Source: Microbulbifer salipaludis (GTDB lineage Bacteria > Pseudomonadota > Gammaproteobacteria > Pseudomonadales > Cellvibrionaceae). From it: DNA of 64,000 nucleotides. Below the pieces are notes generated by a model. That model was given only the letters and a program-made list of their open reading frames with translations. It was not told where the DNA came from and searched no databases. Shown here piece by piece: positions 1 through 64,000 of this stretch. The translations under genes and the position numbers were made by a program. Each line of letters starts with the position of its first letter. The stretch's first letter is position 1. The DNA is taken from positions 1,309,341 to 1,373,340 of the forward strand of contig NZ_JAEKJR010000001.1 in assembly GCF_017303155.1 (NCBI RefSeq), written 5' to 3'.

Positions 1-761
1 GTAATGGCGACGGCACGGGCGGATCCGGGAATGGAGTCGCGCCGCTTCATATATGAGCCGTAGGTAATCATGATCCCCATGCCCAGAGACAGGGAGAAGA
101 AGGCCTGGGACATGGCCTTGCTGACCACTTCCGAGGTGAGCTTGGAGAAGTCCGGAATCAGGTAGTACTGCACGCCCAGCATGGCGTTTTCGCGGGTCAG
201 TACAAACAGTACCAGTACCAGCAGCATAACGAACAGCATCGGCATCAGGGTTTTGGCCGCCCGCTCAATACCGTCTTTCACGCCCATCGACAGCACGCCG
301 TTGATGATCAGCATCAGCGCGATAAGGTACAGGAATACGGTTTTGGAATTGATGAACTCGCCAAAGTAGGCCTCAGTGGCCAGCAGGCCCAGGTTGCCTT
401 TGAAGACTTCCACCAGGTAGCCAAGAATCCATACGGTCACCACCATGTAGAACACGGCGATCATAAAGGGGGTGATCAGGGCGAACCAGCCCGGGATGCG
501 CCACAGGCGCGAGCCGCCGGAAAGCTGGCGGTAAGCGCCCACCGGGTCTTTGTCGGACTTACGCCCGAGGGCCAGTTCGGCCATCATTACCGGCAGGCAG
601 ATCAGAAAAACGAACAGCGCGTACACCAGCAAAAACGCACCGCCACCACTTTTGGTGGCAGCGACGGGAAAGGAAACCAGGTTGCCGATACCGACGGCGG
701 AGCCGGCGGCGGCCAAAACGAACCCGAGACGGGAGCCAAAATGTTCTCTTGCTGCGGACAT
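1..761 (-). CDS. Sodium-dependent symporter, neurotransmitter:sodium symporter (NSS/SNF) family, N-terminal part
   Basis: The reading frame starts at the ATG at 761 and runs leftwards off the window, so only about 253 N-terminal residues are visible. The product begins MSAAREHFGSRLGFVLAAAG and contains GSAVGIGNLVSFP, the unwound first membrane helix that binds Na+ and substrate in NSS transporters. Several further hydrophobic helices follow. The family imports amino acids or similar small solutes with Na+ across the inner membrane; the substrate cannot be told. It is divergent from ratA across a gap of about 190 bases. Family assignment is firm. The 3' end lies outside the window. Confidence 0.88.
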   Translation of the reverse strand, partial: MSAAREHFGSRLGFVLAAAGSAVGIGNLVSFPVAATKSGGGAFLLVYALFVFLICLPVMMAELALGRKSDKDPVGAYRQLSGGSRLWRIPGWFALITPFMIAVFYMVVTVWILGYLVEVFKGNLGLLATEAYFGEFINSKTVFLYLIALMLIINGVLSMGVKDGIERAAKTLMPMLFVMLLVLVLFVLTRENAMLGVQYYLIPDFSKLTSEVVSKAMSQAFFSLSLGMGIMITYGSYMKRRDSIPGSARAVAI

Positions 762-952
762 AAATCTTCTCGCTTGCCTGTTATTCTTGTCGCCAGAATG
801 ATTGTGGGACTGGGTAGTCTTTGCGATTACCTGCAGTCGAAAGGACGGATTGTTGCAGGATTTAGCCGCCTTGAGTAGCGTCCGTGGCTAAAATCGGTCA
901 GCCTCCCACCAGATAGGCAAGAAAACCGTAGTTGTCGGGCAAGGTTTAATCA

Positions 953-1393
953 ATGACAAATATTGAGCGCAGCGCGCTGGTGATGTTCAGTGCAGAGCAG
1001 ATGTTTGACCTGGTGAATGATGTCGCCAGCTATCCGCAGTTCCTGCCGGGGTGCCGCAGCGCGGAAATACTGCATCGGGATGCCGAGACGCTGGAGGCGC
1101 GCCTGGATTTGTCCCGCGCGGGTATCTCCCAGAGCTTCGTGACCCGCAACCGGCTGTTTCGGCCGGAGCGTATGGAGCTGGTGCTGGTGGACGGCCCGTT
1201 CAGTGAATTCAACGGCACCTGGTTGTTCACGCCGCTGGCAGAGAACGCCTGCAAGGTGAGCTTCGCACTGCAGTTCAGTGTGCAGAACCGACTGCTGGGG
1301 GCCGCCGCAGGCAAGTTGTTCAGTGGGATTGCCAACCAGATGGTGGACGCGATGTGTGAGCGGGCAAAACAGATTTACGGAGCCGAATCATGA
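953..1393 (+). CDS. ratA: RatA family START-like protein (ribosome association toxin / ubiquinone-binding type)
   Basis: This 146-residue protein is a single START/polyketide-cyclase-like domain. It opens with MTNIERSALVMFSAEQMFDL and includes VASYPQFLPGC, typical of the RatA/COQ10 family. E. coli RatA was described as a toxin blocking 70S formation, while COQ10 homologues bind ubiquinone; which role applies here cannot be read from sequence. The stop overlaps the start of ratB by four bases (ATGA), so the two are probably translationally coupled. In many gammaproteobacteria smpB lies next to this pair in the opposite direction; here that place is taken by the Na+ symporter gene. Confidence 0.9.
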   Translation: MTNIERSALVMFSAEQMFDLVNDVASYPQFLPGCRSAEILHRDAETLEARLDLSRAGISQSFVTRNRLFRPERMELVLVDGPFSEFNGTWLFTPLAENACKVSFALQFSVQNRLLGAAAGKLFSGIANQMVDAMCERAKQIYGAES

Positions 1394-1719
1394 CCAACCA
1401 GAAAACCATTGCCGTGGAAGTGGTGTACGCGCTGCCCCATGAGCAGCGCCTGATGAGCCTGCTGGTGGAGCCGGGCACCACCGCCCTGCAGGCGCTGGAG
1501 CAGTCGGGGATTCCAAAGGAGTATCCGGAGGTGGACCCGGCAACGGCGAAGTTGGGGATCTTCGGTCAGGCGCTGGGGACCAAGGGCCTGGCGGTGGCTG
1601 CAGAATATGTACTGCAGCCGGGGGACCGGGTGGAGGTATACCGGCCGCTGATTGCCGATCCGAAGGAGGCGCGCAAGCAGCGCGCGGAGAAGGCGAAGCG
1701 GCAGGCGCAGGGCAATTGA
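1390..1719 (+). CDS. ratB: RnfH/RatB family small ubiquitin-fold protein
   Basis: This 109-residue protein of the UPF0125 (RnfH/RatB) family has a beta-grasp fold. Typical segments are VEVVYALPHEQRLMSLLVE near the N-terminus and GDRVEVYRPLIADPKEARKQ near the end, followed by a basic tail. Its start overlaps the ratA stop, which fits the conserved ratA-ratB pair. Its molecular role is not well established; the historical RnfH name comes from association with the Rnf electron transport complex in other bacteria, and no rnf genes are present here. It converges on bamE with 33 bases between the stops. Confidence 0.88.
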   Translation: MTNQKTIAVEVVYALPHEQRLMSLLVEPGTTALQALEQSGIPKEYPEVDPATAKLGIFGQALGTKGLAVAAEYVLQPGDRVEVYRPLIADPKEARKQRAEKAKRQAQGN

Positions 1720-1752
1720 GCCCTGCTGCAGGTCATTGATGGCTTGGGCAGA

Positions 1753-2097
1753 TCAGGGCCAGCCGCTGGGCTGCCAGTCGCCGCTGGTCCCGATCAGGCG
1801 ATCACCGTTGAAGTACACGGAAAAACGCTTCTGGGTCTCTTCGCCCTTGGGGCTGCGTACACGATTGATGTAATCCCAGCGATTGGGGTTAAACGTGTCT
1901 TCCAGCAGGGGAGTACCCAGTACAAAACGCACCTGGCGGCGGGTCATGTCGGGCCTCAACTGGTCCACCATTTCCTGGGTAATGATATTGCCCTGCTGCA
2001 CCTGGATGCGGTGAACGCCGGGAAACTTGAACAGGCTGCAGGCCGTGGCAACGCTGCAGAGTGCGGTAATCAGTAGAATTCGTACAACTGATGGCAT
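1753..2097 (-). CDS. bamE: Outer membrane assembly lipoprotein BamE (SmpA/OmlA)
   Basis: Small lipoprotein of the BAM complex, which folds beta-barrel proteins into the outer membrane. I chose the ATG at 2097 (114 residues) because GGAG lies six bases upstream; an in-frame ATG at 2109 has no good ribosome site. The N-terminus is hydrophobic and ends in the lipobox VATAC with Cys20 as the lipidated residue. The BamE signature is present as MTRRQVRFVLGTPLLEDTF followed by WDYINR. It diverges from fur across about 350 bases, the classical omlA/bamE-fur arrangement of gammaproteobacteria. BamD, a partner, is encoded at 45661-46605. Confidence 0.94.
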   Translation of the reverse strand: MPSVVRILLITALCSVATACSLFKFPGVHRIQVQQGNIITQEMVDQLRPDMTRRQVRFVLGTPLLEDTFNPNRWDYINRVRSPKGEETQKRFSVYFNGDRLIGTSGDWQPSGWP

Positions 2098-2451
2098 TGA
2101 ATGCTCCATCTGAATTTTTATTGGTTTCCCTGGCTCAGGGTGTCGAAGCGGCGCTCCGGTGCTGTGGACAGCATAGCGGACCAGCGGGTAAACATCGACG
2201 CGGCCGCTGTTGACGCAACAGCCCGAGTCAACATGACATGAATAGTCGCCAATCTACCGATAAAGTTCCCCGCAGCCGCCATATTGCCGTGCTTTTGGGG
2301 CCGATTTGGCGCCTGGGGTTCCGCTGACTTCACTGGGCGTGGATAATACCCGAACTGTGCGCCTGCCGACAGGCACGGCGCCATTTATTACAAGCGACTA
2401 TTTCGAACGACGATATAGCGATAACGAGCACACTGCGGAACTGAATAACTC
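2098..2451. promoter_or_regulatory. bamE-fur divergent intergenic region
   Basis: This stretch must carry the promoters of bamE and fur. I see no convincing Fur box (no clean GATAAT triplets) and no strong -35/-10 pair; GATAAT near 2341 could be a fur -10 element. A six-base inverted repeat, GTTGAC at 2209-2214 with GTCAAC at 2227-2232, is visible. No coding sequence is supported. Confidence 0.5.
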
Positions 2452-2862
2452 ATGTCGAACGAAAACCAGGAACTGCGCAAAGCGGGCCTCAAAGTCACTC
2501 TGCCGCGAGTGAAAATTCTCCAGCTGCTGGAAAGTGCCAATGAACAGCATCTCAGCGCAGAAGATGTGTACAAGATGCTGCTGGAAGCCGGAGAAGATGT
2601 AGGGCTGGCTACGGTGTACCGGGTACTGACCCAGTTTGAGAGCGCCGGCCTGGTCATGCGCCACAACTTCGATGGTGGCCACTCGGTGTTCGAGCTGGAT
2701 CGCGGTGACCACCACGACCACATGGTGTGTACCGACTCCGGCAAGGTGATCGAATTCCACAATGAAAAGATTGAAGAGCTGCAGCACCAGATCGCCGAGG
2801 AGCACGGCTACGAGCTGACCGGCCACAGTCTGGTGCTGTATGTGAAGAAGAAGGATAGCTAA
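2452..2862 (+). CDS. fur: Ferric uptake regulator Fur
   Basis: This 136-residue Fe(II)-responsive repressor has an N-terminal winged helix (LRKAGLKVTLPRVKILQLL, then GLATVYRVLTQFESAGLV) and a C-terminal metal-binding dimerisation domain with the HHDH cluster in GDHHDHMVC. The Cys-x2-Cys zinc motif of E. coli Fur is not complete: only the first cysteine remains (VCTDSG), a pattern I recall from Pseudomonas Fur. Fur normally represses iron uptake genes and often its own promoter; no clear Fur box is visible upstream. A strong bidirectional terminator follows at 2884-2925. Confidence 0.96.
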   Translation: MSNENQELRKAGLKVTLPRVKILQLLESANEQHLSAEDVYKMLLEAGEDVGLATVYRVLTQFESAGLVMRHNFDGGHSVFELDRGDHHDHMVCTDSGKVIEFHNEKIEELQHQIAEEHGYELTGHSLVLYVKKKDS

Positions 2863-2883
2863 ACGGCGCACCCTTCTTTCGCA

Positions 2884-2925
2884 CTTACAAAAAAGGGGGA
2901 GCTAACGCTCCCCCTTTTTTGTAAG
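2884..2925. terminator. Bidirectional terminator between fur and the acyltransferase gene
   Basis: A near-perfect palindrome: CTTACAAAAAAGGGGGAGC pairs with GCTCCCCCTTTTTTGTAAG around a short TAAC loop. A-tracts and T-tracts flank the GC stem on both sides, so it can stop transcription from both converging genes. Confidence 0.92.
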
Positions 2926-2951
2926 TTCTGATATTGGCTGCCGCCTGCGGT

Positions 2952-3545
2952 TTATACCGGAGGCGTGTAGTCGCCGGGGTACTTGCCGACCTTGGTGGCG
3001 TAGTACTCGCCAAAGCGTGCCAGTTCGCGGGCCAGGTTCTCGCCCATCTCCATCACCGGCCCCAGGCCAGCCTCTTTGCGCGCAAAGTCGATAAAGCCGC
3101 ACACCACCGGTACCGCCGCACCGCGGGCAATGTGGTAAAAGCCGGTTTTCCAGCGTTCGGACTTGCCGCGGGTGCCCTCGGGCGGCACTGCGATCACCAG
3201 CTCCTCGCGGGACTTATACTGGTTAATGGTGGCTTCCACCAGGTTGTTGGCCTTGCTGCGATCCACGGCGATACCGCCAAACCAGCGCATGGCACCGCCC
3301 AGGGGGAACTGGAACAGTTTGTCTTTGCCCATCCACTGCGGGTTCACCTTCAGCTTGAGGGCCGCGAGAATGAAGAAGTAGCCATCCCAGTTGGACGTAT
3401 GCGGCGCGGCCAGCAGCACGTATTTTTTCAGCTTCAGCGCGCGCTCGTCGGCGACGACTTTCCAGCCGTGCAGCTTCAGCAGTAGCCGCGCCACCAGGCG
3501 CAGGACGGGTGTAACGATGGGAGTGTTGAAAATGGTTGTTTGCAT
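2952..3545 (-). CDS. 1-acyl-sn-glycerol-3-phosphate acyltransferase family protein (PlsC-like)
   Basis: This 197-residue protein carries the PlsC acyltransferase signatures: the H-x4-D motif in HTSNWD (His49, Asp54) and the glycerol-phosphate binding motif PPEGTR at 121-126. The short length and lack of clear membrane helices beyond an N-terminal amphipathic stretch put it in the small lysophospholipid acyltransferase subgroup. It would acylate a lysophospholipid or related acceptor at the inner membrane; the exact acceptor cannot be inferred. It lies downstream of recN on the same strand with 165 bases between them, which include a strong palindrome. Confidence 0.86.
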   Translation of the reverse strand: MQTTIFNTPIVTPVLRLVARLLLKLHGWKVVADERALKLKKYVLLAAPHTSNWDGYFFILAALKLKVNPQWMGKDKLFQFPLGGAMRWFGGIAVDRSKANNLVEATINQYKSREELVIAVPPEGTRGKSERWKTGFYHIARGAAVPVVCGFIDFARKEAGLGPVMEMGENLARELARFGEYYATKVGKYPGDYTPPV

Positions 3546-3651
3546 GGTGCGACCGCGTTCTTTGCCCGTCAGTGTAGTTGGTTTCCAACCCGGCAGAGGG
3601 ATGGTTCGGGGCGCGGGAGTATAAGGTGAATTTTATGCCACATGCGGTCAA

Positions 3652-3682
3652 TTTCGGCCCGCGCAGGGTTTGCGGGCCGAAA
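3652..3682. repeat. Palindrome between recN and the acyltransferase gene
   Basis: TTTCGGCCCGC at 3652-3662 pairs perfectly with GCGGGCCGAAA at 3672-3682 around a nine-base loop. It has no T-run on either strand, so it is a poor intrinsic terminator; it may attenuate or protect the recN transcript. Confidence 0.6.
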
Positions 3683-3710
3683 ATCTGTGACTGATAGGTT
3701 TTGAGGGGCG

Positions 3711-5363
3711 TCAGCGGCGGCCGAGCATTTCTTCCGCATGGGCGAGGGACTGGGCGGTGGTCTCGCCCCCCAGCATACGCGCGATCTCCCGGCAGCGTTC
3801 TTCGTCCTTGAGCTCGCGCAGTGCCACAAAGGCATTGTCACCGTCGCTGTGTTTTTCCACCAGGTACTGGCGGTGGGCGCGTGCCGCTACCTGTGCCAGG
3901 TGGGTCACGCAGATGACCTGCCCGCGTTCGCCCAGCTGGCGCAGCAGCTTGCCGACCACATCACCGGTGGCGCCGCCGATACCCACATCGACCTCGTCGA
4001 ACACCAGCGTGGGGGTGCGCGAGGTCTGCGCGGTGATCACCTGGATGGCCAGGCTGACCCGTGATAATTCGCCACCGGAGGCAATCTTGCCGAGCGGGCG
4101 CGGCGGCTGGCCCGGGTTGGTGGCGATCAGGATTTCCACTTCTTCGAGGCCGGTGGCAGAGGGTTTGTCCAGCGGGCTCAGTGCCAGTTCCACACGGGCG
4201 TGGGGCATGGCGAGGTCGGCCAGCTGGGCATTGACGGCCTCGGCGAGCTGGGTGGCAGCGGCGGCGCGCAGCTTGCTGAGTTTGCTGGCGCTGGTGCGGA
4301 ATGCCTGTTCCAGTGCCTCGCACTCCGCGGCCAGCTTGTCGAGGGCATCCGGTGCACCGATCTCCTCAAGCTCCTGCTGCCACTGCAGTTGCAGCTCGGG
4401 CAGCTGGGTGGGTTGTACCCGGTGCTTGCGCGCGATGGAATAAATCGCGGAGAGGCGCTCTTCCACTTCGGCCAGGCGCTCCGGGTCGATTTCAAAGCGG
4501 TCGATATGCCGCGACAGGGTACTGCCAGCCTCTTCGATCTGGATGCGCGCGCTGTCGAGCATCTGCGCCACTTCCGCCAGTGCCGCACTCTGCTCCGGCA
4601 TGGCGCCTACCAGTTGCAGTGCCCGGTGCAGTTGCTCGGCAATATCGCCTTCCCCGCCATTGAGCAGTGCGGCCAGCTGGTAGCTGCCATTGAGGATATC
4701 GCCGGCATTGGCCAGTTGGCGCTGCTCACTTTCCAGCTCTTCCAGCTCACTGGGCTGCAGGTTGAGCTGCTCCAGTTCCTCCAGCTGGTATTCCAGCAGG
4801 TCCCGGCGGGCCTGGGTTTCCTCGGCGCTGTCGGCCAGTTTGCGGTAGCGGCGGTACTGGTCCTGCCAGGTTTTGTAGTGAATGCGTACTTCGGCGCTGT
4901 GCGCTTCGGCGTGGGCGTATTCGTCCAGCAGGCGCCGGTGGGTGTCCTTCTTCAGCAGCGACTGATGCTCGTGCTGGCTGTGGATATCAATCAACTGCTC
5001 GCCGAGGGTGCGCAGCTGCATCAGGGTCACCGGCTGGCCGTTGATGTAGGCCCGCGAACGGCCATCGGCACTGATGGTGCGGCGCAGGATCACCTCGCGC
5101 CCGGCATCCATTTCCTGCTCCTCAAGCCAGGCGCGCGCCTCGTCGTGCTGGGCGATATCGAAGGTTGCGTGAATGTCTGCGCGCTTGGCGCCGGCCCGTA
5201 CCAGCTCGCCATTGCCACGGTCGCCCAGGGCGAGGCCGAGGGCATCCAGGGTGATGGATTTGCCCGCGCCGGTCTCGCCGGTGAGGGTGCTGGTGCCGGG
5301 GCCGAATTCCAGTTCCAACTGGTCGACCAGGGTGAATTGGCTGATAGACAGGTGCAGCAACAT
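3711..5363 (-). CDS. recN: DNA repair protein RecN
   Basis: RecN is an SMC-like ATPase that acts early in repair of double-strand breaks. The 550-residue product has the expected length and order: Walker A GETGAGKS at 29-36, a long glutamine- and leucine-rich coiled coil in the middle, the ABC signature SGGELSRVSLA, Walker B ending in FDEVDVGIGG, and a C-terminal CVTHLAQVAARA switch region. Upstream of the start lies a degenerate LexA-like site, consistent with the SOS control of recN in E. coli. It stands alone or is weakly linked to the downstream acyltransferase gene. Confidence 0.97.
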   Translation of the reverse strand: MLLHLSISQFTLVDQLELEFGPGTSTLTGETGAGKSITLDALGLALGDRGNGELVRAGAKRADIHATFDIAQHDEARAWLEEQEMDAGREVILRRTISADGRSRAYINGQPVTLMQLRTLGEQLIDIHSQHEHQSLLKKDTHRRLLDEYAHAEAHSAEVRIHYKTWQDQYRRYRKLADSAEETQARRDLLEYQLEELEQLNLQPSELEELESEQRQLANAGDILNGSYQLAALLNGGEGDIAEQLHRALQLVGAMPEQSAALAEVAQMLDSARIQIEEAGSTLSRHIDRFEIDPERLAEVEERLSAIYSIARKHRVQPTQLPELQLQWQQELEEIGAPDALDKLAAECEALEQAFRTSASKLSKLRAAAATQLAEAVNAQLADLAMPHARVELALSPLDKPSATGLEEVEILIATNPGQPPRPLGKIASGGELSRVSLAIQVITAQTSRTPTLVFDEVDVGIGGATGDVVGKLLRQLGERGQVICVTHLAQVAARAHRQYLVEKHSDGDNAFVALRELKDEERCREIARMLGGETTAQSLAHAEEMLGRR

Positions 5364-5390
5364 GAGATTATTTTCGTGGCTATCCGAATA

Positions 5391-5408
5391 GTGGTTGTTT
5401 ATACAGTA
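5391..5408 (-). promoter_or_regulatory. Degenerate LexA (SOS) box upstream of recN
   Basis: On the minus strand the sequence reads TACTGTATAAACAACCAC. The left half TACTGTAT matches the LexA consensus TACTGTATATATATACAGTA perfectly; the right half keeps only CA of the expected ACAG. The position 28-45 bases before the recN start suits an operator. Based on one good half-site only. Confidence 0.45.
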
Positions 5409-5531
5409 TTTGGCCGCCCCCTTTCAATCACCCCGGGCGTTGAATGTGCGTGAATCAACTATCCCAAGCGCCCGCTCCCCACACTACCCTGACGTTTGCC
5501 CCCGTGTTGCGCCTGCGTATGGCCACATCCT

Positions 5532-5559
5532 CTTGAAGTGACTGGCGCAGCCCCCATAT
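5532..5559 (+). promoter_or_regulatory. Sigma-32 heat-shock promoter of grpE
   Basis: CTTGAA at 5532-5537, a 14-base spacer, then CCCCATAT at 5552-5559. This is an almost perfect match to the RpoH consensus CTTGAA-N13/14-CCCCATNT. Transcription would start near 5566, placing the GTG at 5656 rather than the upstream ATG at 5575 as the grpE start. Confidence 0.9.
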
Positions 5560-5655
5560 AGCCTTGCATTCCCGGTGCCTGAACAGGTTCCCGGGCAAGT
5601 TTTACAACGATTTGACCAATTGGCAGTAGACCGACGGACACAGACGGAGAAAGCA

Positions 5656-6267
5656 GTGGCCAAAGAGCGCAGCGAAGACGAACAGATTGAGACCGGCGAA
5701 CAGGCCGCCGAGGTGGAAACCCCGGATGCGGAAGAGCAGCACGCGGCCGAAGAGGCGCTGGCGGAAGAGCTGGCAGCTGACCGGGATGCGGATAAAGAAG
5801 CGGCTCTGGAGGAGGAAATTGCCTCCCTGCACCAGCAGCTCGCCGAGCATAAAGACATGGTGCTGCGCGCCCAGGCTGAGGTACAGAATGCCCGTCGCCG
5901 CGCCCAGCAGGATGTGGAAAAGGCACACAAGTTTGGTGTGGAGAAGCTGATCAAGGAGTTATTGCCGGTCGTGGACAACCTGGAGCGCGCGCTCTCCACC
6001 ATCGACAGCAGCGATGAAGCGCAGAAGGCGGTGATCGAGGGCATCGAGCTGACCCAGAAGTCCTTTATCGACACTCTGGTGAAAGCCGGTGTGGAAGTGG
6101 TGGATCCGGCGGGCGAGCCCTTTGATCCGGAACTGCACCAGGCCATGACCCAGGTGCCCAATGGGGATGTGGAGCCGAACACGGTGCTCGACGTGTTTCA
6201 GAAGGGCTATCGCCTGAACGGCCGCCTGGTGCGCCCGGCGATGGTCGTTGTCAGCAAGGCGCCGTAA
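5656..6267 (+). CDS. grpE: Nucleotide exchange factor GrpE
   Basis: GrpE releases ADP from DnaK. I take the GTG at 5656 (203 residues, starting [14 protein letters not shown]) since GGAGA sits seven bases upstream and the heat-shock promoter ends at 5559; an ATG at 5575 would leave almost no leader. The N-terminal third is highly acidic and helical, followed by the long dimer helix ([20 protein letters not shown]), the four-helix part, and the beta-domain ending [17 protein letters not shown]. It is followed by dnaK after 131 bases. Confidence 0.96.
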
Positions 6268-6298
6268 GGCGGATTTCTAAATCGCTGCTTGCGGTGCC

Positions 6299-6325
6299 CT
6301 TGAAAACCCAATGGCGGCACCAATA
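6299..6325 (+). promoter_or_regulatory. Possible second sigma-32 promoter, for dnaK
   Basis: CTTGAA at 6299-6304 matches the RpoH -35 element exactly. After 13 bases follows CACCAATA, a weaker match to the CCCCATNT -10 element. It lies about 75 bases before the dnaK start, so dnaK could be transcribed both from here and from the grpE promoter. Confidence 0.5.
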
Positions 6326-6398
6326 TAAGCAGCAACCGAATACAAATGTGCGCAGCCAGGGTGAAATCCGGCGCGCAGCAAAGTGAGGAATCAGATCC

Positions 6399-8342
6399 AT
6401 GGGAAAAATCATCGGCATCGACCTGGGTACTACCAACAGCTGTGTGGCAGTACTGGACGGCGACAAGGCTCGTGTAATTGAAAACGCGGAAGGCGATCGC
6501 ACAACCCCTTCCATCGTTGCGTTCACCGACGACAACGAAGTGCTGGTGGGCCAGTCCGCCAAGCGCCAGTCTGTGACCAATCCCACCAACACCCTGTACG
6601 CCGTCAAGCGTCTGATCGGCCGCAAGTTCAAAGACGACGTGGTACAGAAAGACATCAAGATGGTGCCTTACTCCATCGTTGAAGCCGAAAACGGCGATGC
6701 CTGGGTAGAGGTGAAGGGCGACAAGAAAGCACCGCCGCAGATCTCTGCTGAAGTGCTGAAGAAAATGAAGAAAACCGCGGAAGACTTCCTCGGTGAGAAA
6801 GTAGACGCGGCGGTAATCACTGTGCCGGCCTACTTCAATGACTCCCAGCGTCAGGCCACCAAAGACGCCGGCCGTATCGCAGGTCTGGACGTCAAGCGCA
6901 TCATCAACGAGCCGACTGCGGCAGCGCTGGCCTACGGCATGGACAAAGCCGGCGGCGACCGCACCATCGCGGTCTACGACCTGGGTGGTGGTACTTTCGA
7001 TATCTCCATCATTGAAATCGCCGACGTCGATGGCGAGAAGCAGTTTGAAGTGCTGTCCACCAACGGTGACACCTTCCTCGGTGGTGAGGACTTCGACCTG
7101 CGCCTGATCGACTACCTGGCGGAGCAGTTCAAGAAAGAACAGGGCATCGACCTGAAAGGCGATCCCCTGGCGATGCAGCGCCTGAAAGAAGCCGCGGAAA
7201 AAGCCAAGATCGAACTGTCTTCCAGTCAGCAGACCGAAGTGAACCTGCCGTACATCACCGCAGACGCCACCGGTCCCAAGCATTTGGTTGTGAAGCTGAC
7301 CCGCGCCAAGCTGGAAAGCCTGGTGGAAGACCTGGTCACCCGCTCCCTGGAGCCGGTAAAAACCGCGCTGGCCGACGCGGACCTGTCTGCGTCCGGCATC
7401 GACGAAGTGATTCTGGTGGGCGGTCAGACCCGCATGCCGCTGGTGCAGGCGAAGGTGACCGAGTTCTTCGGTAAAGAGCCGCGCAAAGACGTGAACCCGG
7501 ACGAAGCGGTTGCCGTGGGCGCAGCGATTCAGGGCGCGGTACTGGGCGGTGACGTGAAAGACGTACTGCTGCTGGACGTCACCCCGCTGACCCTGGGTAT
7601 CGAAACCATGGGTGGCGTGGCTACCCCGCTGATCGACAAGAACACCACCATCCCGACCAAGAAGTCCCAGGTGTTCTCCACCGCGGATGACAACCAGACT
7701 GCGGTGACCATTCACGTGGTGCAGGGTGAGCGCAAGCAGGCCGCACAGAACAAGTCCCTGGGTCGTTTCGACCTGGCCGACATCCCGCCGGCGCCGCGCG
7801 GCATGCCACAGATCGAAGTGACCTTCGATATCGATGCCAACGGTATCCTGCACGTGCACGCCAAAGACAAGGCGACCGGCAAGGAGCAGTCCATCGTGAT
7901 CAAGGCCTCTTCCGGCCTGTCCGATGACGAGATCGAAAAAATGGTACAGGACGCCGAGGCCAACGCCGAAGCGGACAAGCAGTTCGAGGAGCTGGTCACC
8001 ACCCGCAATACCCTCGACGGCCTGATCTCTGCCACGCGCAAGACGCTGGAAGAAGCCGGCGACAAGGCCACGGCAGACGAGAAGGCGGCGATTGATGCGG
8101 CGCTCTCCGAAGCGGAAGAAGCGGTGAAAGGCAACGACAAGGCAGCTATGGAAGCGGCCACCACCAAGCTGACCGAAGCCTCTGGCCCGGTAGCCCAGAA
8201 AATGTACGCGGAGCAGGCGCAAGCCAGCGAAGCGGCCGCGGAGCAGGCCGAGCAGGCGAGTTCAGGTGGTAAGTCTGGCGGTGACGACGCAGTGGACGCC
8301 GAGTTCGAAGAAGTCAAAGACGACAAGAAAGAAGACAAGTAA
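6399..8342 (+). CDS. dnaK: Molecular chaperone DnaK (Hsp70)
   Basis: This is a full-length Hsp70 of 647 residues. The ATPase domain begins [18 protein letters not shown] and contains the phosphate-binding [14 protein letters not shown] and the [11 protein letters not shown] segments. The substrate-binding domain follows the hydrophobic linker [15 protein letters not shown]. The helical lid and a low-complexity tail end in [15 protein letters not shown], close to the usual EEV(D/K)-type end. DnaK folds and reactivates proteins with DnaJ and GrpE, encoded on either side, and works with ClpB (48870-51476) on aggregates. Confidence 0.99.
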
Positions 8343-8359
8343 TCAACCACTTGTCTCTG

Positions 8360-8427
8360 CCCTGCCGGCCGCTGCTGGCAGGGTGATACAAAAAGGCGCG
8401 GGCGCTCACACTGGGCTCTCGCGCCTT
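8360..8427 (+). repeat. Two hairpins in the dnaK-dnaJ gap
   Basis: CCCTGCC at 8360-8366 pairs with GGCAGGG at 8377-8383, and AAGGCGCG at 8393-8400 pairs with CGCGCCTT at 8420-8427. Neither is followed by a T-run, so they may lower rather than stop read-through into dnaJ, or stabilise the dnaK message. Confidence 0.55.
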
Positions 8428-8455
8428 CTGCAGTTTAAAAAGAACACACAGAGCT

Positions 8456-9580
8456 ATGTCCAAACGCGATTACTACGAAGTCCTTGGCGTCAGCAAGGGT
8501 GCGGATGAAAAAGAGCTGAAAAAGGCTTACCGCCGGGTGGCGATGAAGTTTCACCCGGACCGCAATCCTGACGATAAAGAGGCGGAGAACAAGTTCAAGG
8601 AGGCCAACGAGGCCTACGAAGTCCTGTCCGATCCGCAGAAGAAAGCTGCTTACGACCAGTTCGGCCACGCCGGCGTCGAGGGGCAGGCTGGCGGTGCGGG
8701 TGCCGGCGGTTTTGGCGGATTCTCCGATATTTTCGGCGACGTGTTCGGCGATATCTTTGGCGGCGGCGCTGGCGGCGGCCGTCGCGGCCCCCAGCGCGGT
8801 TCCGACCTGCGCTATGACCTGGACCTGGATCTGGAAGACGCGGTGCGCGGCACCACCGTCAAGATCAAGGTGCCGACCCTGGCCAACTGTGGCACCTGCC
8901 ACGGCTCCGGTGCCAAGGCCGGCTCCCAGCCCCAGACCTGTGGCACCTGTGGTGGCGCCGGCCAGGTGCGTATGCAGCAGGGCTTCTTCTCGGTACAGCA
9001 GACCTGCCCCAACTGCCGCGGGCGCGGTACCGTCATCAGCGACCCCTGCGGTAGCTGTCACGGCCGCGGTCGGGTGGAAGAGACCAAGACCCTGTCGGTC
9101 AAGGTGCCGCCGGGTGTCGATACCGGTGACCGCATCCGTCTCGCCGGCGAAGGTGAGGCAGGGCCGGACGGCGGGCCTGCAGGCGACCTTTATGTTCAGG
9201 TGATGGTGCGTGAGCACGAGCTGTTCCAGCGCGATGGCAAGAACCTGTATTGCGAGGTGCCCATCAGCTTCGTGACCGCCGCCCTCGGTGGCGAAATGGA
9301 AGTGCCTACGCTGGAAGGCAAGGTCAAACTGAAAATTCCCGCGGAAAGCCAGACCGGCAAACTGTTCCGTCTGCGTGGCAAGGGGGTAACTCCGGTGCGC
9401 GGCGGTGCGCCGGGCGACCTTTTGTGCCGGGTGGTGGTGGAGACCCCGGTGAACCTGAGCGCCAAGCAGAAAGAGCTGCTGGAGGCGTTCGCCGACACCC
9501 TGAGCGAGAAGAAAAACTCTCCCCGCCAGACCGGCTGGTTTGAAGGGGTGAAGAACTTCTTTGGCGACATGAAGCTGTAA
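8456..9580 (+). CDS. dnaJ: Molecular chaperone DnaJ (Hsp40)
   Basis: Class I J-protein of 374 residues that delivers substrates to DnaK and stimulates its ATPase. The J domain carries the HPD tripeptide at 33-35. A Gly/Phe-rich linker ([20 protein letters not shown]) follows. The zinc domain has four Cys-x2-Cys-x-Gly repeats: [24 protein letters not shown] and CGSCHGRG. The C-terminal beta-sandwich domains are complete. It lies 113 bases downstream of dnaK, in the usual grpE-dnaK-dnaJ order. Confidence 0.98.
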
Positions 9581-9600
9581 GGCTTCAATGGCGCTCCCAT

Positions 9601-9631
9601 AAAAAACCCGGCGTTGCTGCCGGGTTTTTTT
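9601..9631. terminator. Bidirectional terminator between dnaJ and ispB
   Basis: CCCGGC and GCCGGG form a stem (9607-9624) with a six-base loop, flanked by an A6 tract on the left and a T7 tract on the right. It serves two converging genes. Confidence 0.9.
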
Positions 9632-9649
9632 ATGGGTACTGGGAAGTGA

Positions 9650-10612
9650 TCAGACCGTCCGCTCGATGGCAAAGTTGGCCAGCTGCTGCAGCGCCGTCTT
9701 GTGCGCGCCTTCCGGTAGGAACTCCAGTTTTTCCAGTGCCAGGTCGACCTCCGCGCGGGCCCGCTGCAGGGTGTAGTCCAGCGCGCCGCAGGCGTCGATG
9801 ACCGCCACGATTTCCGCCAGCTTGTCTGCACTCTTCTGCTCAATGGCTTCGCGCACCAGTGCGGCCTGCTCGGCGGTGCCGTTGGCCATGGCGTGGATCA
9901 GGGGCAGGGTGGGTTTTCCTTCGGCCAGATCGTCGCCCACATTCTTGCCCAGTTCCTCGGCGTTGCCGCGATAGTCCAGGGCGTCGTCCACCAGCTGGAA
10001 GGCGGAGCCCAGGTGGCGCCCGTACAGCTTGAGCGATTTGCGCTCGTCCTCACTGCAGCCGGCCAGCACGGCGGCGGTTTCACAGGCTGCCTCGAACAGC
10101 GCGCCGGTCTTCTTGTGGATCACCGTCAGGTAGTTTGCTTCCGTGACTGCCGGATCGCCGGCGTTGACCAGCTGCTGCACCTCGCCCTCGGCAATGGTGT
10201 TGGTGGTGTCGGACAGAATGGACATGATGTCCATATCCTTGAGGGCCACCATCATCTGGAAGGCGCGGGAGTAGAGGAAGTCGCCCACCAGTACTGCCGG
10301 GGCGTTGCCCCACTGGGCATTGGCGGTGATGCGGCCGCGGCGCATATCGGAGGTATCCACCACGTCGTCGTGCAGCAGGGTGGCGGTGTGGATAAATTCA
10401 ATGATGGCGGCCAGGGTGATGTGGTTATCGCCGGTGTAGCCGGCTGCGCGGCTGCACAGTAGTACCAGCAGTGGGCGCAGGCGCTTGCCGCCGGCCTCAA
10501 CCAGGTAGTGTCCGATGTTTTCCACGAGCGGGACGTCGGAGTGCAGCTGATCAATGATACGTTGGTTGACGGCCGCGAAGTCGTCGGCGGCTACCTGGTG
10601 GAAGGGCAACAT
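9650..10612 (-). CDS. ispB: Octaprenyl (polyprenyl) diphosphate synthase
   Basis: Trans-isoprenyl diphosphate synthase of 320 residues that makes the side chain of ubiquinone. The first aspartate-rich motif is DDVVD at 82-86 within LLHDDVVDTSDMRRG, and the second is VDDALDY in FQLVDDALDYRGN. The substrate-entry segment GGKRLRPLLVLL is also present. It diverges from rplU, the conserved arrangement in gammaproteobacteria. The chain length of the product cannot be read from sequence by eye. Confidence 0.95.
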   Translation of the reverse strand: MLPFHQVAADDFAAVNQRIIDQLHSDVPLVENIGHYLVEAGGKRLRPLLVLLCSRAAGYTGDNHITLAAIIEFIHTATLLHDDVVDTSDMRRGRITANAQWGNAPAVLVGDFLYSRAFQMMVALKDMDIMSILSDTTNTIAEGEVQQLVNAGDPAVTEANYLTVIHKKTGALFEAACETAAVLAGCSEDERKSLKLYGRHLGSAFQLVDDALDYRGNAEELGKNVGDDLAEGKPTLPLIHAMANGTAEQAALVREAIEQKSADKLAEIVAVIDACGALDYTLQRARAEVDLALEKLEFLPEGAHKTALQQLANFAIERTV

Positions 10613-10753
10613 TCTGGGTTCCTTATACTGCGCTCATTATCTCTCACGGCGGCAAGACTAGCCGTTTTGGTCGCGGGCGGAAAGGCAGGTGGGGCAAGAT
10701 AGGGCTGCGATGACCGCCGCCTTGCTCCCTTGGCCTGTCCGAAAAACGCGCTA

Positions 10754-10782
10754 TTGTATCAACCGGGCGAATTGATTAGAAT
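10754..10782 (+). promoter_or_regulatory. Sigma-70 promoter of rplU-rpmA
   Basis: TTGTAT at 10754-10759, a 17-base spacer, then TAGAAT at 10777-10782, followed by a GC-rich discriminator. Transcription would start near 10789, giving a leader of about 177 bases before rplU. Confidence 0.7.
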
Positions 10783-10788
10783 CTGCGC

Positions 10789-10965
10789 CCCGCTTGAACC
10801 GGGCCCTGCCTGTCGCTACAGGACACGAACCGGGTCGAGCGGGAAAGACGTTTTCAACACCAACGGCGCAAGCTCCCAAAATGCTGGCTATCTGGTCACA
10901 TCTCTCTATAGCATAGATCGTGACCCGGCCGCTGCTTCGTGTCGTCCATTTTGGAGCATAGAGAT
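10789..10965 (+). promoter_or_regulatory. Structured 5' leader of rplU, candidate ribosomal protein autoregulatory element
   Basis: Two nested structures can be drawn. The first has CCCGCT (10789-10794) with AGCGGG (10838-10843), enclosing CCTGT/ACAGG (10809-10822). The second has CCAAAATG (10876-10883) with CATTTTGG (10947-10954), enclosing GGTCAC/GTGACC (10894-10925), which itself encloses TCTAT/ATAGA. The 3' strand of CATTTTGG takes up the GG of the GGAG ribosome site at 10953-10956. That is a plausible way to control L21 synthesis, though I do not recognise a named leader family. Confidence 0.55.
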
Positions 10966-11277
10966 ATGTACGCTGTTATCGAAAGCGGTGGCAAACAACA
11001 CCGTGTAGAAGAAGGCGAAGTACTGCGCCTGGAAAAAATTGAAGTCGCTACTGGTGAATCTGTCGATTTCGACAAGGTTCTGATGGTAGTGAACGGTGAC
11101 ACCATCAACATTGGTGCACCGGTTGTGGAAGGTGCCAAGGTGACTGCAGAAGTGCTGAGCCACGGCCGCGGCGAGAAAGTGAGAATCATCAAGTTCCGTC
11201 GTCGTAAGCACTCCATGAAGCGTCAAGGCCACCGTCAGTGGTACACCGAAGTTAAAATCACTGGCATCAAAGGCTAA
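10966..11277 (+). CDS. rplU: 50S ribosomal protein L21
   Basis: This 103-residue large-subunit protein starts [20 protein letters not shown] and ends in the conserved [16 protein letters not shown]. An in-frame ATG at 10939 exists, but the ATG at 10966 matches the family N-terminus and has GGAG (10953-10956) at the right distance. It binds 23S rRNA domain VI near L20. It is co-transcribed with rpmA 31 bases downstream, as in most bacteria. Confidence 0.98.
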
Positions 11278-11308
11278 TCACCAGGTAATAGAAGAGGAGT
11301 AACTACTC

Positions 11309-11566
11309 ATGGCACATAAGAAAGCTGGCGGTAGTACGCGCAACGGTCGCGATTCCGAAAGTAAACGCCTGGGCGTTAAGCGCTTTGGCGGCCAAGCGGT
11401 TTCCGCAGGCAGCATCATCGTTCGTCAACGTGGCACCAAGTTCCACGCTGGCGTTAACGTTGGTATGGGCAAAGATCACACCCTGTTCGCTACCGCTGAT
11501 GGCGTAGTGAAGTTTGAGGTGAAGGGCGCCAACAACCGTAAGTTTGTTTCTATCGAAACAGCCTAA
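11309..11566 (+). CDS. rpmA: 50S ribosomal protein L27
   Basis: This 85-residue protein begins [20 protein letters not shown], the flexible N-terminal tail that reaches the peptidyl transferase centre, and includes [26 protein letters not shown] lies ahead of the ATG. It is second in the rplU-rpmA operon and is followed by a terminator, so obgE is probably transcribed separately. Confidence 0.98.
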
Positions 11567-11588
11567 GCGGTCGTAATGCCTGATCGAA

Positions 11589-11614
11589 AAGCCCCGCAAT
11601 TGCGGGGCTTTTTT
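11589..11614 (+). terminator. Intrinsic terminator after rpmA
   Basis: AAGCCCCGCAA pairs with TTGCGGGGCTT as a perfect palindrome at 11589-11610, followed by a T-run to 11614. Confidence 0.92.
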
Positions 11615-11621
11615 GGTTTGA

Positions 11622-12875
<1,254 letters not shown>

Positions 12876-12948
12876 TTTATCCGCCCCTGCAGCGGAAAAT
12901 CCTGCTTAAGGGTTTTCGCGCAGGGGTGCGCCCCCATACGAGGAAGAA

Positions 12949-14082
12949 ATGGACCCCATCTCGTCGCGCCAACAGCTCTCTACCAGCAAACGCTGGGTCA
13001 TTAAAATCGGCAGTGCGCTGCTAACGGATAATGGTCGCGGCGTGAATCGCGCGGCTATTTACAACTGGGCGGGGCAGATCAGCGCCCTGCGCCGCCAGGG
13101 TATCGAGGTGTTGCTGGTGTCCTCCGGTGCCGTGGCGGCGGGCATGGACCGCCTCGGGTGGCGCCGGCGGCCGGAGTCCATGCACCAGTTGCAGGCGGCC
13201 GCCGCCGTGGGCCAGAGCCATCTGGTGCAGGTGTACGAGCACGCGTTTGGCCAGCACGACATACGCACCGCCCAGATCCTGCTGGATCACGACGACCTTT
13301 CCAATCGCACCCGCTATCTCAATGCTCGCAGCACGATTCGAACGCTGCTGTCCCTTGGTGCCGTGCCGGTGATCAACGAAAACGACACGGTGGTCACTGA
13401 AGAAATCCGCTTTGGCGATAACGATACCCTGGGTGCGCTGGTGGCGAACCTGGTGGAGGCGGATGTGCTGCTGATCCTGACCGATGCCGACGGCCTGTTT
13501 ACCGCCGACCCCCGTGACAACCCCGCCGCCGAGCTGGTGCGTGAGGCGGTGGCCACTGACCCGCGTCTGGCGGCGATGGCTGGCGATTCCCGCAGCGGCC
13601 TCGGGCGTGGTGGTATGGCCACCAAGGTCCGCGCGGCGCAGCTCGCGGCCCGCTCCGGAGCCCGCACGGTGATTGTGGGCGGCACCAATGAATCGGTGAT
13701 TGAGCGTGTGGTAGCGGGAGAAGATTTGGGCACGCTGCTGTTGCCAGAGGCCGACCCGCTGACGGCGCGCAAGCGCTGGTTGGCTGGCCAGCTACAGGTG
13801 CGCGGCCGCCTGCGGCTGGACGCCGGTGCGGAGCGCGCGCTGCGGGAGCAGGGCAAGAGCTTGTTGCCGGTGGGTGTGGTGGCGGCGGAGGGGCGCTTTC
13901 ACCGCGGCGAGCTGGTGAGCTGTGTCAACGAGGCTGGCGAAGAGGTGGCCCGTGGCCTGGTGAATTACGACAGTGGCGAGGCGCAGAAAATTTGCGGCCA
14001 GCCGTCGGAGCGTATTGTCGAGCTGCTCGGTTACCGGGATGGCGATGAGCTGATTCACCGCGATAACCTGATCCTGCTGTAA
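12949..14082 (+). CDS. proB: Glutamate 5-kinase
   Basis: First enzyme of proline synthesis; phosphorylates glutamate to gamma-glutamyl phosphate. The 377 residues form an amino acid kinase domain ([15 protein letters not shown] at the N-terminus, [21 protein letters not shown], and the [10 protein letters not shown] loop) followed by a C-terminal PUA domain from about residue 280. The presence of the PUA domain matches the E. coli-type feedback-inhibited enzyme. It lies 73 bases after obgE, the arrangement found in Pseudomonas. Confidence 0.97.
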
Positions 14083-14102
14083 ACAGGCAAAATTCAGGCA
14101 AT

Positions 14103-14130
14103 AAAAAACCCCGCATTAGCGGGGTTTTTT
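14103..14130. terminator. Bidirectional terminator between proB and rpsT
   Basis: An A-tract, then CCCCGC and GCGGGG separated by ATTA, then a T6 tract. It suits the two converging genes. Confidence 0.92.
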
Positions 14131-14149
14131 GCGCTCAGGAAGCGGTGGC

Positions 14150-14416
14150 TTAAGCAGCCAGCTTCTTGATCTGGGCATTCAGGCGGCTCTTGTGACGAGC
14201 AGCCTTGTTCTTGTGAATGATGCCCTTGTCAGCCATACGGTCGATCACCGGCACAGCGGCTTCGTAGGCAGTCTTGGCTTTTTCCGCATCACCTGCATCA
14301 ATGGCCGCAACTACCTTTTTGATGTAGGTGCGCACCATGGAGCGCAGGCTGGCGTTGTGATTGCGGCGCTTTTCGTTCTGGCGCGCGCGTTTCTTCGCTT
14401 GGGGTGAGTTGGCCAC
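14150..14416 (-). CDS. rpsT: 30S ribosomal protein S20
   Basis: This 88-residue, highly basic helical protein of the small subunit starts [19 protein letters not shown] place the start at the GTG at 14416, preceded by AGGAG; the longer in-frame ORF from 14485 adds residues not found in S20. A weak non-ATG start is known in E. coli rpsT, where it takes part in autoregulation, and the GTG here may play a similar part (inference). It is convergent with proB; murJ lies further upstream, as often seen. Confidence 0.97.
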
Positions 14417-14570
14417 CGGTTGCTCCTGTCTGGAATCTATAAAATCTCGAACATTCGGGCCGGGGGCCCGTTTGGGACGCGACATTATCCCCAGCGTTGG
14501 TTGTTTGTCAACCGCCGGGGCTGGCTGTTTGTGACTGTGTGGGCGATGGCGGATAAACCGCGCGCGTCAG

Positions 14571-16637
14571 TCACGGGCGCGGCAGGATCAGGGTAAATAC
14601 GACGCCACTGCCATCCGCGCGATTGGTGGCGTGAAGTTCCCCGTGATGGAAGTCGGCAATCAGGCGCGCGATGTGCAGCCCGAGCCCCAGGTGCCCCGCC
14701 TTGCCGCCATCATCGCGCACGGAAACCAGGGAGTCGAACAGCTTCTGGCCAAAGCCGGCTGGCAGTAGCGGGCCGTCGTTGCTGACGCGGAGGGTGTAGG
14801 CGTTGGCGGTAGCGTCCAGTTCCAGTTGAATGGTGGTGCCCGCCGGGGCAAAGCTCACTGCATTATCGGCGAGCTTGTCCAGCAGCTGTGCCAGAAGCTC
14901 CGGGGCGCCGTAGAAGCGCTGTTCGCCCGCGGGGCTTTGCAGCACAAAGTGGTGTCCGGGATGGGCGTCGGCGTAGCTCTGGGTGAGCAGCTGCAGCAGG
15001 TCGTGCAGGTCGAATTCTTCCCGCTCGGCCTGACTGATGCTGGCCTCCAGGTGGTTGGCGGCCGACAGCGCGTTGAGAATCGCCGACAGGCGCGCGCCCC
15101 CTTCTGCGGCGCGCTCGGCGTAGCGTTGTTCCTCTTCGCTCAGTGCGCCCGCGTTGAGGTTGTCGAGGGATGAGCGCACAACCGCCAGCGGGGTGCGCAG
15201 TTCGTGGGAAAGCTTGCTCGCGAGGCTGCGCAGGTACTGGTGGTAGTGGTCCAGTTCCGCCAGCAGGCTGGCGAAGGCGCGATTGAGGGCGCCGAGCTCG
15301 TCGTTGAGGTAGGGCCGTGGGAAATCCCCGCGCAGGCGGCCACTGGCATCCACCGCAGTGCGCGCTGCGCGGTGCAGGCGTCGGATGCGCCACGACAGCC
15401 AGCTGGCATAACCCAGCAGTAGCAGCAGGACCAGACCCGCGGCGCCGGCGGTGATGAGCCATAGGCGGCGCGCAGCGGACTCGGTAAGGGATTGCAGGGC
15501 GCTGGCCGACTGGGCGGCAATAACGCGCCCTAGTAGCGGGCGCTCGATGATGTCGTCGGCGCGGGTGACCACCGGCACACTTACGGCACCGACCCGATTG
15601 TCGGCCGCGGAATCGAGGTCGTCTGTGGGCGCGCTGAACCAGAGCGAAGCGGTTTCGCGGTTTTCGGTCAGGGTCGGCGGGTAAGTACCATCCGGCAGGG
15701 GCGGCAGGCGATCACTGCCCAGGATCTGGCGGTAGAACCAGTTGCGCAGCCAGCGCCCCTCGGCCGGCGGGGTGCCTTCCTCCTCACGCTGTTGCCCGGA
15801 TATGGCGCCGGCGCGCGCCAGTACAAAGCCTTCCTGGTCGACAACGGTCAGCTGCAGTGCCGGGCGCGCGAAGTGCTCCAGCTCCTGCTGCAGGGCGGGT
15901 AGGGGCTCTACCAGCGCGCCTGGGCGTCCGTCGGCGGGGAGCGTGGAGGCACGGCGGGCGGGGCTGCCGGCATCGCTCTGTGTGCGGTCGAGCACGCGGA
16001 TGGCCAGTTCGCCACCGGTGAGGGCGTAGGGCAGCGCGAGCTCCAGCTGGTAGCCGCCGGCGGAGGCGGTCCAGCGCCCGCGCAGACGCAGCTCTCGCTC
16101 GTAGTCGCCGCGCCGGGGATTGTAATAAAGCGCCCGCACCGAACCCTGGCTGGCCACGGGCAGGGTGTACTGATGCTGGGCGGTATGGATTTCCACGGTG
16201 TCGCCGCTGGACAGGCTGGCGGTGCGCGGGTCGTGATAGCTGGGGCTGCGGTCCCTTGCGGTCAGCAACAGGTACACCTGGCTGTCGTGCTTGCCGAGGG
16301 TGGCCTGCGCCAGGGGCTCGCCGTGTTGGTCTGGCAAAGGGCGCGGACGCAGCTTGAGCGCGCGCCACTCCTCGCCGTAGCCGTCGAGTACTGGTGCCTG
16401 CGGCAGCGGGTTCAGGTACAGCTGGGCACCCGGCGGCCTGCCGGTACGGCGGGGATCGGGGGCGATCAGTTCCGGGGCGCTGGCGAGGCGCGCAGCGATG
16501 GCGTTGCCGGTGGCTTCGAGGGTCTGGATTTGCCCCTGGCTGAGGGCCTTGTCCACCTGCCGCAGGTACTGGCAGCCCGCCCACGGCAGGGCCAGGGTGC
16601 AGAGGCTGAGCAGGACCAGTTGGCGACGCAGATTCAT
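14571..16637 (-). CDS. pdsS: Proteobacterial dedicated sortase system histidine kinase PdsS
   Basis: Membrane sensor kinase of 688 residues. The N-terminus MNLRRQLVLLSLCTLALPWAGCQYLR is the first membrane anchor and is characteristic of the Pds kinases. A large periplasmic part of about 370 residues follows, with PVLDGYGEEWRAL, resembling a carbohydrate-binding CBM9-like fold. A second helix (LWLITAGAAGLVLLLLLGYA) leads to a HAMP-like linker, the H-box KLSHELRTPLAVV, N-box LDKLADNAVSF and G2 box GHLGLGLHIA. It lies 30 bases after pdsR. The Pds class was defined by association with a sortase, which is absent here. Confidence 0.85.
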   Translation of the reverse strand: MNLRRQLVLLSLCTLALPWAGCQYLRQVDKALSQGQIQTLEATGNAIAARLASAPELIAPDPRRTGRPPGAQLYLNPLPQAPVLDGYGEEWRALKLRPRPLPDQHGEPLAQATLGKHDSQVYLLLTARDRSPSYHDPRTASLSSGDTVEIHTAQHQYTLPVASQGSVRALYYNPRRGDYERELRLRGRWTASAGGYQLELALPYALTGGELAIRVLDRTQSDAGSPARRASTLPADGRPGALVEPLPALQQELEHFARPALQLTVVDQEGFVLARAGAISGQQREEEGTPPAEGRWLRNWFYRQILGSDRLPPLPDGTYPPTLTENRETASLWFSAPTDDLDSAADNRVGAVSVPVVTRADDIIERPLLGRVIAAQSASALQSLTESAARRLWLITAGAAGLVLLLLLGYASWLSWRIRRLHRAARTAVDASGRLRGDFPRPYLNDELGALNRAFASLLAELDHYHQYLRSLASKLSHELRTPLAVVRSSLDNLNAGALSEEEQRYAERAAEGGARLSAILNALSAANHLEASISQAEREEFDLHDLLQLLTQSYADAHPGHHFVLQSPAGEQRFYGAPELLAQLLDKLADNAVSFAPAGTTIQLELDATANAYTLRVSNDGPLLPAGFGQKLFDSLVSVRDDGGKAGHLGLGLHIARLIADFHHGELHATNRADGSGVVFTLILPRP

Positions 16638-16667
16638 AGGGGCAAGCCTGAGTGGGGGCGGTCGCGG

Positions 16668-17360
16668 CTAAACCTGCCAGCGATAACCCATGCCATAGGC
16701 GGTGCCAATGGCGTCAAAACTGCTGTCGATGGCCTGAAACTTGCGCCGGATCCGTTTTACGTGGGAGGTGATGGTGTTGTCATCGAGCACCACCCGTGCC
16801 GCTTCCATCAGCTGGCTGCGGGATTTCACATGGCCGGGGCGCTTGGCGAGGGCGTGTACGATCCAGAATTCGGTCACCGTCAGGTCTACCGGCTGTTCTT
16901 TCCAGTGGCAGTGCAGGCGCGACACATCCAGCGTCAGGTCGCCCTGACTGAGGGTTTCGCCCTCGTCGCTTTGCGACTGCATCACGCTGACCCGCCGCAG
17001 CAGGGCGCTGATCCGCGCCTGCATATGGGGCAGGGAAATGTCTTTGGTGAGATAGTCGTCGGCTCCGAGTCTCAGCCCCGAGATGATGTCCAGCTCCGAG
17101 TCGCGCGCGGTGAGGAACAGGATCGGCAGGGTGGGCGCCATGGCGCGCAGTTCCCGGCACAGGTCGAAGCCGCCCTCGATCTCTGCGCCCAGCCCCACAT
17201 CGATTACGGCCAGGTCCGGCAGCCGCTGCTGGAAGGCGGCCAGCGCCTCCGGGCGGGTGTGGTAGAGATTGACCTGGTACCCGGTGCGGCGCAGGGCATC
17301 GCGGTAATTTTCGGCGATGGCGAGTTCGTCTTCGACGATGGCGATGGTGGGGCTGCTCAT
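16668..17360 (-). CDS. pdsR: Proteobacterial dedicated sortase system response regulator PdsR
   Basis: OmpR-type regulator of 230 residues. The receiver domain has acidic residues in VEDE, the phosphoacceptor Asp54 in AVIDVGLG, the LTARD switch residue and LTKD lysine. The C-terminal winged helix spans about 140-230 (LTVTEFWIVHALAKRPGHV, then SHVKRIRRKF and GYRWQV). It should be phosphorylated by PdsS, encoded directly downstream. A minus-strand terminator at 17461-17491 separates it from pdsO, so pdsR-pdsS probably has its own promoter in the 17361-17460 gap. Confidence 0.88.
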   Translation of the reverse strand: MSSPTIAIVEDELAIAENYRDALRRTGYQVNLYHTRPEALAAFQQRLPDLAVIDVGLGAEIEGGFDLCRELRAMAPTLPILFLTARDSELDIISGLRLGADDYLTKDISLPHMQARISALLRRVSVMQSQSDEGETLSQGDLTLDVSRLHCHWKEQPVDLTVTEFWIVHALAKRPGHVKSRSQLMEAARVVLDDNTITSHVKRIRRKFQAIDSSFDAIGTAYGMGYRWQV

Positions 17361-17460
17361 GGGGTTCCGACGGGTTGTTAACCGTTTATTGATTTAGGGT
17401 GCGCGGAAAATCATGCCCGATCAGCGGGGTATTAGGCAAAGTTAACTGGTGCGTGGGGAG

Positions 17461-17491
17461 AAAAAAGCGCGCAGGCATGTGTGCCGCGCGC
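17461..17491 (-). terminator. Intrinsic terminator after pdsO
   Basis: Read on the minus strand, GCGCGCGGCA and TGCC-bulge-GCGCGC form a stem (17467-17491), followed by a T6 tract at 17461-17466. It lies between pdsO and pdsR. Confidence 0.8.
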
Positions 17492-17535
17492 AAGGTTACT
17501 GCTTACAGGGTTGCACTTGACGTTGCTGGGAAGCG

Positions 17536-17570
17536 GGCCGGTTGCGGCTTTTGTGGAGCGGCAACCGGCC
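17536..17570. repeat. Ten-base inverted repeat downstream of pdsO
   Basis: GGCCGGTTGC at 17536-17545 pairs perfectly with GCAACCGGCC at 17561-17570 across a 15-base loop. There is no T-run. It lies between the pdsO stop and the terminator. Confidence 0.55.
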
Positions 17571-17586
17571 GGATTTGAGCCTGCGG

Positions 17587-18297
17587 TCAGAAGGAGCCGG
17601 CAACGGATTCCGGCATGCCGAAGTGGATATCGACCCGACGCTCCAGGGCGTAGGCGTCGATGTCGCCCTTGGCCGCCTTGGACTGGCTGGCGCCGAGGGC
17701 GCGGCGCTCGATGCGCTCCGGTGCCACGCCGTAGGCTTCGAGGGCGCGCTGCACACTCAGGGCGCGCTGGTCGGACAGCACATTGTTGTAGCCGTCGCTG
17801 CCGCGGGGGTCGGAGTGCCCTTCGAGGTGTACCTGCAGTTGCGGGTGGCGGTTGAGGAAGTCGGCCATGGCGGCCACCTGGCGCTCCTGGGCTTCCTGTA
17901 GCTCGTCGTCACCGGTGGTGAACAGCATCTGGAATTCCAGGCTCTCCAGTGCCAGCTCGCGGGCATCGTTGGCGGACAATCGCGCCGCATCCAGTTGTTG
18001 TGCCAGGTTGCCCAGTTCGGTGCGGCTTTCGGTGAGTTGCGTTGCGAGCATGTCTGCCTCTTCTGCTTGCTTGATCTGTTCGCCCAGCCAGGCTCCACCG
18101 AGGGCGCCGGCGATAAAACCAACCGGGCCACCTACGGCGGCGCCTGCGACTGCAGCGCCGGTAAATACAGTGGCCTGCTTGGCCGGGGTCAGGGGGCTAC
18201 CCTGCAATTCGTTCTCGGAGTCAGTGGCGGCTTCAGCGGAAGCAATAGCGTTCAGGGTGAGGCTGCTCAGTGTTACTGCCATCAACATCTTTTTCAT
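17587..18297 (-). CDS. pdsO: Sortase-associated OmpA-like protein PdsO
   Basis: Predicted exported 236-residue protein. The start at 18297 gives a signal peptide (MKKMLMAVTLSSLTLNAIASAEA), with AAGGAA upstream. Residues about 37-66 form a glycine-rich hydrophobic hairpin (GAAVAGAAVGGPVGFIAGALGG) able to sit in a membrane, followed by a short coiled coil. The C-terminal half is an OmpA-type peptidoglycan-binding domain with LEGHSDPRGSDGYNNVLSDQ and the RRVDIHFG end. In known Pds loci it sits between the class GN sortase and pdsR; here the sortase is missing. The family call rests on the combined architecture and the pdsR-pdsS neighbours. Confidence 0.82.
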   Translation of the reverse strand: MKKMLMAVTLSSLTLNAIASAEAATDSENELQGSPLTPAKQATVFTGAAVAGAAVGGPVGFIAGALGGAWLGEQIKQAEEADMLATQLTESRTELGNLAQQLDAARLSANDARELALESLEFQMLFTTGDDELQEAQERQVAAMADFLNRHPQLQVHLEGHSDPRGSDGYNNVLSDQRALSVQRALEAYGVAPERIERRALGASQSKAAKGDIDAYALERRVDIHFGMPESVAGSF

Positions 18298-18494
18298 GAT
18301 CGTGTTCCTTGCGATTGGAGTGAAGTGACTGCTCTTTGGTTCCGATCCGGGGGGTTCCCGTTTCGGTTGAGAGTCATTTAACTCCGGCAAGGAGGCACTG
18401 ACATGGCGCCCTTGGGGCGAATTCCGCAACGATTATGGCGAAATATGGCAAACGGCCCCGTGACTCAGTTCGTTCTCCGGCTTTGCGGTCTGTC

Positions 18495-18635
18495 TCAGTC
18501 TCCGCGACGCCGGTAGCGCTGATCCCGGGGTTGATCGATACGAACCCGCACCCGCTGAGGGCGCGGGCCCAGGGCAACGGCCGCGTACAGCAGCACTGCC
18601 AGGATCAGTGCAAAAATCAATGCGTTGATGGTCAT
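18495..18635 (-). CDS. Small single-helix membrane protein, unknown function
   Basis: A 46-residue ORF beginning MTINALIFALILAVLLYAAV, a single membrane helix, with a basic tail rich in Arg and Gln. AGGAG lies seven bases before the ATG at 18635, which is better than expected by chance. Its tail is likely cytoplasmic. No family was recognised. It sits 197 bases upstream of pdsO on the same strand and could share its transcript. Confidence 0.5.
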   Translation of the reverse strand: MTINALIFALILAVLLYAAVALGPRPQRVRVRIDQPRDQRYRRRGD

Positions 18636-18829
18636 TCCGTTTCTCCTTTGTCGCCACCGCTCCCTGTGGCTCGCCAACTGCTTAATTTGAGTATAGTTCC
18701 CCCTCGCGCCAACCGTAGCCTCATCTGCGGCTATTTCGCGAATGACGGTGCACCCTGGGTGGCCGGGGGAGTGGATTGCGGTAGACTTGCCGGCCATTAC
18801 TCAGCGAAAGCACGGCAGGAATCAGGGAC

Positions 18830-20458
18830 GTGGCAGCATCTCCGCCCGAGCAGGAACCACAGAATCAGGCACCGCAGGCTCAAAACGATAGCCCGCAACG
18901 GGGGTTATTGCGCGGAAGTTCCGTGGTGGGTGGTGCCACTTTGCTTTCCCGTGTGATGGGGTTGGCGCGGGACGTGGTGTTCGCGCGACTGACCGGTGCC
19001 AGCGACGCCGCGGACGCCTTCTTCGTGGCATTCAAAATTCCCAACTTCTTTCGCCGCCTGTTCGCCGAGGGCGCCTTTGCCCAGGCGTTTGTGCCGGTAC
19101 TGGCGGAATACCGCCAGAAAGGCGGCGTTGCCGCGGTGCGCGAGCTGAACGACCGGGTTGCCGGTGCGCTCGGCGGTACCCTGCTGCTGGTGACCCTGTT
19201 TGGCGTGCTGTGTGCACCGCTGGTGGCCGGTCTCTTTGCGTTCGGTTGGTGGTGGGGTGGCAACGAGCCGCAAAAGTTTGCCATGGCCACCGAAATGTTA
19301 CGCATCACCTTTCCCTACCTGATGCTGATTTCCCTCACCGGTTTTGCCGGTGCCATCCTCAACAGCTTCGACCGTTTCGCCATTCCCGCGCTGACCCCGG
19401 TGCTGTTGAACCTGGTGCTGATTGCCGCCGCCACGGTGGCCGCCGGCTGGTTCGAGCCGCAGGTGATGGCGCTGGCCTGGGGGGTGCTGGCGGCCGGTGT
19501 GGTGCAGCTGCTTTTTCAGATTCCATTTCTGATGCGAGAGGGGCTGTTCCCGAAACCCCGGTGGGACTGGCAGTACCCGGGGGTGCGCAAGATTCTGCGC
19601 CTGATGGCGCCGGCGATTTTTGGTGTCTCGGTCACCCAGATTAGCCTGGTGCTGGATACGGTACTGGCGTCTTTCCTGCCTACCGGCTCGGTGACCTGGC
19701 TGTACTTTTCCGACCGCCTGACCGAACTGCCCCTGGGGGTGTTTGGCGTGGCAGTGGCCACGGTAATCCTGCCGAACCTGTCCCGCCAGCACGCCGGCGG
19801 CGATCCGGTAAAGTTTCGCCATACCATCGACTGGGCACTGCGCAGCGTCACCCTGATCGCCCTGCCTGCCGCGGTGGCCCTGTTCCTGCTGGCCGAGCCG
19901 CTGCTCACCGTGCTGTTCCAGTACGGCAATATGACCCCGAGAGACATGAGCATGGCGGCCTGGTCACTGCGGGCCTACACCTTCGGGCTGCTGGCATTCA
20001 TGCTCATCAAGGTGCTGGCGCCGGGCTACTTCGCCCGTCAGGACACGGCCACCCCGGTGAAGTTCGGGCTGATAGCCATTGCCTCGAAGATGATACTGAG
20101 CCTGCTGTTCGTGATTCCGCTGCATATGTACTTCCAGCTGGGCCACATGGGACTGGCGGCCGCCACCGCGGGGCAGGCGGCGATCAACGCGTGGTTGCTC
20201 TACCGCGGGCTGCGGCAGGGTGGTGTCTATGCACCAGAGCCCGGTTGGCGGGGGTATCTGCTGCGCCTGCTGCTGGCCAATCTGGCCATGGCGGTGGTTT
20301 TGCTGAGTATTCTCCACTACTGGCCCGCCTGGAACGCCTGGGCCTGGTGGGAGCGCTCCTGGCGCATGGGCGTGCTGGTGGCCGCCGGCGCCGGTGCCTA
20401 TGGCCTGACCTTGCTGGCCAGCGGCCTGCGTCCGCGACATTTTCGGGCGTCTTCGTGA
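18830..20458 (+). CDS. murJ: Lipid II flippase MurJ (MviN)
   Basis: Integral membrane protein of 542 residues that flips the peptidoglycan precursor lipid II across the inner membrane. It starts at a GTG. After a polar N-terminal extension, LLRGSSVVGGATLLSRVMGL and RDVVFARLTGASDAADAFFV match the conserved MurJ N-terminal core with the essential arginines, and IPNFFRRLFAEGAFAQAFVP follows. About 14 hydrophobic helices are visible. The murJ-ribF-ileS-lspA order is typical for gammaproteobacteria. Confidence 0.97.
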   Translation: MAASPPEQEPQNQAPQAQNDSPQRGLLRGSSVVGGATLLSRVMGLARDVVFARLTGASDAADAFFVAFKIPNFFRRLFAEGAFAQAFVPVLAEYRQKGGVAAVRELNDRVAGALGGTLLLVTLFGVLCAPLVAGLFAFGWWWGGNEPQKFAMATEMLRITFPYLMLISLTGFAGAILNSFDRFAIPALTPVLLNLVLIAAATVAAGWFEPQVMALAWGVLAAGVVQLLFQIPFLMREGLFPKPRWDWQYPGVRKILRLMAPAIFGVSVTQISLVLDTVLASFLPTGSVTWLYFSDRLTELPLGVFGVAVATVILPNLSRQHAGGDPVKFRHTIDWALRSVTLIALPAAVALFLLAEPLLTVLFQYGNMTPRDMSMAAWSLRAYTFGLLAFMLIKVLAPGYFARQDTATPVKFGLIAIASKMILSLLFVIPLHMYFQLGHMGLAAATAGQAAINAWLLYRGLRQGGVYAPEPGWRGYLLRLLLANLAMAVVLLSILHYWPAWNAWAWWERSWRMGVLVAAGAGAYGLTLLASGLRPRHFRASS

Positions 20459-20543
20459 CCGCTGACGGTGCCCAGATGCCATGGAAATCCGGTATACTGC
20501 GCCGCTTGATTTTGCAAGGGCGACGAAAGGTGGTTGAAGCACT

Positions 20544-21521
20544 GTGACCGGGCAACGTGAGCTGATACGCGGGTTGCACAACCTGCGGCCGGGCCATCGG
20601 GGCTGCGTGGCCACCATTGGGTCATTCGATGGTGTGCACCTGGGGCACCAGGCCATCATTAGCCAGCTGCGGGCGCGGGCGGCGGAACACCAGTTGCCGT
20701 CGGTCGTCATCATCTTTGAACCCCAGCCCCACGAATACTTCTCCGGCGAGAAAGCGCCGGCGCGCTTGATGCGCTTCAAGGAGAAGGTGCTGGCGCTGTT
20801 CGATGCCGGCGTAGACCGGGTGCTGTGTTTGCAGTTCAACGAACGGCTGCGCAGCCTGAGTGCGGAGGCGTTTATTCAGCAGGTGCTGGTGGATGGCCTC
20901 GGCGTGCGGCATCTTGTGGTGGGCGATGATTTCCGTTTTGGCTGTGATCGCAGCGGGGATTATGCGTTACTGCAAAAAGCGGGCGCCAAATCGGATTTTA
21001 CCGTGGAAGACACGGCGACCCTGGAGATTGCCGGCGAGCGGGTAAGCAGCACGCGCATTCGCGAGGCCCTGCAAAACGCGGATTTTGCGTTGGCTGATCG
21101 GTTGCTGGGCAAGCCTTACCGGATCACCGGTCTGGTGGCGCGCGGCCGCGCCCTTGGCCGCCAGTTGGGTGCTCCCACCGCCAATGTGCGTTTGCACCGC
21201 TACCGTTCACCGCTGGTGGGCGTGTACACGGTCACTGCAAAACGCACCGATGGCAGCCCTATGACGGGCAGTTGTATGGAAGTCGCCGGCGTTGCCAATG
21301 TGGGCTTCCGCCCAACGGTTGAGGGCGAAGGTGCTAAGCCGTTGCTCGAAGTGCACCTGCTTGATTTCAGTGGCGATCTATACGGCCGTGAAATTGCGGT
21401 GACCTTCTGCCACAAGCTGCGTGACGAAGAGAAGTTTGAGTCGTTGGATATTCTCAAGCAGAAAATTGCCGACGATATCGAAAACGCAAAGGCCTGGTTT
21501 GCCAATCGCGAAACACGCTGA
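20544..21521 (+). CDS. ribF: Bifunctional riboflavin kinase / FAD synthetase
   Basis: Makes FMN from riboflavin and then FAD. The 325 residues start at a GTG. The N-terminal adenylyltransferase domain has ATIGSFDGVHLGHQ and VVGDDFRFGCDRSGD, and ends near VSSTRIREAL. The C-terminal riboflavin kinase domain holds GRALGRQLGAPTANV and the YTVTAK strand. It lies 85 bases after murJ. The following 450 bases up to ileS are filled with inverted repeats rather than genes. Confidence 0.97.
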   Translation: MTGQRELIRGLHNLRPGHRGCVATIGSFDGVHLGHQAIISQLRARAAEHQLPSVVIIFEPQPHEYFSGEKAPARLMRFKEKVLALFDAGVDRVLCLQFNERLRSLSAEAFIQQVLVDGLGVRHLVVGDDFRFGCDRSGDYALLQKAGAKSDFTVEDTATLEIAGERVSSTRIREALQNADFALADRLLGKPYRITGLVARGRALGRQLGAPTANVRLHRYRSPLVGVYTVTAKRTDGSPMTGSCMEVAGVANVGFRPTVEGEGAKPLLEVHLLDFSGDLYGREIAVTFCHKLRDEEKFESLDILKQKIADDIENAKAWFANRETR

Positions 21522-21536
21522 ACACAATTCAATACC

Positions 21537-21575
21537 CCTTCGCGTTGTACGTAGTATTGACGTGTAACGCGAAGG
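21537..21575. repeat. Hairpin directly after ribF
   Basis: Arms CCTTCGCGTTGTACGT (21537-21552) and ACGTGTAACGCGAAGG (21560-21575) pair at 14 of 16 positions around a seven-base loop. It lacks a T-run. It abuts the first cloverleaf repeat. Confidence 0.75.
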
Positions 21576-21577
21576 CG

Positions 21578-21693
21578 AGGTGCCGGGGACGAGTTTTCAG
21601 GAGCGTCGCAAACAGGAAGTTTGCGCCGCAGCGCCCAGGGATGGGTTGAAGGGGGGCGCCTAGCCCGGTCCTGAAAACTCGTCCCCGGTGCCT
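21578..21693 (+). repeat. Cloverleaf-type inverted repeat, copy R1
   Basis: Outer arms at 21578-21602 and 21669-21693 pair over 25 positions with two mismatches, including a perfect 20-base stretch (CCGGGGACGAGTTTTCAGGA). Inside lie hairpin 1, CGCAAAC-AGGAA-GTTTGCG at 21607-21625, and hairpin 2, starting GCGCCCAGGGATGGG and closing with GGGCGC by 21659. The fold is a closed stem bearing two internal stem-loops. The same plan is found at three other places in the window. Confidence 0.85.
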
Positions 21694-21760
21694 TGCCGCC
21701 ACCGAGCGAGTCAATGGGAGCCCCGGAGGTACGATCGGAGCTCTGTTTCCCTCTAGTGGC

Positions 21761-21872
21761 ACTGGAGCACTGGGTATCAGGTTTCAAAATCGCTGCGAGT
21801 ACATCCATGTACGCTCCGGCGGTGACATTCATGTCACCGACGGTTTTGAAACCTGATCCCCAGCACTCCAGC
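21761..21872 (-). repeat. Cloverleaf-type inverted repeat, copy R2, opposite orientation
   Basis: Outer arms at 21761-21792 and 21841-21872 pair at 27 of 32 positions. On the minus strand hairpin 1 is CGGTGACAT/ATGTCACCG (21820-21839) and hairpin 2 is GTACAT-GG-ATGTAC (21799-21812), followed by TCGCAGCG as in the other copies. Arm and stem sequences differ from R1, but the layout and loops correspond. R1 and R2 face each other within 70 bases. Confidence 0.82.
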
Positions 21873-21889
21873 TTAAATTTTTAGCCCTG

Positions 21890-21920
21890 TACTTCGTAAG
21901 TGTGATTCGCGAGCGAAGTA
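21890..21920. repeat. Hairpin between repeat R2 and ileS
   Basis: TACTTCG (21890-21896) pairs with CGAAGTA (21914-21920); CCCT at 21885-21888 and AGGG at 21925-21928 can extend the stem after an internal bulge. No T-run is present. Confidence 0.55.
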
Positions 21921-21974
21921 GGTGAGGGCGTTAGAAGTGAATTAATCCCGAGCTACAACCGAAGTAGATAGCCA

Positions 21975-24779
21975 ATGACCGATTACAAAGCGACCCTGAA
22001 TCTTCCACAAACCGACTTCCCCATGCGTGGCAACCTGCCCAATCGGGAGCCGGAGATTCTGAAAAAATGGCAGGAAGGCAAGCTCTACGAAAAAATTCGT
22101 GAAGCCCGTGCCGGTCGCGAGCAGTTTATCCTGCACGACGGCCCTCCCTACGCCAACGGCGATATCCACATCGGTCATTCGGTCAACAAGATCCTGAAAG
22201 ACATCATCGTCAAATCGAAAACCCTCAGTGGTTTCGATGCCCCCTACGTGCCCGGTTGGGACTGCCACGGCCTGCCTATCGAGCATAAAGTGGAGCAGAA
22301 AGTCGGCAAGGCCGGCGTCAAGGTGGATCACAAAACCTTCCGCCAGAAGTGCCGCGAGTACGCCGCCAAACAGGTAGAAGGCCAGAAGAAAGACTTTATC
22401 CGCCTCGGCGTATTCGGTGAGTGGGATAACCCCTACCGCACCATGGACTTTGAGTTTGAAGCCGACATCATTCGCGCCCTCGGCGGCGTGGTGAAAAATG
22501 GCCACCTGTCCCGCGGCTTCAAGCCCGTCTACTGGAGCGTGGTGGGCGGTTCCGCATTGGCGGAAGCGGAAGTGGAGTACCAGGATAAAACCTCCTTCTC
22601 CATCTACGTCAAATACCCGGTCACCGACGAAACTGCCCTGGCCATCGCCGATGCTGCCGGTGGTCACGCCGGTGACGGCAACCTGTCAGTCGTGATCTGG
22701 ACCACCACACCCTGGACGCTGCCGTCCTCCCAGGCGGTTTCCGTGAATGCGGGCCTCGAATATGTTGTGGTGCAGGTGGGCGATGAGCGCCTGCTGGTGG
22801 CCGCAGAGCTGAAAGACGCGGTGCTGGCAGCGGCGGGCCTGAGCGGCGATGTGGTGGGGCATATCCAGGGCGCTGCGCTGGAGCACTTGAAAATCCATCA
22901 CCCGTTCTATGACAAGCAGCTGCCCATCATCCTCGGTGATCACGTTACTACGGACGCCGGTACCGGCTGTGTGCACACCGCCCCGGACCATGGCCCCGAT
23001 GACTTCAACGTGGGCAGGCGCTACGGTATCGAAACGCTGAACTATGTGGATGACAACGGCGTTTACCGCGACGCAGTGCCCCTGTTTGCCGGCGAGCATG
23101 TGTACAAGGTGGACGGCAAGATTGTCGAATTGCTGCAAGAAAAAGGCGTGCTGCTGCACCAGGACAAACTGGTACACAGCTACCCGCACTGCTGGCGGAC
23201 CAAAACCCCGCTCATTTACCGCGCCACACCGCAGTGGTTTATCAGCATGCAGCAGAACGACCTGCTGGAGCATGCGCAAAAAGCGGCGGATGCGGTGGAG
23301 TGGATTCCCGGTTGGGGCAAGGCCCGTATCGACGGCATGCTCGAAGGCAGCCCGGACTGGTGTATTTCCCGACAGCGCACCTGGGGTGTGCCCATCGCGC
23401 TGTTTGTACACAAAGAGACCCAGGAGATTCACCCGGACACCCCCGCGCTCATGGAAAAAGTGGCGCAAAAGGTCGAGCAGGGTGGTATGGATGTCTGGTT
23501 CGAGCTGGACGCCAAAGAATTGCTGGGCGACGACGCAGACCAGTACCAGAAAGTAACGGATACGCTGGACGTGTGGTTTGATTCCGGTGTGACCCACTAT
23601 GCGGTGCTGGAGCGTCGCAAGGGGCTGCGCTTCCCGGCGGACCTGTACCTGGAAGGCTCCGACCAGCACCGCGGCTGGTTCCAGTCTTCGCTGAAGACCT
23701 CGATCGCTATCAATGACTGCGCACCGTACAAGCAGGTGCTGACCCATGGTTTTACCGTGGACGCTCAGGGCCGCAAGATGTCCAAGTCCATCGGCAACGT
23801 GGTCGCGCCGCAGGATGTGATCAACAAAATGGGTGCCGATGTGTTGCGCCTGTGGGTAGCGGCCACCGACTTCAGCGGAGAAATGGGTGTTTCCGACGAG
23901 ATTCTGAAACGCACCGCGGATTCCTATCGTCGCCTGCGTAATACCGCACGCTTCTTCCTGTCCAATCTGGCCGGCTTTGATCCTGCCAAAGACCTGCTGC
24001 CAGTCGATGAATTACTGGCGCTGGATCGTTGGGCGCTGGAACAGGCCGCCAAGCTGCAGGAAGAAATCGTAGCGGCCTATGATCGCTACCAGTTCCACCA
24101 GATTTATCAGAAGCTGCACAATTTCTGCGTTGTGGAAATGGGTGGTTTCTACCTGGATATCATCAAAGACCGCCAGTACACCACGCAGGCAGACAGCGTG
24201 GCGCGCCGCTCGGCGCAGACCGCCCTGTACCACATCATGCAGGCGTTTGTACGCTGGGTTGCGCCCATCCTCAGCTTTACTGCGGAAGAGCTGTGGCAGT
24301 TTGTTCCGGGTAATAAAGAAGACAGCGTGATGCTGGCCGAGTGGCACCAGTTCCCGGCGCTGCCGCAGAACGCGGACATGGACAGCGAGTTCTGGGACGC
24401 GATTGCCGATGTGAAAACCGCCGTGAACAAAGTACTCGAGGAGCAGCGCGGTGCCGGCAATATCGGCGGTTCCCTGCAGGCCTCGGTAACCCTGTATGCG
24501 GATCCGGCATTGCAGCAGAAGCTGGCCGCACTGCAAGACGAATTGCGCTTTGTGCTGATCTGCTCTTCGACGTCGGTCCAGCCGCTGTCTGACGCGGCAG
24601 GTGCCGAGGTAACCGAGCTGGCAGGTCTGCGGGTGGCCGTGCACAAGGTCGATGCACCCAAGTGCGGCCGCTGCTGGCACTACCGCGAAGACGTCGGCAG
24701 CAATAGCGAGCACCCGGAACTCTGTGGTCGCTGTGTGGAAAATGTCAGCGGAGCAGGCGAGGTACGCCACTATGCGTAA
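21975..24779 (+). CDS. ileS: Isoleucyl-tRNA synthetase
   Basis: Class I synthetase of 934 residues. The HIGH motif is at 65-68 in [19 protein letters not shown] and the KMSKS motif is in [15 protein letters not shown]. The editing domain includes [19 protein letters not shown]-terminal zinc site is formed by [10 protein letters not shown] and CGRCV. Its last eight bases overlap the lspA start, so translation of the two is likely coupled. The upstream region carries the cloverleaf repeats; no T-box or other ile-specific leader is visible. Confidence 0.98.
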
Positions 24780-25290
24780 ACTTCTGGCTACCCCCTGGTG
24801 CTGGTACCTGTTGGCACTGGTGGTGATCGTGATCGATATCGTCACCAAGGTGTGGGCGGTCGACCGCTTTATGTACGGTCCGGCGCTGCAGATCATTCCC
24901 GGGTTTCTGCAGTTTACCTATGCCGAGAATTACGGTGCGGCGTTTAGCTTTCTGGCTGACGCCGGTGGTTGGCAGCGCTGGTTCTTTGGCGCCGTGGCGG
25001 TGATATTCAGCGCGGTAGTGATTGTCTGGATCAAGCGGCTGCCGCTGGCGAAACGCTGGGAGCCGACGGCACTGGCGCTGATTCTCGGCGGTGCACTGGG
25101 TAACCTGTGGGATCGTATGTTGCTGGGTTATGTGCGCGACTTTATTTCCGTGTACCACGGCAGCTGGCATTTCCCGGTATTCAATGTCGCGGATATGGCG
25201 ATTTCCGTCGGCGCGGCCATGCTGCTGATTGAGTTGCTGTTTTTTAAAGACAATAGTGAAGAGCCGGGCAAAAACGGCGCGGAAGTGTAA
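24772..25290 (+). CDS. lspA: Lipoprotein signal peptidase (signal peptidase II)
   Basis: Inner-membrane aspartic protease of 172 residues that cleaves the signal peptide of prolipoproteins after lipidation. Four membrane helices are visible. The two catalytic aspartates are Asp123 in GYVRDFI and Asp141 in [10 protein letters not shown], the same numbering as in E. coli. The [10 protein letters not shown] motif is present. The start at 24772 overlaps ileS. Its substrates in this window include BamE and BamD. Confidence 0.97.
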
Positions 25291-25307
25291 ATAATCAGAG
25301 ATGTACC

Positions 25308-25748
25308 ATGAGTAATAACGTAATCGGTGAGCACAGCCGGGTCACCCTGCACTTTGCGCTGAAACTGGATGATGGCTCCGAGATCGACTCCAATTTTGAA
25401 GGAGAGCCCGCAACCTTCATCGTGGGAGACGGCAACCTGCTACCGGGCTTCGAGCAATCCCTGCTCGGCCTGAAAGCCGGTGACGAAGCGGAAATCGAAA
25501 TTCCGCCGGAAGCGGGCTTTGGTCAGCGTAATCCGTCCAATATCCAGAAAGTGAAGAAAGGGCATTTCTCTCCCGATATGGAATTGGAAGAGGGGCTGGT
25601 GGTCTCTTTTGACAATGGTGATGGCGAGTTGCCCGGTGTCATCCGCGAAGTGGGCGAGGATGATGTCGAGGTGGATTTTAATCACCCCCTCGCCGGGCAG
25701 ACGGTATTCTTTCACGTGAAAATTCTCGAAGTGGCCTCGGTCAATTAA
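25308..25748 (+). CDS. fkpB: FKBP-type peptidyl-prolyl isomerase FkpB (SlpA)
   Basis: This 146-residue SlyD-like FKBP has an interrupted FKBP domain: the first half (VTLHFALKLDDGSEIDSNFE, then LLPGFEQSLLGLKAGDEAEI) is separated from the last strand by an insert-in-flap chaperone domain (about residues 70-120). It lacks the His-rich metal tail of SlyD. It sits between lspA and ispH, its standard place in gammaproteobacteria. Confidence 0.95.
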   Translation: MSNNVIGEHSRVTLHFALKLDDGSEIDSNFEGEPATFIVGDGNLLPGFEQSLLGLKAGDEAEIEIPPEAGFGQRNPSNIQKVKKGHFSPDMELEEGLVVSFDNGDGELPGVIREVGEDDVEVDFNHPLAGQTVFFHVKILEVASVN

Positions 25749-25781
25749 TTGTTTGGCTCGACAGGTCAAGGACAGCGCAAC

Positions 25782-26720
25782 ATGCAAATTCGCCTCGCCA
25801 ATCCCCGCGGTTTCTGCGCGGGTGTCGATCGCGCCATTGATATCGTCAATCGTGCACTGGATGTCTTTGGTGCGCCCATTTATGTGCGGCACGAAGTGGT
25901 CCACAACAAGTTTGTGGTGGACACCCTGCGCGAGCGCGGGGCGGTGTTTGTGGACGAGCTGGCGGAAGTGCCGGACGATGTGATCGTTATTTTCAGCGCG
26001 CACGGCGTGTCCAAGGCGGTGCAGCAGGAAGCGGCCGAGCGCGGCCTGAAAGTCTTCGATGCAACCTGCCCACTGGTTACCAAGGTGCATATCGAGGTCA
26101 GCAAGTTCAGCAGCGATGGAAGCGAGTGCGTGCTCATTGGCCACCAGGGCCACCCGGAAGTCGAAGGCACCATGGGGCAATACGACGCTGCCAACGGTGG
26201 TGCCATCTATCTGGTGGAAAATGAGCAGGACGTGGCGGCGCTGGCGGTGAAGGACCCGGACAACCTGACGTTTGTCACCCAGACCACACTGTCTGTGGAT
26301 GATACCTCCCGGGTCATTGATGCCCTGCGCGCGAAGTTCCCGAATATCCGCGGCCCGCGCAAAGACGACATCTGCTACGCCACCCAGAACCGGCAGGACG
26401 CGGTCAAGCAGCTGGCGCTGGAGTGCGACCTTGTGCTGGTGGTGGGTAGTCCCAACAGCTCAAACTCCAATCGCCTGCGCGAGCTGGCGGAGCGCTGTGG
26501 GGCGGAAGCCTATCTGATTGACGGCTCTGGCTGTATCGACGCCACGTGGTTGCAGGGCAAAAACACCATTGGCATCACTGCTGGTGCCTCGGCCCCAGAG
26601 GTGCTGGTGGAGCAAGTCATTCAGAAGCTCCGTGACATGGGGGCAGAGGCGCCCAATGAAGTGGCGGGCACTCCGGAAAACATCAGTTTCAGCCTGCCGA
26701 AAGAGCTGCGCACGCCGTAA
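25782..26720 (+). CDS. ispH: 4-hydroxy-3-methylbut-2-enyl diphosphate reductase
   Basis: Last enzyme of the MEP pathway, an iron-sulfur protein making isopentenyl and dimethylallyl diphosphate. The 312-residue form from the ATG at 25782 matches the family start [24 protein letters not shown] lies upstream, and an in-frame TTG at 25749 is unlikely. Cluster cysteines are Cys12, the one in DATCPLVTK and the one in [25 protein letters not shown] is also diagnostic. It ends the lspA-fkpB-ispH run and converges on fimT with only three bases between the stops. Confidence 0.97.
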
Positions 26721-26723
26721 TGC

Positions 26724-27236
26724 TCAACAGTCCGCGGCGGTGATGGTGTCAACCCTGACCCGGCCGCTGCGTGCCAGTACCAGCCGGTATCCGCTGCCCC
26801 CATTCGCGGGGCAGATGGTGAACGATCCTGCCTGAAAACCACCGCTGCTGGCTGTGCCGGCAAAGCGGCTCTCTCCGGTCCCGATAAACGAAACGTAGTT
26901 GGCCAGCGGGCCATTCGCGCGAATCGTTACTCCGGTCAGTGGCTCTCCCGTAGCGATCGGATCCTCCCCGGGATCCCTCTCCCCGTCGAAATCCCGATCA
27001 TGGAATATTTCCCAGCCGGACTGCCAGTCACCCCGTTTGCGCAACGTGGCACGCTGATTGGTGACCACCGCCTTGTTGCGGGTCAGCTTGATGGCCTGCA
27101 GTAGTGAGTCGGCTGCTGTGCGGGTTCGATTCGATTCCAGTTGTTGCTGAAAGCTGGGCAATCCGATCGCCAGCAGGATACCGAGAATACTCAGGGTGAT
27201 TAACAGTTCGACCAATGTGAGACCGCGAGCGTTCAC
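26724..27236 (-). CDS. fimT: Type IV pilus minor pilin / pseudopilin, FimT/GspH family
   Basis: Taken from the GTG at 27236, which has GGAGGAG just upstream, the product is 170 residues: a very short leader MNARG, then LTLVELLITLSILGILLAIG with Glu5 of the mature protein. The C-terminal part carries an Asp-rich loop, HDRDFDGERDPGED, and two cysteines near the end. The family forms minor pilins or pseudopilins. It faces away from the fimU cluster and ends against ispH, like fimT near ispH in Pseudomonas. The leader glycine is followed by Leu rather than Phe, as in both fimU copies. Confidence 0.85.
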   Translation of the reverse strand: MNARGLTLVELLITLSILGILLAIGLPSFQQQLESNRTRTAADSLLQAIKLTRNKAVVTNQRATLRKRGDWQSGWEIFHDRDFDGERDPGEDPIATGEPLTGVTIRANGPLANYVSFIGTGESRFAGTASSGGFQAGSFTICPANGGSGYRLVLARSGRVRVDTITAADC

Positions 27237-27557
27237 AACTCCTCCTTGAGCTGCCTGTTTCGTGAGCAGCCTCCTTCCTGGCAGCTGCGCGTATTTTTCG
27301 GCCCTTTCCCGGCCCCGATAATCTTGATCGGTCGTCCTGCTTGGCCTTTGGCCCAAGGAAATAGTGCACAAAAATTAACACCGGCCAAATTTCGTATCCA
27401 GTAACAGCCCCGATGATATTGACGATCGGTTAGAATGCGCGCCAATAATAGGGATACATCCGTACCAGGTGCGTTAGTCGAGCACCCTGTGCGCAAAAAA
27501 TAATCAATGGTGGTTGGCGAGTTGCAAAAACCGCAGCGGTATCCGGGAGTTCACACT
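27237..27557. promoter_or_regulatory. Divergent region between fimT and the first minor pilin cluster
   Basis: It must hold promoters for fimT and for fimU-pilVWXY1E. TTGACG at 27419-27424 and TAGAAT at 27431-27436 are visible but not at a workable distance from each other. No GG-N10-GC sigma-54 element was found by eye. An imperfect palindrome, CTTGGCC-TTT-GGCCCAAG, lies near 27340-27358. No coding sequence is supported. Confidence 0.45.
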
Positions 27558-28109
27558 ATGGGGTTCAGACAGCAGGGGCTCACCCTGATAGAGCTAATGA
27601 TCACGCTGGCCGTCCTGGCGGTGGTGGTTGGTATTGCCGTTCCCAGCTTTAACACAATGATTCAGAACAACCGTTCCCTGGCGCTGGGCGAAGAGCTGGC
27701 CGGTGCGCTCAACTATGCGCGCAGCGAGGCAGTAAAACGTGGGGCAAGAGTCACCCTGTGCGGCAGTACCGATGGCGCTACCTGTGATGGCTCCTGGGCC
27801 GATAACTGGATCGTAGTGGTGGATACCGCAGCCACCGACGATGCCGCCGCACCGGTAGTAGCCAACGCGGCCGCCGTGCTGCGTTTCTGGGAGGCGCCGG
27901 ACAACAACGCCACCATCGCCGCGACCCAGGGCAGCGCCACGCCCACCTTCGTCCGCTTCACCCGCAAGGGCACCCTCGGGCGCTCTACCGTCGGTACGGT
28001 CACCCTGAACACCAGTTTTAGCGGATGCAGCAGTAATAACGCGCGCTTGCTGACCGTCGGCGCTGCGGGAATGCTGAATATGTCGCGCAGTACCGACGGC
28101 TGTTCCTGA
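27558..28109 (+). CDS. fimU: Type IV pilus minor pilin FimU (GspH/FimT family), cluster A
   Basis: Prepilin of 183 residues starting MGFRQQGLTLIELMITLAVL; cleavage after Gly7 leaves Leu1 and Glu5. GGGAG precedes the ATG at 27558. The GspH domain follows (EELAGALNYARSEAVKRGAR, then VTLCGSTDG) and ends with cysteines in FSGC and DGCS. FimU links the minor pilin tip complex to the pilus shaft. Residues 1-65 are almost the same as in FimU of cluster B (34452-34988), while the C-terminal half has diverged. First gene of a six-gene cluster. Confidence 0.92.
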   Translation: MGFRQQGLTLIELMITLAVLAVVVGIAVPSFNTMIQNNRSLALGEELAGALNYARSEAVKRGARVTLCGSTDGATCDGSWADNWIVVVDTAATDDAAAPVVANAAAVLRFWEAPDNNATIAATQGSATPTFVRFTRKGTLGRSTVGTVTLNTSFSGCSSNNARLLTVGAAGMLNMSRSTDGCS

Positions 28110-28125
28110 GCGAGGAGGTAGAACA

Positions 28126-28551
28126 ATGAATAAGCAACAGGGCGCCGGCCTGATCGAAGTTTTGGTGACCGTACTGATTCTCGGCACTTCACTACTTGCC
28201 CTTGCCGCGCTGCAGAGTAAATCCCTGCACTACAACCACAGTGCTTACCTGCGTTCCCAGGCCAATATCCTGGCCTATGACATTCTCGATCGGGTGCGTA
28301 TCAATCGCGCCAATATCGCGGGCTATAACCTGGCGGTGGGTGACGCCAAGCCCACCGGAAGCACCCTGGCGCAGCAGGATTTGAACCAGTGGCTCACCAA
28401 TCTGGAAACTCTGTTGCCGGGCGCCGACGGCGGGGTTGCGTGTGTCTCTGCCACCCGCTTCTGTACGGTCACCATTCAGTGGGCAGAACAAAACAGCTCT
28501 GGCGATGCCAGCGAAGACGAAAGCGAATTCGTCTACACCACCCGGCTGTGA
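28126..28551 (+). CDS. pilV: Type IV pilus minor pilin PilV, cluster A
   Basis: A 141-residue prepilin starting MNKQQGAGLIEVLVTVLILG, with the pilV-type leader QQGAG and Glu5. The body carries HYNHSAYLRSQANILAYDIL, typical of PilV, and a C-terminal pair of cysteines (VACVSATRFCTVTIQW). A GAGGAGG site precedes the start. It lies 16 bases after fimU. The paralogue at 35007-35459 shares the N-terminal 60 residues with few changes. Confidence 0.92.
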   Translation: MNKQQGAGLIEVLVTVLILGTSLLALAALQSKSLHYNHSAYLRSQANILAYDILDRVRINRANIAGYNLAVGDAKPTGSTLAQQDLNQWLTNLETLLPGADGGVACVSATRFCTVTIQWAEQNSSGDASEDESEFVYTTRL

Positions 28552-28561
28552 GGGAATATCC

Positions 28562-29629
28562 GTGAACAGAACAACTATGCGTAGTCAAAAAGGTATCTCG
28601 CTGGTCGAGTTGATGATCTCCATTACCATCGGGTTGATCCTGATGACCGGCGTGGTGCAGCTTTTCCTGTCCAGCCGCGCCACCTTTTCCACCCAGCAGG
28701 CGTTGGCGCGGGTGCAGGAAAGTGGCCGCATGGCCATGGAATTCCTGTCGGAAGATATCCGTATGGCGGGGTACATGGGATGCATGAGCCGGAACCTGAA
28801 TTTCCACAATACGCTGAACAACGCGAATAGCCTGCAATACGACTTCGGTGTCGCAATCGAGGGGCTGGACAACGTTGGCGCGACTCCGGTGGCGGAGTAC
28901 CCCGTGGATATTCTGCAAGGCACCGATGCACTGGTTGTGCGCAGCGCCGGGGGCAATAGCGTAGGGGTCACCAGAAACAATGACAGTGCGCAGTTGTTTG
29001 TGGAAAACACTGGAGTTACCGCCACTTGCGATACCGGTGAGGACAGCTACAGCGGGTTATGCGAAAACGACATTCTGGTGGTGTCCGACTGCTCCAAGGC
29101 GCGAGTTTTTCAGGCGACCAACCTGCAGGAAAACAGCGGCGGGGTTGAGGTGAACGTGGTGCACTCGGGAGCGAGTGCAGTACCGGGTAATGCCGAAACT
29201 TCCTGGGGCGGCAGTAGCAATCCGGAAGAAACCTTCGGTGCAGATTCTGAAATCATCAAAATGAACACCTCGATTTACTACGTCGCCGATGGCACTACCG
29301 GCACGCCGAGCCTGTGGCGCCAGATCAACGGTGGCACAGCGCAGGAGCTGTTGACCGGGGTGCAGGACATGCAGCTGACCTATGGGCGCGATACGTCCGG
29401 CGATGGCATTCCTGACTCCTATGTGGATGCTTCCGCACTGACCACACCTGCAGCCTGGGAAACCGTATCCAGCGTGCGTGTGCAGCTTTTGATACAGAGC
29501 ACGGACGACAATGTGCTGGCGGAAGCACAGCCCTATACCTTCAACGGTGTCACTAATAATGCGCCCGGAGATCGCCGCTTACGCCAGGTGTTTATCAGCA
29601 CCGTGGGTATTCGCAGCCGTCTCCCGTGA
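28562..29629 (+). CDS. pilW: Type IV pilus minor pilin PilW, cluster A
   Basis: A 355-residue prepilin-like protein. I use the GTG at 28562 (GAGGGAA upstream); an ATG at 28577 is the alternative. Leader MNRTTMRSQKG, then ISLVELMISITIGLILMTGV. The PilW hallmark SSRATFSTQQALARVQESGR follows. Near residue 280, YGRDTSGDGIPDSYVDA forms a D-x-S-x-D-G-x-x-D calcium-type loop. PilW joins PilV, PilX and PilY1 in the tip complex. Confidence 0.92.
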   Translation: MNRTTMRSQKGISLVELMISITIGLILMTGVVQLFLSSRATFSTQQALARVQESGRMAMEFLSEDIRMAGYMGCMSRNLNFHNTLNNANSLQYDFGVAIEGLDNVGATPVAEYPVDILQGTDALVVRSAGGNSVGVTRNNDSAQLFVENTGVTATCDTGEDSYSGLCENDILVVSDCSKARVFQATNLQENSGGVEVNVVHSGASAVPGNAETSWGGSSNPEETFGADSEIIKMNTSIYYVADGTTGTPSLWRQINGGTAQELLTGVQDMQLTYGRDTSGDGIPDSYVDASALTTPAAWETVSSVRVQLLIQSTDDNVLAEAQPYTFNGVTNNAPGDRRLRQVFISTVGIRSRLP

Positions 29630-29655
29630 TTGAGTAATGACCGACCGAGTGAACT

Positions 29656-30195
29656 ATGAAAAAAATACATAGCCAGAGCACATTGTCGCGCCAGCGGGGC
29701 ATGACCCTGATCGTTGGTCTGATCATGGTTCTACTGATGACGGTGGTGGGCATGGCCGCGATTCGCGGCAGCGGAATGCAGGAACTGATGTCGGGCAACA
29801 TGCGCGATCGGAATTTGGCTTTCCAGTCTGCGGAAGCCGGGCTGCGTGAAGGTGAAGAGCTTCTGACGGGAGCCACGATACCGCTATTTGATGGTTCCAT
29901 AGTGGGGCTGGTGCCGTCAATTGACGGGTCCTCGGGGACAGGTTTCTGGGAGACCTATGGCTGGGAGAGCGGTTCAGTGCGCACAGCGCTGGGGCTGCAG
30001 CTGGTGGCCAGTCAGCCACAGTATGTTATCGAAGAGGTCACTTCGACTATTACCGTTAACGCCGCAGATGGTGGCGCAGTGGACTTCGCGAGCACATTGA
30101 AAACGGAGGACACCGTGTATTACCGAGTGACCAGCCGCGCAGAAGGGGGTAGCGCCGATGCGGTTGTTATTCTCCAGTCCACCTATAAACGTTAA
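29656..30195 (+). CDS. pilX: Type IV pilus minor pilin PilX, cluster A
   Basis: This 179-residue protein has an N-terminal leader SRQRG, then MTLIVGLIMVLLMTVVGMAA, and the PilX signature MQELMSGNMRDRNLAFQSAE. As usual for PilX, position 5 of the mature protein is not Glu (MTLIV), so it may depend on its partners for assembly. It lies 26 bases after pilW and 21 bases before pilY1. The paralogue is at 36591-37136. Confidence 0.92.
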   Translation: MKKIHSQSTLSRQRGMTLIVGLIMVLLMTVVGMAAIRGSGMQELMSGNMRDRNLAFQSAEAGLREGEELLTGATIPLFDGSIVGLVPSIDGSSGTGFWETYGWESGSVRTALGLQLVASQPQYVIEEVTSTITVNAADGGAVDFASTLKTEDTVYYRVTSRAEGGSADAVVILQSTYKR

Positions 30196-30216
30196 GTCCG
30201 GCAGAAGGAAGATTTC

Positions 30217-33200
30217 ATGTACAAGAAACTGAATGCCAAAAAATATTATGCTGGACTGGCGGCAGCCCTAGTGAGTTTGGGTGTGACTCACAGTGCAGTA
30301 TCGCTGGACTTGGCGCAGAGCCCTCTGTTTCTCAGCGCGGGTGCACCACCGAACGTGATGTTTATTCTCGATGATTCGGGTTCGATGCAGTTTGAAATCA
30401 CCCCGGAAGACTACCGTCGTAGAACGGCCTTTATGTTTCCGCGTGCGGACGGCGTATACGGGACAGAAAATTTTGATCAAACTACAGAAGGGCGGTATCA
30501 GGTCGTAACCCCGGATAGCACAAACGCTTACGGCGTGATGATGCGCTCTCCTCAGATCAATAAAAGTTACTATGATCCCACCATTACTTATCTACCCTGG
30601 ATAAAGCATGACGGTACTTATTATCCAAATGCTGCTCCAGACTGTGCGCTGCACAACCCCGAGCATACCTCAGGTGATTGCCCGGCTGGTGACACCAAGG
30701 TTAATGCGAAGGGCCGTAACCTCACCGCAATAAATGGTAACTACAACAGTAATGCCTGGCGCAGTTGTAGCAAAAACGACGCCGGGGCAATCAGCTGTAC
30801 GTCTTCCGATGCAGAGCAGAGCTATTGGCCTGCCACCTATTATTGGTATAACGGTGGTGACCAGTGGAACACAGCCAACTACACCAAGGTCGAGATTCGC
30901 ACTGAGAGTGCGACATACACAGGTCATGATCGCGATCAGCGCACGGACTGTGTTGCCGGGGTGTGTACCTACGACCAGGAGATGCAAAATTTTGCTAACT
31001 GGTACACCTATTATCGCTCACGCACACTAGCTGCGCGCGCTGGGATCGGGCGCGCGTTCCAAGCTCAGGGTGAAGACCTCCGGGTCGGTTATGGCTCTAT
31101 TAACAAAGCGTCAAGTAGCGTTGATGGTGTTGCGACGCGCACCATCGATACGGGCGTGCGCGCCTTTCTCGGAGCGAATCGTTCAACTTTCTTTGACAAA
31201 CTTTACCAGAGCGATGTGCCTACTTCGGGAACACCCTTGCGCCGCGCATTAGATGATGCGGGGCAATATTTTTCGAGACCGGATAATGAGGGGCCTTGGG
31301 GCGAGGATCCGGGAACGGACGATGACACTCCGCACCTAGCGTGCCGCGCCAGTTACACCATCTTGATGACTGATGGCTACTGGAATGGGACTTCTAATTA
31401 TACTGATGCTGCTGAGGGCAACGTTGATGGTACCGCAGGCTCGGAAATTACCGGGCCTGATGGGGCGTCCTACACCTATAGCGCGGTATCACCTTTCTCG
31501 GACGCACACAGTAACACTCTTGCCGATGTCGCAATGCACTATTGGAAGAATGATCTACGCACGGATCTTGCCAATCAGGTGCCAGTGAAAGACGACACAA
31601 TTGATCCGGCATTTTGGCAGCATATGGTTACATTCGGCGTCGCCTTCGGCGTTGAGGGCTCGGTAAACAAGGACGATGCCTTTGCTGCGATTGACTCGGG
31701 TGCGAGCATCACTTGGCCGGAACCGAATAACAACTCCGCAAAAGTGGATGATCTGCTACATGCATCGGTGAATGGTCGGGGTGGCTTCTTTAGTGCTGCG
31801 GATCCACAGACATTTGCCAACGATCTGTCTGAAGTGCTGGAAAATATTGTTGGTCGTTCCGATGGTTCTGCCTCATCGGTGGCTACAAACTCCACACGCC
31901 TTGGTACCGACACCGTTATTTATCAGGCGCGATTTAACAGCACCGACTGGAGTGGTGAAATCCGGGCGCTGAACTTACAAAGCGATGGCAGCGTTGGCAC
32001 GACCAAGTGGAAAACCGAAAACGCTGATTTCGCCAGCGCCGCCGTGCGCGATATCTATACCCACAACGGCACTTCCGGTGCCGAATTCGTATGGGCGAAT
32101 CTCTCCGCGGCGCAACAGGACGCTCTAAAAGATGGCGGTACCGATGCGGACGGCTTGGCGCGTTTGAACTGGGTTCGCGGTATGGACGTAACGGGATTGC
32201 GAGAGCGCAATTCGTTGTTAGGGGACATTGTGAATTCCAGTCCCGTCTTTGCTGGCGATAAAAAATACAATTTCAAGGTTCTCTCCGAGGCACTGGGTGG
32301 CCTGCTCTATGAGACCTACCATGCAAACCAGAAAACTGGCCGGAGAGAGGTTATTTACGTCGGGGCGAACGACGGAATGCTGCATGCCTTTGATGCGGCT
32401 ACCGGATCAGAGCTGTTTGCTTATGTTCCCGGCGGTGTATACGGGCAGCTCGCTGACATGAGCGCCACCGATTACGGGAGCACCACGAACCCCCATGTTT
32501 ATAGCATGGATGGCAAATTGTTCGTCGGAGACGCTTTTGTCAATGGCGCCTGGAAGAATATCCTGGTGGGCTCACTGGGTGCCGGGGGGCGTGGAATTTT
32601 TGCCCTGGATGTCACGAATCCGGATGGTTTCGATGCTTCGGACGTATTGTTCGAGCTGACCGAAGCGGACTTCCCCGGAATCGGCAATATCACCGGTGAC
32701 CCGGTCATCGCGCCGACGAGTGATGGATGGAAGCTATTTTTCGGCAATGGTTACAACTCCGAAAATGAGCGTGCACGCTTGTTTGTTGTTGACCTGGAAA
32801 ACCCACTAACCGAAACTCGGGTGATCGAAACCAGCGATGCTGGGGCCAATGGTCTCGCCGGCCCAGCGTTGATTGCCAATGCCAGCGGGGAAGTGGAGGC
32901 AGCATACGCTGGCGACTTGCTGGGCAATATGTGGAAGTTTGACCTTAGCGCAAATAATGCGAGCAACTGGGATGTTGCCTTTTCCCGAGGACAATCAAAA
33001 CTGCCTTTGTTTACCGCGATGGATGCCAGTGGCAATGTGCAGCCGATTACCGCCACGCCTACCCTCGGGATCAATGCAGAAATGGATGGCGCTGTGATGG
33101 TGTACTTCGGTACTGGCCAGTATTTGGCAAGTACCGACAATACAGTGGGTAATGTTATCAATAGCTTCTACGCTATTGCCGATCAAAATACACTAGTGAC

Positions 33201-33663
33201 CGGACGTGAGCAGTTATTCCAAAAAACCATCGCCACAGAAGCGAACGGAGTGAGAGAGGTTGCGGGCAATACGGATACCAGTTGGTGGGCTAGCAAGAAA
33301 GGTTGGTATCTGGACCTGTCGCAAAATGGTAGTGTAACCGGGGAGCGTGTGATCAGTAAGCCGCTGCTGGTGTATGATCGTTTGTTGTTTCCCACCACGA
33401 TCACCTCTACAGATCCTTGCTCTTTTGGCGGTAGTGGCTGGTTGATGGAGCTTGTAGCCGTGGGAGACCGTTACCAGGGACATAGCATTTTTGGTGAGGA
33501 CGGTGTGGAAGTCGACTACGCGGTGATTAGTTACTCAGAGATCATTCGCAGTGGTGAGAAAGCATACTTGCCGACCAGTGATATCAAAGGTGTTGTCGAT
33601 GTGCCCGAAGGTGGCTTTCCGTCCGAAGCGGTTGGCCGTATGTCCTGGCGCCAGTTACGTTAA
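30217..33663 (+). CDS. pilY1: Type IV pilus tip adhesin PilY1, cluster A
   Basis: Secreted or tip-bound 1148-residue protein. A signal peptide (residues 1 to about 29) is followed by a von Willebrand A-like half with MIDAS D52-x-S-x-S (FILDDSGSM), a Thr in TSGTPLRRAL and an Asp in LMTDGYW. The C-terminal half is the PilC/PilY1 beta-propeller, from LLGDIVNSSPVFAG through VIYVGANDGMLHAFDAATG to AYAGDLLGNMWKFDL. The segment just before AYAGDL reads NASGEVE, without the Asp-rich calcium loop expected there. Visibly richer in A/T than the housekeeping genes around it. Confidence 0.94.
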   Translation: MYKKLNAKKYYAGLAAALVSLGVTHSAVSLDLAQSPLFLSAGAPPNVMFILDDSGSMQFEITPEDYRRRTAFMFPRADGVYGTENFDQTTEGRYQVVTPDSTNAYGVMMRSPQINKSYYDPTITYLPWIKHDGTYYPNAAPDCALHNPEHTSGDCPAGDTKVNAKGRNLTAINGNYNSNAWRSCSKNDAGAISCTSSDAEQSYWPATYYWYNGGDQWNTANYTKVEIRTESATYTGHDRDQRTDCVAGVCTYDQEMQNFANWYTYYRSRTLAARAGIGRAFQAQGEDLRVGYGSINKASSSVDGVATRTIDTGVRAFLGANRSTFFDKLYQSDVPTSGTPLRRALDDAGQYFSRPDNEGPWGEDPGTDDDTPHLACRASYTILMTDGYWNGTSNYTDAAEGNVDGTAGSEITGPDGASYTYSAVSPFSDAHSNTLADVAMHYWKNDLRTDLANQVPVKDDTIDPAFWQHMVTFGVAFGVEGSVNKDDAFAAIDSGASITWPEPNNNSAKVDDLLHASVNGRGGFFSAADPQTFANDLSEVLENIVGRSDGSASSVATNSTRLGTDTVIYQARFNSTDWSGEIRALNLQSDGSVGTTKWKTENADFASAAVRDIYTHNGTSGAEFVWANLSAAQQDALKDGGTDADGLARLNWVRGMDVTGLRERNSLLGDIVNSSPVFAGDKKYNFKVLSEALGGLLYETYHANQKTGRREVIYVGANDGMLHAFDAATGSELFAYVPGGVYGQLADMSATDYGSTTNPHVYSMDGKLFVGDAFVNGAWKNILVGSLGAGGRGIFALDVTNPDGFDASDVLFELTEADFPGIGNITGDPVIAPTSDGWKLFFGNGYNSENERARLFVVDLENPLTETRVIETSDAGANGLAGPALIANASGEVEAAYAGDLLGNMWKFDLSANNASNWDVAFSRGQSKLPLFTAMDASGNVQPITATPTLGINAEMDGAVMVYFGTGQYLASTDNTVGNVINSFYAIADQNTLVTGREQLFQKTIATEANGVREVAGNTDTSWWASKKGWYLDLSQNGSVTGERVISKPLLVYDRLLFPTTITSTDPCSFGGSGWLMELVAVGDRYQGHSIFGEDGVEVDYAVISYSEIIRSGEKAYLPTSDIKGVVDVPEGGFPSEAVGRMSWRQLR

Positions 33664-33689
33664 ATGGAATTTGCGAGTGAGATAAAACG

Positions 33690-34106
33690 ATGAAAACGCA
33701 AAAAGGTTTTACCCTGATTGAACTGATGATTGTGGTCGCCATCATCGGCATCATTGCCGGAATTGCTTATCCCTCCTATATGGAGTCCGTACGCAAAAGT
33801 AACCGGGCGGACGCGAAGGCGACTCTGAACGATGTCGCCCAGCGCCTGCAGCGCTGCTTTACCACCTACAACGCCTACAACCACGCGAGCTGTGGCGTGG
33901 CGAACTCACTGAGTGGTGGCGGTAGTATTCAATCCGCCGAGGGGATGTACAGTGTGACTGCTGTTTTGGGGGCTACGACTTACGCCCTCACCGCACAACC
34001 CGTTGCCGGCACCAGCCAGGCGGCCGATACCAAGTGTGGTAGCCTGACCTTGAGTAACACCGGTGTGCGCAATGCCAGCGGCAGCTATGGGGCCGCCTGC
34101 TGGTAA
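33690..34106 (+). CDS. pilE: Type IV pilus minor pilin PilE
   Basis: A 138-residue prepilin starting [20 protein letters not shown], the classical G/F cleavage site with Glu5. Then [20 protein letters not shown], typical of PilE-type minor pilins with [17 protein letters not shown]. Four cysteines can form two disulfides, the last at the C-terminus (ACW). It ends cluster A and is followed by a terminator. Cluster B has no matching pilE, so this pilin may serve both tip assemblies. Confidence 0.93.
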
Positions 34107-34155
34107 CCCCGGCCTAGGCTTACGCATGATCAATCTGCTGATCGTGAAGTAAATA

Positions 34156-34184
34156 CAACCCGGCCTGCGCCGGGTTGTTTGTTT
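34156..34184 (+). terminator. Intrinsic terminator after pilE
   Basis: CAACCCGGC (34156-34164) pairs with GCCGGGTTG (34169-34177) around CTGC and is followed by a T-rich tail. It closes cluster A. Confidence 0.88.
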
Positions 34185-34451
34185 CTGCTCCTCTTCCTTC
34201 CCCTCTTTCTCCACTCCAGCCCAGCACGCGGCAAGTGTTCGAAGCGCTGCGGATCCGAAGGCACTACCTGAATTCACCGTTCATTCCCCCAACCCTGCCG
34301 TCCGTCGGAGCTGGCTCCATGTGCCATTTCGCGCGTGCTAGGGTGGCCGAAATATTAGTCTTGCTCGTACTTTATGCACGAAAACAGCATCACGGAATGT
34401 GCTGCATGGATGATTTTCGCGCCGCCCACTGGCGCATTGGAGGCATGAACG
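34185..34451 (+). promoter_or_regulatory. Upstream region of minor pilin cluster B
   Basis: It must contain the promoter for fimU2-pilV2-pilW2-pilX2-pilY1-2, since a terminator precedes it. I see no canonical sigma-54 (GG-N10-GC) or strong sigma-70 promoter. A short run with TTGCTC near 34362 is the only -35-like element. No gene is supported here. Confidence 0.4.
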
Positions 34452-34988
34452 ATGGGGTTCAAACAGCGGGGGCTCACCCTGATCGAGTTGATGATCACCC
34501 TGGCGGTACTTGCCGTGGTGGTTGGCATTGCCGTACCTAATTTCAACACGATGATCCAAAACAACCGTTCGGTAGCACTGGGTGAGGAACTCGCTGGTGC
34601 CTTGAATTTTGCCCGCAGCGAAGCCGTGAAACGGTCCTCCCGTGTGACCCTTTGTGCGAGTGCCGATGGCAGTGCGTGCGATGGCGACTGGACGGATCAG
34701 TGGATAGTGATTGTCGACAGCGCCACCAGTGACAGTGCCCCGGTACCGGTGGTGGGGGAAATCTTGCGCGTCTGGGAGTCGCCGGGCACCAACGCCACGA
34801 TTGCTGCCGTGCAGGGTGCATCCGATGTGGACTTTATCCGTTTTACCGATAAGGGACTGCTTGGCATGTCGGCCGGTGGGGCGATCGAATTGACCTCCAG
34901 TTTGAGTGGGTGCAAGGCAAACTCCGGTCGGAAATTAACGGTGGGCGTGGCGGGGGTCCTGAGTGTCGCCCGCTCGAGCTGCAGTTGA
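34452..34988 (+). CDS. fimU: Type IV pilus minor pilin FimU, cluster B paralogue
   Basis: A 178-residue prepilin starting MGFKQRGLTLIELMITLAVL. It shares nearly all of residues 1-65 with FimU of cluster A, including VVVGIAVPNFNTMIQNNRS, but the DNA differs at many third positions, so the duplication is old or kept by selection. The C-terminal half is distinct, with cysteines in SLSGC and SSCS. It probably plays the same linker role in an alternative tip complex. Confidence 0.91.
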   Translation: MGFKQRGLTLIELMITLAVLAVVVGIAVPNFNTMIQNNRSVALGEELAGALNFARSEAVKRSSRVTLCASADGSACDGDWTDQWIVIVDSATSDSAPVPVVGEILRVWESPGTNATIAAVQGASDVDFIRFTDKGLLGMSAGGAIELTSSLSGCKANSGRKLTVGVAGVLSVARSSCS

Positions 34989-35006
34989 TACAAAAGGAAA
35001 TTGGCA

Positions 35007-35459
35007 ATGAAACAACAACAGGGTGCGGGACTGATTGAAGTGCTGGTTACCGTGCTGATTCTCGGAACATCTCTGCTGGCGTTGGCCGCCCTGCAAAGCA
35101 AGTCTCTGCAATACAACCACAGTGCTTATTTGCGGTCCCAGGCCAATATTCTCGCCTACGACATGCTCGATCGTATTCGCCTGAATCAGGAAAAACTCGA
35201 CGAGTACCTGCTGGAAGAGGCCCCCGTGCCAGCAGAGGGTGCACCTGAAGAACCCTTGCCCAGCGAAACCACCATCGCCAGCCAGGACCTTGCCCAGTGG
35301 CAAGCCGCTCTGGCCGCTGCCCTGCCCGGGGCCAGCGGTGAGGTGCGCTGCAACGGCGCCAATAAAGTATGCACTGTGACCATCGAATGGTCCGAGCAGA
35401 ATAACTCTGGCGATACCAGCGAAGATACCACCACGTTTGTATACAGCACCCGTATTTGA
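35007..35459 (+). CDS. pilV: Type IV pilus minor pilin PilV, cluster B paralogue
   Basis: Starts at the ATG at 35007 with AAGGAAA upstream (a TTG two codons earlier is less likely). The 150 residues begin MKQQQGAGLIEVLVTVLILG. The N-terminal 60 residues match cluster A PilV; the middle carries a Glu/Pro-rich insert (LLEEAPVPAEGAPEEPLPSE) not found there. The end VCTVTIEWSEQNNSGDTSED is again shared. It lies 18 bases after fimU2. Confidence 0.91.
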   Translation: MKQQQGAGLIEVLVTVLILGTSLLALAALQSKSLQYNHSAYLRSQANILAYDMLDRIRLNQEKLDEYLLEEAPVPAEGAPEEPLPSETTIASQDLAQWQAALAAALPGASGEVRCNGANKVCTVTIEWSEQNNSGDTSEDTTTFVYSTRI

Positions 35460-35472
35460 GAGACGCCTCGCA

Positions 35473-36567
35473 ATGATGAATGTTCAAACACAAAAAGGTA
35501 TCTCACTGGTTGAGTTGATGATCTCAATCACGATCGGCCTGATCCTGATGACGGGCGTGGTGCAGTTGTTTTTAACCAGCCGTACCACATTTTCGACCCA
35601 GCAGGCCCTGGCGCGGGTGCAGGAAAGTGGCCGCCTGGCAATGGACTTTCTGGGTGAAGATATTCGCATGGCGGGGTTCGCCGGGTGCAATAGTCGGGGC
35701 CTTAGTCAGGACTCGAGTCTTAATCCGGTTGATAAAAAATTCAAGAATTACCTGAATGATGAAAACCTGTTGAGTTTTAAATTCGACGTGGGGATCGAGG
35801 GGGAGGACGATGTCTCCGCTAACCCTCCCGCCGGATATCCGGACGACGCCATTGAGGGGACCGACATTCTGGTGGTGCGCAGCGCGGGGGGGATTTCCCT
35901 GGGCGTACCCAAGCCGAATGACGCCAATAATGTTTATGCGCGCTATGTGTCGGATGTGGCTCCCTGTGGAGAGGAGCAGACCGGCTCCAGCGGTATTTGC
36001 TCCGGGGATATTTTGATTATCGCCAACTGTACCAATGCTATTGCGTTTCAGGCGACGGAGGTGGAGGGCAATGCAAGCACGGGTGAGGTTCGTATCGCAC
36101 ACGGAGCGGGTGATAACCCGGGCAACCGAGTTGTCGCCTGGGACGTGAGTGATGCCGTGTCATCGGCCAGCTTTGCGGACGATGCGCAAATTTTTCAGAT
36201 GTTGACCACCGTATATTTTATTGCGCAGGGAGCTGGAGGCATTCCCAGTCTCTGGCGCTCATCCAACGGTCTGGCCGCACAGGAGTTGCTGGAAGGGGTG
36301 CAGGATATGCAACTCACCTATGGGGTAGACAGCAATAGTGACGGGGTTCCTGAAAACTATGTGGATGCAGGGGATCTTTCCAGTGCCGATGCGTGGGCCG
36401 ATGTAGTAAGCGTACGCGTGGCGTTACTGGTGCAGAGCAGTGAAGACAATGTGCTCGCAGAGCCGCAGCCGTACACATTTAACGGCGTTACCGTGAATGA
36501 TCCGGGCGATCGTCGCCTGCGTCAGACCTTCGAGAGCACCGTCGCAGTTCGCAGTCGGGTTTACTGA
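35473..36567 (+). CDS. pilW: Type IV pilus minor pilin PilW, cluster B paralogue
   Basis: The ATG at 35473 (or 35476) gives 364 residues: leader MMNVQTQKG, then ISLVELMISITIGLILMTGV, identical to PilW of cluster A for over 20 residues. It also has TSRTTFSTQQALARVQESGR. The calcium-type loop is present as YGVDSNSDGVPENYVDA, with Glu in the last Asp position. The middle section (about 90-250) differs strongly from cluster A, suggesting a different surface or partner. Confidence 0.91.
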   Translation: MMNVQTQKGISLVELMISITIGLILMTGVVQLFLTSRTTFSTQQALARVQESGRLAMDFLGEDIRMAGFAGCNSRGLSQDSSLNPVDKKFKNYLNDENLLSFKFDVGIEGEDDVSANPPAGYPDDAIEGTDILVVRSAGGISLGVPKPNDANNVYARYVSDVAPCGEEQTGSSGICSGDILIIANCTNAIAFQATEVEGNASTGEVRIAHGAGDNPGNRVVAWDVSDAVSSASFADDAQIFQMLTTVYFIAQGAGGIPSLWRSSNGLAAQELLEGVQDMQLTYGVDSNSDGVPENYVDAGDLSSADAWADVVSVRVALLVQSSEDNVLAEPQPYTFNGVTVNDPGDRRLRQTFESTVAVRSRVY

Positions 36568-36590
36568 GAAACAGGTATCAAGGGATCGAT

Positions 36591-37136
36591 ATGAAAAATA
36601 CAGCTTTCCCAAAGCGCTTGCATCAGCAACGGGGTATGACGCTGGTGGTCGGTTTGATCATGGTGTTGCTGATGACCCTGGTGGGGATGGCGGCCATTCG
36701 TGGCAGCAATATGCAGGAATTGATGGCGGGCAACATGCGTGACCATAACCTCGCACTGCAAGCGGCCGAAGCGGCGCTGCGTGCCGGAGAGGCGCGGGTG
36801 CAGGCGGTGGACCTGCCAGCTTTTGGAACAACACAGTATCCGGAGCTCATGATGGCGCTGGACCAGGGCGGTAGTAGTGAGTACTGGAAATCTTATGATT
36901 GGGCCGAGGCGCGGACCGCGGAGCTGGGGCTCAGCGGTGTCGCCCGGCAGCCGGAATATGTGGTGGAAGAGGTCACCTCGTTGACCTCTTTAAATGGTGC
37001 AGATGGGGGTGGCATCGATGTCGGCAGTCGACTTATCCAAAACGACAAAGTGATTTACCGAATCAGCAGCCGGGGTTTTGGTGGCAGTGAATCTACGCAG
37101 GTACTCCTGCAGTCAACTTTTAGGCAGCCCAAATGA
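36591..37136 (+). CDS. pilX: Type IV pilus minor pilin PilX, cluster B paralogue
   Basis: This 181-residue protein has the leader LHQQRG, then MTLVVGLIMVLLMTLVGMAA and MQELMAGNMRDHNLALQAAE. Position 5 again lacks Glu. The stop overlaps the start of pilY1-2 (ATGA), so the two are translationally coupled, unlike cluster A, where 21 bases separate the pair. Otherwise the domain plan matches its paralogue at 29656-30195. Confidence 0.91.
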   Translation: MKNTAFPKRLHQQRGMTLVVGLIMVLLMTLVGMAAIRGSNMQELMAGNMRDHNLALQAAEAALRAGEARVQAVDLPAFGTTQYPELMMALDQGGSSEYWKSYDWAEARTAELGLSGVARQPEYVVEEVTSLTSLNGADGGGIDVGSRLIQNDKVIYRISSRGFGGSESTQVLLQSTFRQPK

Positions 37137-40100
37137 TCCGTCGGAACAGAGCCATGTGTATAAAAAACTGGAAAATGAAAACCCTCCTGCAATGCGTTTT
37201 GGCATTGTTTTCGGTCGCCGCCGCGCACAGTGTCCATTCAGTGGACTTGGCGCAAAGCCCACTGTTCCTGAGTAATGGTGCCACGCCGAATGTGATGTTT
37301 GTGATCGATGATTCGGGCTCGATGCACTTTGAAATCACACCGGAGGACTATCGCCAGGACACTGCCTATATTTTTCCTCGCGCAGATGGCGTCTACGGCA
37401 ATACCGGCTATGACCAGACCGCAGATGGCAATTATCAGGTCCCAACCGTGGATGATACTAACGGTTACAACGCCCTTACGCGCTCGCCACAATACAACAA
37501 AAGTTACTATGACCCGTCGGTAACCTATTTGCCCTGGGCAAAACACGACGAAACTCTGTATCCAAATGCCAATCCGCGTTGCGCCAGGCACAATCCGGAG
37601 AACACCGGCGACTGTCCGGGGGACGGCGTCTCGGTTAATCAGAATGCAAGGAATCTGACGGTAGAGAACGCTAACTACAACGGAAATGCATGGCGCAGTT
37701 GTGTGCGGAACGTCGACGAAACCATCACCTGTACTTCGAGCAGTGACGCGAAAACCTACTGGCCGGCCACCTATTTCTGGCATAACGGAATAGGCAGTGA
37801 GTGGGATCGCAATAGTTACCAGAAGGTTGAGATCCGACCCTCGGTGGCAACCTATACAGGCCATGACCGTTTGGATCGCGACGATTGTAGTCTTGGTGTC
37901 TGCAGCTACGAGCAGGAAATCCAGAATTTTGCCAACTGGTATACCTATTATCGCTCGCGCACCCTGGCCGCGCGTGCCGGTATCGGCCGCGCATTTGCCG
38001 AGCAAGGTGAAGATCTACGGGTAGGGTTTGGTGCGATCAATAAGGGTTCCAGCAGTGTCGATGGCGTCGATACAGGTACGATCGTAAACGGCGTGCGCGC
38101 ATTCTCCGGTGAGGACCGGGAAGCTTTCTTCACGCAGCTTTATGAGCGAGGCGTGCCCACCTCGGGGACACCGCTACGCCGTGCACTGGATGATGCAGGG
38201 AAGTATTTTTCACGCATGGACGATAAAGGTCCATGGGGAGCAAACCCTGGTGTGGACGATGAAGCGGCGCACCTTGCGTGCCGTGCGAGTTACACCATTC
38301 TGATGACCGACGGCTACTGGAGTGGAGGTGGTGGTAACCAGGCGAGCACGTCGGCGGCGCGGAATAATGTCGATGGGACAGCGGGATCAGAAATTACCGG
38401 TCCCGATGGTGCTTCTTATACCTACAGCGCCGAATCGCCGTTTACCGATAGCCATAACAATACGCTGGCCGATGTGGCCATGTACTACTGGAATAGGGAT
38501 TTGCGCCCGGAACTCGCCAACAAGGTGCCTTCTAAAGAAGGCAGTATCAATCCGGCGTTCTGGCAGCATATGGTGACCTTTGGTGTGGGGTTCGGTGTCG
38601 AGGGCTCCGTGGATAAGGATGATGCTTTTTCAGCAATTAAATCCGGCGCTTCGATTACTTGGCCAAATCCAAATAATAACCCGGCAAAAGTGGATGACCT
38701 GCTGCATGCGTCGGTTAACGGCCGCGGTGGTTTTTTCAGCGCGGCGGACCCGCAGTCGTTTGCCGACGAGCTGTCGGGCGTACTGGATAATATTCTCGGG
38801 CGCTCCAGTGGTGCCGCTTCCTCCGTTGCTACTACCTCTACCCGTCTTGGAACGGATACATTGATTTTCCAGGCTGCGTTCAACAGTTTCGATTGGAGTG
38901 GAGAACTCAAGGCTATCGAGGTAGAAGCTGATGGCTCCATTGGCGATCTTGCCTGGGAGGTCACGGACAGTGATTTTCCATCGCCGGCGAGCAGGGATAT
39001 CTTCACTTACAGCAATGGTGACGGGGCATTGTTTGCCTGGGAACCCACCGGCACTGTGCCGGGCATATCCGATGCGCAAAAGAGTGTTCTGGCCGGTGAA
39101 GATGGCGATGCGATGGGTGCCTTGCGCCTGAACTGGGTGCGGGGACTGCAAACGGAAGGCCTGCGCGAGCGTGGCAAGCTGCTGGGCGATATCGTGAACT
39201 CCAGCCCGGTGTACGCCGGGCGGAAGAAAAACCATTACCACCTGCTTTCCGCGGAACTGGGTGGCGCTCGCTACCTCGACTATTACACAACGTCGAAACA
39301 GTCGCGGACCGAAGTGGTCTACGTTGGCGCGAACGACGGCATGTTACATGGGTTCGACGCGCGCGACGGTGATGAACTCTTCGCTTACGTGCCTTCGGGT
39401 GTTTACGGCGCGCTCAAGGACTTGAGTTCACCGGATTACGGCACCGCTACTCTGCCACATCGCTACAGTGTGGATGGGCCGCTGTTCGTCGGAGATGCCT
39501 ACTTTGGCGATGCATCCACCGGCAGCTGGAAAAATATCCTGGTGGGTACCCTGGGCGCTGGAGGTAAGGGGTTGTTTGTACTCGATGTTACCAACCCCGA
39601 AGGCTTCGACGAAGACAATGTTCTGTTCGAGCTTACGGATGCGGACATTCCGCAGTTGGGGAATATTACCGGTCCACCGCTGGTCGTACCTACGGCCGAC
39701 GGCTGGAAAATTATCGTCGGTAACGGGTACAACTCTGCTGGAGAACAGGCAAGCTTGCTGGTCATCGACTTGGAAAACCCAACCACCGAAACCCGGGTTT
39801 TAACCACCAATGACAGCGGCGATAACGGACTCGCCGGTGCATCCCTGCTGCCCAATGGCCGGGGAGAGGTCGTTGGAGCCTACGCCGGCGACCTGCAGGG
39901 TAACCTCTGGTACTTTGATCTCAGCAGTGACGATCCGGCGGACTGGGGGGTTGGCTATGAGGCGACTTCGCAGGGTGCGGATGGTAATGACGTAACCGCC
40001 AAGGTGCCACTGTTTGTTGCACGTGATCCAAATGGTGCGGTCCAGCCAATTACCTCCACACCGACACTGGGTCTCAACGAGCAGATGGACAACGCGGTGA

Positions 40101-40663
40101 TGGTTTATTTCGGCACCGGCAGTTACCTCTCCAGTACCGACAATGTCGCGGGTAGTACGATCAACAGCTTTTATGCCATTGCCGATCAGGGCGCCCCTGT
40201 GGCAGGGCGGGGTTCTTTGATGCAAAAGGTGATCACCAGCCAGGAAAACGGTGTCCGCGAAGTATCCAACAACGCGTCCCAGACCTGGTGGGCGGACAAG
40301 AGTGGCTGGTATCTGGATCTCACCTTCGGAGGCTCAACCACCGGTGAACGGGTGATCAGTAAACCTCTGCTGGTTTACGACCGGCTCCTGTTCCCCACGC
40401 TAATTACTTCCAGCGACCCCTGCGCCTTTGGTGGCAGTGGCTGGCAGATGGAGCTGGTTGCAGTGGGCGACCGTTTTATCGGGCACTCGATTTTTGGCGA
40501 GGACGGTAAGGAAGTTGACTATGCCATCATTAGCTATTCGCAGATGATTGAGTCAGGCAAAAAGACATTCCTGCCAGCAAACGATATCAAGGGTGATTTC
40601 AAGGTCGAGGAAGGGCAGTCACCACCGCCGGCCAATGGCCGGGTGTCCTGGCGACGGTTTTGA
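37133..40663 (+). CDS. pilY1: Type IV pilus tip adhesin PilY1, cluster B paralogue
   Basis: This 1176-residue protein is co-linear with PilY1 of cluster A. The MIDAS motif is D59-x-S-x-S in VIDDSGSM, with TSGTPLRRAL and LMTDGYW also kept. The propeller runs from LLGDIVNSSPVYAG through VVYVGANDGMLHGFDARDG to AYAGDLQGNLWYFDL. The pre-AYAGDL loop reads NGRGEVV, again without the expected calcium-binding aspartates. The signal peptide lies after a basic N-terminal stretch; an internal Met at residue 8 or 15 could be the true start. Large parts are nearly the same as in cluster A. Confidence 0.93.
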   Translation: MIRRNRAMCIKNWKMKTLLQCVLALFSVAAAHSVHSVDLAQSPLFLSNGATPNVMFVIDDSGSMHFEITPEDYRQDTAYIFPRADGVYGNTGYDQTADGNYQVPTVDDTNGYNALTRSPQYNKSYYDPSVTYLPWAKHDETLYPNANPRCARHNPENTGDCPGDGVSVNQNARNLTVENANYNGNAWRSCVRNVDETITCTSSSDAKTYWPATYFWHNGIGSEWDRNSYQKVEIRPSVATYTGHDRLDRDDCSLGVCSYEQEIQNFANWYTYYRSRTLAARAGIGRAFAEQGEDLRVGFGAINKGSSSVDGVDTGTIVNGVRAFSGEDREAFFTQLYERGVPTSGTPLRRALDDAGKYFSRMDDKGPWGANPGVDDEAAHLACRASYTILMTDGYWSGGGGNQASTSAARNNVDGTAGSEITGPDGASYTYSAESPFTDSHNNTLADVAMYYWNRDLRPELANKVPSKEGSINPAFWQHMVTFGVGFGVEGSVDKDDAFSAIKSGASITWPNPNNNPAKVDDLLHASVNGRGGFFSAADPQSFADELSGVLDNILGRSSGAASSVATTSTRLGTDTLIFQAAFNSFDWSGELKAIEVEADGSIGDLAWEVTDSDFPSPASRDIFTYSNGDGALFAWEPTGTVPGISDAQKSVLAGEDGDAMGALRLNWVRGLQTEGLRERGKLLGDIVNSSPVYAGRKKNHYHLLSAELGGARYLDYYTTSKQSRTEVVYVGANDGMLHGFDARDGDELFAYVPSGVYGALKDLSSPDYGTATLPHRYSVDGPLFVGDAYFGDASTGSWKNILVGTLGAGGKGLFVLDVTNPEGFDEDNVLFELTDADIPQLGNITGPPLVVPTADGWKIIVGNGYNSAGEQASLLVIDLENPTTETRVLTTNDSGDNGLAGASLLPNGRGEVVGAYAGDLQGNLWYFDLSSDDPADWGVGYEATSQGADGNDVTAKVPLFVARDPNGAVQPITSTPTLGLNEQMDNAVMVYFGTGSYLSSTDNVAGSTINSFYAIADQGAPVAGRGSLMQKVITSQENGVREVSNNASQTWWADKSGWYLDLTFGGSTTGERVISKPLLVYDRLLFPTLITSSDPCAFGGSGWQMELVAVGDRFIGHSIFGEDGKEVDYAIISYSQMIESGKKTFLPANDIKGDFKVEEGQSPPPANGRVSWRRF

Positions 40664-40666
40664 TGT

Positions 40667-40700
40667 AGCGAATAACCCGGCTTATGCCGGGTTATTCGCT
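40667..40700. terminator. Terminator between pilY1-2 and pilR
   Basis: AGCGAATAACCCGGC (40667-40681) pairs perfectly with GCCGGGTTATTCGCT (40686-40700) around a TTAT loop. The stem overlaps the last codons of pilR. The T-run is poor, so efficiency is uncertain. Confidence 0.65.
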
Positions 40701-42095
40701 TTCTAAACCAAGCTTTTTGAGACGGTAGCGCAGCGACCGAAAGCTGATCCCCAGTTTTTCCGCCGCGGCGGTCTTGTTGCCGCGGGTTTCGTTCAGTGCC
40801 GACTCGATGGCGTCGCGCTCGATGGTCTGGAGAAAGTCATCCAGCGTGTTGTAATCGGCCGCGTCAAACTGGCCCGGATAGTTGGCATCGGGCTGGGGCG
40901 TGAGTGATATACCCGGTTGTGGGGCATTGTCTTCCGCTTGGGAAAGCGGCGGTTCGCCGGTGAGTATCAGGTCATCCGCACTGATGGTGTTCGATTCGCA
41001 GAGAGTGAGCGCGCGCTCCAGAATGTTTTCAAGCTCGCGCAGGTTTCCTGGAAAGGGGTATGCCTGGAGGGCTGTCACCGCGTCCTGACTGGCGCGCGGC
41101 GCAGCGCCGGGAGAGCCCTCGGTGATTCGACGCAGCAGGTAGCGGGCAAGTAATGGAATGTCTTCTTGTCTCTCCCGCAGGGCCGGAACTGCCAGCTCGA
41201 TTACATTAATGCGGAAAAAGAGGTCACTGCGGAAATCGCCATTACGGGTTGCTGCGGCAAGGCTTGTCTCCGCGCTACTGATCAGCCGGATGTTCAGCGC
41301 TTGCGGCTGATGATCCCCGATGGCGTGGAAGCGCTTTTCTTCAATGACCTGCAGCAGTTTGACCTGAACTTCCTTTGGTAGTGCGGTGATTTCGTCGAGA
41401 AACAATGTGCCGCCGTTGGCAGCCTGCAACAGGCCCGGGTTTTCATTGCCGGCGGTGTTGCTGCCGAATAATGTCTGTTCGAACGCGTCCCTCGGAATCG
41501 TCGAGCAGTGCACGACAACAAAGGACTGTTCTGCACGCGGCCCCAGGTCGTGAATGCAGCGGGCGGTAAGCTCCTTGCCCGAGCCCGGCGGCCCCTGCAG
41601 GTGTACCGGTGCGTCGCTGCGCGCCACCTTTTCAATGGTATCGCGCAGTGTGCGCACCGCAGAGGATTGGCCCTGAAGCAGCGGCGGGAATTCCTGGGTT
41701 TGGAAGAAGCGGTCTTCTCCCAGCCGAAGTGCCAGAAGCACGAGCGCGCGCAAGCGCTCCAGATTGACCGGCTTGCTGACAAAATCGAAGGCACCCAGCT
41801 TGAGTGCGGTAATGGCCGTGTCCATGTTGCCATGCGCGGTAATCACGGCGACGGGATAAGATCGGTCCTTGGGCAGGTCCTGAATGGCTTCGACCAGTTC
41901 GAGGCCGTCCCCGTCGGGGAGACGCATGTCCGTGAGACAGAAGTCGTAGGACTTTTCTGCGATTCTCCGTCGCGCCTCGGCCACCGACATGGCGATATCG
42001 GCGCGCACGTGCATACGGCGCAGGGTCATCGAAATCAGGTCACAAATGTCTGGTTCGTCATCGACGACCAGGGCGATGGGTTGACGATCGGTCAT
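40692..42095 (-). CDS. pilR: NtrC-type response regulator PilR, with GAFTGA loop missing
   Basis: This 467-residue partner of PilS has an intact receiver domain (DD at 12-13, phosphoacceptor Asp56, ITAHG, SKP). The AAA+ domain has Walker A GPPGSGK at 168-174 and Walker B LFLDE at 231-235, but after LFG (209-211) comes SNTAGNENPGLLQAA. The GAFTGA loop that contacts sigma-54 is absent and the segment is about five residues short. The sensor I region reads SSAETSL instead of a SAT(H/N)-type motif. A Fis-type DNA-binding helix-turn-helix ends the protein (GNKTAAAEKLGISFRSLRYR). Position beside pilS and the minor pilins supports the PilR name; normal sigma-54 activation is doubtful. Confidence 0.88.
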   Translation of the reverse strand: MTDRQPIALVVDDEPDICDLISMTLRRMHVRADIAMSVAEARRRIAEKSYDFCLTDMRLPDGDGLELVEAIQDLPKDRSYPVAVITAHGNMDTAITALKLGAFDFVSKPVNLERLRALVLLALRLGEDRFFQTQEFPPLLQGQSSAVRTLRDTIEKVARSDAPVHLQGPPGSGKELTARCIHDLGPRAEQSFVVVHCSTIPRDAFEQTLFGSNTAGNENPGLLQAANGGTLFLDEITALPKEVQVKLLQVIEEKRFHAIGDHQPQALNIRLISSAETSLAAATRNGDFRSDLFFRINVIELAVPALRERQEDIPLLARYLLRRITEGSPGAAPRASQDAVTALQAYPFPGNLRELENILERALTLCESNTISADDLILTGEPPLSQAEDNAPQPGISLTPQPDANYPGQFDAADYNTLDDFLQTIERDAIESALNETRGNKTAAAEKLGISFRSLRYRLKKLGLESE

Positions 42096-42135
42096 ATTGT
42101 TAGGCGTTATCTTTGATCGGCAAGCTGCAGGCTAA

Positions 42136-43803
42136 TTAAAAAATCTGTTCCGGATTGGCGAACTCGATGCGGAAGCAGCTGCGCTTTTCACGGGTTCGGC
42201 AATAGTAAAGGTTGGCTCTAGTAGATTCGCACAATTCCCGTGCGATATACAGGCCCAGGCCGGCGCCGGTAGGCTCGGTTGTGAAGAAGGGCTCAAAGAT
42301 TTTGTCGGAAAGCTCTTCTGCTACCCCCGTCCCGTTGTCCACGAAGTCCATTTCCGCGCACTGCCGGCTGCGATTGAAGCGAACGACGATTTGTGCGGAA
42401 TAGTGACCGGTCGCGCTGTGCGAGTGGCGCACGGCATTGTTGCAAAGGTTGGTGGCCACCTGGGTCATCTGGTCGGGGTCGAAGCGGGCAAGCACCGGCT
42501 GCTCCGGGCTCTGCAGGCTAATGGTGTAGCGCTCGCCGGTTTCTTTTTGAAACTCGCTGAGGAAATTGTTTGCCCATAGGCGCAGGTCCAGCAATTGTGT
42601 CCTTGGAGTCTGGCGCCGGGACAACTGCATGACGTTCTCAATGATCTGGTTCACCCGCTTGCTGTGGCGGCTGATGATCTCGGTGAGCAGCTGATCCTCG
42701 CCGGAAATGGAGGGGGATTCCGCAAGCAGTTCGGCCGCGTGGTTGATGGCACTCAGCGGGTTGCGTACCTCGTGGGCAATGGAGCCGGTCAATCGCCCCA
42801 GTGACGCCAGTTTCAGTTGCTGTGCCTGCTGGGTGAGCTTGCGGTTGTCTTCCAGAAACACCAGTGTGCTCTCGCTGGTATCGTCGGTGAGCGGGGTGAC
42901 ACTGGCGCGCAGCTCGCTTTGTCCTGCGCCCTTAATCACCCCGCTGGTAGATCCGGACTGCAGCCGCAGTTCGATCAGGTTGAGCAGCAGGTCTCCGTCC
43001 AGCTTCCCGTCGTCCAGGCGCTGCTTGCCCAGAAGCTGCTGTGCGGCGCGGTTAACCAGTTCGGCCTCGCCGCTGCCGTTGAGCACCATTACGCCGGTGC
43101 GCATCTGTGCCACGATTTGCTGGGTAAGGCGCTGCAGGCGTGCCGCCTGCCGCCGCTCCTGTGCGGCTTTTTCATTCGCGAGCCGAATGTGTGCGGAAAG
43201 GTACTGGAGTGCGGCTACCGAGGTGAACAGGAGAATGCCGAGGCTGCCGGCAGAGACAATGTCCTGGGTATCAGCCTGGCCGTTGAGAATGCCATATAGC
43301 TGCTGGGCGATGACGGCGATACTGGCGATGGCCGCGAGGAAGGCACCCATGCGCCGATCCAGCAGCAGTGAGCCCACCGCGCAGGTGGTCAACAGCATGT
43401 AGCCAATACCCGAATTGAGTCCGCCACTGGCCTGGATCAATAGCAGAAAGGCGAGGATGTCACAGGTGAGGATACTGCCGATCCGCAACGGGGTGGTCCG
43501 GAAGCGGCTTGGATAAAGGAGCAGAAGCCACGCGATATTGACCACTGCATAGGTGATGGCGGTATTCAGGTACAGTGCCGGAGACAGGGTGCCGACGGTG
43601 CCGCGACTGATGCCCGAGGCGAACAGCCCGAGCAACACCAGTGCGATGACGACCCGATACCAGGCGTAGAGCTTGAGCAGCTCCCGCTGTCTTAATCGGG
43701 GACGGGGAAGGTCACGCCCGGCCAGCGCTGCCGACTCATCGGGGGCGCTAACAGCGTCTGTGTCTGGGGGGATTGCAGCATCGAATACCGTCTGGCTGCT
43801 CAC
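42136..43803 (-). CDS. pilS: Sensor histidine kinase PilS
   Basis: This 555-residue inner-membrane kinase normally senses pilin levels and controls PilR. A polar N-terminal stretch of about 45 residues precedes several membrane helices (about 47-200), then a coiled linker, a PAS-like domain (about 230-320), the H-box SIAHEVRNPLSAI, N-box NLCNNAVRHS, G1 DNGTGVAE and G2 GAGLGLYIA. All kinase boxes look intact. It lies 40 bases upstream of pilR on the same strand and diverges from nadE. Confidence 0.94.
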   Translation of the reverse strand: MSSQTVFDAAIPPDTDAVSAPDESAALAGRDLPRPRLRQRELLKLYAWYRVVIALVLLGLFASGISRGTVGTLSPALYLNTAITYAVVNIAWLLLLYPSRFRTTPLRIGSILTCDILAFLLLIQASGGLNSGIGYMLLTTCAVGSLLLDRRMGAFLAAIASIAVIAQQLYGILNGQADTQDIVSAGSLGILLFTSVAALQYLSAHIRLANEKAAQERRQAARLQRLTQQIVAQMRTGVMVLNGSGEAELVNRAAQQLLGKQRLDDGKLDGDLLLNLIELRLQSGSTSGVIKGAGQSELRASVTPLTDDTSESTLVFLEDNRKLTQQAQQLKLASLGRLTGSIAHEVRNPLSAINHAAELLAESPSISGEDQLLTEIISRHSKRVNQIIENVMQLSRRQTPRTQLLDLRLWANNFLSEFQKETGERYTISLQSPEQPVLARFDPDQMTQVATNLCNNAVRHSHSATGHYSAQIVVRFNRSRQCAEMDFVDNGTGVAEELSDKIFEPFFTTEPTGAGLGLYIARELCESTRANLYYCRTREKRSCFRIEFANPEQIF

Positions 43804-43950
43804 TTTTCGCTCTCTTTTTATGTGCGCGGTTGTATACGCTGTTATTTTTTACGGCAGTGCCGGCGCAAAACACCGGTCCGTCTCCGGGCAGATGTTGTGC
43901 CCCCGAGCGGCGTGGCTACAATAGCCGCCTCAGATCAACGGGGTAATAGG

Positions 43951-45579
43951 ATGTCTACTTTGCAGCTAGTGCTGGCGCAAATCAATCTAATGGTGGGGGA
44001 TATTCCCGGCAATACCGACCAGGTGGTCGAAGTCGCCCGCCGCGCGCACCGCGAGCACGACGCAGACCTGGTGTTGTTTCCGGAATTGACCCTGTGCGGT
44101 TACCCCCCGGAGGACCTGCTGCTGCGCCCCAGCATGCAGAAGCGTATCGACGCCGCGCTGAAAGCGTTGCAAGAGGCAGACCTGCCGTGCGCGGTACTGG
44201 TGGGTTATCCCCGGGTTGTGGCGGGTACCGTGCTGAATATGGCGGGACTGATACAGGGGGGCGCGCTGGTGGCCGAATACGCCAAGCAGAAACTCCCCAA
44301 TTACCAGGTGTTCGACGAACTGCGTTACTTCATCCCCGGTGATCAGCCCTGCGTGGTGGATATCAAGGGCATACCGACCGCCATCACCATCTGCGAGGAT
44401 ATCTGGCACCCGGAGCCCGTTGCCCAGGCACGGCATGCAGGGGCAAAACTGATGTTGAATATCAATGCATCGCCGTTCCACCAGGGTAAGGCGCAGGAGC
44501 GGCTGGCGCTGCTGGGGCGTCAGGCGCAGGCAGGCGATATGCCTATCGTGTACGTCAACTCCGTGGGCGGGCAAGACGAGCTGGTGTTCGACGGCGGCTC
44601 CTTTGCGGTGGACAAGGATGGCAGCCTGCGCGGGCGGGCGCCGGAGTTTGTCGAGAGCCTGCTACCGATCACCGTGCAGGCGGAAGAGGGCGAGGTGCGC
44701 CTTGCCGCAGGCAATGATGCCGAGCCCCTGCCAGCACTGGCGTCGGTCTACCAGGCGCTGGTACTGGGTGTGCGGGACTATGTGAATAAGAATGGCTTCA
44801 AGGGCGTCGTCCTCGGCCTGTCTGGGGGCATCGATTCGGCCCTGACGCTGGCGATAGCGGTGGATGCGCTGGGCCCGGATCGCGTGGAAGCGGTGATGAT
44901 GCCGTTCCGCTACACCTCGGACCTGTCCAAAAACGATGCAGCGGATCAGGCCCGACGCCTGGGTATCCATTACCGTGTCATTGGTATCGAGGGCATCTTC
45001 GATGCGGCCATGGCCGCGCTGGCCAGGGAATTTGAGGGCAGCGAGCGGGATACCACCGAGGAAAACCTGCAGGCACGTGCCCGCGGCATGCTACTGATGG
45101 CCATTTCCAACAAGAAAGGCTTTATGGTCCTCACCACCGGTAACAAGAGTGAGATGGCGGTGGGTTATGCCACCCTGTACGGCGACATGGTGGGTGGTTA
45201 TAACGCATTGAAAGATGTGCCCAAGGTGCTGGTGTACGCGCTGTCCCGTTACCGCAACTCGGTATCCGAGGTGATTCCGGAGACGGTGATCACCCGCGAG
45301 CCCAGTGCCGAGCTGGCACCGGACCAGGTGGATTCCGACAGCCTGCCCCCCTACGAGGTGCTGGACGAAATCCTGCGCCTGTACATCGATGAGGACCACA
45401 GCGCGGCGTATATTATCGGCCGGGGGTTCGATGAGGCCACGGTGATGCGCGTGGTACGCCTGGTGGATCGCAACGAATACAAGCGCCGTCAGGCCGCGGT
45501 GGGGGTACGGATCTCCGAGCGCGGGTTCGGGCGCGACCGGCGTTATCCGATCACCAATGGATGGAAGGCCGGCGAGTAA
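43951..45579 (+). CDS. nadE: Glutamine-dependent NAD+ synthetase
   Basis: Converts deamido-NAD to NAD using glutamine. The start at 43951 (MSTLQLVLAQINLMVGDIPG) gives 542 residues; upstream in-frame codons do not resemble the family. The N-terminal nitrilase-type glutaminase domain has LFPELTLCGY and the catalytic Cys in ITICEDIW. The C-terminal synthetase domain holds the PP-loop LGLSGGIDSALT and VLTTGNKSEMAVGY. It is followed by a strong terminator. Confidence 0.97.
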   Translation: MSTLQLVLAQINLMVGDIPGNTDQVVEVARRAHREHDADLVLFPELTLCGYPPEDLLLRPSMQKRIDAALKALQEADLPCAVLVGYPRVVAGTVLNMAGLIQGGALVAEYAKQKLPNYQVFDELRYFIPGDQPCVVDIKGIPTAITICEDIWHPEPVAQARHAGAKLMLNINASPFHQGKAQERLALLGRQAQAGDMPIVYVNSVGGQDELVFDGGSFAVDKDGSLRGRAPEFVESLLPITVQAEEGEVRLAAGNDAEPLPALASVYQALVLGVRDYVNKNGFKGVVLGLSGGIDSALTLAIAVDALGPDRVEAVMMPFRYTSDLSKNDAADQARRLGIHYRVIGIEGIFDAAMAALAREFEGSERDTTEENLQARARGMLLMAISNKKGFMVLTTGNKSEMAVGYATLYGDMVGGYNALKDVPKVLVYALSRYRNSVSEVIPETVITREPSAELAPDQVDSDSLPPYEVLDEILRLYIDEDHSAAYIIGRGFDEATVMRVVRLVDRNEYKRRQAAVGVRISERGFGRDRRYPITNGWKAGE

Positions 45580-45600
45580 GCCGCGTACTCACCGGCAACA

Positions 45601-45638
45601 AAAAAGGCCCCGCTGATTGCTCAGCGGGGCCTTTTTTT
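45601..45638. terminator. Bidirectional terminator between nadE and bamD
   Basis: GGCCCCGCTGA (45606-45616) pairs with TCAGCGGGGCC (45621-45631) around TTGC, with A5 before and T7 after. Confidence 0.93.
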
Positions 45639-45660
45639 ATCGGGCTGCAGTGCCCCAACG

Positions 45661-46605
45661 TCAAAGTTCTGGTGGCAGCGGCGCTTCCTGTGGGCGGTAC
45701 TCGGCGTTGTACAGCTCGCGACTGTCGAAACCACGGGGGTCCGATTTCTCAAACAGGCCCAGGGTGATGCGGTGAATAAAGCTGCGACCGCTGGCGCCGG
45801 CGAAGTACTTGTAGTTGAAACTGCCGTCGTCGCGGAATGCCGGGTGATGCGGGTAGTTGGTGCGCAGCACTGCGAGGGAACTCGACTCCAGCTGTGGCAT
45901 TTCCAGCAGATGGTAAGACTGCACCATCACCGCCAGCGCATCGGGCACCGCCGGGGTCTGCTGGAAGTTTTCCACCACATAGCGGCCACGGTTGGCGGCG
46001 GCCAGGTAGGCGTTGCGCTTGAAGTAGTAGTTGGCCACGTGAATTTCATAGCGCGCCAGCAGGTTGCGCAGGTGGATCATGCGCTTCTGGGCGTCAGGCG
46101 CGTAGCGGCTTTCCGGGTAGCGCGCCATCAGCTGGGCAAAGTAGGCAAAGGATTCCCGCGCCGAGCCCGGGTCGCGGCGGGTCATGTCGGTGGGCAAAAA
46201 GCGTTCGAACAGCCCGCTGCCTTCGGTGAACGAGGCCAGCCCCTTCATGTAATAGGCGTAATCCACGTTGCGATGCTGCGGATGCAGGCGGATAAAACGA
46301 TCCGCTGCAGAGATGGCTGCATCGTTCTGGTAGTCGCGGTAGTAGGCGTAGATCAGCTCCAGCTGGGCCTGCTCTGCGTAGTTGCCGAACGGGAAGTTGT
46401 CTTCCAGGGCCCGCAGGTTCTTGATCGCCAGCTCCCACTGGCTGGATTTCAGCTGCCGCTGGGCGGCTTCATAGAAGGCCTGTTCGGTGCGGTTGCCGGA
46501 AGGCAGTCCCGCTTCTTCTTCGTCCGTACTGGCACAGGAGGCCACCAAAACAGCCAGCATTGCCAGCAACAGCGTTTTCCAGGCCTGATTATCCCAGGAC
46601 CACAT
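45661..46605 (-). CDS. bamD: Outer membrane assembly lipoprotein BamD (YfiO/ComL)
   Basis: Essential BAM component made of TPR-like helical repeats. The start at 46605 (314 residues) has GAGG just upstream; an ATG at 46623 is a possible alternative. The hydrophobic leader [16 protein letters not shown] ends in the lipobox LVASC with Cys24. Typical segments are [20 protein letters not shown] and [19 protein letters not shown]. The C-terminal extension ends in [10 protein letters not shown]. It diverges from rluD, a common pairing in gammaproteobacteria. Confidence 0.95.
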
Positions 46606-46771
46606 CGCCCCTCGCTCTATCATTATTTGTCTCAACCTTATTAAACTAGCCGCCCTAAATTCACCGGGGGCCGAAGGGCAGCTATTTAACCACAGCGTCC
46701 CGCCAGCCCAAAGCGCCAGCGCCCTGTTGGCAACCATAATTATTGCGTTACAGGACACTAGACCCTCTCGG

Positions 46772-47737
46772 ATGAGCAATCAAATACATCTCGATATTCA
46801 AGTACCCGCAGAGTATGCCGGGCAACGGTTTGACCAGATCGCAGCGGATTTGATCCCTGATTATTCCCGCGCCCGCCTGCAGAGCTGGATAAAAGGCGGC
46901 CAACTCACGGTTGACGGGCGTTCTGGCAAGCCCAAGGACAAGCTATACGGTGGTGAGCAGCTGCAGCTGCGCGCTGAACTGGAGCCCCAGGGGGAGTGGC
47001 AGGCTCAGGCGATGGACCTGGATATCGTCTATGAAGACGACAGCCTGCTGGTGGTCAACAAGCCCGCGGGGCTGGTGGTCCACCCGGCAGCGGGTAATCC
47101 CGACGGCACCCTGTTGAATGGGCTTCTTGCCCACTGCGCGGGACAGCAGAACATCCCCCGGGCAGGCATTGTGCATCGGCTGGACAAGGACACCAGTGGC
47201 CTGATGGTGGTGGCGAAAACCCTGCAGGCGCAGGCGGACCTGGTGGATCAACTCAAGGCCCGGTCTGTGAGCCGTCAGTACGACGCCATCGTGCACGGCA
47301 CCCTGAGTGGCGGCGGCACCATCAAGGCGCCGATGGGCCGCCACCGCACCCATCGACTGAAAATGGCCGTGTTACCCAACGCGGGCATGGGCGGTGCGAA
47401 GGAAGCGATTACTCACTATCGTCTGCAGGAGCGCTTCCGCGGCCATACGCTGGTGCGCTGCCAGCTGGAAACCGGTCGCACCCACCAGATCCGGGTGCAC
47501 ATGGCGCATATCCGCCATCCACTGGTGGGGGACCCGCTGTATGGCGGGCGCAACAAATTGCCCGCCGGTGCAGCGCCCGAGCTGATTGAAGCGCTGCAGC
47601 AATTCCCCCGGCAGGCATTGCATGCGGCCGAGCTGGCGCTCATTCACCCGGTGACTGCCGAGACCATGCACTGGTCGGCGGCCATGCCGGAGGATATGCT
47701 GCGGCTGCTCGCACTGCTGCGAGCCGACAACCTCTGA
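46772..47737 (+). CDS. rluD: 23S rRNA pseudouridine synthase RluD
   Basis: Modifies uridines 1911, 1915 and 1917 of 23S rRNA (E. coli numbering). The 321 residues begin at the ATG at 46772, the family-like start; a TTG at 46727 is in frame but unlikely. An N-terminal S4 domain ([20 protein letters not shown]) is followed by the catalytic domain with [35 protein letters not shown] is also diagnostic. pgeF follows 24 bases later, so the two likely form an operon. Confidence 0.96.
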
Positions 47738-47761
47738 ATCTAAGCCCAGGATGACACAGGA

Positions 47762-48529
47762 ATGCCCATGGCTGCTGACCACTACCTCAAACCGGACTGG
47801 CCCGCGCCGGCCAACGTGCGCGCGTTTACCACCTTGCGCGCGGACGGCCACAGCCAGGGCGCCTACCGTGGGTTCAATCTCGCCGACCATGTCGGGGATG
47901 ATGCCGCGGCGGTGGCCGCCAACCGCAGCCAGCTACAGCAGGAGCTGAATCTGCCCAATGCCCCGCAGTGGCTGGAACAGATCCACAGTGACAAAGTGGT
48001 GCAGGCGCACAGCGACGGCAAGATACGCACCGCAGACGCGAGTTTCACCGCAGAGGCGGGCATCGTCTGTGCCGTGCTCACCGCCGACTGCCTGCCGCTG
48101 TTGCTGTGCAATCGCGAGGGCTCTGAAGTGGCCGCAATCCACGCGGGCTGGCGGGGTCTGACCGGCGGTGTGATTCGCGAAACCATTACCGCCATGTCCA
48201 GTGCGCCCGAGGACCTGCTGGTATGGCTTGGCCCGGCCATCGGGCCGCAGGCGTTCGAGTGTGGTGTGGACGTGCTGGAAGCGGCGTTCGAATCGTCCAT
48301 CAGTGCGTCCCATGCGGTGGCCATCGCCAGGTGCTTCGTTCCGCACACGCAAAAGCCACTGCACTTCCTGGCGGATATCTACGCCCTCGGTCGCGCCGAA
48401 CTGGCTGAGCTGGGGGTGACACAGGTATCGGGTGGCGACCGTTGCACCGTTACCGAAGAGGCGGACTTTTTCTCCTACCGTCGGGATGGGGATACCGGGC
48501 GTATGGCGTCTTTGATTTGGTTCGAGTAA
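47762..48529 (+). CDS. pgeF: Polyphenol oxidase family / peptidoglycan editing factor PgeF (YfiH)
   Basis: This 255-residue protein of the multicopper-type YfiH family removes wrongly placed amino acids from UDP-MurNAc in E. coli. Conserved metal-binding elements are QIHSDKVV, LTADCLPLLL and AIHAGWRGL, plus the C-terminal GGDRCTVTE and FFSYRRDG. It follows rluD closely, and in many gammaproteobacteria clpB comes next, as here. A cloverleaf repeat begins 44 bases after its stop. Confidence 0.94.
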   Translation: MPMAADHYLKPDWPAPANVRAFTTLRADGHSQGAYRGFNLADHVGDDAAAVAANRSQLQQELNLPNAPQWLEQIHSDKVVQAHSDGKIRTADASFTAEAGIVCAVLTADCLPLLLCNREGSEVAAIHAGWRGLTGGVIRETITAMSSAPEDLLVWLGPAIGPQAFECGVDVLEAAFESSISASHAVAIARCFVPHTQKPLHFLADIYALGRAELAELGVTQVSGGDRCTVTEEADFFSYRRDGDTGRMASLIWFE

Positions 48530-48573
48530 TCATTTGGGTTCTGGGGGCCCAGCTCAGAAGTTGGTCCAGTAGC

Positions 48574-48685
48574 GGCCAATCACTGGGGATGGGGTTTCAG
48601 GACCGCTGTGAATACATCCCTGTACGCTTCGTCGGCAACATCCCTGTTGCCGACGATCCTGAAGCCCCATCCCCAGCGCTTGGCC
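48574..48685 (-). repeat. Cloverleaf-type inverted repeat, copy R3
   Basis: Outer arms at 48574-48605 and 48654-48685 pair at 28 of 32 positions. On the minus strand hairpin 1 is CGTCGGCAACA-GGGA-TGTTGCCGACG (48630-48655), 11 perfect pairs, and hairpin 2 is TACA-GGGA-TGTA (48613-48624), followed by TTCACAGCG. It has the same orientation as R2 and the same overall plan as R1 and R4. Confidence 0.85.
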
Positions 48686-48745
48686 TTCACCCTCTAGCCC
48701 GTAGCTTCGCCACTTCACCTGCTTCGGGGCAGAAAACCAACAAAG

Positions 48746-48773
48746 CTTGAAAACCCGCCGCCAGCCCGCAAAT
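48746..48773 (+). promoter_or_regulatory. Sigma-32 promoter of clpB
   Basis: CTTGAA at 48746-48751, a 14-base spacer, and CCGCAAAT at 48766-48773, close to the RpoH consensus. The distance to the clpB start is about 97 bases. It begins 60 bases after repeat R3. Confidence 0.7.
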
Positions 48774-48869
48774 TAAAGATCAGCACTAGAATGTATTCGT
48801 CATTGTGTTTCCGCGCGTCGTTTCATCCTTTTTGCGACGCGTCAATGATCAGGAGAGGGCAACTGCACC

Positions 48870-51476
48870 ATGCGCATCGACCGGATGACCAACCCCCTAC
48901 AGGCCGCCATTGCTGACGCACAATCGATTGCTGTCGGACGCGACCACAACCAGATTTATCCCGAACATTTGCTGCAGGCACTGCTCGACCAGTCCAATGG
49001 CAGTGTTACCGCCTTTCTGAATCAGGCCGGCTTCAATATCAACGGCCTGCGCAACGATTTGGCCAAGCGCCTCGACAGTCTGCCGACCGTGGGAACGCCC
49101 ACCGGCGATGTAGGCATGTCCCAGGAGCTGATGCGGTTATTTAATCTGGCGGACAAAAAAGCACAGAAACACGGCGATAGTTTTATCGCCAGCGAAACGG
49201 TTTTACTCGCGGCCTTCGACCCTGCCGCCGGCGAGGTCTCGAAAATCCTGAACGCACATGGCGACCTGAAACATCTGCAGGACGCCATTACCAAAATTCG
49301 CGGTGATGAAAAGGTCAACGACCCGCAGGCGGAAGAGGCGCGCCAGGCCTTGGATAAATACACCATGGACCTGACCGCCCGCGCGGAAGCGGGCAAACTG
49401 GACCCGGTGATTGGCCGCGACGACGAAATTCGCCGCACTATTCAGGTGTTGCAGCGTCGGACCAAAAATAATCCGGTACTGATCGGTGAGCCCGGTGTGG
49501 GTAAAACCGCCATCGTGGAAGGCCTCGCCCAGCGCATCGTCAATGGCGAAGTCCCCGAGGGGTTGAAAGACAAGCGCCTGCTGTCCCTCGATCTCGGATC
49601 ACTGCTGGCCGGTGCCAAGTTCCGCGGTGAATTCGAAGAGCGCCTGAAAGCGGTGTTGAACGAGCTCTCCAAGCAGGAGGGGCGCGTCATCCTGTTCATT
49701 GACGAATTGCACACCATGGTCGGCGCCGGCAAGGCGGAAGGAGCCATGGATGCGGGCAATATGCTCAAGCCCGCACTGGCGCGCGGTGAACTGCATTGCG
49801 TGGGCGCGACCACCCTGAATGAATACCGCCAATATATCGAGAAAGATGCGGCACTGGAGCGGCGCTTCCAGAAGGTACTGGTCGATGAGCCCAGTGAAGA
49901 AGATACCATCGCGATCCTGCGCGGCCTCAAAGAGCGCTATGAGGTGCACCACGGCGTGGACATCACCGACTCCGCCATCATTGCCGCCACCAAGTTGTCG
50001 CAGCGTTACATTACCGACCGCCAGTTGCCGGACAAGGCCATCGACCTGATCGACGAGGCCGCCAGCCGCATTCGCATGGAAATCGACTCCAAGCCAGAGG
50101 AAATGGACAAACTGGAGCGACGCCTGATTCAGCTCAAGATCGAGCGCGAAGCGGTGAAAAAGGACAAGGACGACGAGGCCGCTAAAAAACGCCTGGAGAA
50201 ACTCGAGCAAGACATCGACGATATCGAAAAGGAGTACGCCGACCTGGAGGAAATCTGGAAGGCGGAAAAGGCCAAGCTCGCTGGCAGTGCGGATATCAAG
50301 AACAAACTGGAACAGGCCAAGCTGGACATGGATGCGGCGCGCCGCGCCGGCGACCTGACGCGGATGTCCGAGATCCAGTACGGCGTGATTCCGCAGCTGG
50401 AACAGCAGCTGAAGCTGGCCTCAGACACCAGTGATACCAGTGACAACCAACTGCTGCGCAATCGTGTCACCGACGAGGAAGTCGCCGAGGTGGTTTCCCG
50501 CTGGACCGGTATCCCGGTATCAAAAATGCTCGAAGGCGAGCGCGAGAAACTGTTGAAAATGGAAGGGGCTCTGCATGACCGAGTGATCGGTCAGGATGAA
50601 GCCGTGGTGGCGGTGTCCAACGCGGTGCGCCGCTCCCGAGCCGGTCTTGCGGATCCCAACCGGCCCAATGGCTCCTTCCTGTTCCTCGGCCCCACCGGTG
50701 TCGGTAAGACGGAGTTGTGCAAGGCGCTGGCAGAATTCCTGTTCGATACCGAAGACGCCATGGTGCGCATCGACATGTCCGAGTTTATGGAGAAACACTC
50801 GGTTGCGCGGCTGATCGGAGCACCTCCCGGCTATGTGGGGTATGAGGAAGGTGGCTATCTCACCGAGGCGGTGCGCCGTAAGCCCTACTCGGTGCTGCTG
50901 CTGGACGAAGTCGAAAAAGCCCACCCGGATGTATTCAACATTCTGCTGCAGGTGCTGGAAGATGGCCGCCTGACCGATGGCCAGGGGCGCACCGTGGACT
51001 TCCGCAACACCGTTGTGGTGATGACGTCGAACCTGGGCTCGGATCTGATCCAGAAATACGCCAGCGCCAAGGACGATGACGAAGTGGACAGCGAAATCCA
51101 TTACCGCCAGATGAAGGCCGCGGTGATGGATGTCGTGGGCACCCACTTCCGCCCCGAGTTTATCAACCGCATCGACGAAGTGGTGGTATTCCATCCGCTG
51201 GACCGCGCCGAAGTGCGCTCGATTGCAGAGATACAGTTACAGAACCTGCGCAATCGCCTGGCAGACCGGGATCTCAAGTTCGAGATATCCGAAGAGCTGC
51301 TGAACAAGCTGGCCGATGTGGGGTTCGACCCGGTATACGGTGCGCGGCCGCTGAAGCGCGCTATCCAGATGTGGTTGGAAAACCCTCTGGCCCAGGATGT
51401 GCTCTCCGGAAAATTCGTACCCGGCGATACCATTCACGCGACTTTGGAAGGGGATAAACCGGTTTTTGAAAAGTAG
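48870..51476 (+). CDS. clpB: ATP-dependent disaggregase ClpB
   Basis: Hsp104-type unfoldase of 868 residues that dissolves aggregates with DnaKJE. It begins [20 protein letters not shown], the family start. The N domain is followed by AAA1 with Walker A GEPGVGKT, a long charged coiled-coil M domain (about 400-530, rich in Lys/Glu), and AAA2 with GPTGVGKT and [33 protein letters not shown] shows the pore loop. Regulated by heat shock to judge from its promoter. A cloverleaf repeat starts 18 bases after the stop. Confidence 0.98.
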
Positions 51477-51493
51477 CTCGAAGGAAGTTGTGA

Positions 51494-51613
51494 AGGTGGC
51501 GGTATCGGGTAGCAACTTGTGAGACCTTCAAAAACAGGATGTTTTTGCAGAGCCCCCAGGGATGGGTTTACGGCGTGTCTCACAAGTTGCTACCCGGTAG
51601 CGCCTCCGCCACC
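51494..51613 (+). repeat. Cloverleaf-type inverted repeat, copy R4
   Basis: Arms at 51494-51525 and 51576-51613 share a perfect 20-base inner pairing (CGGGTAGCAACTTGTGAGAC) and an outer AGGTGGCG; the right arm has six extra bases between these parts. Hairpin 1 is CAAAAAC-AGGAT-GTTTTTG (51529-51547). Hairpin 2 holds CCCAGGGATGGG followed by TTTACGGCG. The right arm ends only 41 bases before the adaptor gene. Confidence 0.85.
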
Positions 51614-51654
51614 TGCAAGGAAACGAAGTACTTACGCCCCAATGGATCTGATGT

Positions 51655-52851
51655 ATGGCACTGGCACGGCAGTTTTTTAACCGGCGTATGCTGTGGATGC
51701 TGCTGGGCTGCCTGCTGGTGTTTGGCGGCATCTTCGGTGTCAAATTCTTTGGCAAGACCATGATGAACCAGGCACTGGACAACATGGCTTTGCCGCCCGC
51801 GACTGTGACCACCACGGCCGCGCAGCAGCAGCGCTGGCAGAACACCCTGAGCGCCGTTGGCAGCCTGCGCGCGGTCAATGGCGTGGATGTGACGACCCAG
51901 GCCCAGGGGGAAGTCAAAGCCATCTATTTTGAATCCGGTCAGGAAGTAAAAAAGGGTACTGTGCTTGCGGAGCTGGCCGCGGCGCCCGAGACGGCGCAGA
52001 TCGAAGTGCTGGAAGCCGAGCGACGTCTGGCGCAGCGGGATTTCAAGCGCATTTCCGAGTTGTACGAAAAAGGGGTGGCGACCCTGCGCGAACTGGATCA
52101 GGCCCAGGCCAGCCTGGATCAGGTGACGGCCAGTCTCGCAGTGCAGCGTGCCACCATTCGTGAGCGCACCATCGTTGCGCCTTTTTCCGGCCAGCTCGGT
52201 ATTCGCCAGATTGATCTGGGGCAGAACGTCGCCCCCGGCGACGCGGTGGTTTCCCTGCAGCAACTGCAGCCGATATTTGTCGACTTTTCCCTCGCCGAGC
52301 AGGACTTCTCCCGGGTACAACAAGGGCAGGAGATCGCCCTGTCTGTCACCGCCGTCCCGGAAAAAGCGTTTTCTGGTCAAATCACCGCAATCAATCCCGC
52401 CATCGATCCGCGCAACCGCACCTTCGTTTTGCAGGGGACGCTGGAAAACACTGAGCGCCGGTTGCGCCCGGGGATGTTCGCGGATGTTGCCGTGAAAGTG
52501 GAGAACTTCCGCAGCGTGATTGTGGTGCCGCGCACGGCGATCAGCTATGCGCCCTATGGCAATTCAATTTTTGTTATTCGCAAGGCGGACAAAGCCGCTT
52601 GGAGAGAAGCCAATGCGGGCGCGATCAATCGTCAGGGAAAGGAAATCCCCCCTCCAGACTGGATTGCCATCAAGCGGTTTGTGAAGACTGGCGAGGTGCG
52701 CGGGGACCTGATTGAGATTACCGAGGGGGTAGCGGCCGGTGAGCAGGTGGCAACCAGTGGGCTGCTCAAATTGCGCAACGAAGGTGCGGTGATCATTAAC
52801 AATGAGAATCCGCCACCGGATGCGTTGGCGCCACAGCCAGATAACCGTTAG
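51655..52851 (+). CDS. RND efflux pump periplasmic adaptor (membrane fusion protein)
   Basis: This 398-residue adaptor bridges the RND transporter and an outer-membrane channel. An N-terminal membrane anchor (MLWMLLGCLLVFGGIFGVKFF) is followed by a lipoyl half-motif (VDVTTQAQGEVKAIYFESGQ), an alpha-helical hairpin, the second half-motif (ERTIVAPFSGQLGIRQIDLG) and beta-barrel segments (IDPRNRTFVLQGTLEN). It anchors by a helix rather than a lipid, as there is no lipobox. The transporter gene follows after 26 bases. No outer-membrane channel or local regulator gene is present. Confidence 0.93.
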   Translation: MALARQFFNRRMLWMLLGCLLVFGGIFGVKFFGKTMMNQALDNMALPPATVTTTAAQQQRWQNTLSAVGSLRAVNGVDVTTQAQGEVKAIYFESGQEVKKGTVLAELAAAPETAQIEVLEAERRLAQRDFKRISELYEKGVATLRELDQAQASLDQVTASLAVQRATIRERTIVAPFSGQLGIRQIDLGQNVAPGDAVVSLQQLQPIFVDFSLAEQDFSRVQQGQEIALSVTAVPEKAFSGQITAINPAIDPRNRTFVLQGTLENTERRLRPGMFADVAVKVENFRSVIVVPRTAISYAPYGNSIFVIRKADKAAWREANAGAINRQGKEIPPPDWIAIKRFVKTGEVRGDLIEITEGVAAGEQVATSGLLKLRNEGAVIINNENPPPDALAPQPDNR

Positions 52852-52877
52852 ATCCCTGAATCTGGCAAGGATGCCAT

Positions 52878-55800
52878 GTGAATTTCACCGATATTTTCAT
52901 TCGCAAACCGGTACTGGCCTGTGTGGTCAGCCTGTTTATTTTCCTGCTTGGCCTGCGCTCCGCGGCCGAACTGAATGTGCGTCAGTATCCTGAACTCGAG
53001 AACGCGGTCATCACGGTCACTACGGTGTACGTCGGGGCAGATTCGGACCTGGTGCAGGGATTCATCACCACCCCGCTGGAGCAGGAAATCGCCAGTGCCG
53101 ATGGCCTCGATTACATTGTTTCCACCAGCGTACAGGGCGCGTCGGTGATCCAGGCATACGTGCGTCTCGACTACGATCCCAACGAAGTACTCACTCAGGT
53201 TGTGGCCAAGGTCAATAAACTGCGTAATGAGCTGCCGCTGGAGTCGGAAGATCCTACGGTGGATCTCGCGGTGGGTGAGACGATCGCCGCGATGTACCTG
53301 TCTTTTTCCTCGGAGATCCTGGATAACAACGAAATCACCGACTACATCACCCGCGTGGTGCAGCCCAAGCTTTCTACGGTTGCCGGCGTGCAGCGTGCGA
53401 CCTTACTGGGAAACCGCACCTTTGCCATGCGTGTCTGGCTGCGGCCGGACGCCATGGCGGCACAGGGGGTCACACCCGGCGATGTGAGCAGCGCGCTGCG
53501 TCAGAATAATGTGCTCGCCGCCGTTGGCAAGACCAAGGGCACAATGGTGGCCATCGACATCCGGGCGGATACCGATATCGCGTCAGAATCCGAATTCCGC
53601 AAGCTGGTGGTACGTGCCGATGGGGATCAGCTGGTGCGTCTTGAAGACGTTGCCGAGGTGGAGCTGGGCTCGGAGTCGTACGACACCTCGGTAACCTTTA
53701 ACGGGCGTTCGGCGACGTTTGTCGCAGTCGAAGTTGCGCCCGATGCCAATGCACTGGATGTGATTGCCGCGGTGCGGGAAAAACTGCACGGCGAGATTTT
53801 TCCACAGTTGCCCGAGGGGATGATCGGCGATATTCCCTATGACAGTACCGAATATATCCAGGACTCCATCAATGAGGTGATCAAGACCATTGCCGAGGCG
53901 GTGTTGATTGTCATCGTGGTCATTTACCTGTTTCTGGGCTCCCTGCGCAGCGTGATCATTCCGGCGCTGGCGGTGCCCTTGTCGCTGGTGGGTGCCCTGT
54001 TCCTGATGCTGTTGATGGGGTTTTCCATCAACCTGCTTACCCTGCTGGCCATGGTGCTGGCCATCGGCATCGTGGTGGATGACGCGATCATTGTGCTGGA
54101 AAACGTGCACCGGCATATCGAGGAGGGGATGACGCCGCAGGAGGCTGCGTTACAGGGGGCGCGCGAACTGTCGTGGCCGATTGTGGCAATGACCTCCACC
54201 CTGATCGCGGTTTACCTGCCTATCGGCTTTCTCGGCGGGCTGACCGGCACTCTGTTTGTGGAGTTTGCCTTTTCCCTGGCCGGCGCCGTGCTGCTGTCTG
54301 GCGTGGTGGCGCTTACTCTGTCGCCGATGATGGCGGCGCGGGTGCTGCGCCCCCGGGATGGCAAACGCCGCAATCGCCTGGAGATCTGGCTGGAAGGGCG
54401 GCTGGACAGGCTGGAGTCCGGTTATCGACGGCGCCTGCACGGCGCGCTGGATGATCGCCTGGTGATCCTGATTTTCGGCATGATTGTGTTTGCCAGCTGT
54501 TACTTCCTGTTCATAACGTCCCCCAGCGAGCTGGAACCGAAAGAAGACCGCGGATTTGTGTTGGGCATTGCCCGGGCGGACTCCTTTGCCACCATCGACT
54601 ACCTCGAGCAGTACACCAGCGAAATCAACGGTGTGCGCGACCGTCATCCTGAAGTGGAAAATCTGTTCCTGCTAAACGGAGTGGGTGGCTCCGGGGACAG
54701 TAGCAACAGCGCCATAGCCGGCTTTGTGCTGTCATCCTGGAACAAGCGGGATAAAGACACACAGGAAATGCAGGCGCTGATTAACAGTGAGGTCTCACAA
54801 ATTGCCGGTCTCAAGACCGCGACCTTTGTGCCCCCCAGTCTGCCCACTGCCGGTGGTAATTTACCGGTGGAGTTCGTCATCGGAACGACCGAGCCCATTG
54901 CCAGCCTGGCCGGATTTGCCGAGGAAATCATGGGTAAGGCACTGGCAAGCCGGAAGTTCATCTTTCTCGACTCGGACCTGAAGCTGGACAAGCCTCGCCT
55001 GTCGGTGGTGATCGACCGCGATAAGGCGGCGTCGATCGGTGTGACCATGGCCGATGTCGCGCGGGAACTGGGGGCGATGATGTCCGGCGCCTACACCAAC
55101 CGCTTCTCGCTGGAGAACCGCAGTTACAAGGTGATCCCCCAGGTGGTGCGGGCAGACCGCCTCAGCGGGGATCAACTCAAGCAGTACTACATCCGCGCCG
55201 GGGACGGCACCCTGGTGCCGCTGTCGACTCTGGTGCGCTTGCGGGAGACCGTCGAACCCCAGCAGCTGAAACGCTTCCAGCAGCTCAATGCGGTGACCAT
55301 TTCCGGTGTGCCGCGACCGGGCATTCCACTGGGGGAGGCGCTGGCGGTGCTGGAGTCCGCCGCCGCGGAAGTACTGCCGAGAGAATATTCCACGGATTAC
55401 TCCGGTCAGTCTCGCCAGTACAAGAATGAAGGCTCGGATCTGCTGCTTACGTTTGCGTTTGCGCTCATCGTGATTTACCTGGTGCTCGCCGCCCAGTTCG
55501 AATCCTGGCGGGATCCGCTCATCATGCTGGTGACGGTGCCCATGAGTGTGTGCGGGGCCATGATCTTCGTCAGTCTGGGGCTGACCACACTGAACATCTA
55601 TACCCAGGTGGGGTTGGTGACCCTGATCGGGGTGATCTCCAAGCACGGAATTCTGATTGTGGAATTTGCCAATCAGCTGCAACTGCGCGGCAGGAGTAAA
55701 CGCGAAGCCATTGAAGAGGCGTCGAGTATTCGCCTGCGCCCGATCCTGATGACGACCGCGTCACTGGTATTGGCCATGGTGCCACTGTTGATCGCCGCCG

Positions 55801-55967
55801 GGCCGGGTGGCGGAGCGCGGTTTGCCATGGGGCTGGTGGTGGCCGCAGGGATGACAATCGGCACCCTGTTTACATTGTTTGTGGTACCGGCAATGTATCT
55901 TTATCTGGGGCGCGACTTTGGCACGGCAGGCACACACAGTGAAGGCGGCCTGGCTTCGGACACATGA
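52878..55967 (+). CDS. RND family efflux transporter (AcrB/MexB-like, HAE1 type)
   Basis: This 1029-residue inner-membrane proton/substrate antiporter starts at a GTG after AAGGA. The order is as expected: first helix IRKPVLACVVSLFIFLLGL, porter domain, helices 2-6 with the proton-relay Asp pair in GIVVDDAIIVLENVHRHIEE, a second periplasmic half, and the last helices (LVTLIGVISKHGILIVEFAN). It pairs with the adaptor upstream to form a drug or solute efflux system. Substrate range cannot be predicted; the outer-membrane partner must come from elsewhere, for example a TolC homologue. Confidence 0.95.
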   Translation: MNFTDIFIRKPVLACVVSLFIFLLGLRSAAELNVRQYPELENAVITVTTVYVGADSDLVQGFITTPLEQEIASADGLDYIVSTSVQGASVIQAYVRLDYDPNEVLTQVVAKVNKLRNELPLESEDPTVDLAVGETIAAMYLSFSSEILDNNEITDYITRVVQPKLSTVAGVQRATLLGNRTFAMRVWLRPDAMAAQGVTPGDVSSALRQNNVLAAVGKTKGTMVAIDIRADTDIASESEFRKLVVRADGDQLVRLEDVAEVELGSESYDTSVTFNGRSATFVAVEVAPDANALDVIAAVREKLHGEIFPQLPEGMIGDIPYDSTEYIQDSINEVIKTIAEAVLIVIVVIYLFLGSLRSVIIPALAVPLSLVGALFLMLLMGFSINLLTLLAMVLAIGIVVDDAIIVLENVHRHIEEGMTPQEAALQGARELSWPIVAMTSTLIAVYLPIGFLGGLTGTLFVEFAFSLAGAVLLSGVVALTLSPMMAARVLRPRDGKRRNRLEIWLEGRLDRLESGYRRRLHGALDDRLVILIFGMIVFASCYFLFITSPSELEPKEDRGFVLGIARADSFATIDYLEQYTSEINGVRDRHPEVENLFLLNGVGGSGDSSNSAIAGFVLSSWNKRDKDTQEMQALINSEVSQIAGLKTATFVPPSLPTAGGNLPVEFVIGTTEPIASLAGFAEEIMGKALASRKFIFLDSDLKLDKPRLSVVIDRDKAASIGVTMADVARELGAMMSGAYTNRFSLENRSYKVIPQVVRADRLSGDQLKQYYIRAGDGTLVPLSTLVRLRETVEPQQLKRFQQLNAVTISGVPRPGIPLGEALAVLESAAAEVLPREYSTDYSGQSRQYKNEGSDLLLTFAFALIVIYLVLAAQFESWRDPLIMLVTVPMSVCGAMIFVSLGLTTLNIYTQVGLVTLIGVISKHGILIVEFANQLQLRGRSKREAIEEASSIRLRPILMTTASLVLAMVPLLIAAGPGGGARFAMGLVVAAGMTIGTLFTLFVVPAMYLYLGRDFGTAGTHSEGGLASDT

Positions 55968-56067
55968 AGAGTTGCCTGGGATATGTGCGGTGCAAGTGCA
56001 TTGTCTCTACCGGACTTGATGCCTGGTCTACACTTCACGTTGCAAAAATATCAGTGAGGATAGATTG

Positions 56068-57969
56068 ATGGCATTCAGGCTCGGCTGGTCGCAATTGGCA
56101 AACGGATTGTTTCGATTTGGCGCTTGGAGCGTTGCATGTGCGATGGTCGGGCTCGCCACATCGGCCGTGGCGCAAGAATCTGAGAAGTCGCTTTCTGATA
56201 TTGAAAAACCTTTTCCAAGCCAGGTATTTTTTGGCGATACACACTTGCACACAGATATTTCTGTGGATGCTGGCACAATGAACCGGCTGGGGCAGGAAGC
56301 GGCCTTTCGCTTCGCTCGTGGCGAAGAGGTGAAGACCACGCACGGGCTGAAGGCGAAACTGCGGAGACCACTGGACTTTCTCGTGATTGCCGATCATGCG
56401 GAAATGTACGGATTGATGCCGAGATTGCTCGCTGGTGATAAAGAAATCCTAGCGACCGAAAAGGGGCAGCGGTGGTACGAAATGTTGCGCGGTGGAGATC
56501 GCGAGAGTACGTTCAAAGCGGCAATGGAAATTGTGGCGTCACTCCAGGAAAAGGAGCCGCCATTCAGTAGCGAAAAAATTGTCCGGGATTCGTGGCATGC
56601 TTATACCGCACTTGCGGATCAGTATAATCAGCCAGGTAAATTCACTGCCATTATTGGCTATGAATGGACGGCGATTGGGGGATACAACTTGCATCGGAAT
56701 GTTTTGTTTCGCGGTGGGGCAAGTTCCGCAAACAACACGGTGCCCTTCTCACAATTCGATAGTCAAAACCCCGAGGACCTCTGGCGTGCCTTGGCTGCAT
56801 TTGAGCGCAAGCACGGTGAGCGTGTGATCGCCATTCCTCACAATGGAAATCTCAGTAACGGACGTATGTTTACGGTAGAAAACTTCGATGGCTCTCCGCT
56901 GTCTCGGCAGATGGCGGAGTTGCGTGCGCGGTTTGAGCCGATTGTAGAAGTTACCCAAATTAAAGGCGATGGCGAGGCCCATCCAATGCTTTCACCGGGT
57001 GATGAGTTTGCTGGTTACGAAATTTGGGATGCGGCAAACCTGGATGGAACTGAAAGGAAAAAGCCGGAGATGTTGCGTTGGGAGTATGCTCGGGAGGCAT
57101 TGAAAACTGGCTTGATGCTGGATAAGACGCTGGGAGTGAACCCTTATAAGTTTGGCATGATCGGCAGTACGGACGCACATACCAGCCTAGCGGCAGTTGA
57201 GGAAGATAATTTTTTTGGCAAACACTCCGGAGTAGAGCCAGAGCCTGGTCGTTGGGAGCACATGGTTATTGAGGCGCCAGACCCGGAGCTCACCATTTAT
57301 GGCTGGCAAATGGCATCCTCGGGCTACGCAGCCGTATGGGCGGAAGAAAATACGCGCGAGGCGCTGTTTGACGCTATGGTGCGCAAAGAGACCTATGCGA
57401 CGACGGGTTCGCGCATGGTCGTGCGGTTTTTTGGTGGCTGGGATTTTACCTCCGCCGATGCGGATAAAGGGTCTATTGCCGAGAGGGGGTATACAAAAGG
57501 TGTGCCGATGGGGGCCGATTTACCCAAGGCGAGTGCGCAGGGCGCCCCAAGTTTTCTGGTGGCCGCGATGAAAGATCCGATTGGCGGGAACTTGGATCGG
57601 ATCCAGATCGTCAAGGGGTGGCAGGATAAGAACGGCGTATTGAAAGAAAAAGTTTACGATGTGGTGTGGAGCGGTAAACGGAAACCCTCCCGGGACGGGC
57701 GTATTCCGGCGGTGGGTAATACGGTCGATGTGGCCAATGCGACCTGGCAGAACACTATTGGAGAAAAGGAGCTCCGGGCCGTGTGGCGTGACCCTGAATT
57801 TGATCCAGCCGAAATGGCGTTTTATTACGCACGAGTGATTGAAATTCCGACGCCACGCTGGACCGCATATGAGGCTAAACGGTTTGGAGTGAAGATGGGG
57901 AAGGACGTGCCGATGGTGACCACGGAGCGCGCCTACACGTCGCCGATCTGGTATTCACCAATACGTTGA
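56068..57969 (+). CDS. DUF3604 family exported protein
   Basis: A 633-residue protein with a signal peptide ending near SAVAQ. I use the ATG at 56068 with GAGGA eight bases upstream (a TTG at 56065 is in frame). The DUF3604 family resembles PHP-type metal-dependent phosphoesterases: FFGDTHLHTD, DFLVIADHAEMYG, AIPHNGNLSNG and GSTDAHTS supply histidines and aspartates for metal binding. Enzymatic activity is not known. Codon use is visibly richer in A/T than in the flanking genes and it stands alone, which suggests acquisition by transfer (inference). Confidence 0.88.
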   Translation: MAFRLGWSQLANGLFRFGAWSVACAMVGLATSAVAQESEKSLSDIEKPFPSQVFFGDTHLHTDISVDAGTMNRLGQEAAFRFARGEEVKTTHGLKAKLRRPLDFLVIADHAEMYGLMPRLLAGDKEILATEKGQRWYEMLRGGDRESTFKAAMEIVASLQEKEPPFSSEKIVRDSWHAYTALADQYNQPGKFTAIIGYEWTAIGGYNLHRNVLFRGGASSANNTVPFSQFDSQNPEDLWRALAAFERKHGERVIAIPHNGNLSNGRMFTVENFDGSPLSRQMAELRARFEPIVEVTQIKGDGEAHPMLSPGDEFAGYEIWDAANLDGTERKKPEMLRWEYAREALKTGLMLDKTLGVNPYKFGMIGSTDAHTSLAAVEEDNFFGKHSGVEPEPGRWEHMVIEAPDPELTIYGWQMASSGYAAVWAEENTREALFDAMVRKETYATTGSRMVVRFFGGWDFTSADADKGSIAERGYTKGVPMGADLPKASAQGAPSFLVAAMKDPIGGNLDRIQIVKGWQDKNGVLKEKVYDVVWSGKRKPSRDGRIPAVGNTVDVANATWQNTIGEKELRAVWRDPEFDPAEMAFYYARVIEIPTPRWTAYEAKRFGVKMGKDVPMVTTERAYTSPIWYSPIR

Positions 57970-58066
57970 GCCATGCTCTCACGCCTACATGGCCTTGTTG
58001 GTGCCGCGAGGAAACAGGTGCGCCAACCGGTTCGACGTTAGCTAGCACCCGACCGGGGCAGCGTTG

Positions 58067-58537
58067 TTAGCAGCTAGCCAGTAAATCTTTGGTCTGTTTA
58101 ATACGCTGCTGTCGCTCTTCTTCCGGCAATACCCGGTAATTGCCACTGGCATCCACTTCGCGAACCCGCGCATGGCGCTCCAGTTCCTGAAGCCGCTGTT
58201 GGGCACTGCGGCAGCGCTGCTCGCGGGCGGCCATCTCGGCCTCACCAGAATCGGTGTTTTCTGCAGGCTGCACTGTCTGCTCCGCTGTCTGGTTGTTATC
58301 CGCTTTGGCGGCGGTGGTCATTTTGCGCTGGGCCAACAGCGCCTGCTGCTCTTCCTGCCACTTTTTGTAGCGCTCGGACTTCGGCGCTTTTACCACTTCC
58401 ACCTCCTCTTGCTGGGGCGGCTGAGAGCCAAAGTGCACCACGCCGTTCTCATCGACCCATTTGTAGATACCGTCCGCCTGGGCCGCCGTGGCCAGCAAGC
58501 TCAGGGTGAAACACAGCGTAGTAACAGTGGTGCGCAT
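58067..58537 (-). CDS. DUF4124 domain-containing exported protein
   Basis: A 156-residue protein with a signal peptide (MRTTVTTLCFTLSLLATAAQA) and an immediate DUF4124 motif GIYKWVDENGVVHFGSQPP, a short beta module common in gammaproteobacterial envelope proteins. The rest is a charged helical tail with KWQEEQQALLAQRK and two cysteines (REQRCRSAQ and the final C). Function is unknown. It is convergent with the DUF3604 gene and faces away from the ilv operon. Confidence 0.85.
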   Translation of the reverse strand: MRTTVTTLCFTLSLLATAAQADGIYKWVDENGVVHFGSQPPQQEEVEVVKAPKSERYKKWQEEQQALLAQRKMTTAAKADNNQTAEQTVQPAENTDSGEAEMAAREQRCRSAQQRLQELERHARVREVDASGNYRVLPEEERQQRIKQTKDLLASC

Positions 58538-58795
58538 GGGGTATGTCGCCTTGATCAGTGAATGTTCTTGTTATGCCGGTAGGCAGGGGGCTGGCGCGAA
58601 ATCGCCCCCGTGCGTCCATTGTAACGGTCAGGGGCAGGGATCTCGCAACCCAGTTAACAGTTTGTGTAGCAGTTTACTGCCGGAGGTCCGGTTAGTGGTG
58701 TTCATTGGTTGACACACGGGTCACAAACTGGACAATTTGTCGCTCACTCGGCGAAGTAGATGTCCCCGCAACACCCTGCGGTCCGCACTCTCCCC
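58538..58795. promoter_or_regulatory. Intergenic region between the DUF4124 gene and the ilvI leader
   Basis: A consensus TTGACA lies at about 58709-58714, but the matching -10 (ACAATT or CAATTT after 17-18 bases) is weak. If used, it would start transcription near 58745, giving a leader of over 300 bases in front of ilvI. No coding sequence is supported. Confidence 0.45.
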
Positions 58796-58889
58796 GGTGG
58801 GTTAAGCACCCGCCACCTCCTGCCGAGGAGGTCCTCCCCATCTGGAGGCCTTGGTGCCCGCGATCCGGTTCCGCTACCGGCCGGGGACC
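58796..58889 (+). promoter_or_regulatory. GC-rich structured leader upstream of ilvI, candidate regulatory RNA
   Basis: Four hairpins follow one another: GGTGGG/CCCGCC (58796-58814), ACCTCCT/AGGAGGT (58815-58832, perfect), CCTCC/GGAGG (58833-58848), and GGTGCCC/GGGGACC (58853-58889) enclosing CCGGT/ACCGG. The second stem pairs a full Shine-Dalgarno sequence with an anti-SD sequence. No T-run and no leader peptide rich in Ile/Leu/Val is seen. A leader motif named ilvB-OMG has, as I recall, been described before ilvB in marine gammaproteobacteria; identity with it is untested. Confidence 0.5.
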
Positions 58890-59066
58890 GCGCAGATTTT
58901 GCGTTGCCGTTAAGCCATCCTAAAAAACGGACTAAATCTGCGTTTAAGGCTGATATTTATCACGCTTTTCCTTTAGAATCGCCGTCTGGCTTTCGCACAG
59001 TCCGGCTATTCTGTGGTTATTGGATGATGCGGATCCTAAGAATTGGGAAATTTTGAGGGGGCTCAA

Positions 59067-60803
59067 GTGGAATTACTCTCCGGCGGCGATATGTTGGTTC
59101 GCGCGCTGCAGGATGAAGGGGTTGACCTGATATTCGGTTACCCCGGCGGTTCGGCACTTCATATATACGATGCCATCTTTCGCCAGAAGGGCATCAAGCA
59201 CCTGCTGGTGCGGCATGAACAGGGGGCAACCCACGCTGCGGACGGTTACGCCCGCGCGACGGGCAAGACCGGCGTGGTGCTGGTGACCTCTGGCCCGGGT
59301 GCAACCAATGCCATCACCGGCATTGCCACTGCCTATATGGACTCCATCCCGATGGTGGTGATTTCCGGTCAGGTACCTTCCGACAAGATCGGCGAGGATG
59401 CCTTCCAGGAAACCGATATGGTGGGCTGTTCCCGTCCGATCGTGAAGCACAGCTTTCTGGTCAAAAAAGCGGAAGATATCCCCGAGATCGTCAAGAAGGC
59501 GTTCTATATCGCGTCCACCGGTCGTCCTGGCCCGGTAGTGATCGATGTCCCCAAAGACATCACCAACCCGGTGGATCGCTATCCCTATCAATATCCGGAA
59601 AAAATGCGCATGCGCTCGTATACCCCGGCGGGTAAGGGGCATACGGGTCAGATTCGCAAAGCGGTGGCGTTGCTGCTCTCCGCCAAGCGTCCGGTCATCT
59701 ACGCCGGCGGTGGGGTGATTCAGGGTGACGGCTCAGCGCTGCTCTGCGAGCTGGCCCAGCGTCTGAACTATCCGGTAACCAATACCCTGATGGGGCTTGG
59801 GGCTTACCCGGGGACGGACAAGCGCTTCCTTGGGATGCTGGGTATGCACGGCACCTTCGAAGCCAATACGGCGATGCATCACGCCGATGTCATTCTCGCC
59901 GTTGGAGCGCGTTTCGATGACCGGGTAACCAATACCCCGAGCAAGTTCTGCCCGGGCGCCAAGGTGATCCACATCGATGTGGACCCGGCTTCTATTTCCA
60001 AAACCATCACTGCCGATGTGCCTATTGTGGGTACCGTGCAGTCGGTGCTGAAGGAAATGCTGGAGATGCTGAAGGCTTCCAGGGAGATGCCGGATCAGTC
60101 TGCGATTGTGGATTGGTGGCGGCAGATTGATGACTGGCGTGAACGTCATGGCCTGTACACCGCACCGCGCTATCGCACCGACGGCGACATGATTATGCCG
60201 CAAGAAGTGATCAGTGCCGTGCACCAGATCACCAAAGGCGACGCCTACGTCACCTCGGATGTGGGCCAGCACCAGATGTTTGCCGCCCAGTACTATCTGT
60301 TCGACAAGCCGCGCCGCTGGATCAACTCCGGTGGCCTCGGCACCATGGGTTTTGGCTTGCCCGCCGCCCTGGGGGTGAAGGCTGCGTATCCCGATGCCGA
60401 GGTGGTCTGTGTGACCGGCGAGGGCAGTATCCAGATGTGTATCCAGGAGCTGTCCACGGCAACACAATACAATCTGCCCGTGAAAATCCTGTGCCTGAAC
60501 AATCAGGCCCTGGGCATGGTAAAGCAGTGGCAGGAAATGCAGTACGAAGGGCGCCTGTCTAACAGCGTCTACGAAGATTCCCTGCCCGACTTTATCAAGC
60601 TGGCGGAGGCCTACGGGCACCTCGGTATGAAGATCGAGCATCGCGACGAGTTGCACGGCAAGCTGGAGGAGGCGTTCGCGATCAAGGACCGCACGGTGTT
60701 TATCGATGTTTACGTCGATCCAACCGAGCACGTTTATCCCATGCAGGTGATGCCGAGTGGCTCCATGCGGGATATGTGGCTCAGCAAGACGGAACGGACG
60801 TAA
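59067..60803 (+). CDS. ilvI: Acetolactate synthase large subunit
   Basis: This thiamine diphosphate enzyme starts valine, leucine and isoleucine synthesis. The GTG at 59067 has GAGGGGG upstream and gives 578 residues ([20 protein letters not shown]). The catalytic Glu is in [18 protein letters not shown]; the cofactor motif is [20 protein letters not shown], with GEG in place of GDG, as I recall from Pseudomonas homologues. The length and the 163-residue partner resemble E. coli IlvIH rather than IlvBN. ilvH follows after 16 bases and ilvC after a further 76. Confidence 0.96.
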
Positions 60804-60819
60804 AGGGAGGTAAACACGA

Positions 60820-61311
60820 ATGCGCAGAATCATTTCAGTTCTGATGGAAAACGAGCCGGGCGCGCTTTCGCGTGTGGTTGGCCTGTTTTCGCAGCGGGGC
60901 TATAACATCGAAAGTCTCACCGTGGCACCGACCGAGGACTCGACGTTATCGCGCCTGACACTGACCACGATTGGCGACGATCACAAGATCGAGCAGATCA
61001 CCAAGAATCTGAACAAATTGATCGATGTGGTGAAACTGGTAGACCTCACCGAGGGGTCGCACATTGAGCGCGAACTGCTGCTGGTGAAGGTGCGCGCTAC
61101 CGGTGCCCAGCGCGACGAGGTCAAGCGCAGCGTCGACATATTCCGCGGCCAGATCGTGGATGTCACCAGCAACATGTACACGGTGCAGGTATCCGGCACC
61201 AGCGAAAAACTGGACGCTTTCTTACAGGCGCTGGGGGAACACACCATTATGGAAGTGGTTCGCTCCGGTGTTTCGGGGATCGCCCGCGGCGAGAAAGTCC
61301 TCAGCGTTTGA
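60820..61311 (+). CDS. ilvH: Acetolactate synthase small (regulatory) subunit
   Basis: This 163-residue regulatory subunit confers valine feedback inhibition. The N-terminal ACT domain reads ISVLMENEPGALSRVVGLFS then QRGYNIESLTVAPTED. The C-terminal domain holds VRATGAQRDEVKRSVDIFRG and ends GIARGEKVLSV. Length equals that of E. coli IlvH. GGGAGG precedes the start. It binds the catalytic subunit encoded directly upstream. Confidence 0.97.
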   Translation: MRRIISVLMENEPGALSRVVGLFSQRGYNIESLTVAPTEDSTLSRLTLTTIGDDHKIEQITKNLNKLIDVVKLVDLTEGSHIERELLLVKVRATGAQRDEVKRSVDIFRGQIVDVTSNMYTVQVSGTSEKLDAFLQALGEHTIMEVVRSGVSGIARGEKVLSV

Positions 61312-61384
61312 AGGTTGTCTGAACAAATTGCAGCTGAATATTCAGCGTGAATTGACTGTTAAAAGCACACAAAACAGGAAGTAA

Positions 61385-62413
<1,029 letters not shown>

Positions 62414-62433
62414 ACGCAGGCCTTTGGGAAGAA

Positions 62434-62470
62434 AGCGGCGGGACTTTATGGTCCCGCCGCTTTTTTTTTG
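62434..62470 (+). terminator. Intrinsic terminator after ilvC
   Basis: AGCGGCGGGAC (62434-62444) pairs with GTCCCGCCGCT (62451-62461), followed by a run of nine Ts. It separates ilvC from pssA. Confidence 0.93.
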
Positions 62471-62530
62471 GCGCTTCGCCACTGTACACTCCTTGCTATG
62501 TAACCAATTCCAGCTTTGAAGGAAGCTTGT

Positions 62531-63430
62531 ATGAGTGAGAAGAAGGACGCCCGTGTGGAAGGTTCGCGACCCGATGAAGAAATTCGCCTGCCCGTGGATG
62601 AGCACGTTGAAGAAGAGGTCTCCGCGAACGGTAAGAAGGTCAGAGCGAAAGGTGTTTACTTGCTGCCAAACCTGATCACCACCGGCGCATTGTTCAGTGG
62701 TTTCTACGCGATCATTGCCGGTATGAATGGTAATTTTGAAGCGGCTGCCATAGCCATTTTCGCGGCGATGATCCTCGATGGCCTGGATGGCCGTGTTGCC
62801 CGCCTGACCGATACCCAGAGTGCGTTCGGCGTACAGTACGATTCCCTCTCGGATATGGTGTCGTTTGGTTTGGCTCCTGCGCTCGTCGTGTTTAGCTGGG
62901 GGCTCGGGCCTCTGGGCAAGCTCGGCTGGGCGGCCGCGTTTCTCTATGCCGCGTGCGCCGCGCTAAGGCTCGCCCGCTTCAATACCCAGGTCGATACCGT
63001 GGACAAGGGGGTCTTTATCGGGCTTGCCAGCCCCACTGCGGCCGCGATTGTGGCCAGCATGGTCTGGGCTGGCCACGACGCTGAGATTGGCGCGGGGCTG
63101 GGCACGGTAGCAGCGCTGGTCACTGTGGCGGCGGGGCTGCTCATGGTGTCGAATTTCCACTATACGAGCTTCAAGAAGCTCGACTTCAAGGGGCGAGTCC
63201 CTTTCGTGATGATGTTGGCCATCATCCTTGTGTTTAGCCTGGTGACTATCGATCCACCGAGGGTCTTGCTGGTTATTGCCATCCTTTACACTTTCTCGGG
63301 GCCTGCCATCTGGGCATGGGGCGCGATGCGTGGACGCCAAAAGGGCGGCGACAGCAGTGCTGACGAGATGCGTGAGCCTGCCCAGGGCGCTGACTCCAAG
63401 TCTGACGCCAAGCCGACTGATCCAGAGTAA
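62531..63430 (+). CDS. pssA: CDP-diacylglycerol--serine O-phosphatidyltransferase
   Basis: Makes phosphatidylserine, precursor of phosphatidylethanolamine. The ATG at 62531 has AAGGAAG upstream and gives 299 residues. A charged N-terminal part of about 40 residues precedes membrane helices. The CDP-alcohol phosphotransferase signature D-G-x2-A-R-x8-G-x3-D-x3-D is complete in DGLDGRVARLTD followed by FGVQYDSLSD. This is the membrane-bound type II enzyme (Bacillus/Pseudomonas-like), unlike the peripheral E. coli PssA. The C-terminus is a polar low-complexity tail. It lies after ilvC as in Pseudomonas. Confidence 0.94.
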   Translation: MSEKKDARVEGSRPDEEIRLPVDEHVEEEVSANGKKVRAKGVYLLPNLITTGALFSGFYAIIAGMNGNFEAAAIAIFAAMILDGLDGRVARLTDTQSAFGVQYDSLSDMVSFGLAPALVVFSWGLGPLGKLGWAAAFLYAACAALRLARFNTQVDTVDKGVFIGLASPTAAAIVASMVWAGHDAEIGAGLGTVAALVTVAAGLLMVSNFHYTSFKKLDFKGRVPFVMMLAIILVFSLVTIDPPRVLLVIAILYTFSGPAIWAWGAMRGRQKGGDSSADEMREPAQGADSKSDAKPTDPE

Positions 63431-63623
63431 CTCGTTTCCCGCCGGCCGATCGTTGGGTGATTGGCCGGTTATTCCTCTCCGGCCGTTTGGCAGTTCTCCC
63501 CATTGACACTATTCTGAAAGAATTCCCCGTGCGAAAGTGGCGGGCTGCACACGGTGGCCCTCCCAACCTCTATCGCTTCAAAACCTGCCCGGGGAGATGA
63601 TTCCAAGTTTTTTGAGAAAGTGC

Positions 63624-63652
63624 TTGCGAAGCTCGGGATGGGCTCGTATAGT
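63624..63652 (+). promoter_or_regulatory. Putative rRNA operon promoter P1
   Basis: TTGCGA at 63624-63629, a 17-base spacer, TATAGT at 63647-63652, and a GC-rich discriminator TCGCGCCC. First of three similar promoters in tandem. Confidence 0.75.
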
Positions 63653-63757
63653 TCGCGCCCTCGCTGCTTGGGCGGCAACGCAAAACGCGGCGAGGTGGCA
63701 AGTTAACCTTTTGATTTTCAACGAGTTTTCTCGAAAAAAGAATTTCAAAAAAAGAGC

Positions 63758-63785
63758 TTGCCAAACGAGATTGGCGCCATATAAT
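63758..63785 (+). promoter_or_regulatory. Putative rRNA operon promoter P2
   Basis: TTGCCA at 63758-63763, a 16-base spacer, and a perfect TATAAT at 63780-63785, followed by the discriminator GCGCGTCC. An A/T-rich tract with several A-runs directly upstream (63721-63754) looks like an UP element. The strongest promoter by eye in the window. Confidence 0.85.
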
Positions 63786-63882
63786 GCGCGTCCTTCTCGG
63801 GGTTACCCAGAGGGTGATCGAAGCTTCGGAAGATGTTGATTTTCAACGGATTCGAGCTTCAAAAAAGTCTGCAAAAAAGCAC

Positions 63883-63910
63883 TTGCTTCAGCAGATTGGA
63901 TGTGTAAAAT
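63883..63910 (+). promoter_or_regulatory. Putative rRNA operon promoter P3
   Basis: TTGCTT at 63883-63888, a 16-base spacer, and TAAAAT at 63905-63910, then GCGCATCC. A-tracts lie upstream (63861-63879). The GC-rich discriminator shared with P1 and P2 is typical of growth-rate and ppGpp-controlled rRNA promoters. Confidence 0.8.
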
Positions 63911-63916
63911 GCGCAT

Positions 63917-64000
63917 CCCACAGTGAGGGCCGGGCGCCACGCTGAGTTGTTTAAAAATTCGATCAAGCAATATGTGTGGGTGCTTGCGGAGCGACGGATC
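63917..64000 (+). promoter_or_regulatory. Leader of a ribosomal RNA operon, running off the window
   Basis: GAGTTGTTTAAAAATTCGAT followed by CAAGCAATATGTGTGGGTGC resembles the boxA antitermination element and the conserved segment found just upstream of 16S rRNA in Pseudomonas-like bacteria. The mature 16S rRNA is not reached within the window. Assignment rests on this similarity and the tandem promoters. Confidence 0.75.

Follow-up and report, generated by a model that had tools for sequence, protein, structure and literature searches.

The four repeats R1–R4 in the window (the whole 64-kb stretch of DNA analysed) are members of a large dispersed family of cloverleaf repeats. The element, about 115–140 bp long, is a long palindrome broken by two hairpins, H1 and H2, so that one strand is predicted to fold as a cloverleaf. 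The loops of both hairpins carry GGA, usually within A(N)GGAX, while the stems vary, and CsrA/RsmA was therefore taken up as a specific hypothesis. We give nearly an even chance to the reading that these are non-autonomous mobile palindromes with a twin CsrA-type hairpin, in which CsrA binding is predicted from the loop code.

Structure of the four copies

An inverted-repeat search and folding recovered the four copies at the places where the sequence-only reading had put them, R2 and R3 being minus-strand copies. They were the best four of the eight pairs found in the 64 kb, with arms of 31–36 nt that were 86–88% complementary. Copy ends were set by flank conservation over 96 copies and by blast extents, and those of R1 and R4 were adjusted to about 21569–21702 and 51490–51612.

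20544..21521, plus strand: upstream gene, riboflavin kinase/FAD synthetase (Pfam FAD_syn and Flavokinase), context only
21569..21702, plus strand: R1, from the conserved 5' end GCGAAGG to the 3' end GCCGCCAC; H1 loop AGGAA (21614-21618), H2 loop AGGGAT (21637-21642), extra third hairpin at about 21651-21668
21703..21755, no strand: spacer separating R1 from R2, an inverted pair
21756..21875, minus strand: R2, opposite in orientation to R1; outer arms 21762-21871; H2 loop ATGGAT (plus-strand 21803-21808), H1 loop ATGAAT (21827-21832), GGA lost
21975..24779, plus strand: downstream gene, encoding a class I tRNA synthetase that has a zinc finger of IleRS type (context)
48569..48690, minus strand: R3; H2 is GTACAGGGATGTAT, loop at plus-strand 48616-48621; H1 loop AGGGAT (48640-48645)
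48870..51476, plus strand: gene lying between copies R3 and R4, encoding an AAA chaperone that has ClpB-type domains (context)
51490..51612, plus strand: R4; H1 loop AGGAT (51536-51540), H2 loop AGGGAT (51558-51563)

The 20 perfect inner pairs described for R1 and for R4, and the 11 of R3 H1, were all seen in the sequence, and each of the four copies had a strong predicted fold on both strands. When scored with the family model, R2, R3 and R4 gave E-values of 1.4e-8 or better (R4, one of the 18 training rows of the model, 89.3 bits); R1 scored weakly (19.5 bits, E 0.057) because of its extra third hairpin.

The covariation of the stems is overwhelming and lies far beyond that of shuffles, in support of the earlier description of one family with one plan. 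Among 96 distinct rows, in an alignment fitted to the model and thus tilted toward structure, 29 of 30 pairs changed on both sides with pairing kept, a value reached by none of 500 shuffles. Cells were paired in 95.0% of cases (65.7% after shuffling), and 789 were altered on both sides, compared with 217 in the shuffles. The inner arms were 97% Watson-Crick (1107 Watson-Crick, 16 GU and 17 mismatches among 1140), unlike what is expected of a purely RNA-selected helix. H1 was variable, with 72 different stems among the 101 hairpins detected by script in the named loci.

Size and distribution of the family

The possibility that these four copies stood alone, considered with the sequence-only reading, did not hold: at least 95 model matches were found in the 4.0-Mb genome of the window, with covariation beyond shuffles and no match to a named family. 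A 17-base core motif with at most one mismatch occurred at 27 places in this genome, against none for the reversed control. Twelve named genomes of 12 gammaproteobacterial genera, picked for containing the search pattern, carried from 12 to at least 150 copies each in the model search. The family had not been recognised from the sequence, and Rfam 15 likewise gave no match in the window and, in eight copy-bearing loci, only eight weak matches, all under the gathering score. No description of the repeat was found in the literature searched, in which five core strings had no text match. The parts available of the REP papers PMC3733652, PMC12306157 and PMC2817692 contain no such element. Plasmids and phages gave no match in a distant-mode search with a single copy (L013) as query.

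All 96 copies in the genome of the window were intergenic by our own codon-score ORF calls, 73 of them between co-directional genes. In these tandem contexts 42 copies were sense and 31 antisense (P 0.24), so no sense bias was seen; the named loci gave 16 and 15, respectively, a weak test with 52 of the 126 copies inside longest-ORF calls and 17 at a contig or locus edge. Among the 96 listed copies, 15 pairs lay less than 350 bp from each other, and every one was in opposite orientation, 11 as -+ and 4 as +-, a trait shared with REPINs.

At orthologous sites we observed presence, absence and exchange of copies, which together with the many dispersed copies gives a mobile-element-like distribution, in support of one of the possibilities raised earlier. 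For the R1/R2 site, 18 congeners were searched and 13 loci fetched, of which 5 carry the pair and 8 lack it. At the R3 site, elements were found in 2 of 11 congener loci measured, and remnants were seen by eye in 2; the R4 site held a full copy in none of 13 congener loci and one arm remnant by eye. For a Stenotrophomonas site, 41 genomes were searched and 39 gave a match; of the 25 loci fetched, 24 were measured. The proposed comparison of such sites thus yielded loci with and without copies, but no clean insertion joint or target duplication, of the kind a MITE of a DNA transposon would leave, could be read, the copy-free sites being too diverged. Some copy losses resemble, by eye, deletions between short repeats. 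Four congeners also have, by eye, a CCCANGGANGGG-like string at the R4 site; its minimum-energy fold was a GGA hairpin in just two of the four, and for this reason we do not rely on solo hairpins there.

A REP-associated (RAYT) transposase had been put forward as a possible partner, and this was not supported. The genome of the window and 12 others were searched for Y1_Tnp, and none of the 16 genes found (14 in 8 other genomes, 2 in its own) lay near a model match with E up to 0.1, at distances of up to 1.5 kb, one contig ending before that distance. Four of the 12 copy-bearing genomes, carrying 12–89 copies, had no Y1_Tnp match at all, and in S. maltophilia SJTL3 (94 copies) all four Y1_Tnp matches lacked a model match within 1.5 kb. 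The products of 356 ORFs lying at most 2.5 kb from copies, in 80 of 120 fetched loci, were compared all against all, and no group of mobile-element genes recurred; the largest recurring neighbour group (5 loci) was biotin-carboxylase-like, as named by eye, the next comprised 3 loci and the others 2.

Loop sequences and the CsrA/RsmA code

The loops had been described as conserved. This stands for most of them, but the first loop of R2 (ATGAAT) has lost the motif. The A(N)GGAX shared by both loops had not been pointed out in the sequence-only reading. In a strict count, in which an A(N)GGAX loop had to sit on three or more pairs, two loops were present in 85 of the 96 copies of the genome of the window and in 0 of 96 on the complementary strand; the second strict loop was absent in the remaining 11. 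A looser count, which gave at least two loops for 92 of 96 copies, had taken in side hairpins and, in R2, a second loop that is not genuine; the strict count replaces it and, together with the loops that lack the leading A, makes the CsrA reading slightly less likely. The strict loops comprised 148 hexaloops and 32 pentaloops, with G (99), T (45), C (3) or A (1) at the N position and T (126), C (47), A (6) or G (1) at X. Two strict loops were kept in 38 of 42 sense and 27 of 31 antisense copies.

The search pattern for the named loci fixed H2 only, leaving H1 free. A strict H1 loop was found in 84 of their 107 H1 regions and in 2 of 107 on the complementary strand; at least 8 of the 23 regions failing the strict test had CGGAC or TGGAC-type pentaloops. 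Any GGA in the loop was seen in 93 of the 101 script-found H1 hairpins, compared with 69 of 2,575 trinucleotides outside H1 loops in the same stretches. The distance from GGA to GGA was 19–21 nt in all 85 copies with GGA in both loops; 92 of the 96 copies were decomposed for this measure and four resisted decomposition.

According to the available part of PMC4005645, RsmE recognises stem-borne hexaloops of the form ANGGAX and, at lower affinity, AGGAX. The accessible text of PMC7652899 gives the SELEX consensus RUACARGGAUGU, beside which R3 H2, GUACAGGGAUGU, may be set, and a bridging of sites over 10–63 nt with an optimum above 18. By sequence, ANGGAX/AGGAX loops at two or more sites 10–63 nt apart were strictly found in 85 of the 96 copies. 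CsrA is encoded in all 22 copy-bearing genomes tested, although its presence is uninformative in this class. Also in favour of CsrA, versions of one Stenotrophomonas site (L289, L294) had an H1 grown to two further AGGAC hairpins.

Similarity to known elements

The cloverleaf repeat resembles REP, REPIN and BIME elements (GTAG and CGTC super-families; PMC3733652, available part) in being high-copy, intergenic, palindromic, species-variable, non-autonomous and often arranged in inverted pairs. It differs from REPs, given as 20–40 bp in the same part of that paper, in being about three or more times longer, with two hairpins inside an outer palindrome, in conserving GGA in the loops rather than an unpaired GTAG/CGTC tag, and in that no flanked RAYT gene was found. 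The GTAG tag is absent, the columns before H1 in our alignment A2 reading AC.[GT]TC. As for CGTC REPs, this alignment has CGTC in 8 of 18 rows, CTTC in 9 and TGTC in 1, mostly paired with the 3' side, and the stems do not begin with AT, unlike those of CGTC REPs (an unpaired CGTC/TGTC/CCTC tag, an 8–9 bp stem from AT, a 4–5 nt loop and a CCA tail).

The CGTC-1 dimers of H. neapolitanus, lying in 41-bp palindromes, are similar in that a longer palindrome encloses two hairpins, and their tail 'attcacg' ahead of the 3' arm is similar to the TTCACGGCG tail of our repeat. Inside lie CGTC-1 repeats whose stems measure 8 bp and whose loops measure 4 nt, a GGA loop is not mentioned in the part of PMC3733652 available, and the outer palindrome is known from a consensus. 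Compared by description, these palindromes are a possible relative of the cloverleaf repeat.

The sponge RNAs of the CsrB/RsmZ type also carry several A(N)GGAX hairpins, with hexa- and pentaloops, at a spacing for the CsrA/RsmA dimer. They are dedicated sRNA genes under GacA control, whereas the cloverleaf repeat has mostly two loops per copy and many scattered copies in both orientations. The TwoAYGGAY RNA motif owes its name to its A-Y-GGA-Y loops. CsrA binding of this motif (RF01731), from Clostridia, was proposed by motif match in the available text of PMC4333381; our copies had no Rfam match to it in the window and eight copy-bearing loci. An expressed GGA-rich RNA, CsrR1, is reported from the hfq 5' UTR of Alcanivorax dieselolei (PMC9788540, available part) and might be a copy of the cloverleaf repeat. 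Two hfq loci from three genomes of the sampled Alcanivorax genus gave no model match.

Interpretation

The observation behind the sequence-only reading is confirmed, and its interpretation as a whole is partly supported. In the reading we prefer, the element would spread in trans through an enzyme encoded elsewhere, and its outer palindrome would be held self-complementary at the DNA level by template-switch repair, conversion or selection on a DNA hairpin. The twin loops, at their distance of 19–21 nt, would be conserved through binding of one CsrA/RsmA dimer to the transcribed GGA strand, across both hairpins, and transcribed copies would then form dispersed sites at which CsrA/RsmA docks or is titrated. 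Counting against the CsrA part are the lack of a sense bias, the almost wholly Watson-Crick inner arms, the leading A missing in part of the H1 loops and R2 H1 without GGA. That antisense copies keep their loops nearly as often as sense copies is unexpected if selection acts on read-through RNA only.

A rival is a purely DNA-based explanation, in which a mobility enzyme acting in trans takes the cloverleaf, as single strand or cruciform, for its substrate and recognises it by the GGA loops, comparable to IS200/IS605-type hairpins, with no role for RNA. Conservation of the loops whatever the orientation, the almost wholly Watson-Crick inner arms, the inverted close pairs, as in REPINs, the traffic at orthologous sites and the leading A of H1 that is not always retained all speak for it. 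On the other hand, no Y1_Tnp gene had a copy nearby, a third of the 12 copy-bearing genomes lacked such a gene match, no mobile-element group recurred in the neighbourhood, and free N and X positions with an optional N agree with CsrA recognition and would be surprising in a signal for a DNA recombinase. We regard this explanation as possible, if rather doubtful. An mRNA end element of the REP/BIME kind, with a stable stem on whichever strand that halts exonucleases, dampens read-through or is bound by a nucleoid protein, would suit the intergenic placement between mostly co-directional genes, the folding of the four window copies on both strands and the absent orientation bias. Its GGA loops would then stem from one master copy; H1 stems have been replaced many times with the loops kept, so descent alone is no explanation, and the complementary strand is without such loops, which makes this account improbable. 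Least probable, and by our estimate a slight chance, is a repeat family that already has a name, such as a TIR repeat of Stenotrophomonas linked to TIRYT transposases; the available part of PMC3733652 describes two TIR families. Flanking of such genes is what defines TIR families, whereas the Y1_Tnp genes of SJTL3 have no copy within 1.5 kb, and the core strings were absent from the literature searched.

Beyond the twin-hairpin reading itself, we consider it conceivable, though on balance doubtful, that mobile palindromes domesticate or parasitise CsrA/RsmA. Each jump would plant a twin dimer site in a transcript, tens to hundreds of copies would set the free CsrA/RsmA level and rewire the regulon, and a hypervariable self-complementary arm, as a 'barcode' of each copy, would keep folding intramolecular. 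If the loops bind CsrA/RsmA, they would represent an unrecognised layer of global regulation in many species and a means for a mobile element to spread binding sites for one of its host's regulators. Otherwise, a loop code so similar must have a different reader, presumably the missing mobility enzyme. The arms, hypervariable and yet self-complementary, are a natural example on which palindrome upkeep can be studied.

The four copies in the window

The sequence-only reading had described four cloverleaf-shaped repeats, R1 to R4, and their presence and layout were confirmed from the window sequence, its folds and an inverted-repeat search. The elements are about 120–134 bp long, as set by their conserved ends (5' GCGAAGG or similar; 3' GCCGCCAC), with two hairpins, H1 and H2, inside outer palindromic arms. 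In some copies a third hairpin, approximately GGGGGGCGCCTAGCYCG, takes the place of the usual tail; at the R1 site it was present in some congeners and missing in others.

R1 (+) and R2 (-): inverted pair, bounded on one side by a riboflavin kinase/FAD synthetase gene and on the other by a tRNA synthetase gene
R3 (-) and R4 (+): flanking a ClpB-type gene, one on each side
Window 21651-21668: third hairpin, in R1
L032:2526-2618 (fetched locus): third hairpin
L033:10579-10674 (fetched locus): third hairpin
L035:7965-8060 (fetched locus): third hairpin

Separately, window 2883-2926 holds a perfect 20-bp inverted repeat whose arms enclose a 4-nt loop, together with runs of A/T; it is perhaps a bidirectional terminator.

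Family size and distribution

The copies belong to one family that extends beyond these four: a model trained on 18 copies, all from the commonest class, gave at least 95 matches in the M. salipaludis genome (best 150 of 2,199 candidates scored), and the core motif with at most one mismatch gave 27, with none for the reversed control. Three further matches lay in other fetched stretches: L257, L240 and L253, the last of them partial. A core-pattern scan of one-genome-per-species contigs found at least 120 loci. Among the matches listed, all genus-named loci came from gammaproteobacterial genera (among them Stenotrophomonas, Xanthomonas, Marinobacter, Microbulbifer, Oceanisphaera, Rheinheimera, Alcanivorax, Halopseudomonas, Cellvibrio, Haliea and Shewanella), and some others were labelled just Pseudomonadota. 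In 12 genomes chosen from loci bearing the core pattern, the model matched 94, at least 150, 81, 17, 89, 53, 59, 15, 12, 12, 45 and 12 times. A phylum sample of 150 genomes, M. salipaludis included, contained a match in at least 10, all of its own class, a lower bound given the stricter filters used. The element was also seen on contigs labelled as a Klebsiella pneumoniae MAG (L124, L139, L150), possibly mis-binned from another gammaproteobacterium.

No prior account of the repeat was found in the text of open papers, covered mostly at title and abstract level. CGTC dimers inside longer palindromes are known from one Halothiobacillus case. This single case and the REP repeats are its closest published relatives (PMC3733652), and we call the element a new variant among dispersed palindromic repeats.

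Covariation of the stems and upkeep of the arms

The proposal of covarying stems with conserved loops was borne out. In 96 distinct rows fitted to the model, 95.0% of cells were paired vs 65.7% after shuffling, 789 vs 217 cells were altered on both sides, and both-side change occurred in 29 of 30 pairs; none of 500 shuffles matched these values, which were far above those of slid registers. Further pair types showed no excess in these rows (72 vs 73.8, reached by 412 of 500 shuffles). A MAFFT alignment of 18 copies, all script-selected for good arms, was 97.8% paired, with 106 vs 29 cells altered on both sides. Stem 2 differs between classes (CCC/GGG vs GUAC/GUAC).

In the arms, 95 matches were scored at their 12 outermost model pairs, giving 1107 Watson-Crick pairs, 16 G-U pairs and 17 mismatches, with all 12 Watson-Crick in 79 matches. 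Farther out the arms were looser (pairs 15-30 of 92 copies: 1196, 131 and 145, respectively). Among twelve copy pairs sharing an identical inner region, agreement at arm positions 11-15 was just 0-58%, and self-pairing was nevertheless kept within each copy. Since a helix under selection as RNA alone usually tolerates more G-U pairs, the arms are likely maintained at the DNA level, either by template switching or conversion or because a DNA hairpin is under selection.

Conserved GGA loops and their possible role

Hairpin loops were scored as strict when they read A(N)GGAX on at least three pairs. The 96 M. salipaludis copies comprised 85 with two strict loops, 10 with one and 1 with none. The complementary strand had a single strict loop in one copy and two in no copy. 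A separate hairpin decomposition gave 85 copies with GGA in both loops; in these the GGA-GGA distance was 19 nt (3), 20 nt (22) or 21 nt (60). At the named loci, where the search pattern fixed H2 and left H1 free, a strict H1 loop was seen in 84 of 107 distinct regions, against 2 of 107 on the complementary strand, and 93 of 101 script-found H1 hairpins, with 72 different stems, had GGA in the loop. Among the 23 failing regions, at least eight had CGGAC/TGGAC-type pentaloops without the leading A, others being decayed or unusual.

These loops resemble the CsrA/RsmA code: in the published code of RsmE, high affinity goes with an ANGGAX hexaloop that sits directly on top of a stem and lower affinity with AGGAX (PMC4005645), and the SELEX consensus is RUACARGGAUGU, with dimer bridging at 10-63 nt (PMC7652899). 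CsrA was encoded in all 22 copy-bearing genomes tested, which proves little because it is expected in this class. Copies between co-directional genes were sense in 42 cases and antisense in 31 (singletons, 32 vs 21, P 0.17; named loci, 16 and 15), and two strict loops survived in 38 of the 42 sense copies and in 27 of the 31 antisense ones. Such retention means that copies are renewed more quickly than they degenerate, or else that the loops matter at the DNA level. All 15 close pairs were inverted, so that one copy would always be sense, which fits RNA and DNA readings alike. Because both orientations keep the loops and some H1 loops lack the leading A, we put it at slightly under an even chance that the loops are kept as predicted CsrA/RsmA sites in RNA, and consider it rather unlikely, though a serious alternative, that they matter through recognition as DNA. 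As a separate observation, G018, of the same genus, had nine CsrA family matches vs one to three in 20 other genomes.

Gain, loss and possible mobility

The suggested REP/RAYT partner was not supported: none of 16 Y1_Tnp transposase-domain matches was flanked by a copy, and no mobile-element gene recurred beside copies at the 80 loci examined. A mobility enzyme, if any, would act in trans. Two Y1_Tnp genes are present in M. salipaludis:

G000 C2:2216418-2216741: Y1_Tnp gene
G000 C1:799005-799331: Y1_Tnp gene

Both look like orphan REP-transposase relatives, because a scripted search within 1.5 kb of them turned up no hairpin whose perfect stem reached 8.

Copies come, go and are exchanged, as seen from two sites that vary among relatives. 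Of 13 congener loci for the R1/R2 site, five carried the pair, its stems and arms different and the third hairpin present in some only; the other eight lacked the element and had 51-80 nt only. At one Stenotrophomonas site, arms and hairpins differed among strains whose flanking anchors share about 91-96% identity. Some strains had lost the copy, apparently by deletion between short repeats, and in three just 35-106 nt separated the genes. In three others (L287, L289, L294) H1 was about 80 nt larger, with up to two extra AGGAC hairpins, and this enlarged form recurred at a second Stenotrophomonas locus (L097, near 5128). At the R4-less sites of G030, G014, G027 and G020 (L208, L209, L211, L212), a short CCCANGGANGGG-like string lies upstream of the HlyD-type gene; in two of the four it folds as a GGA hairpin.
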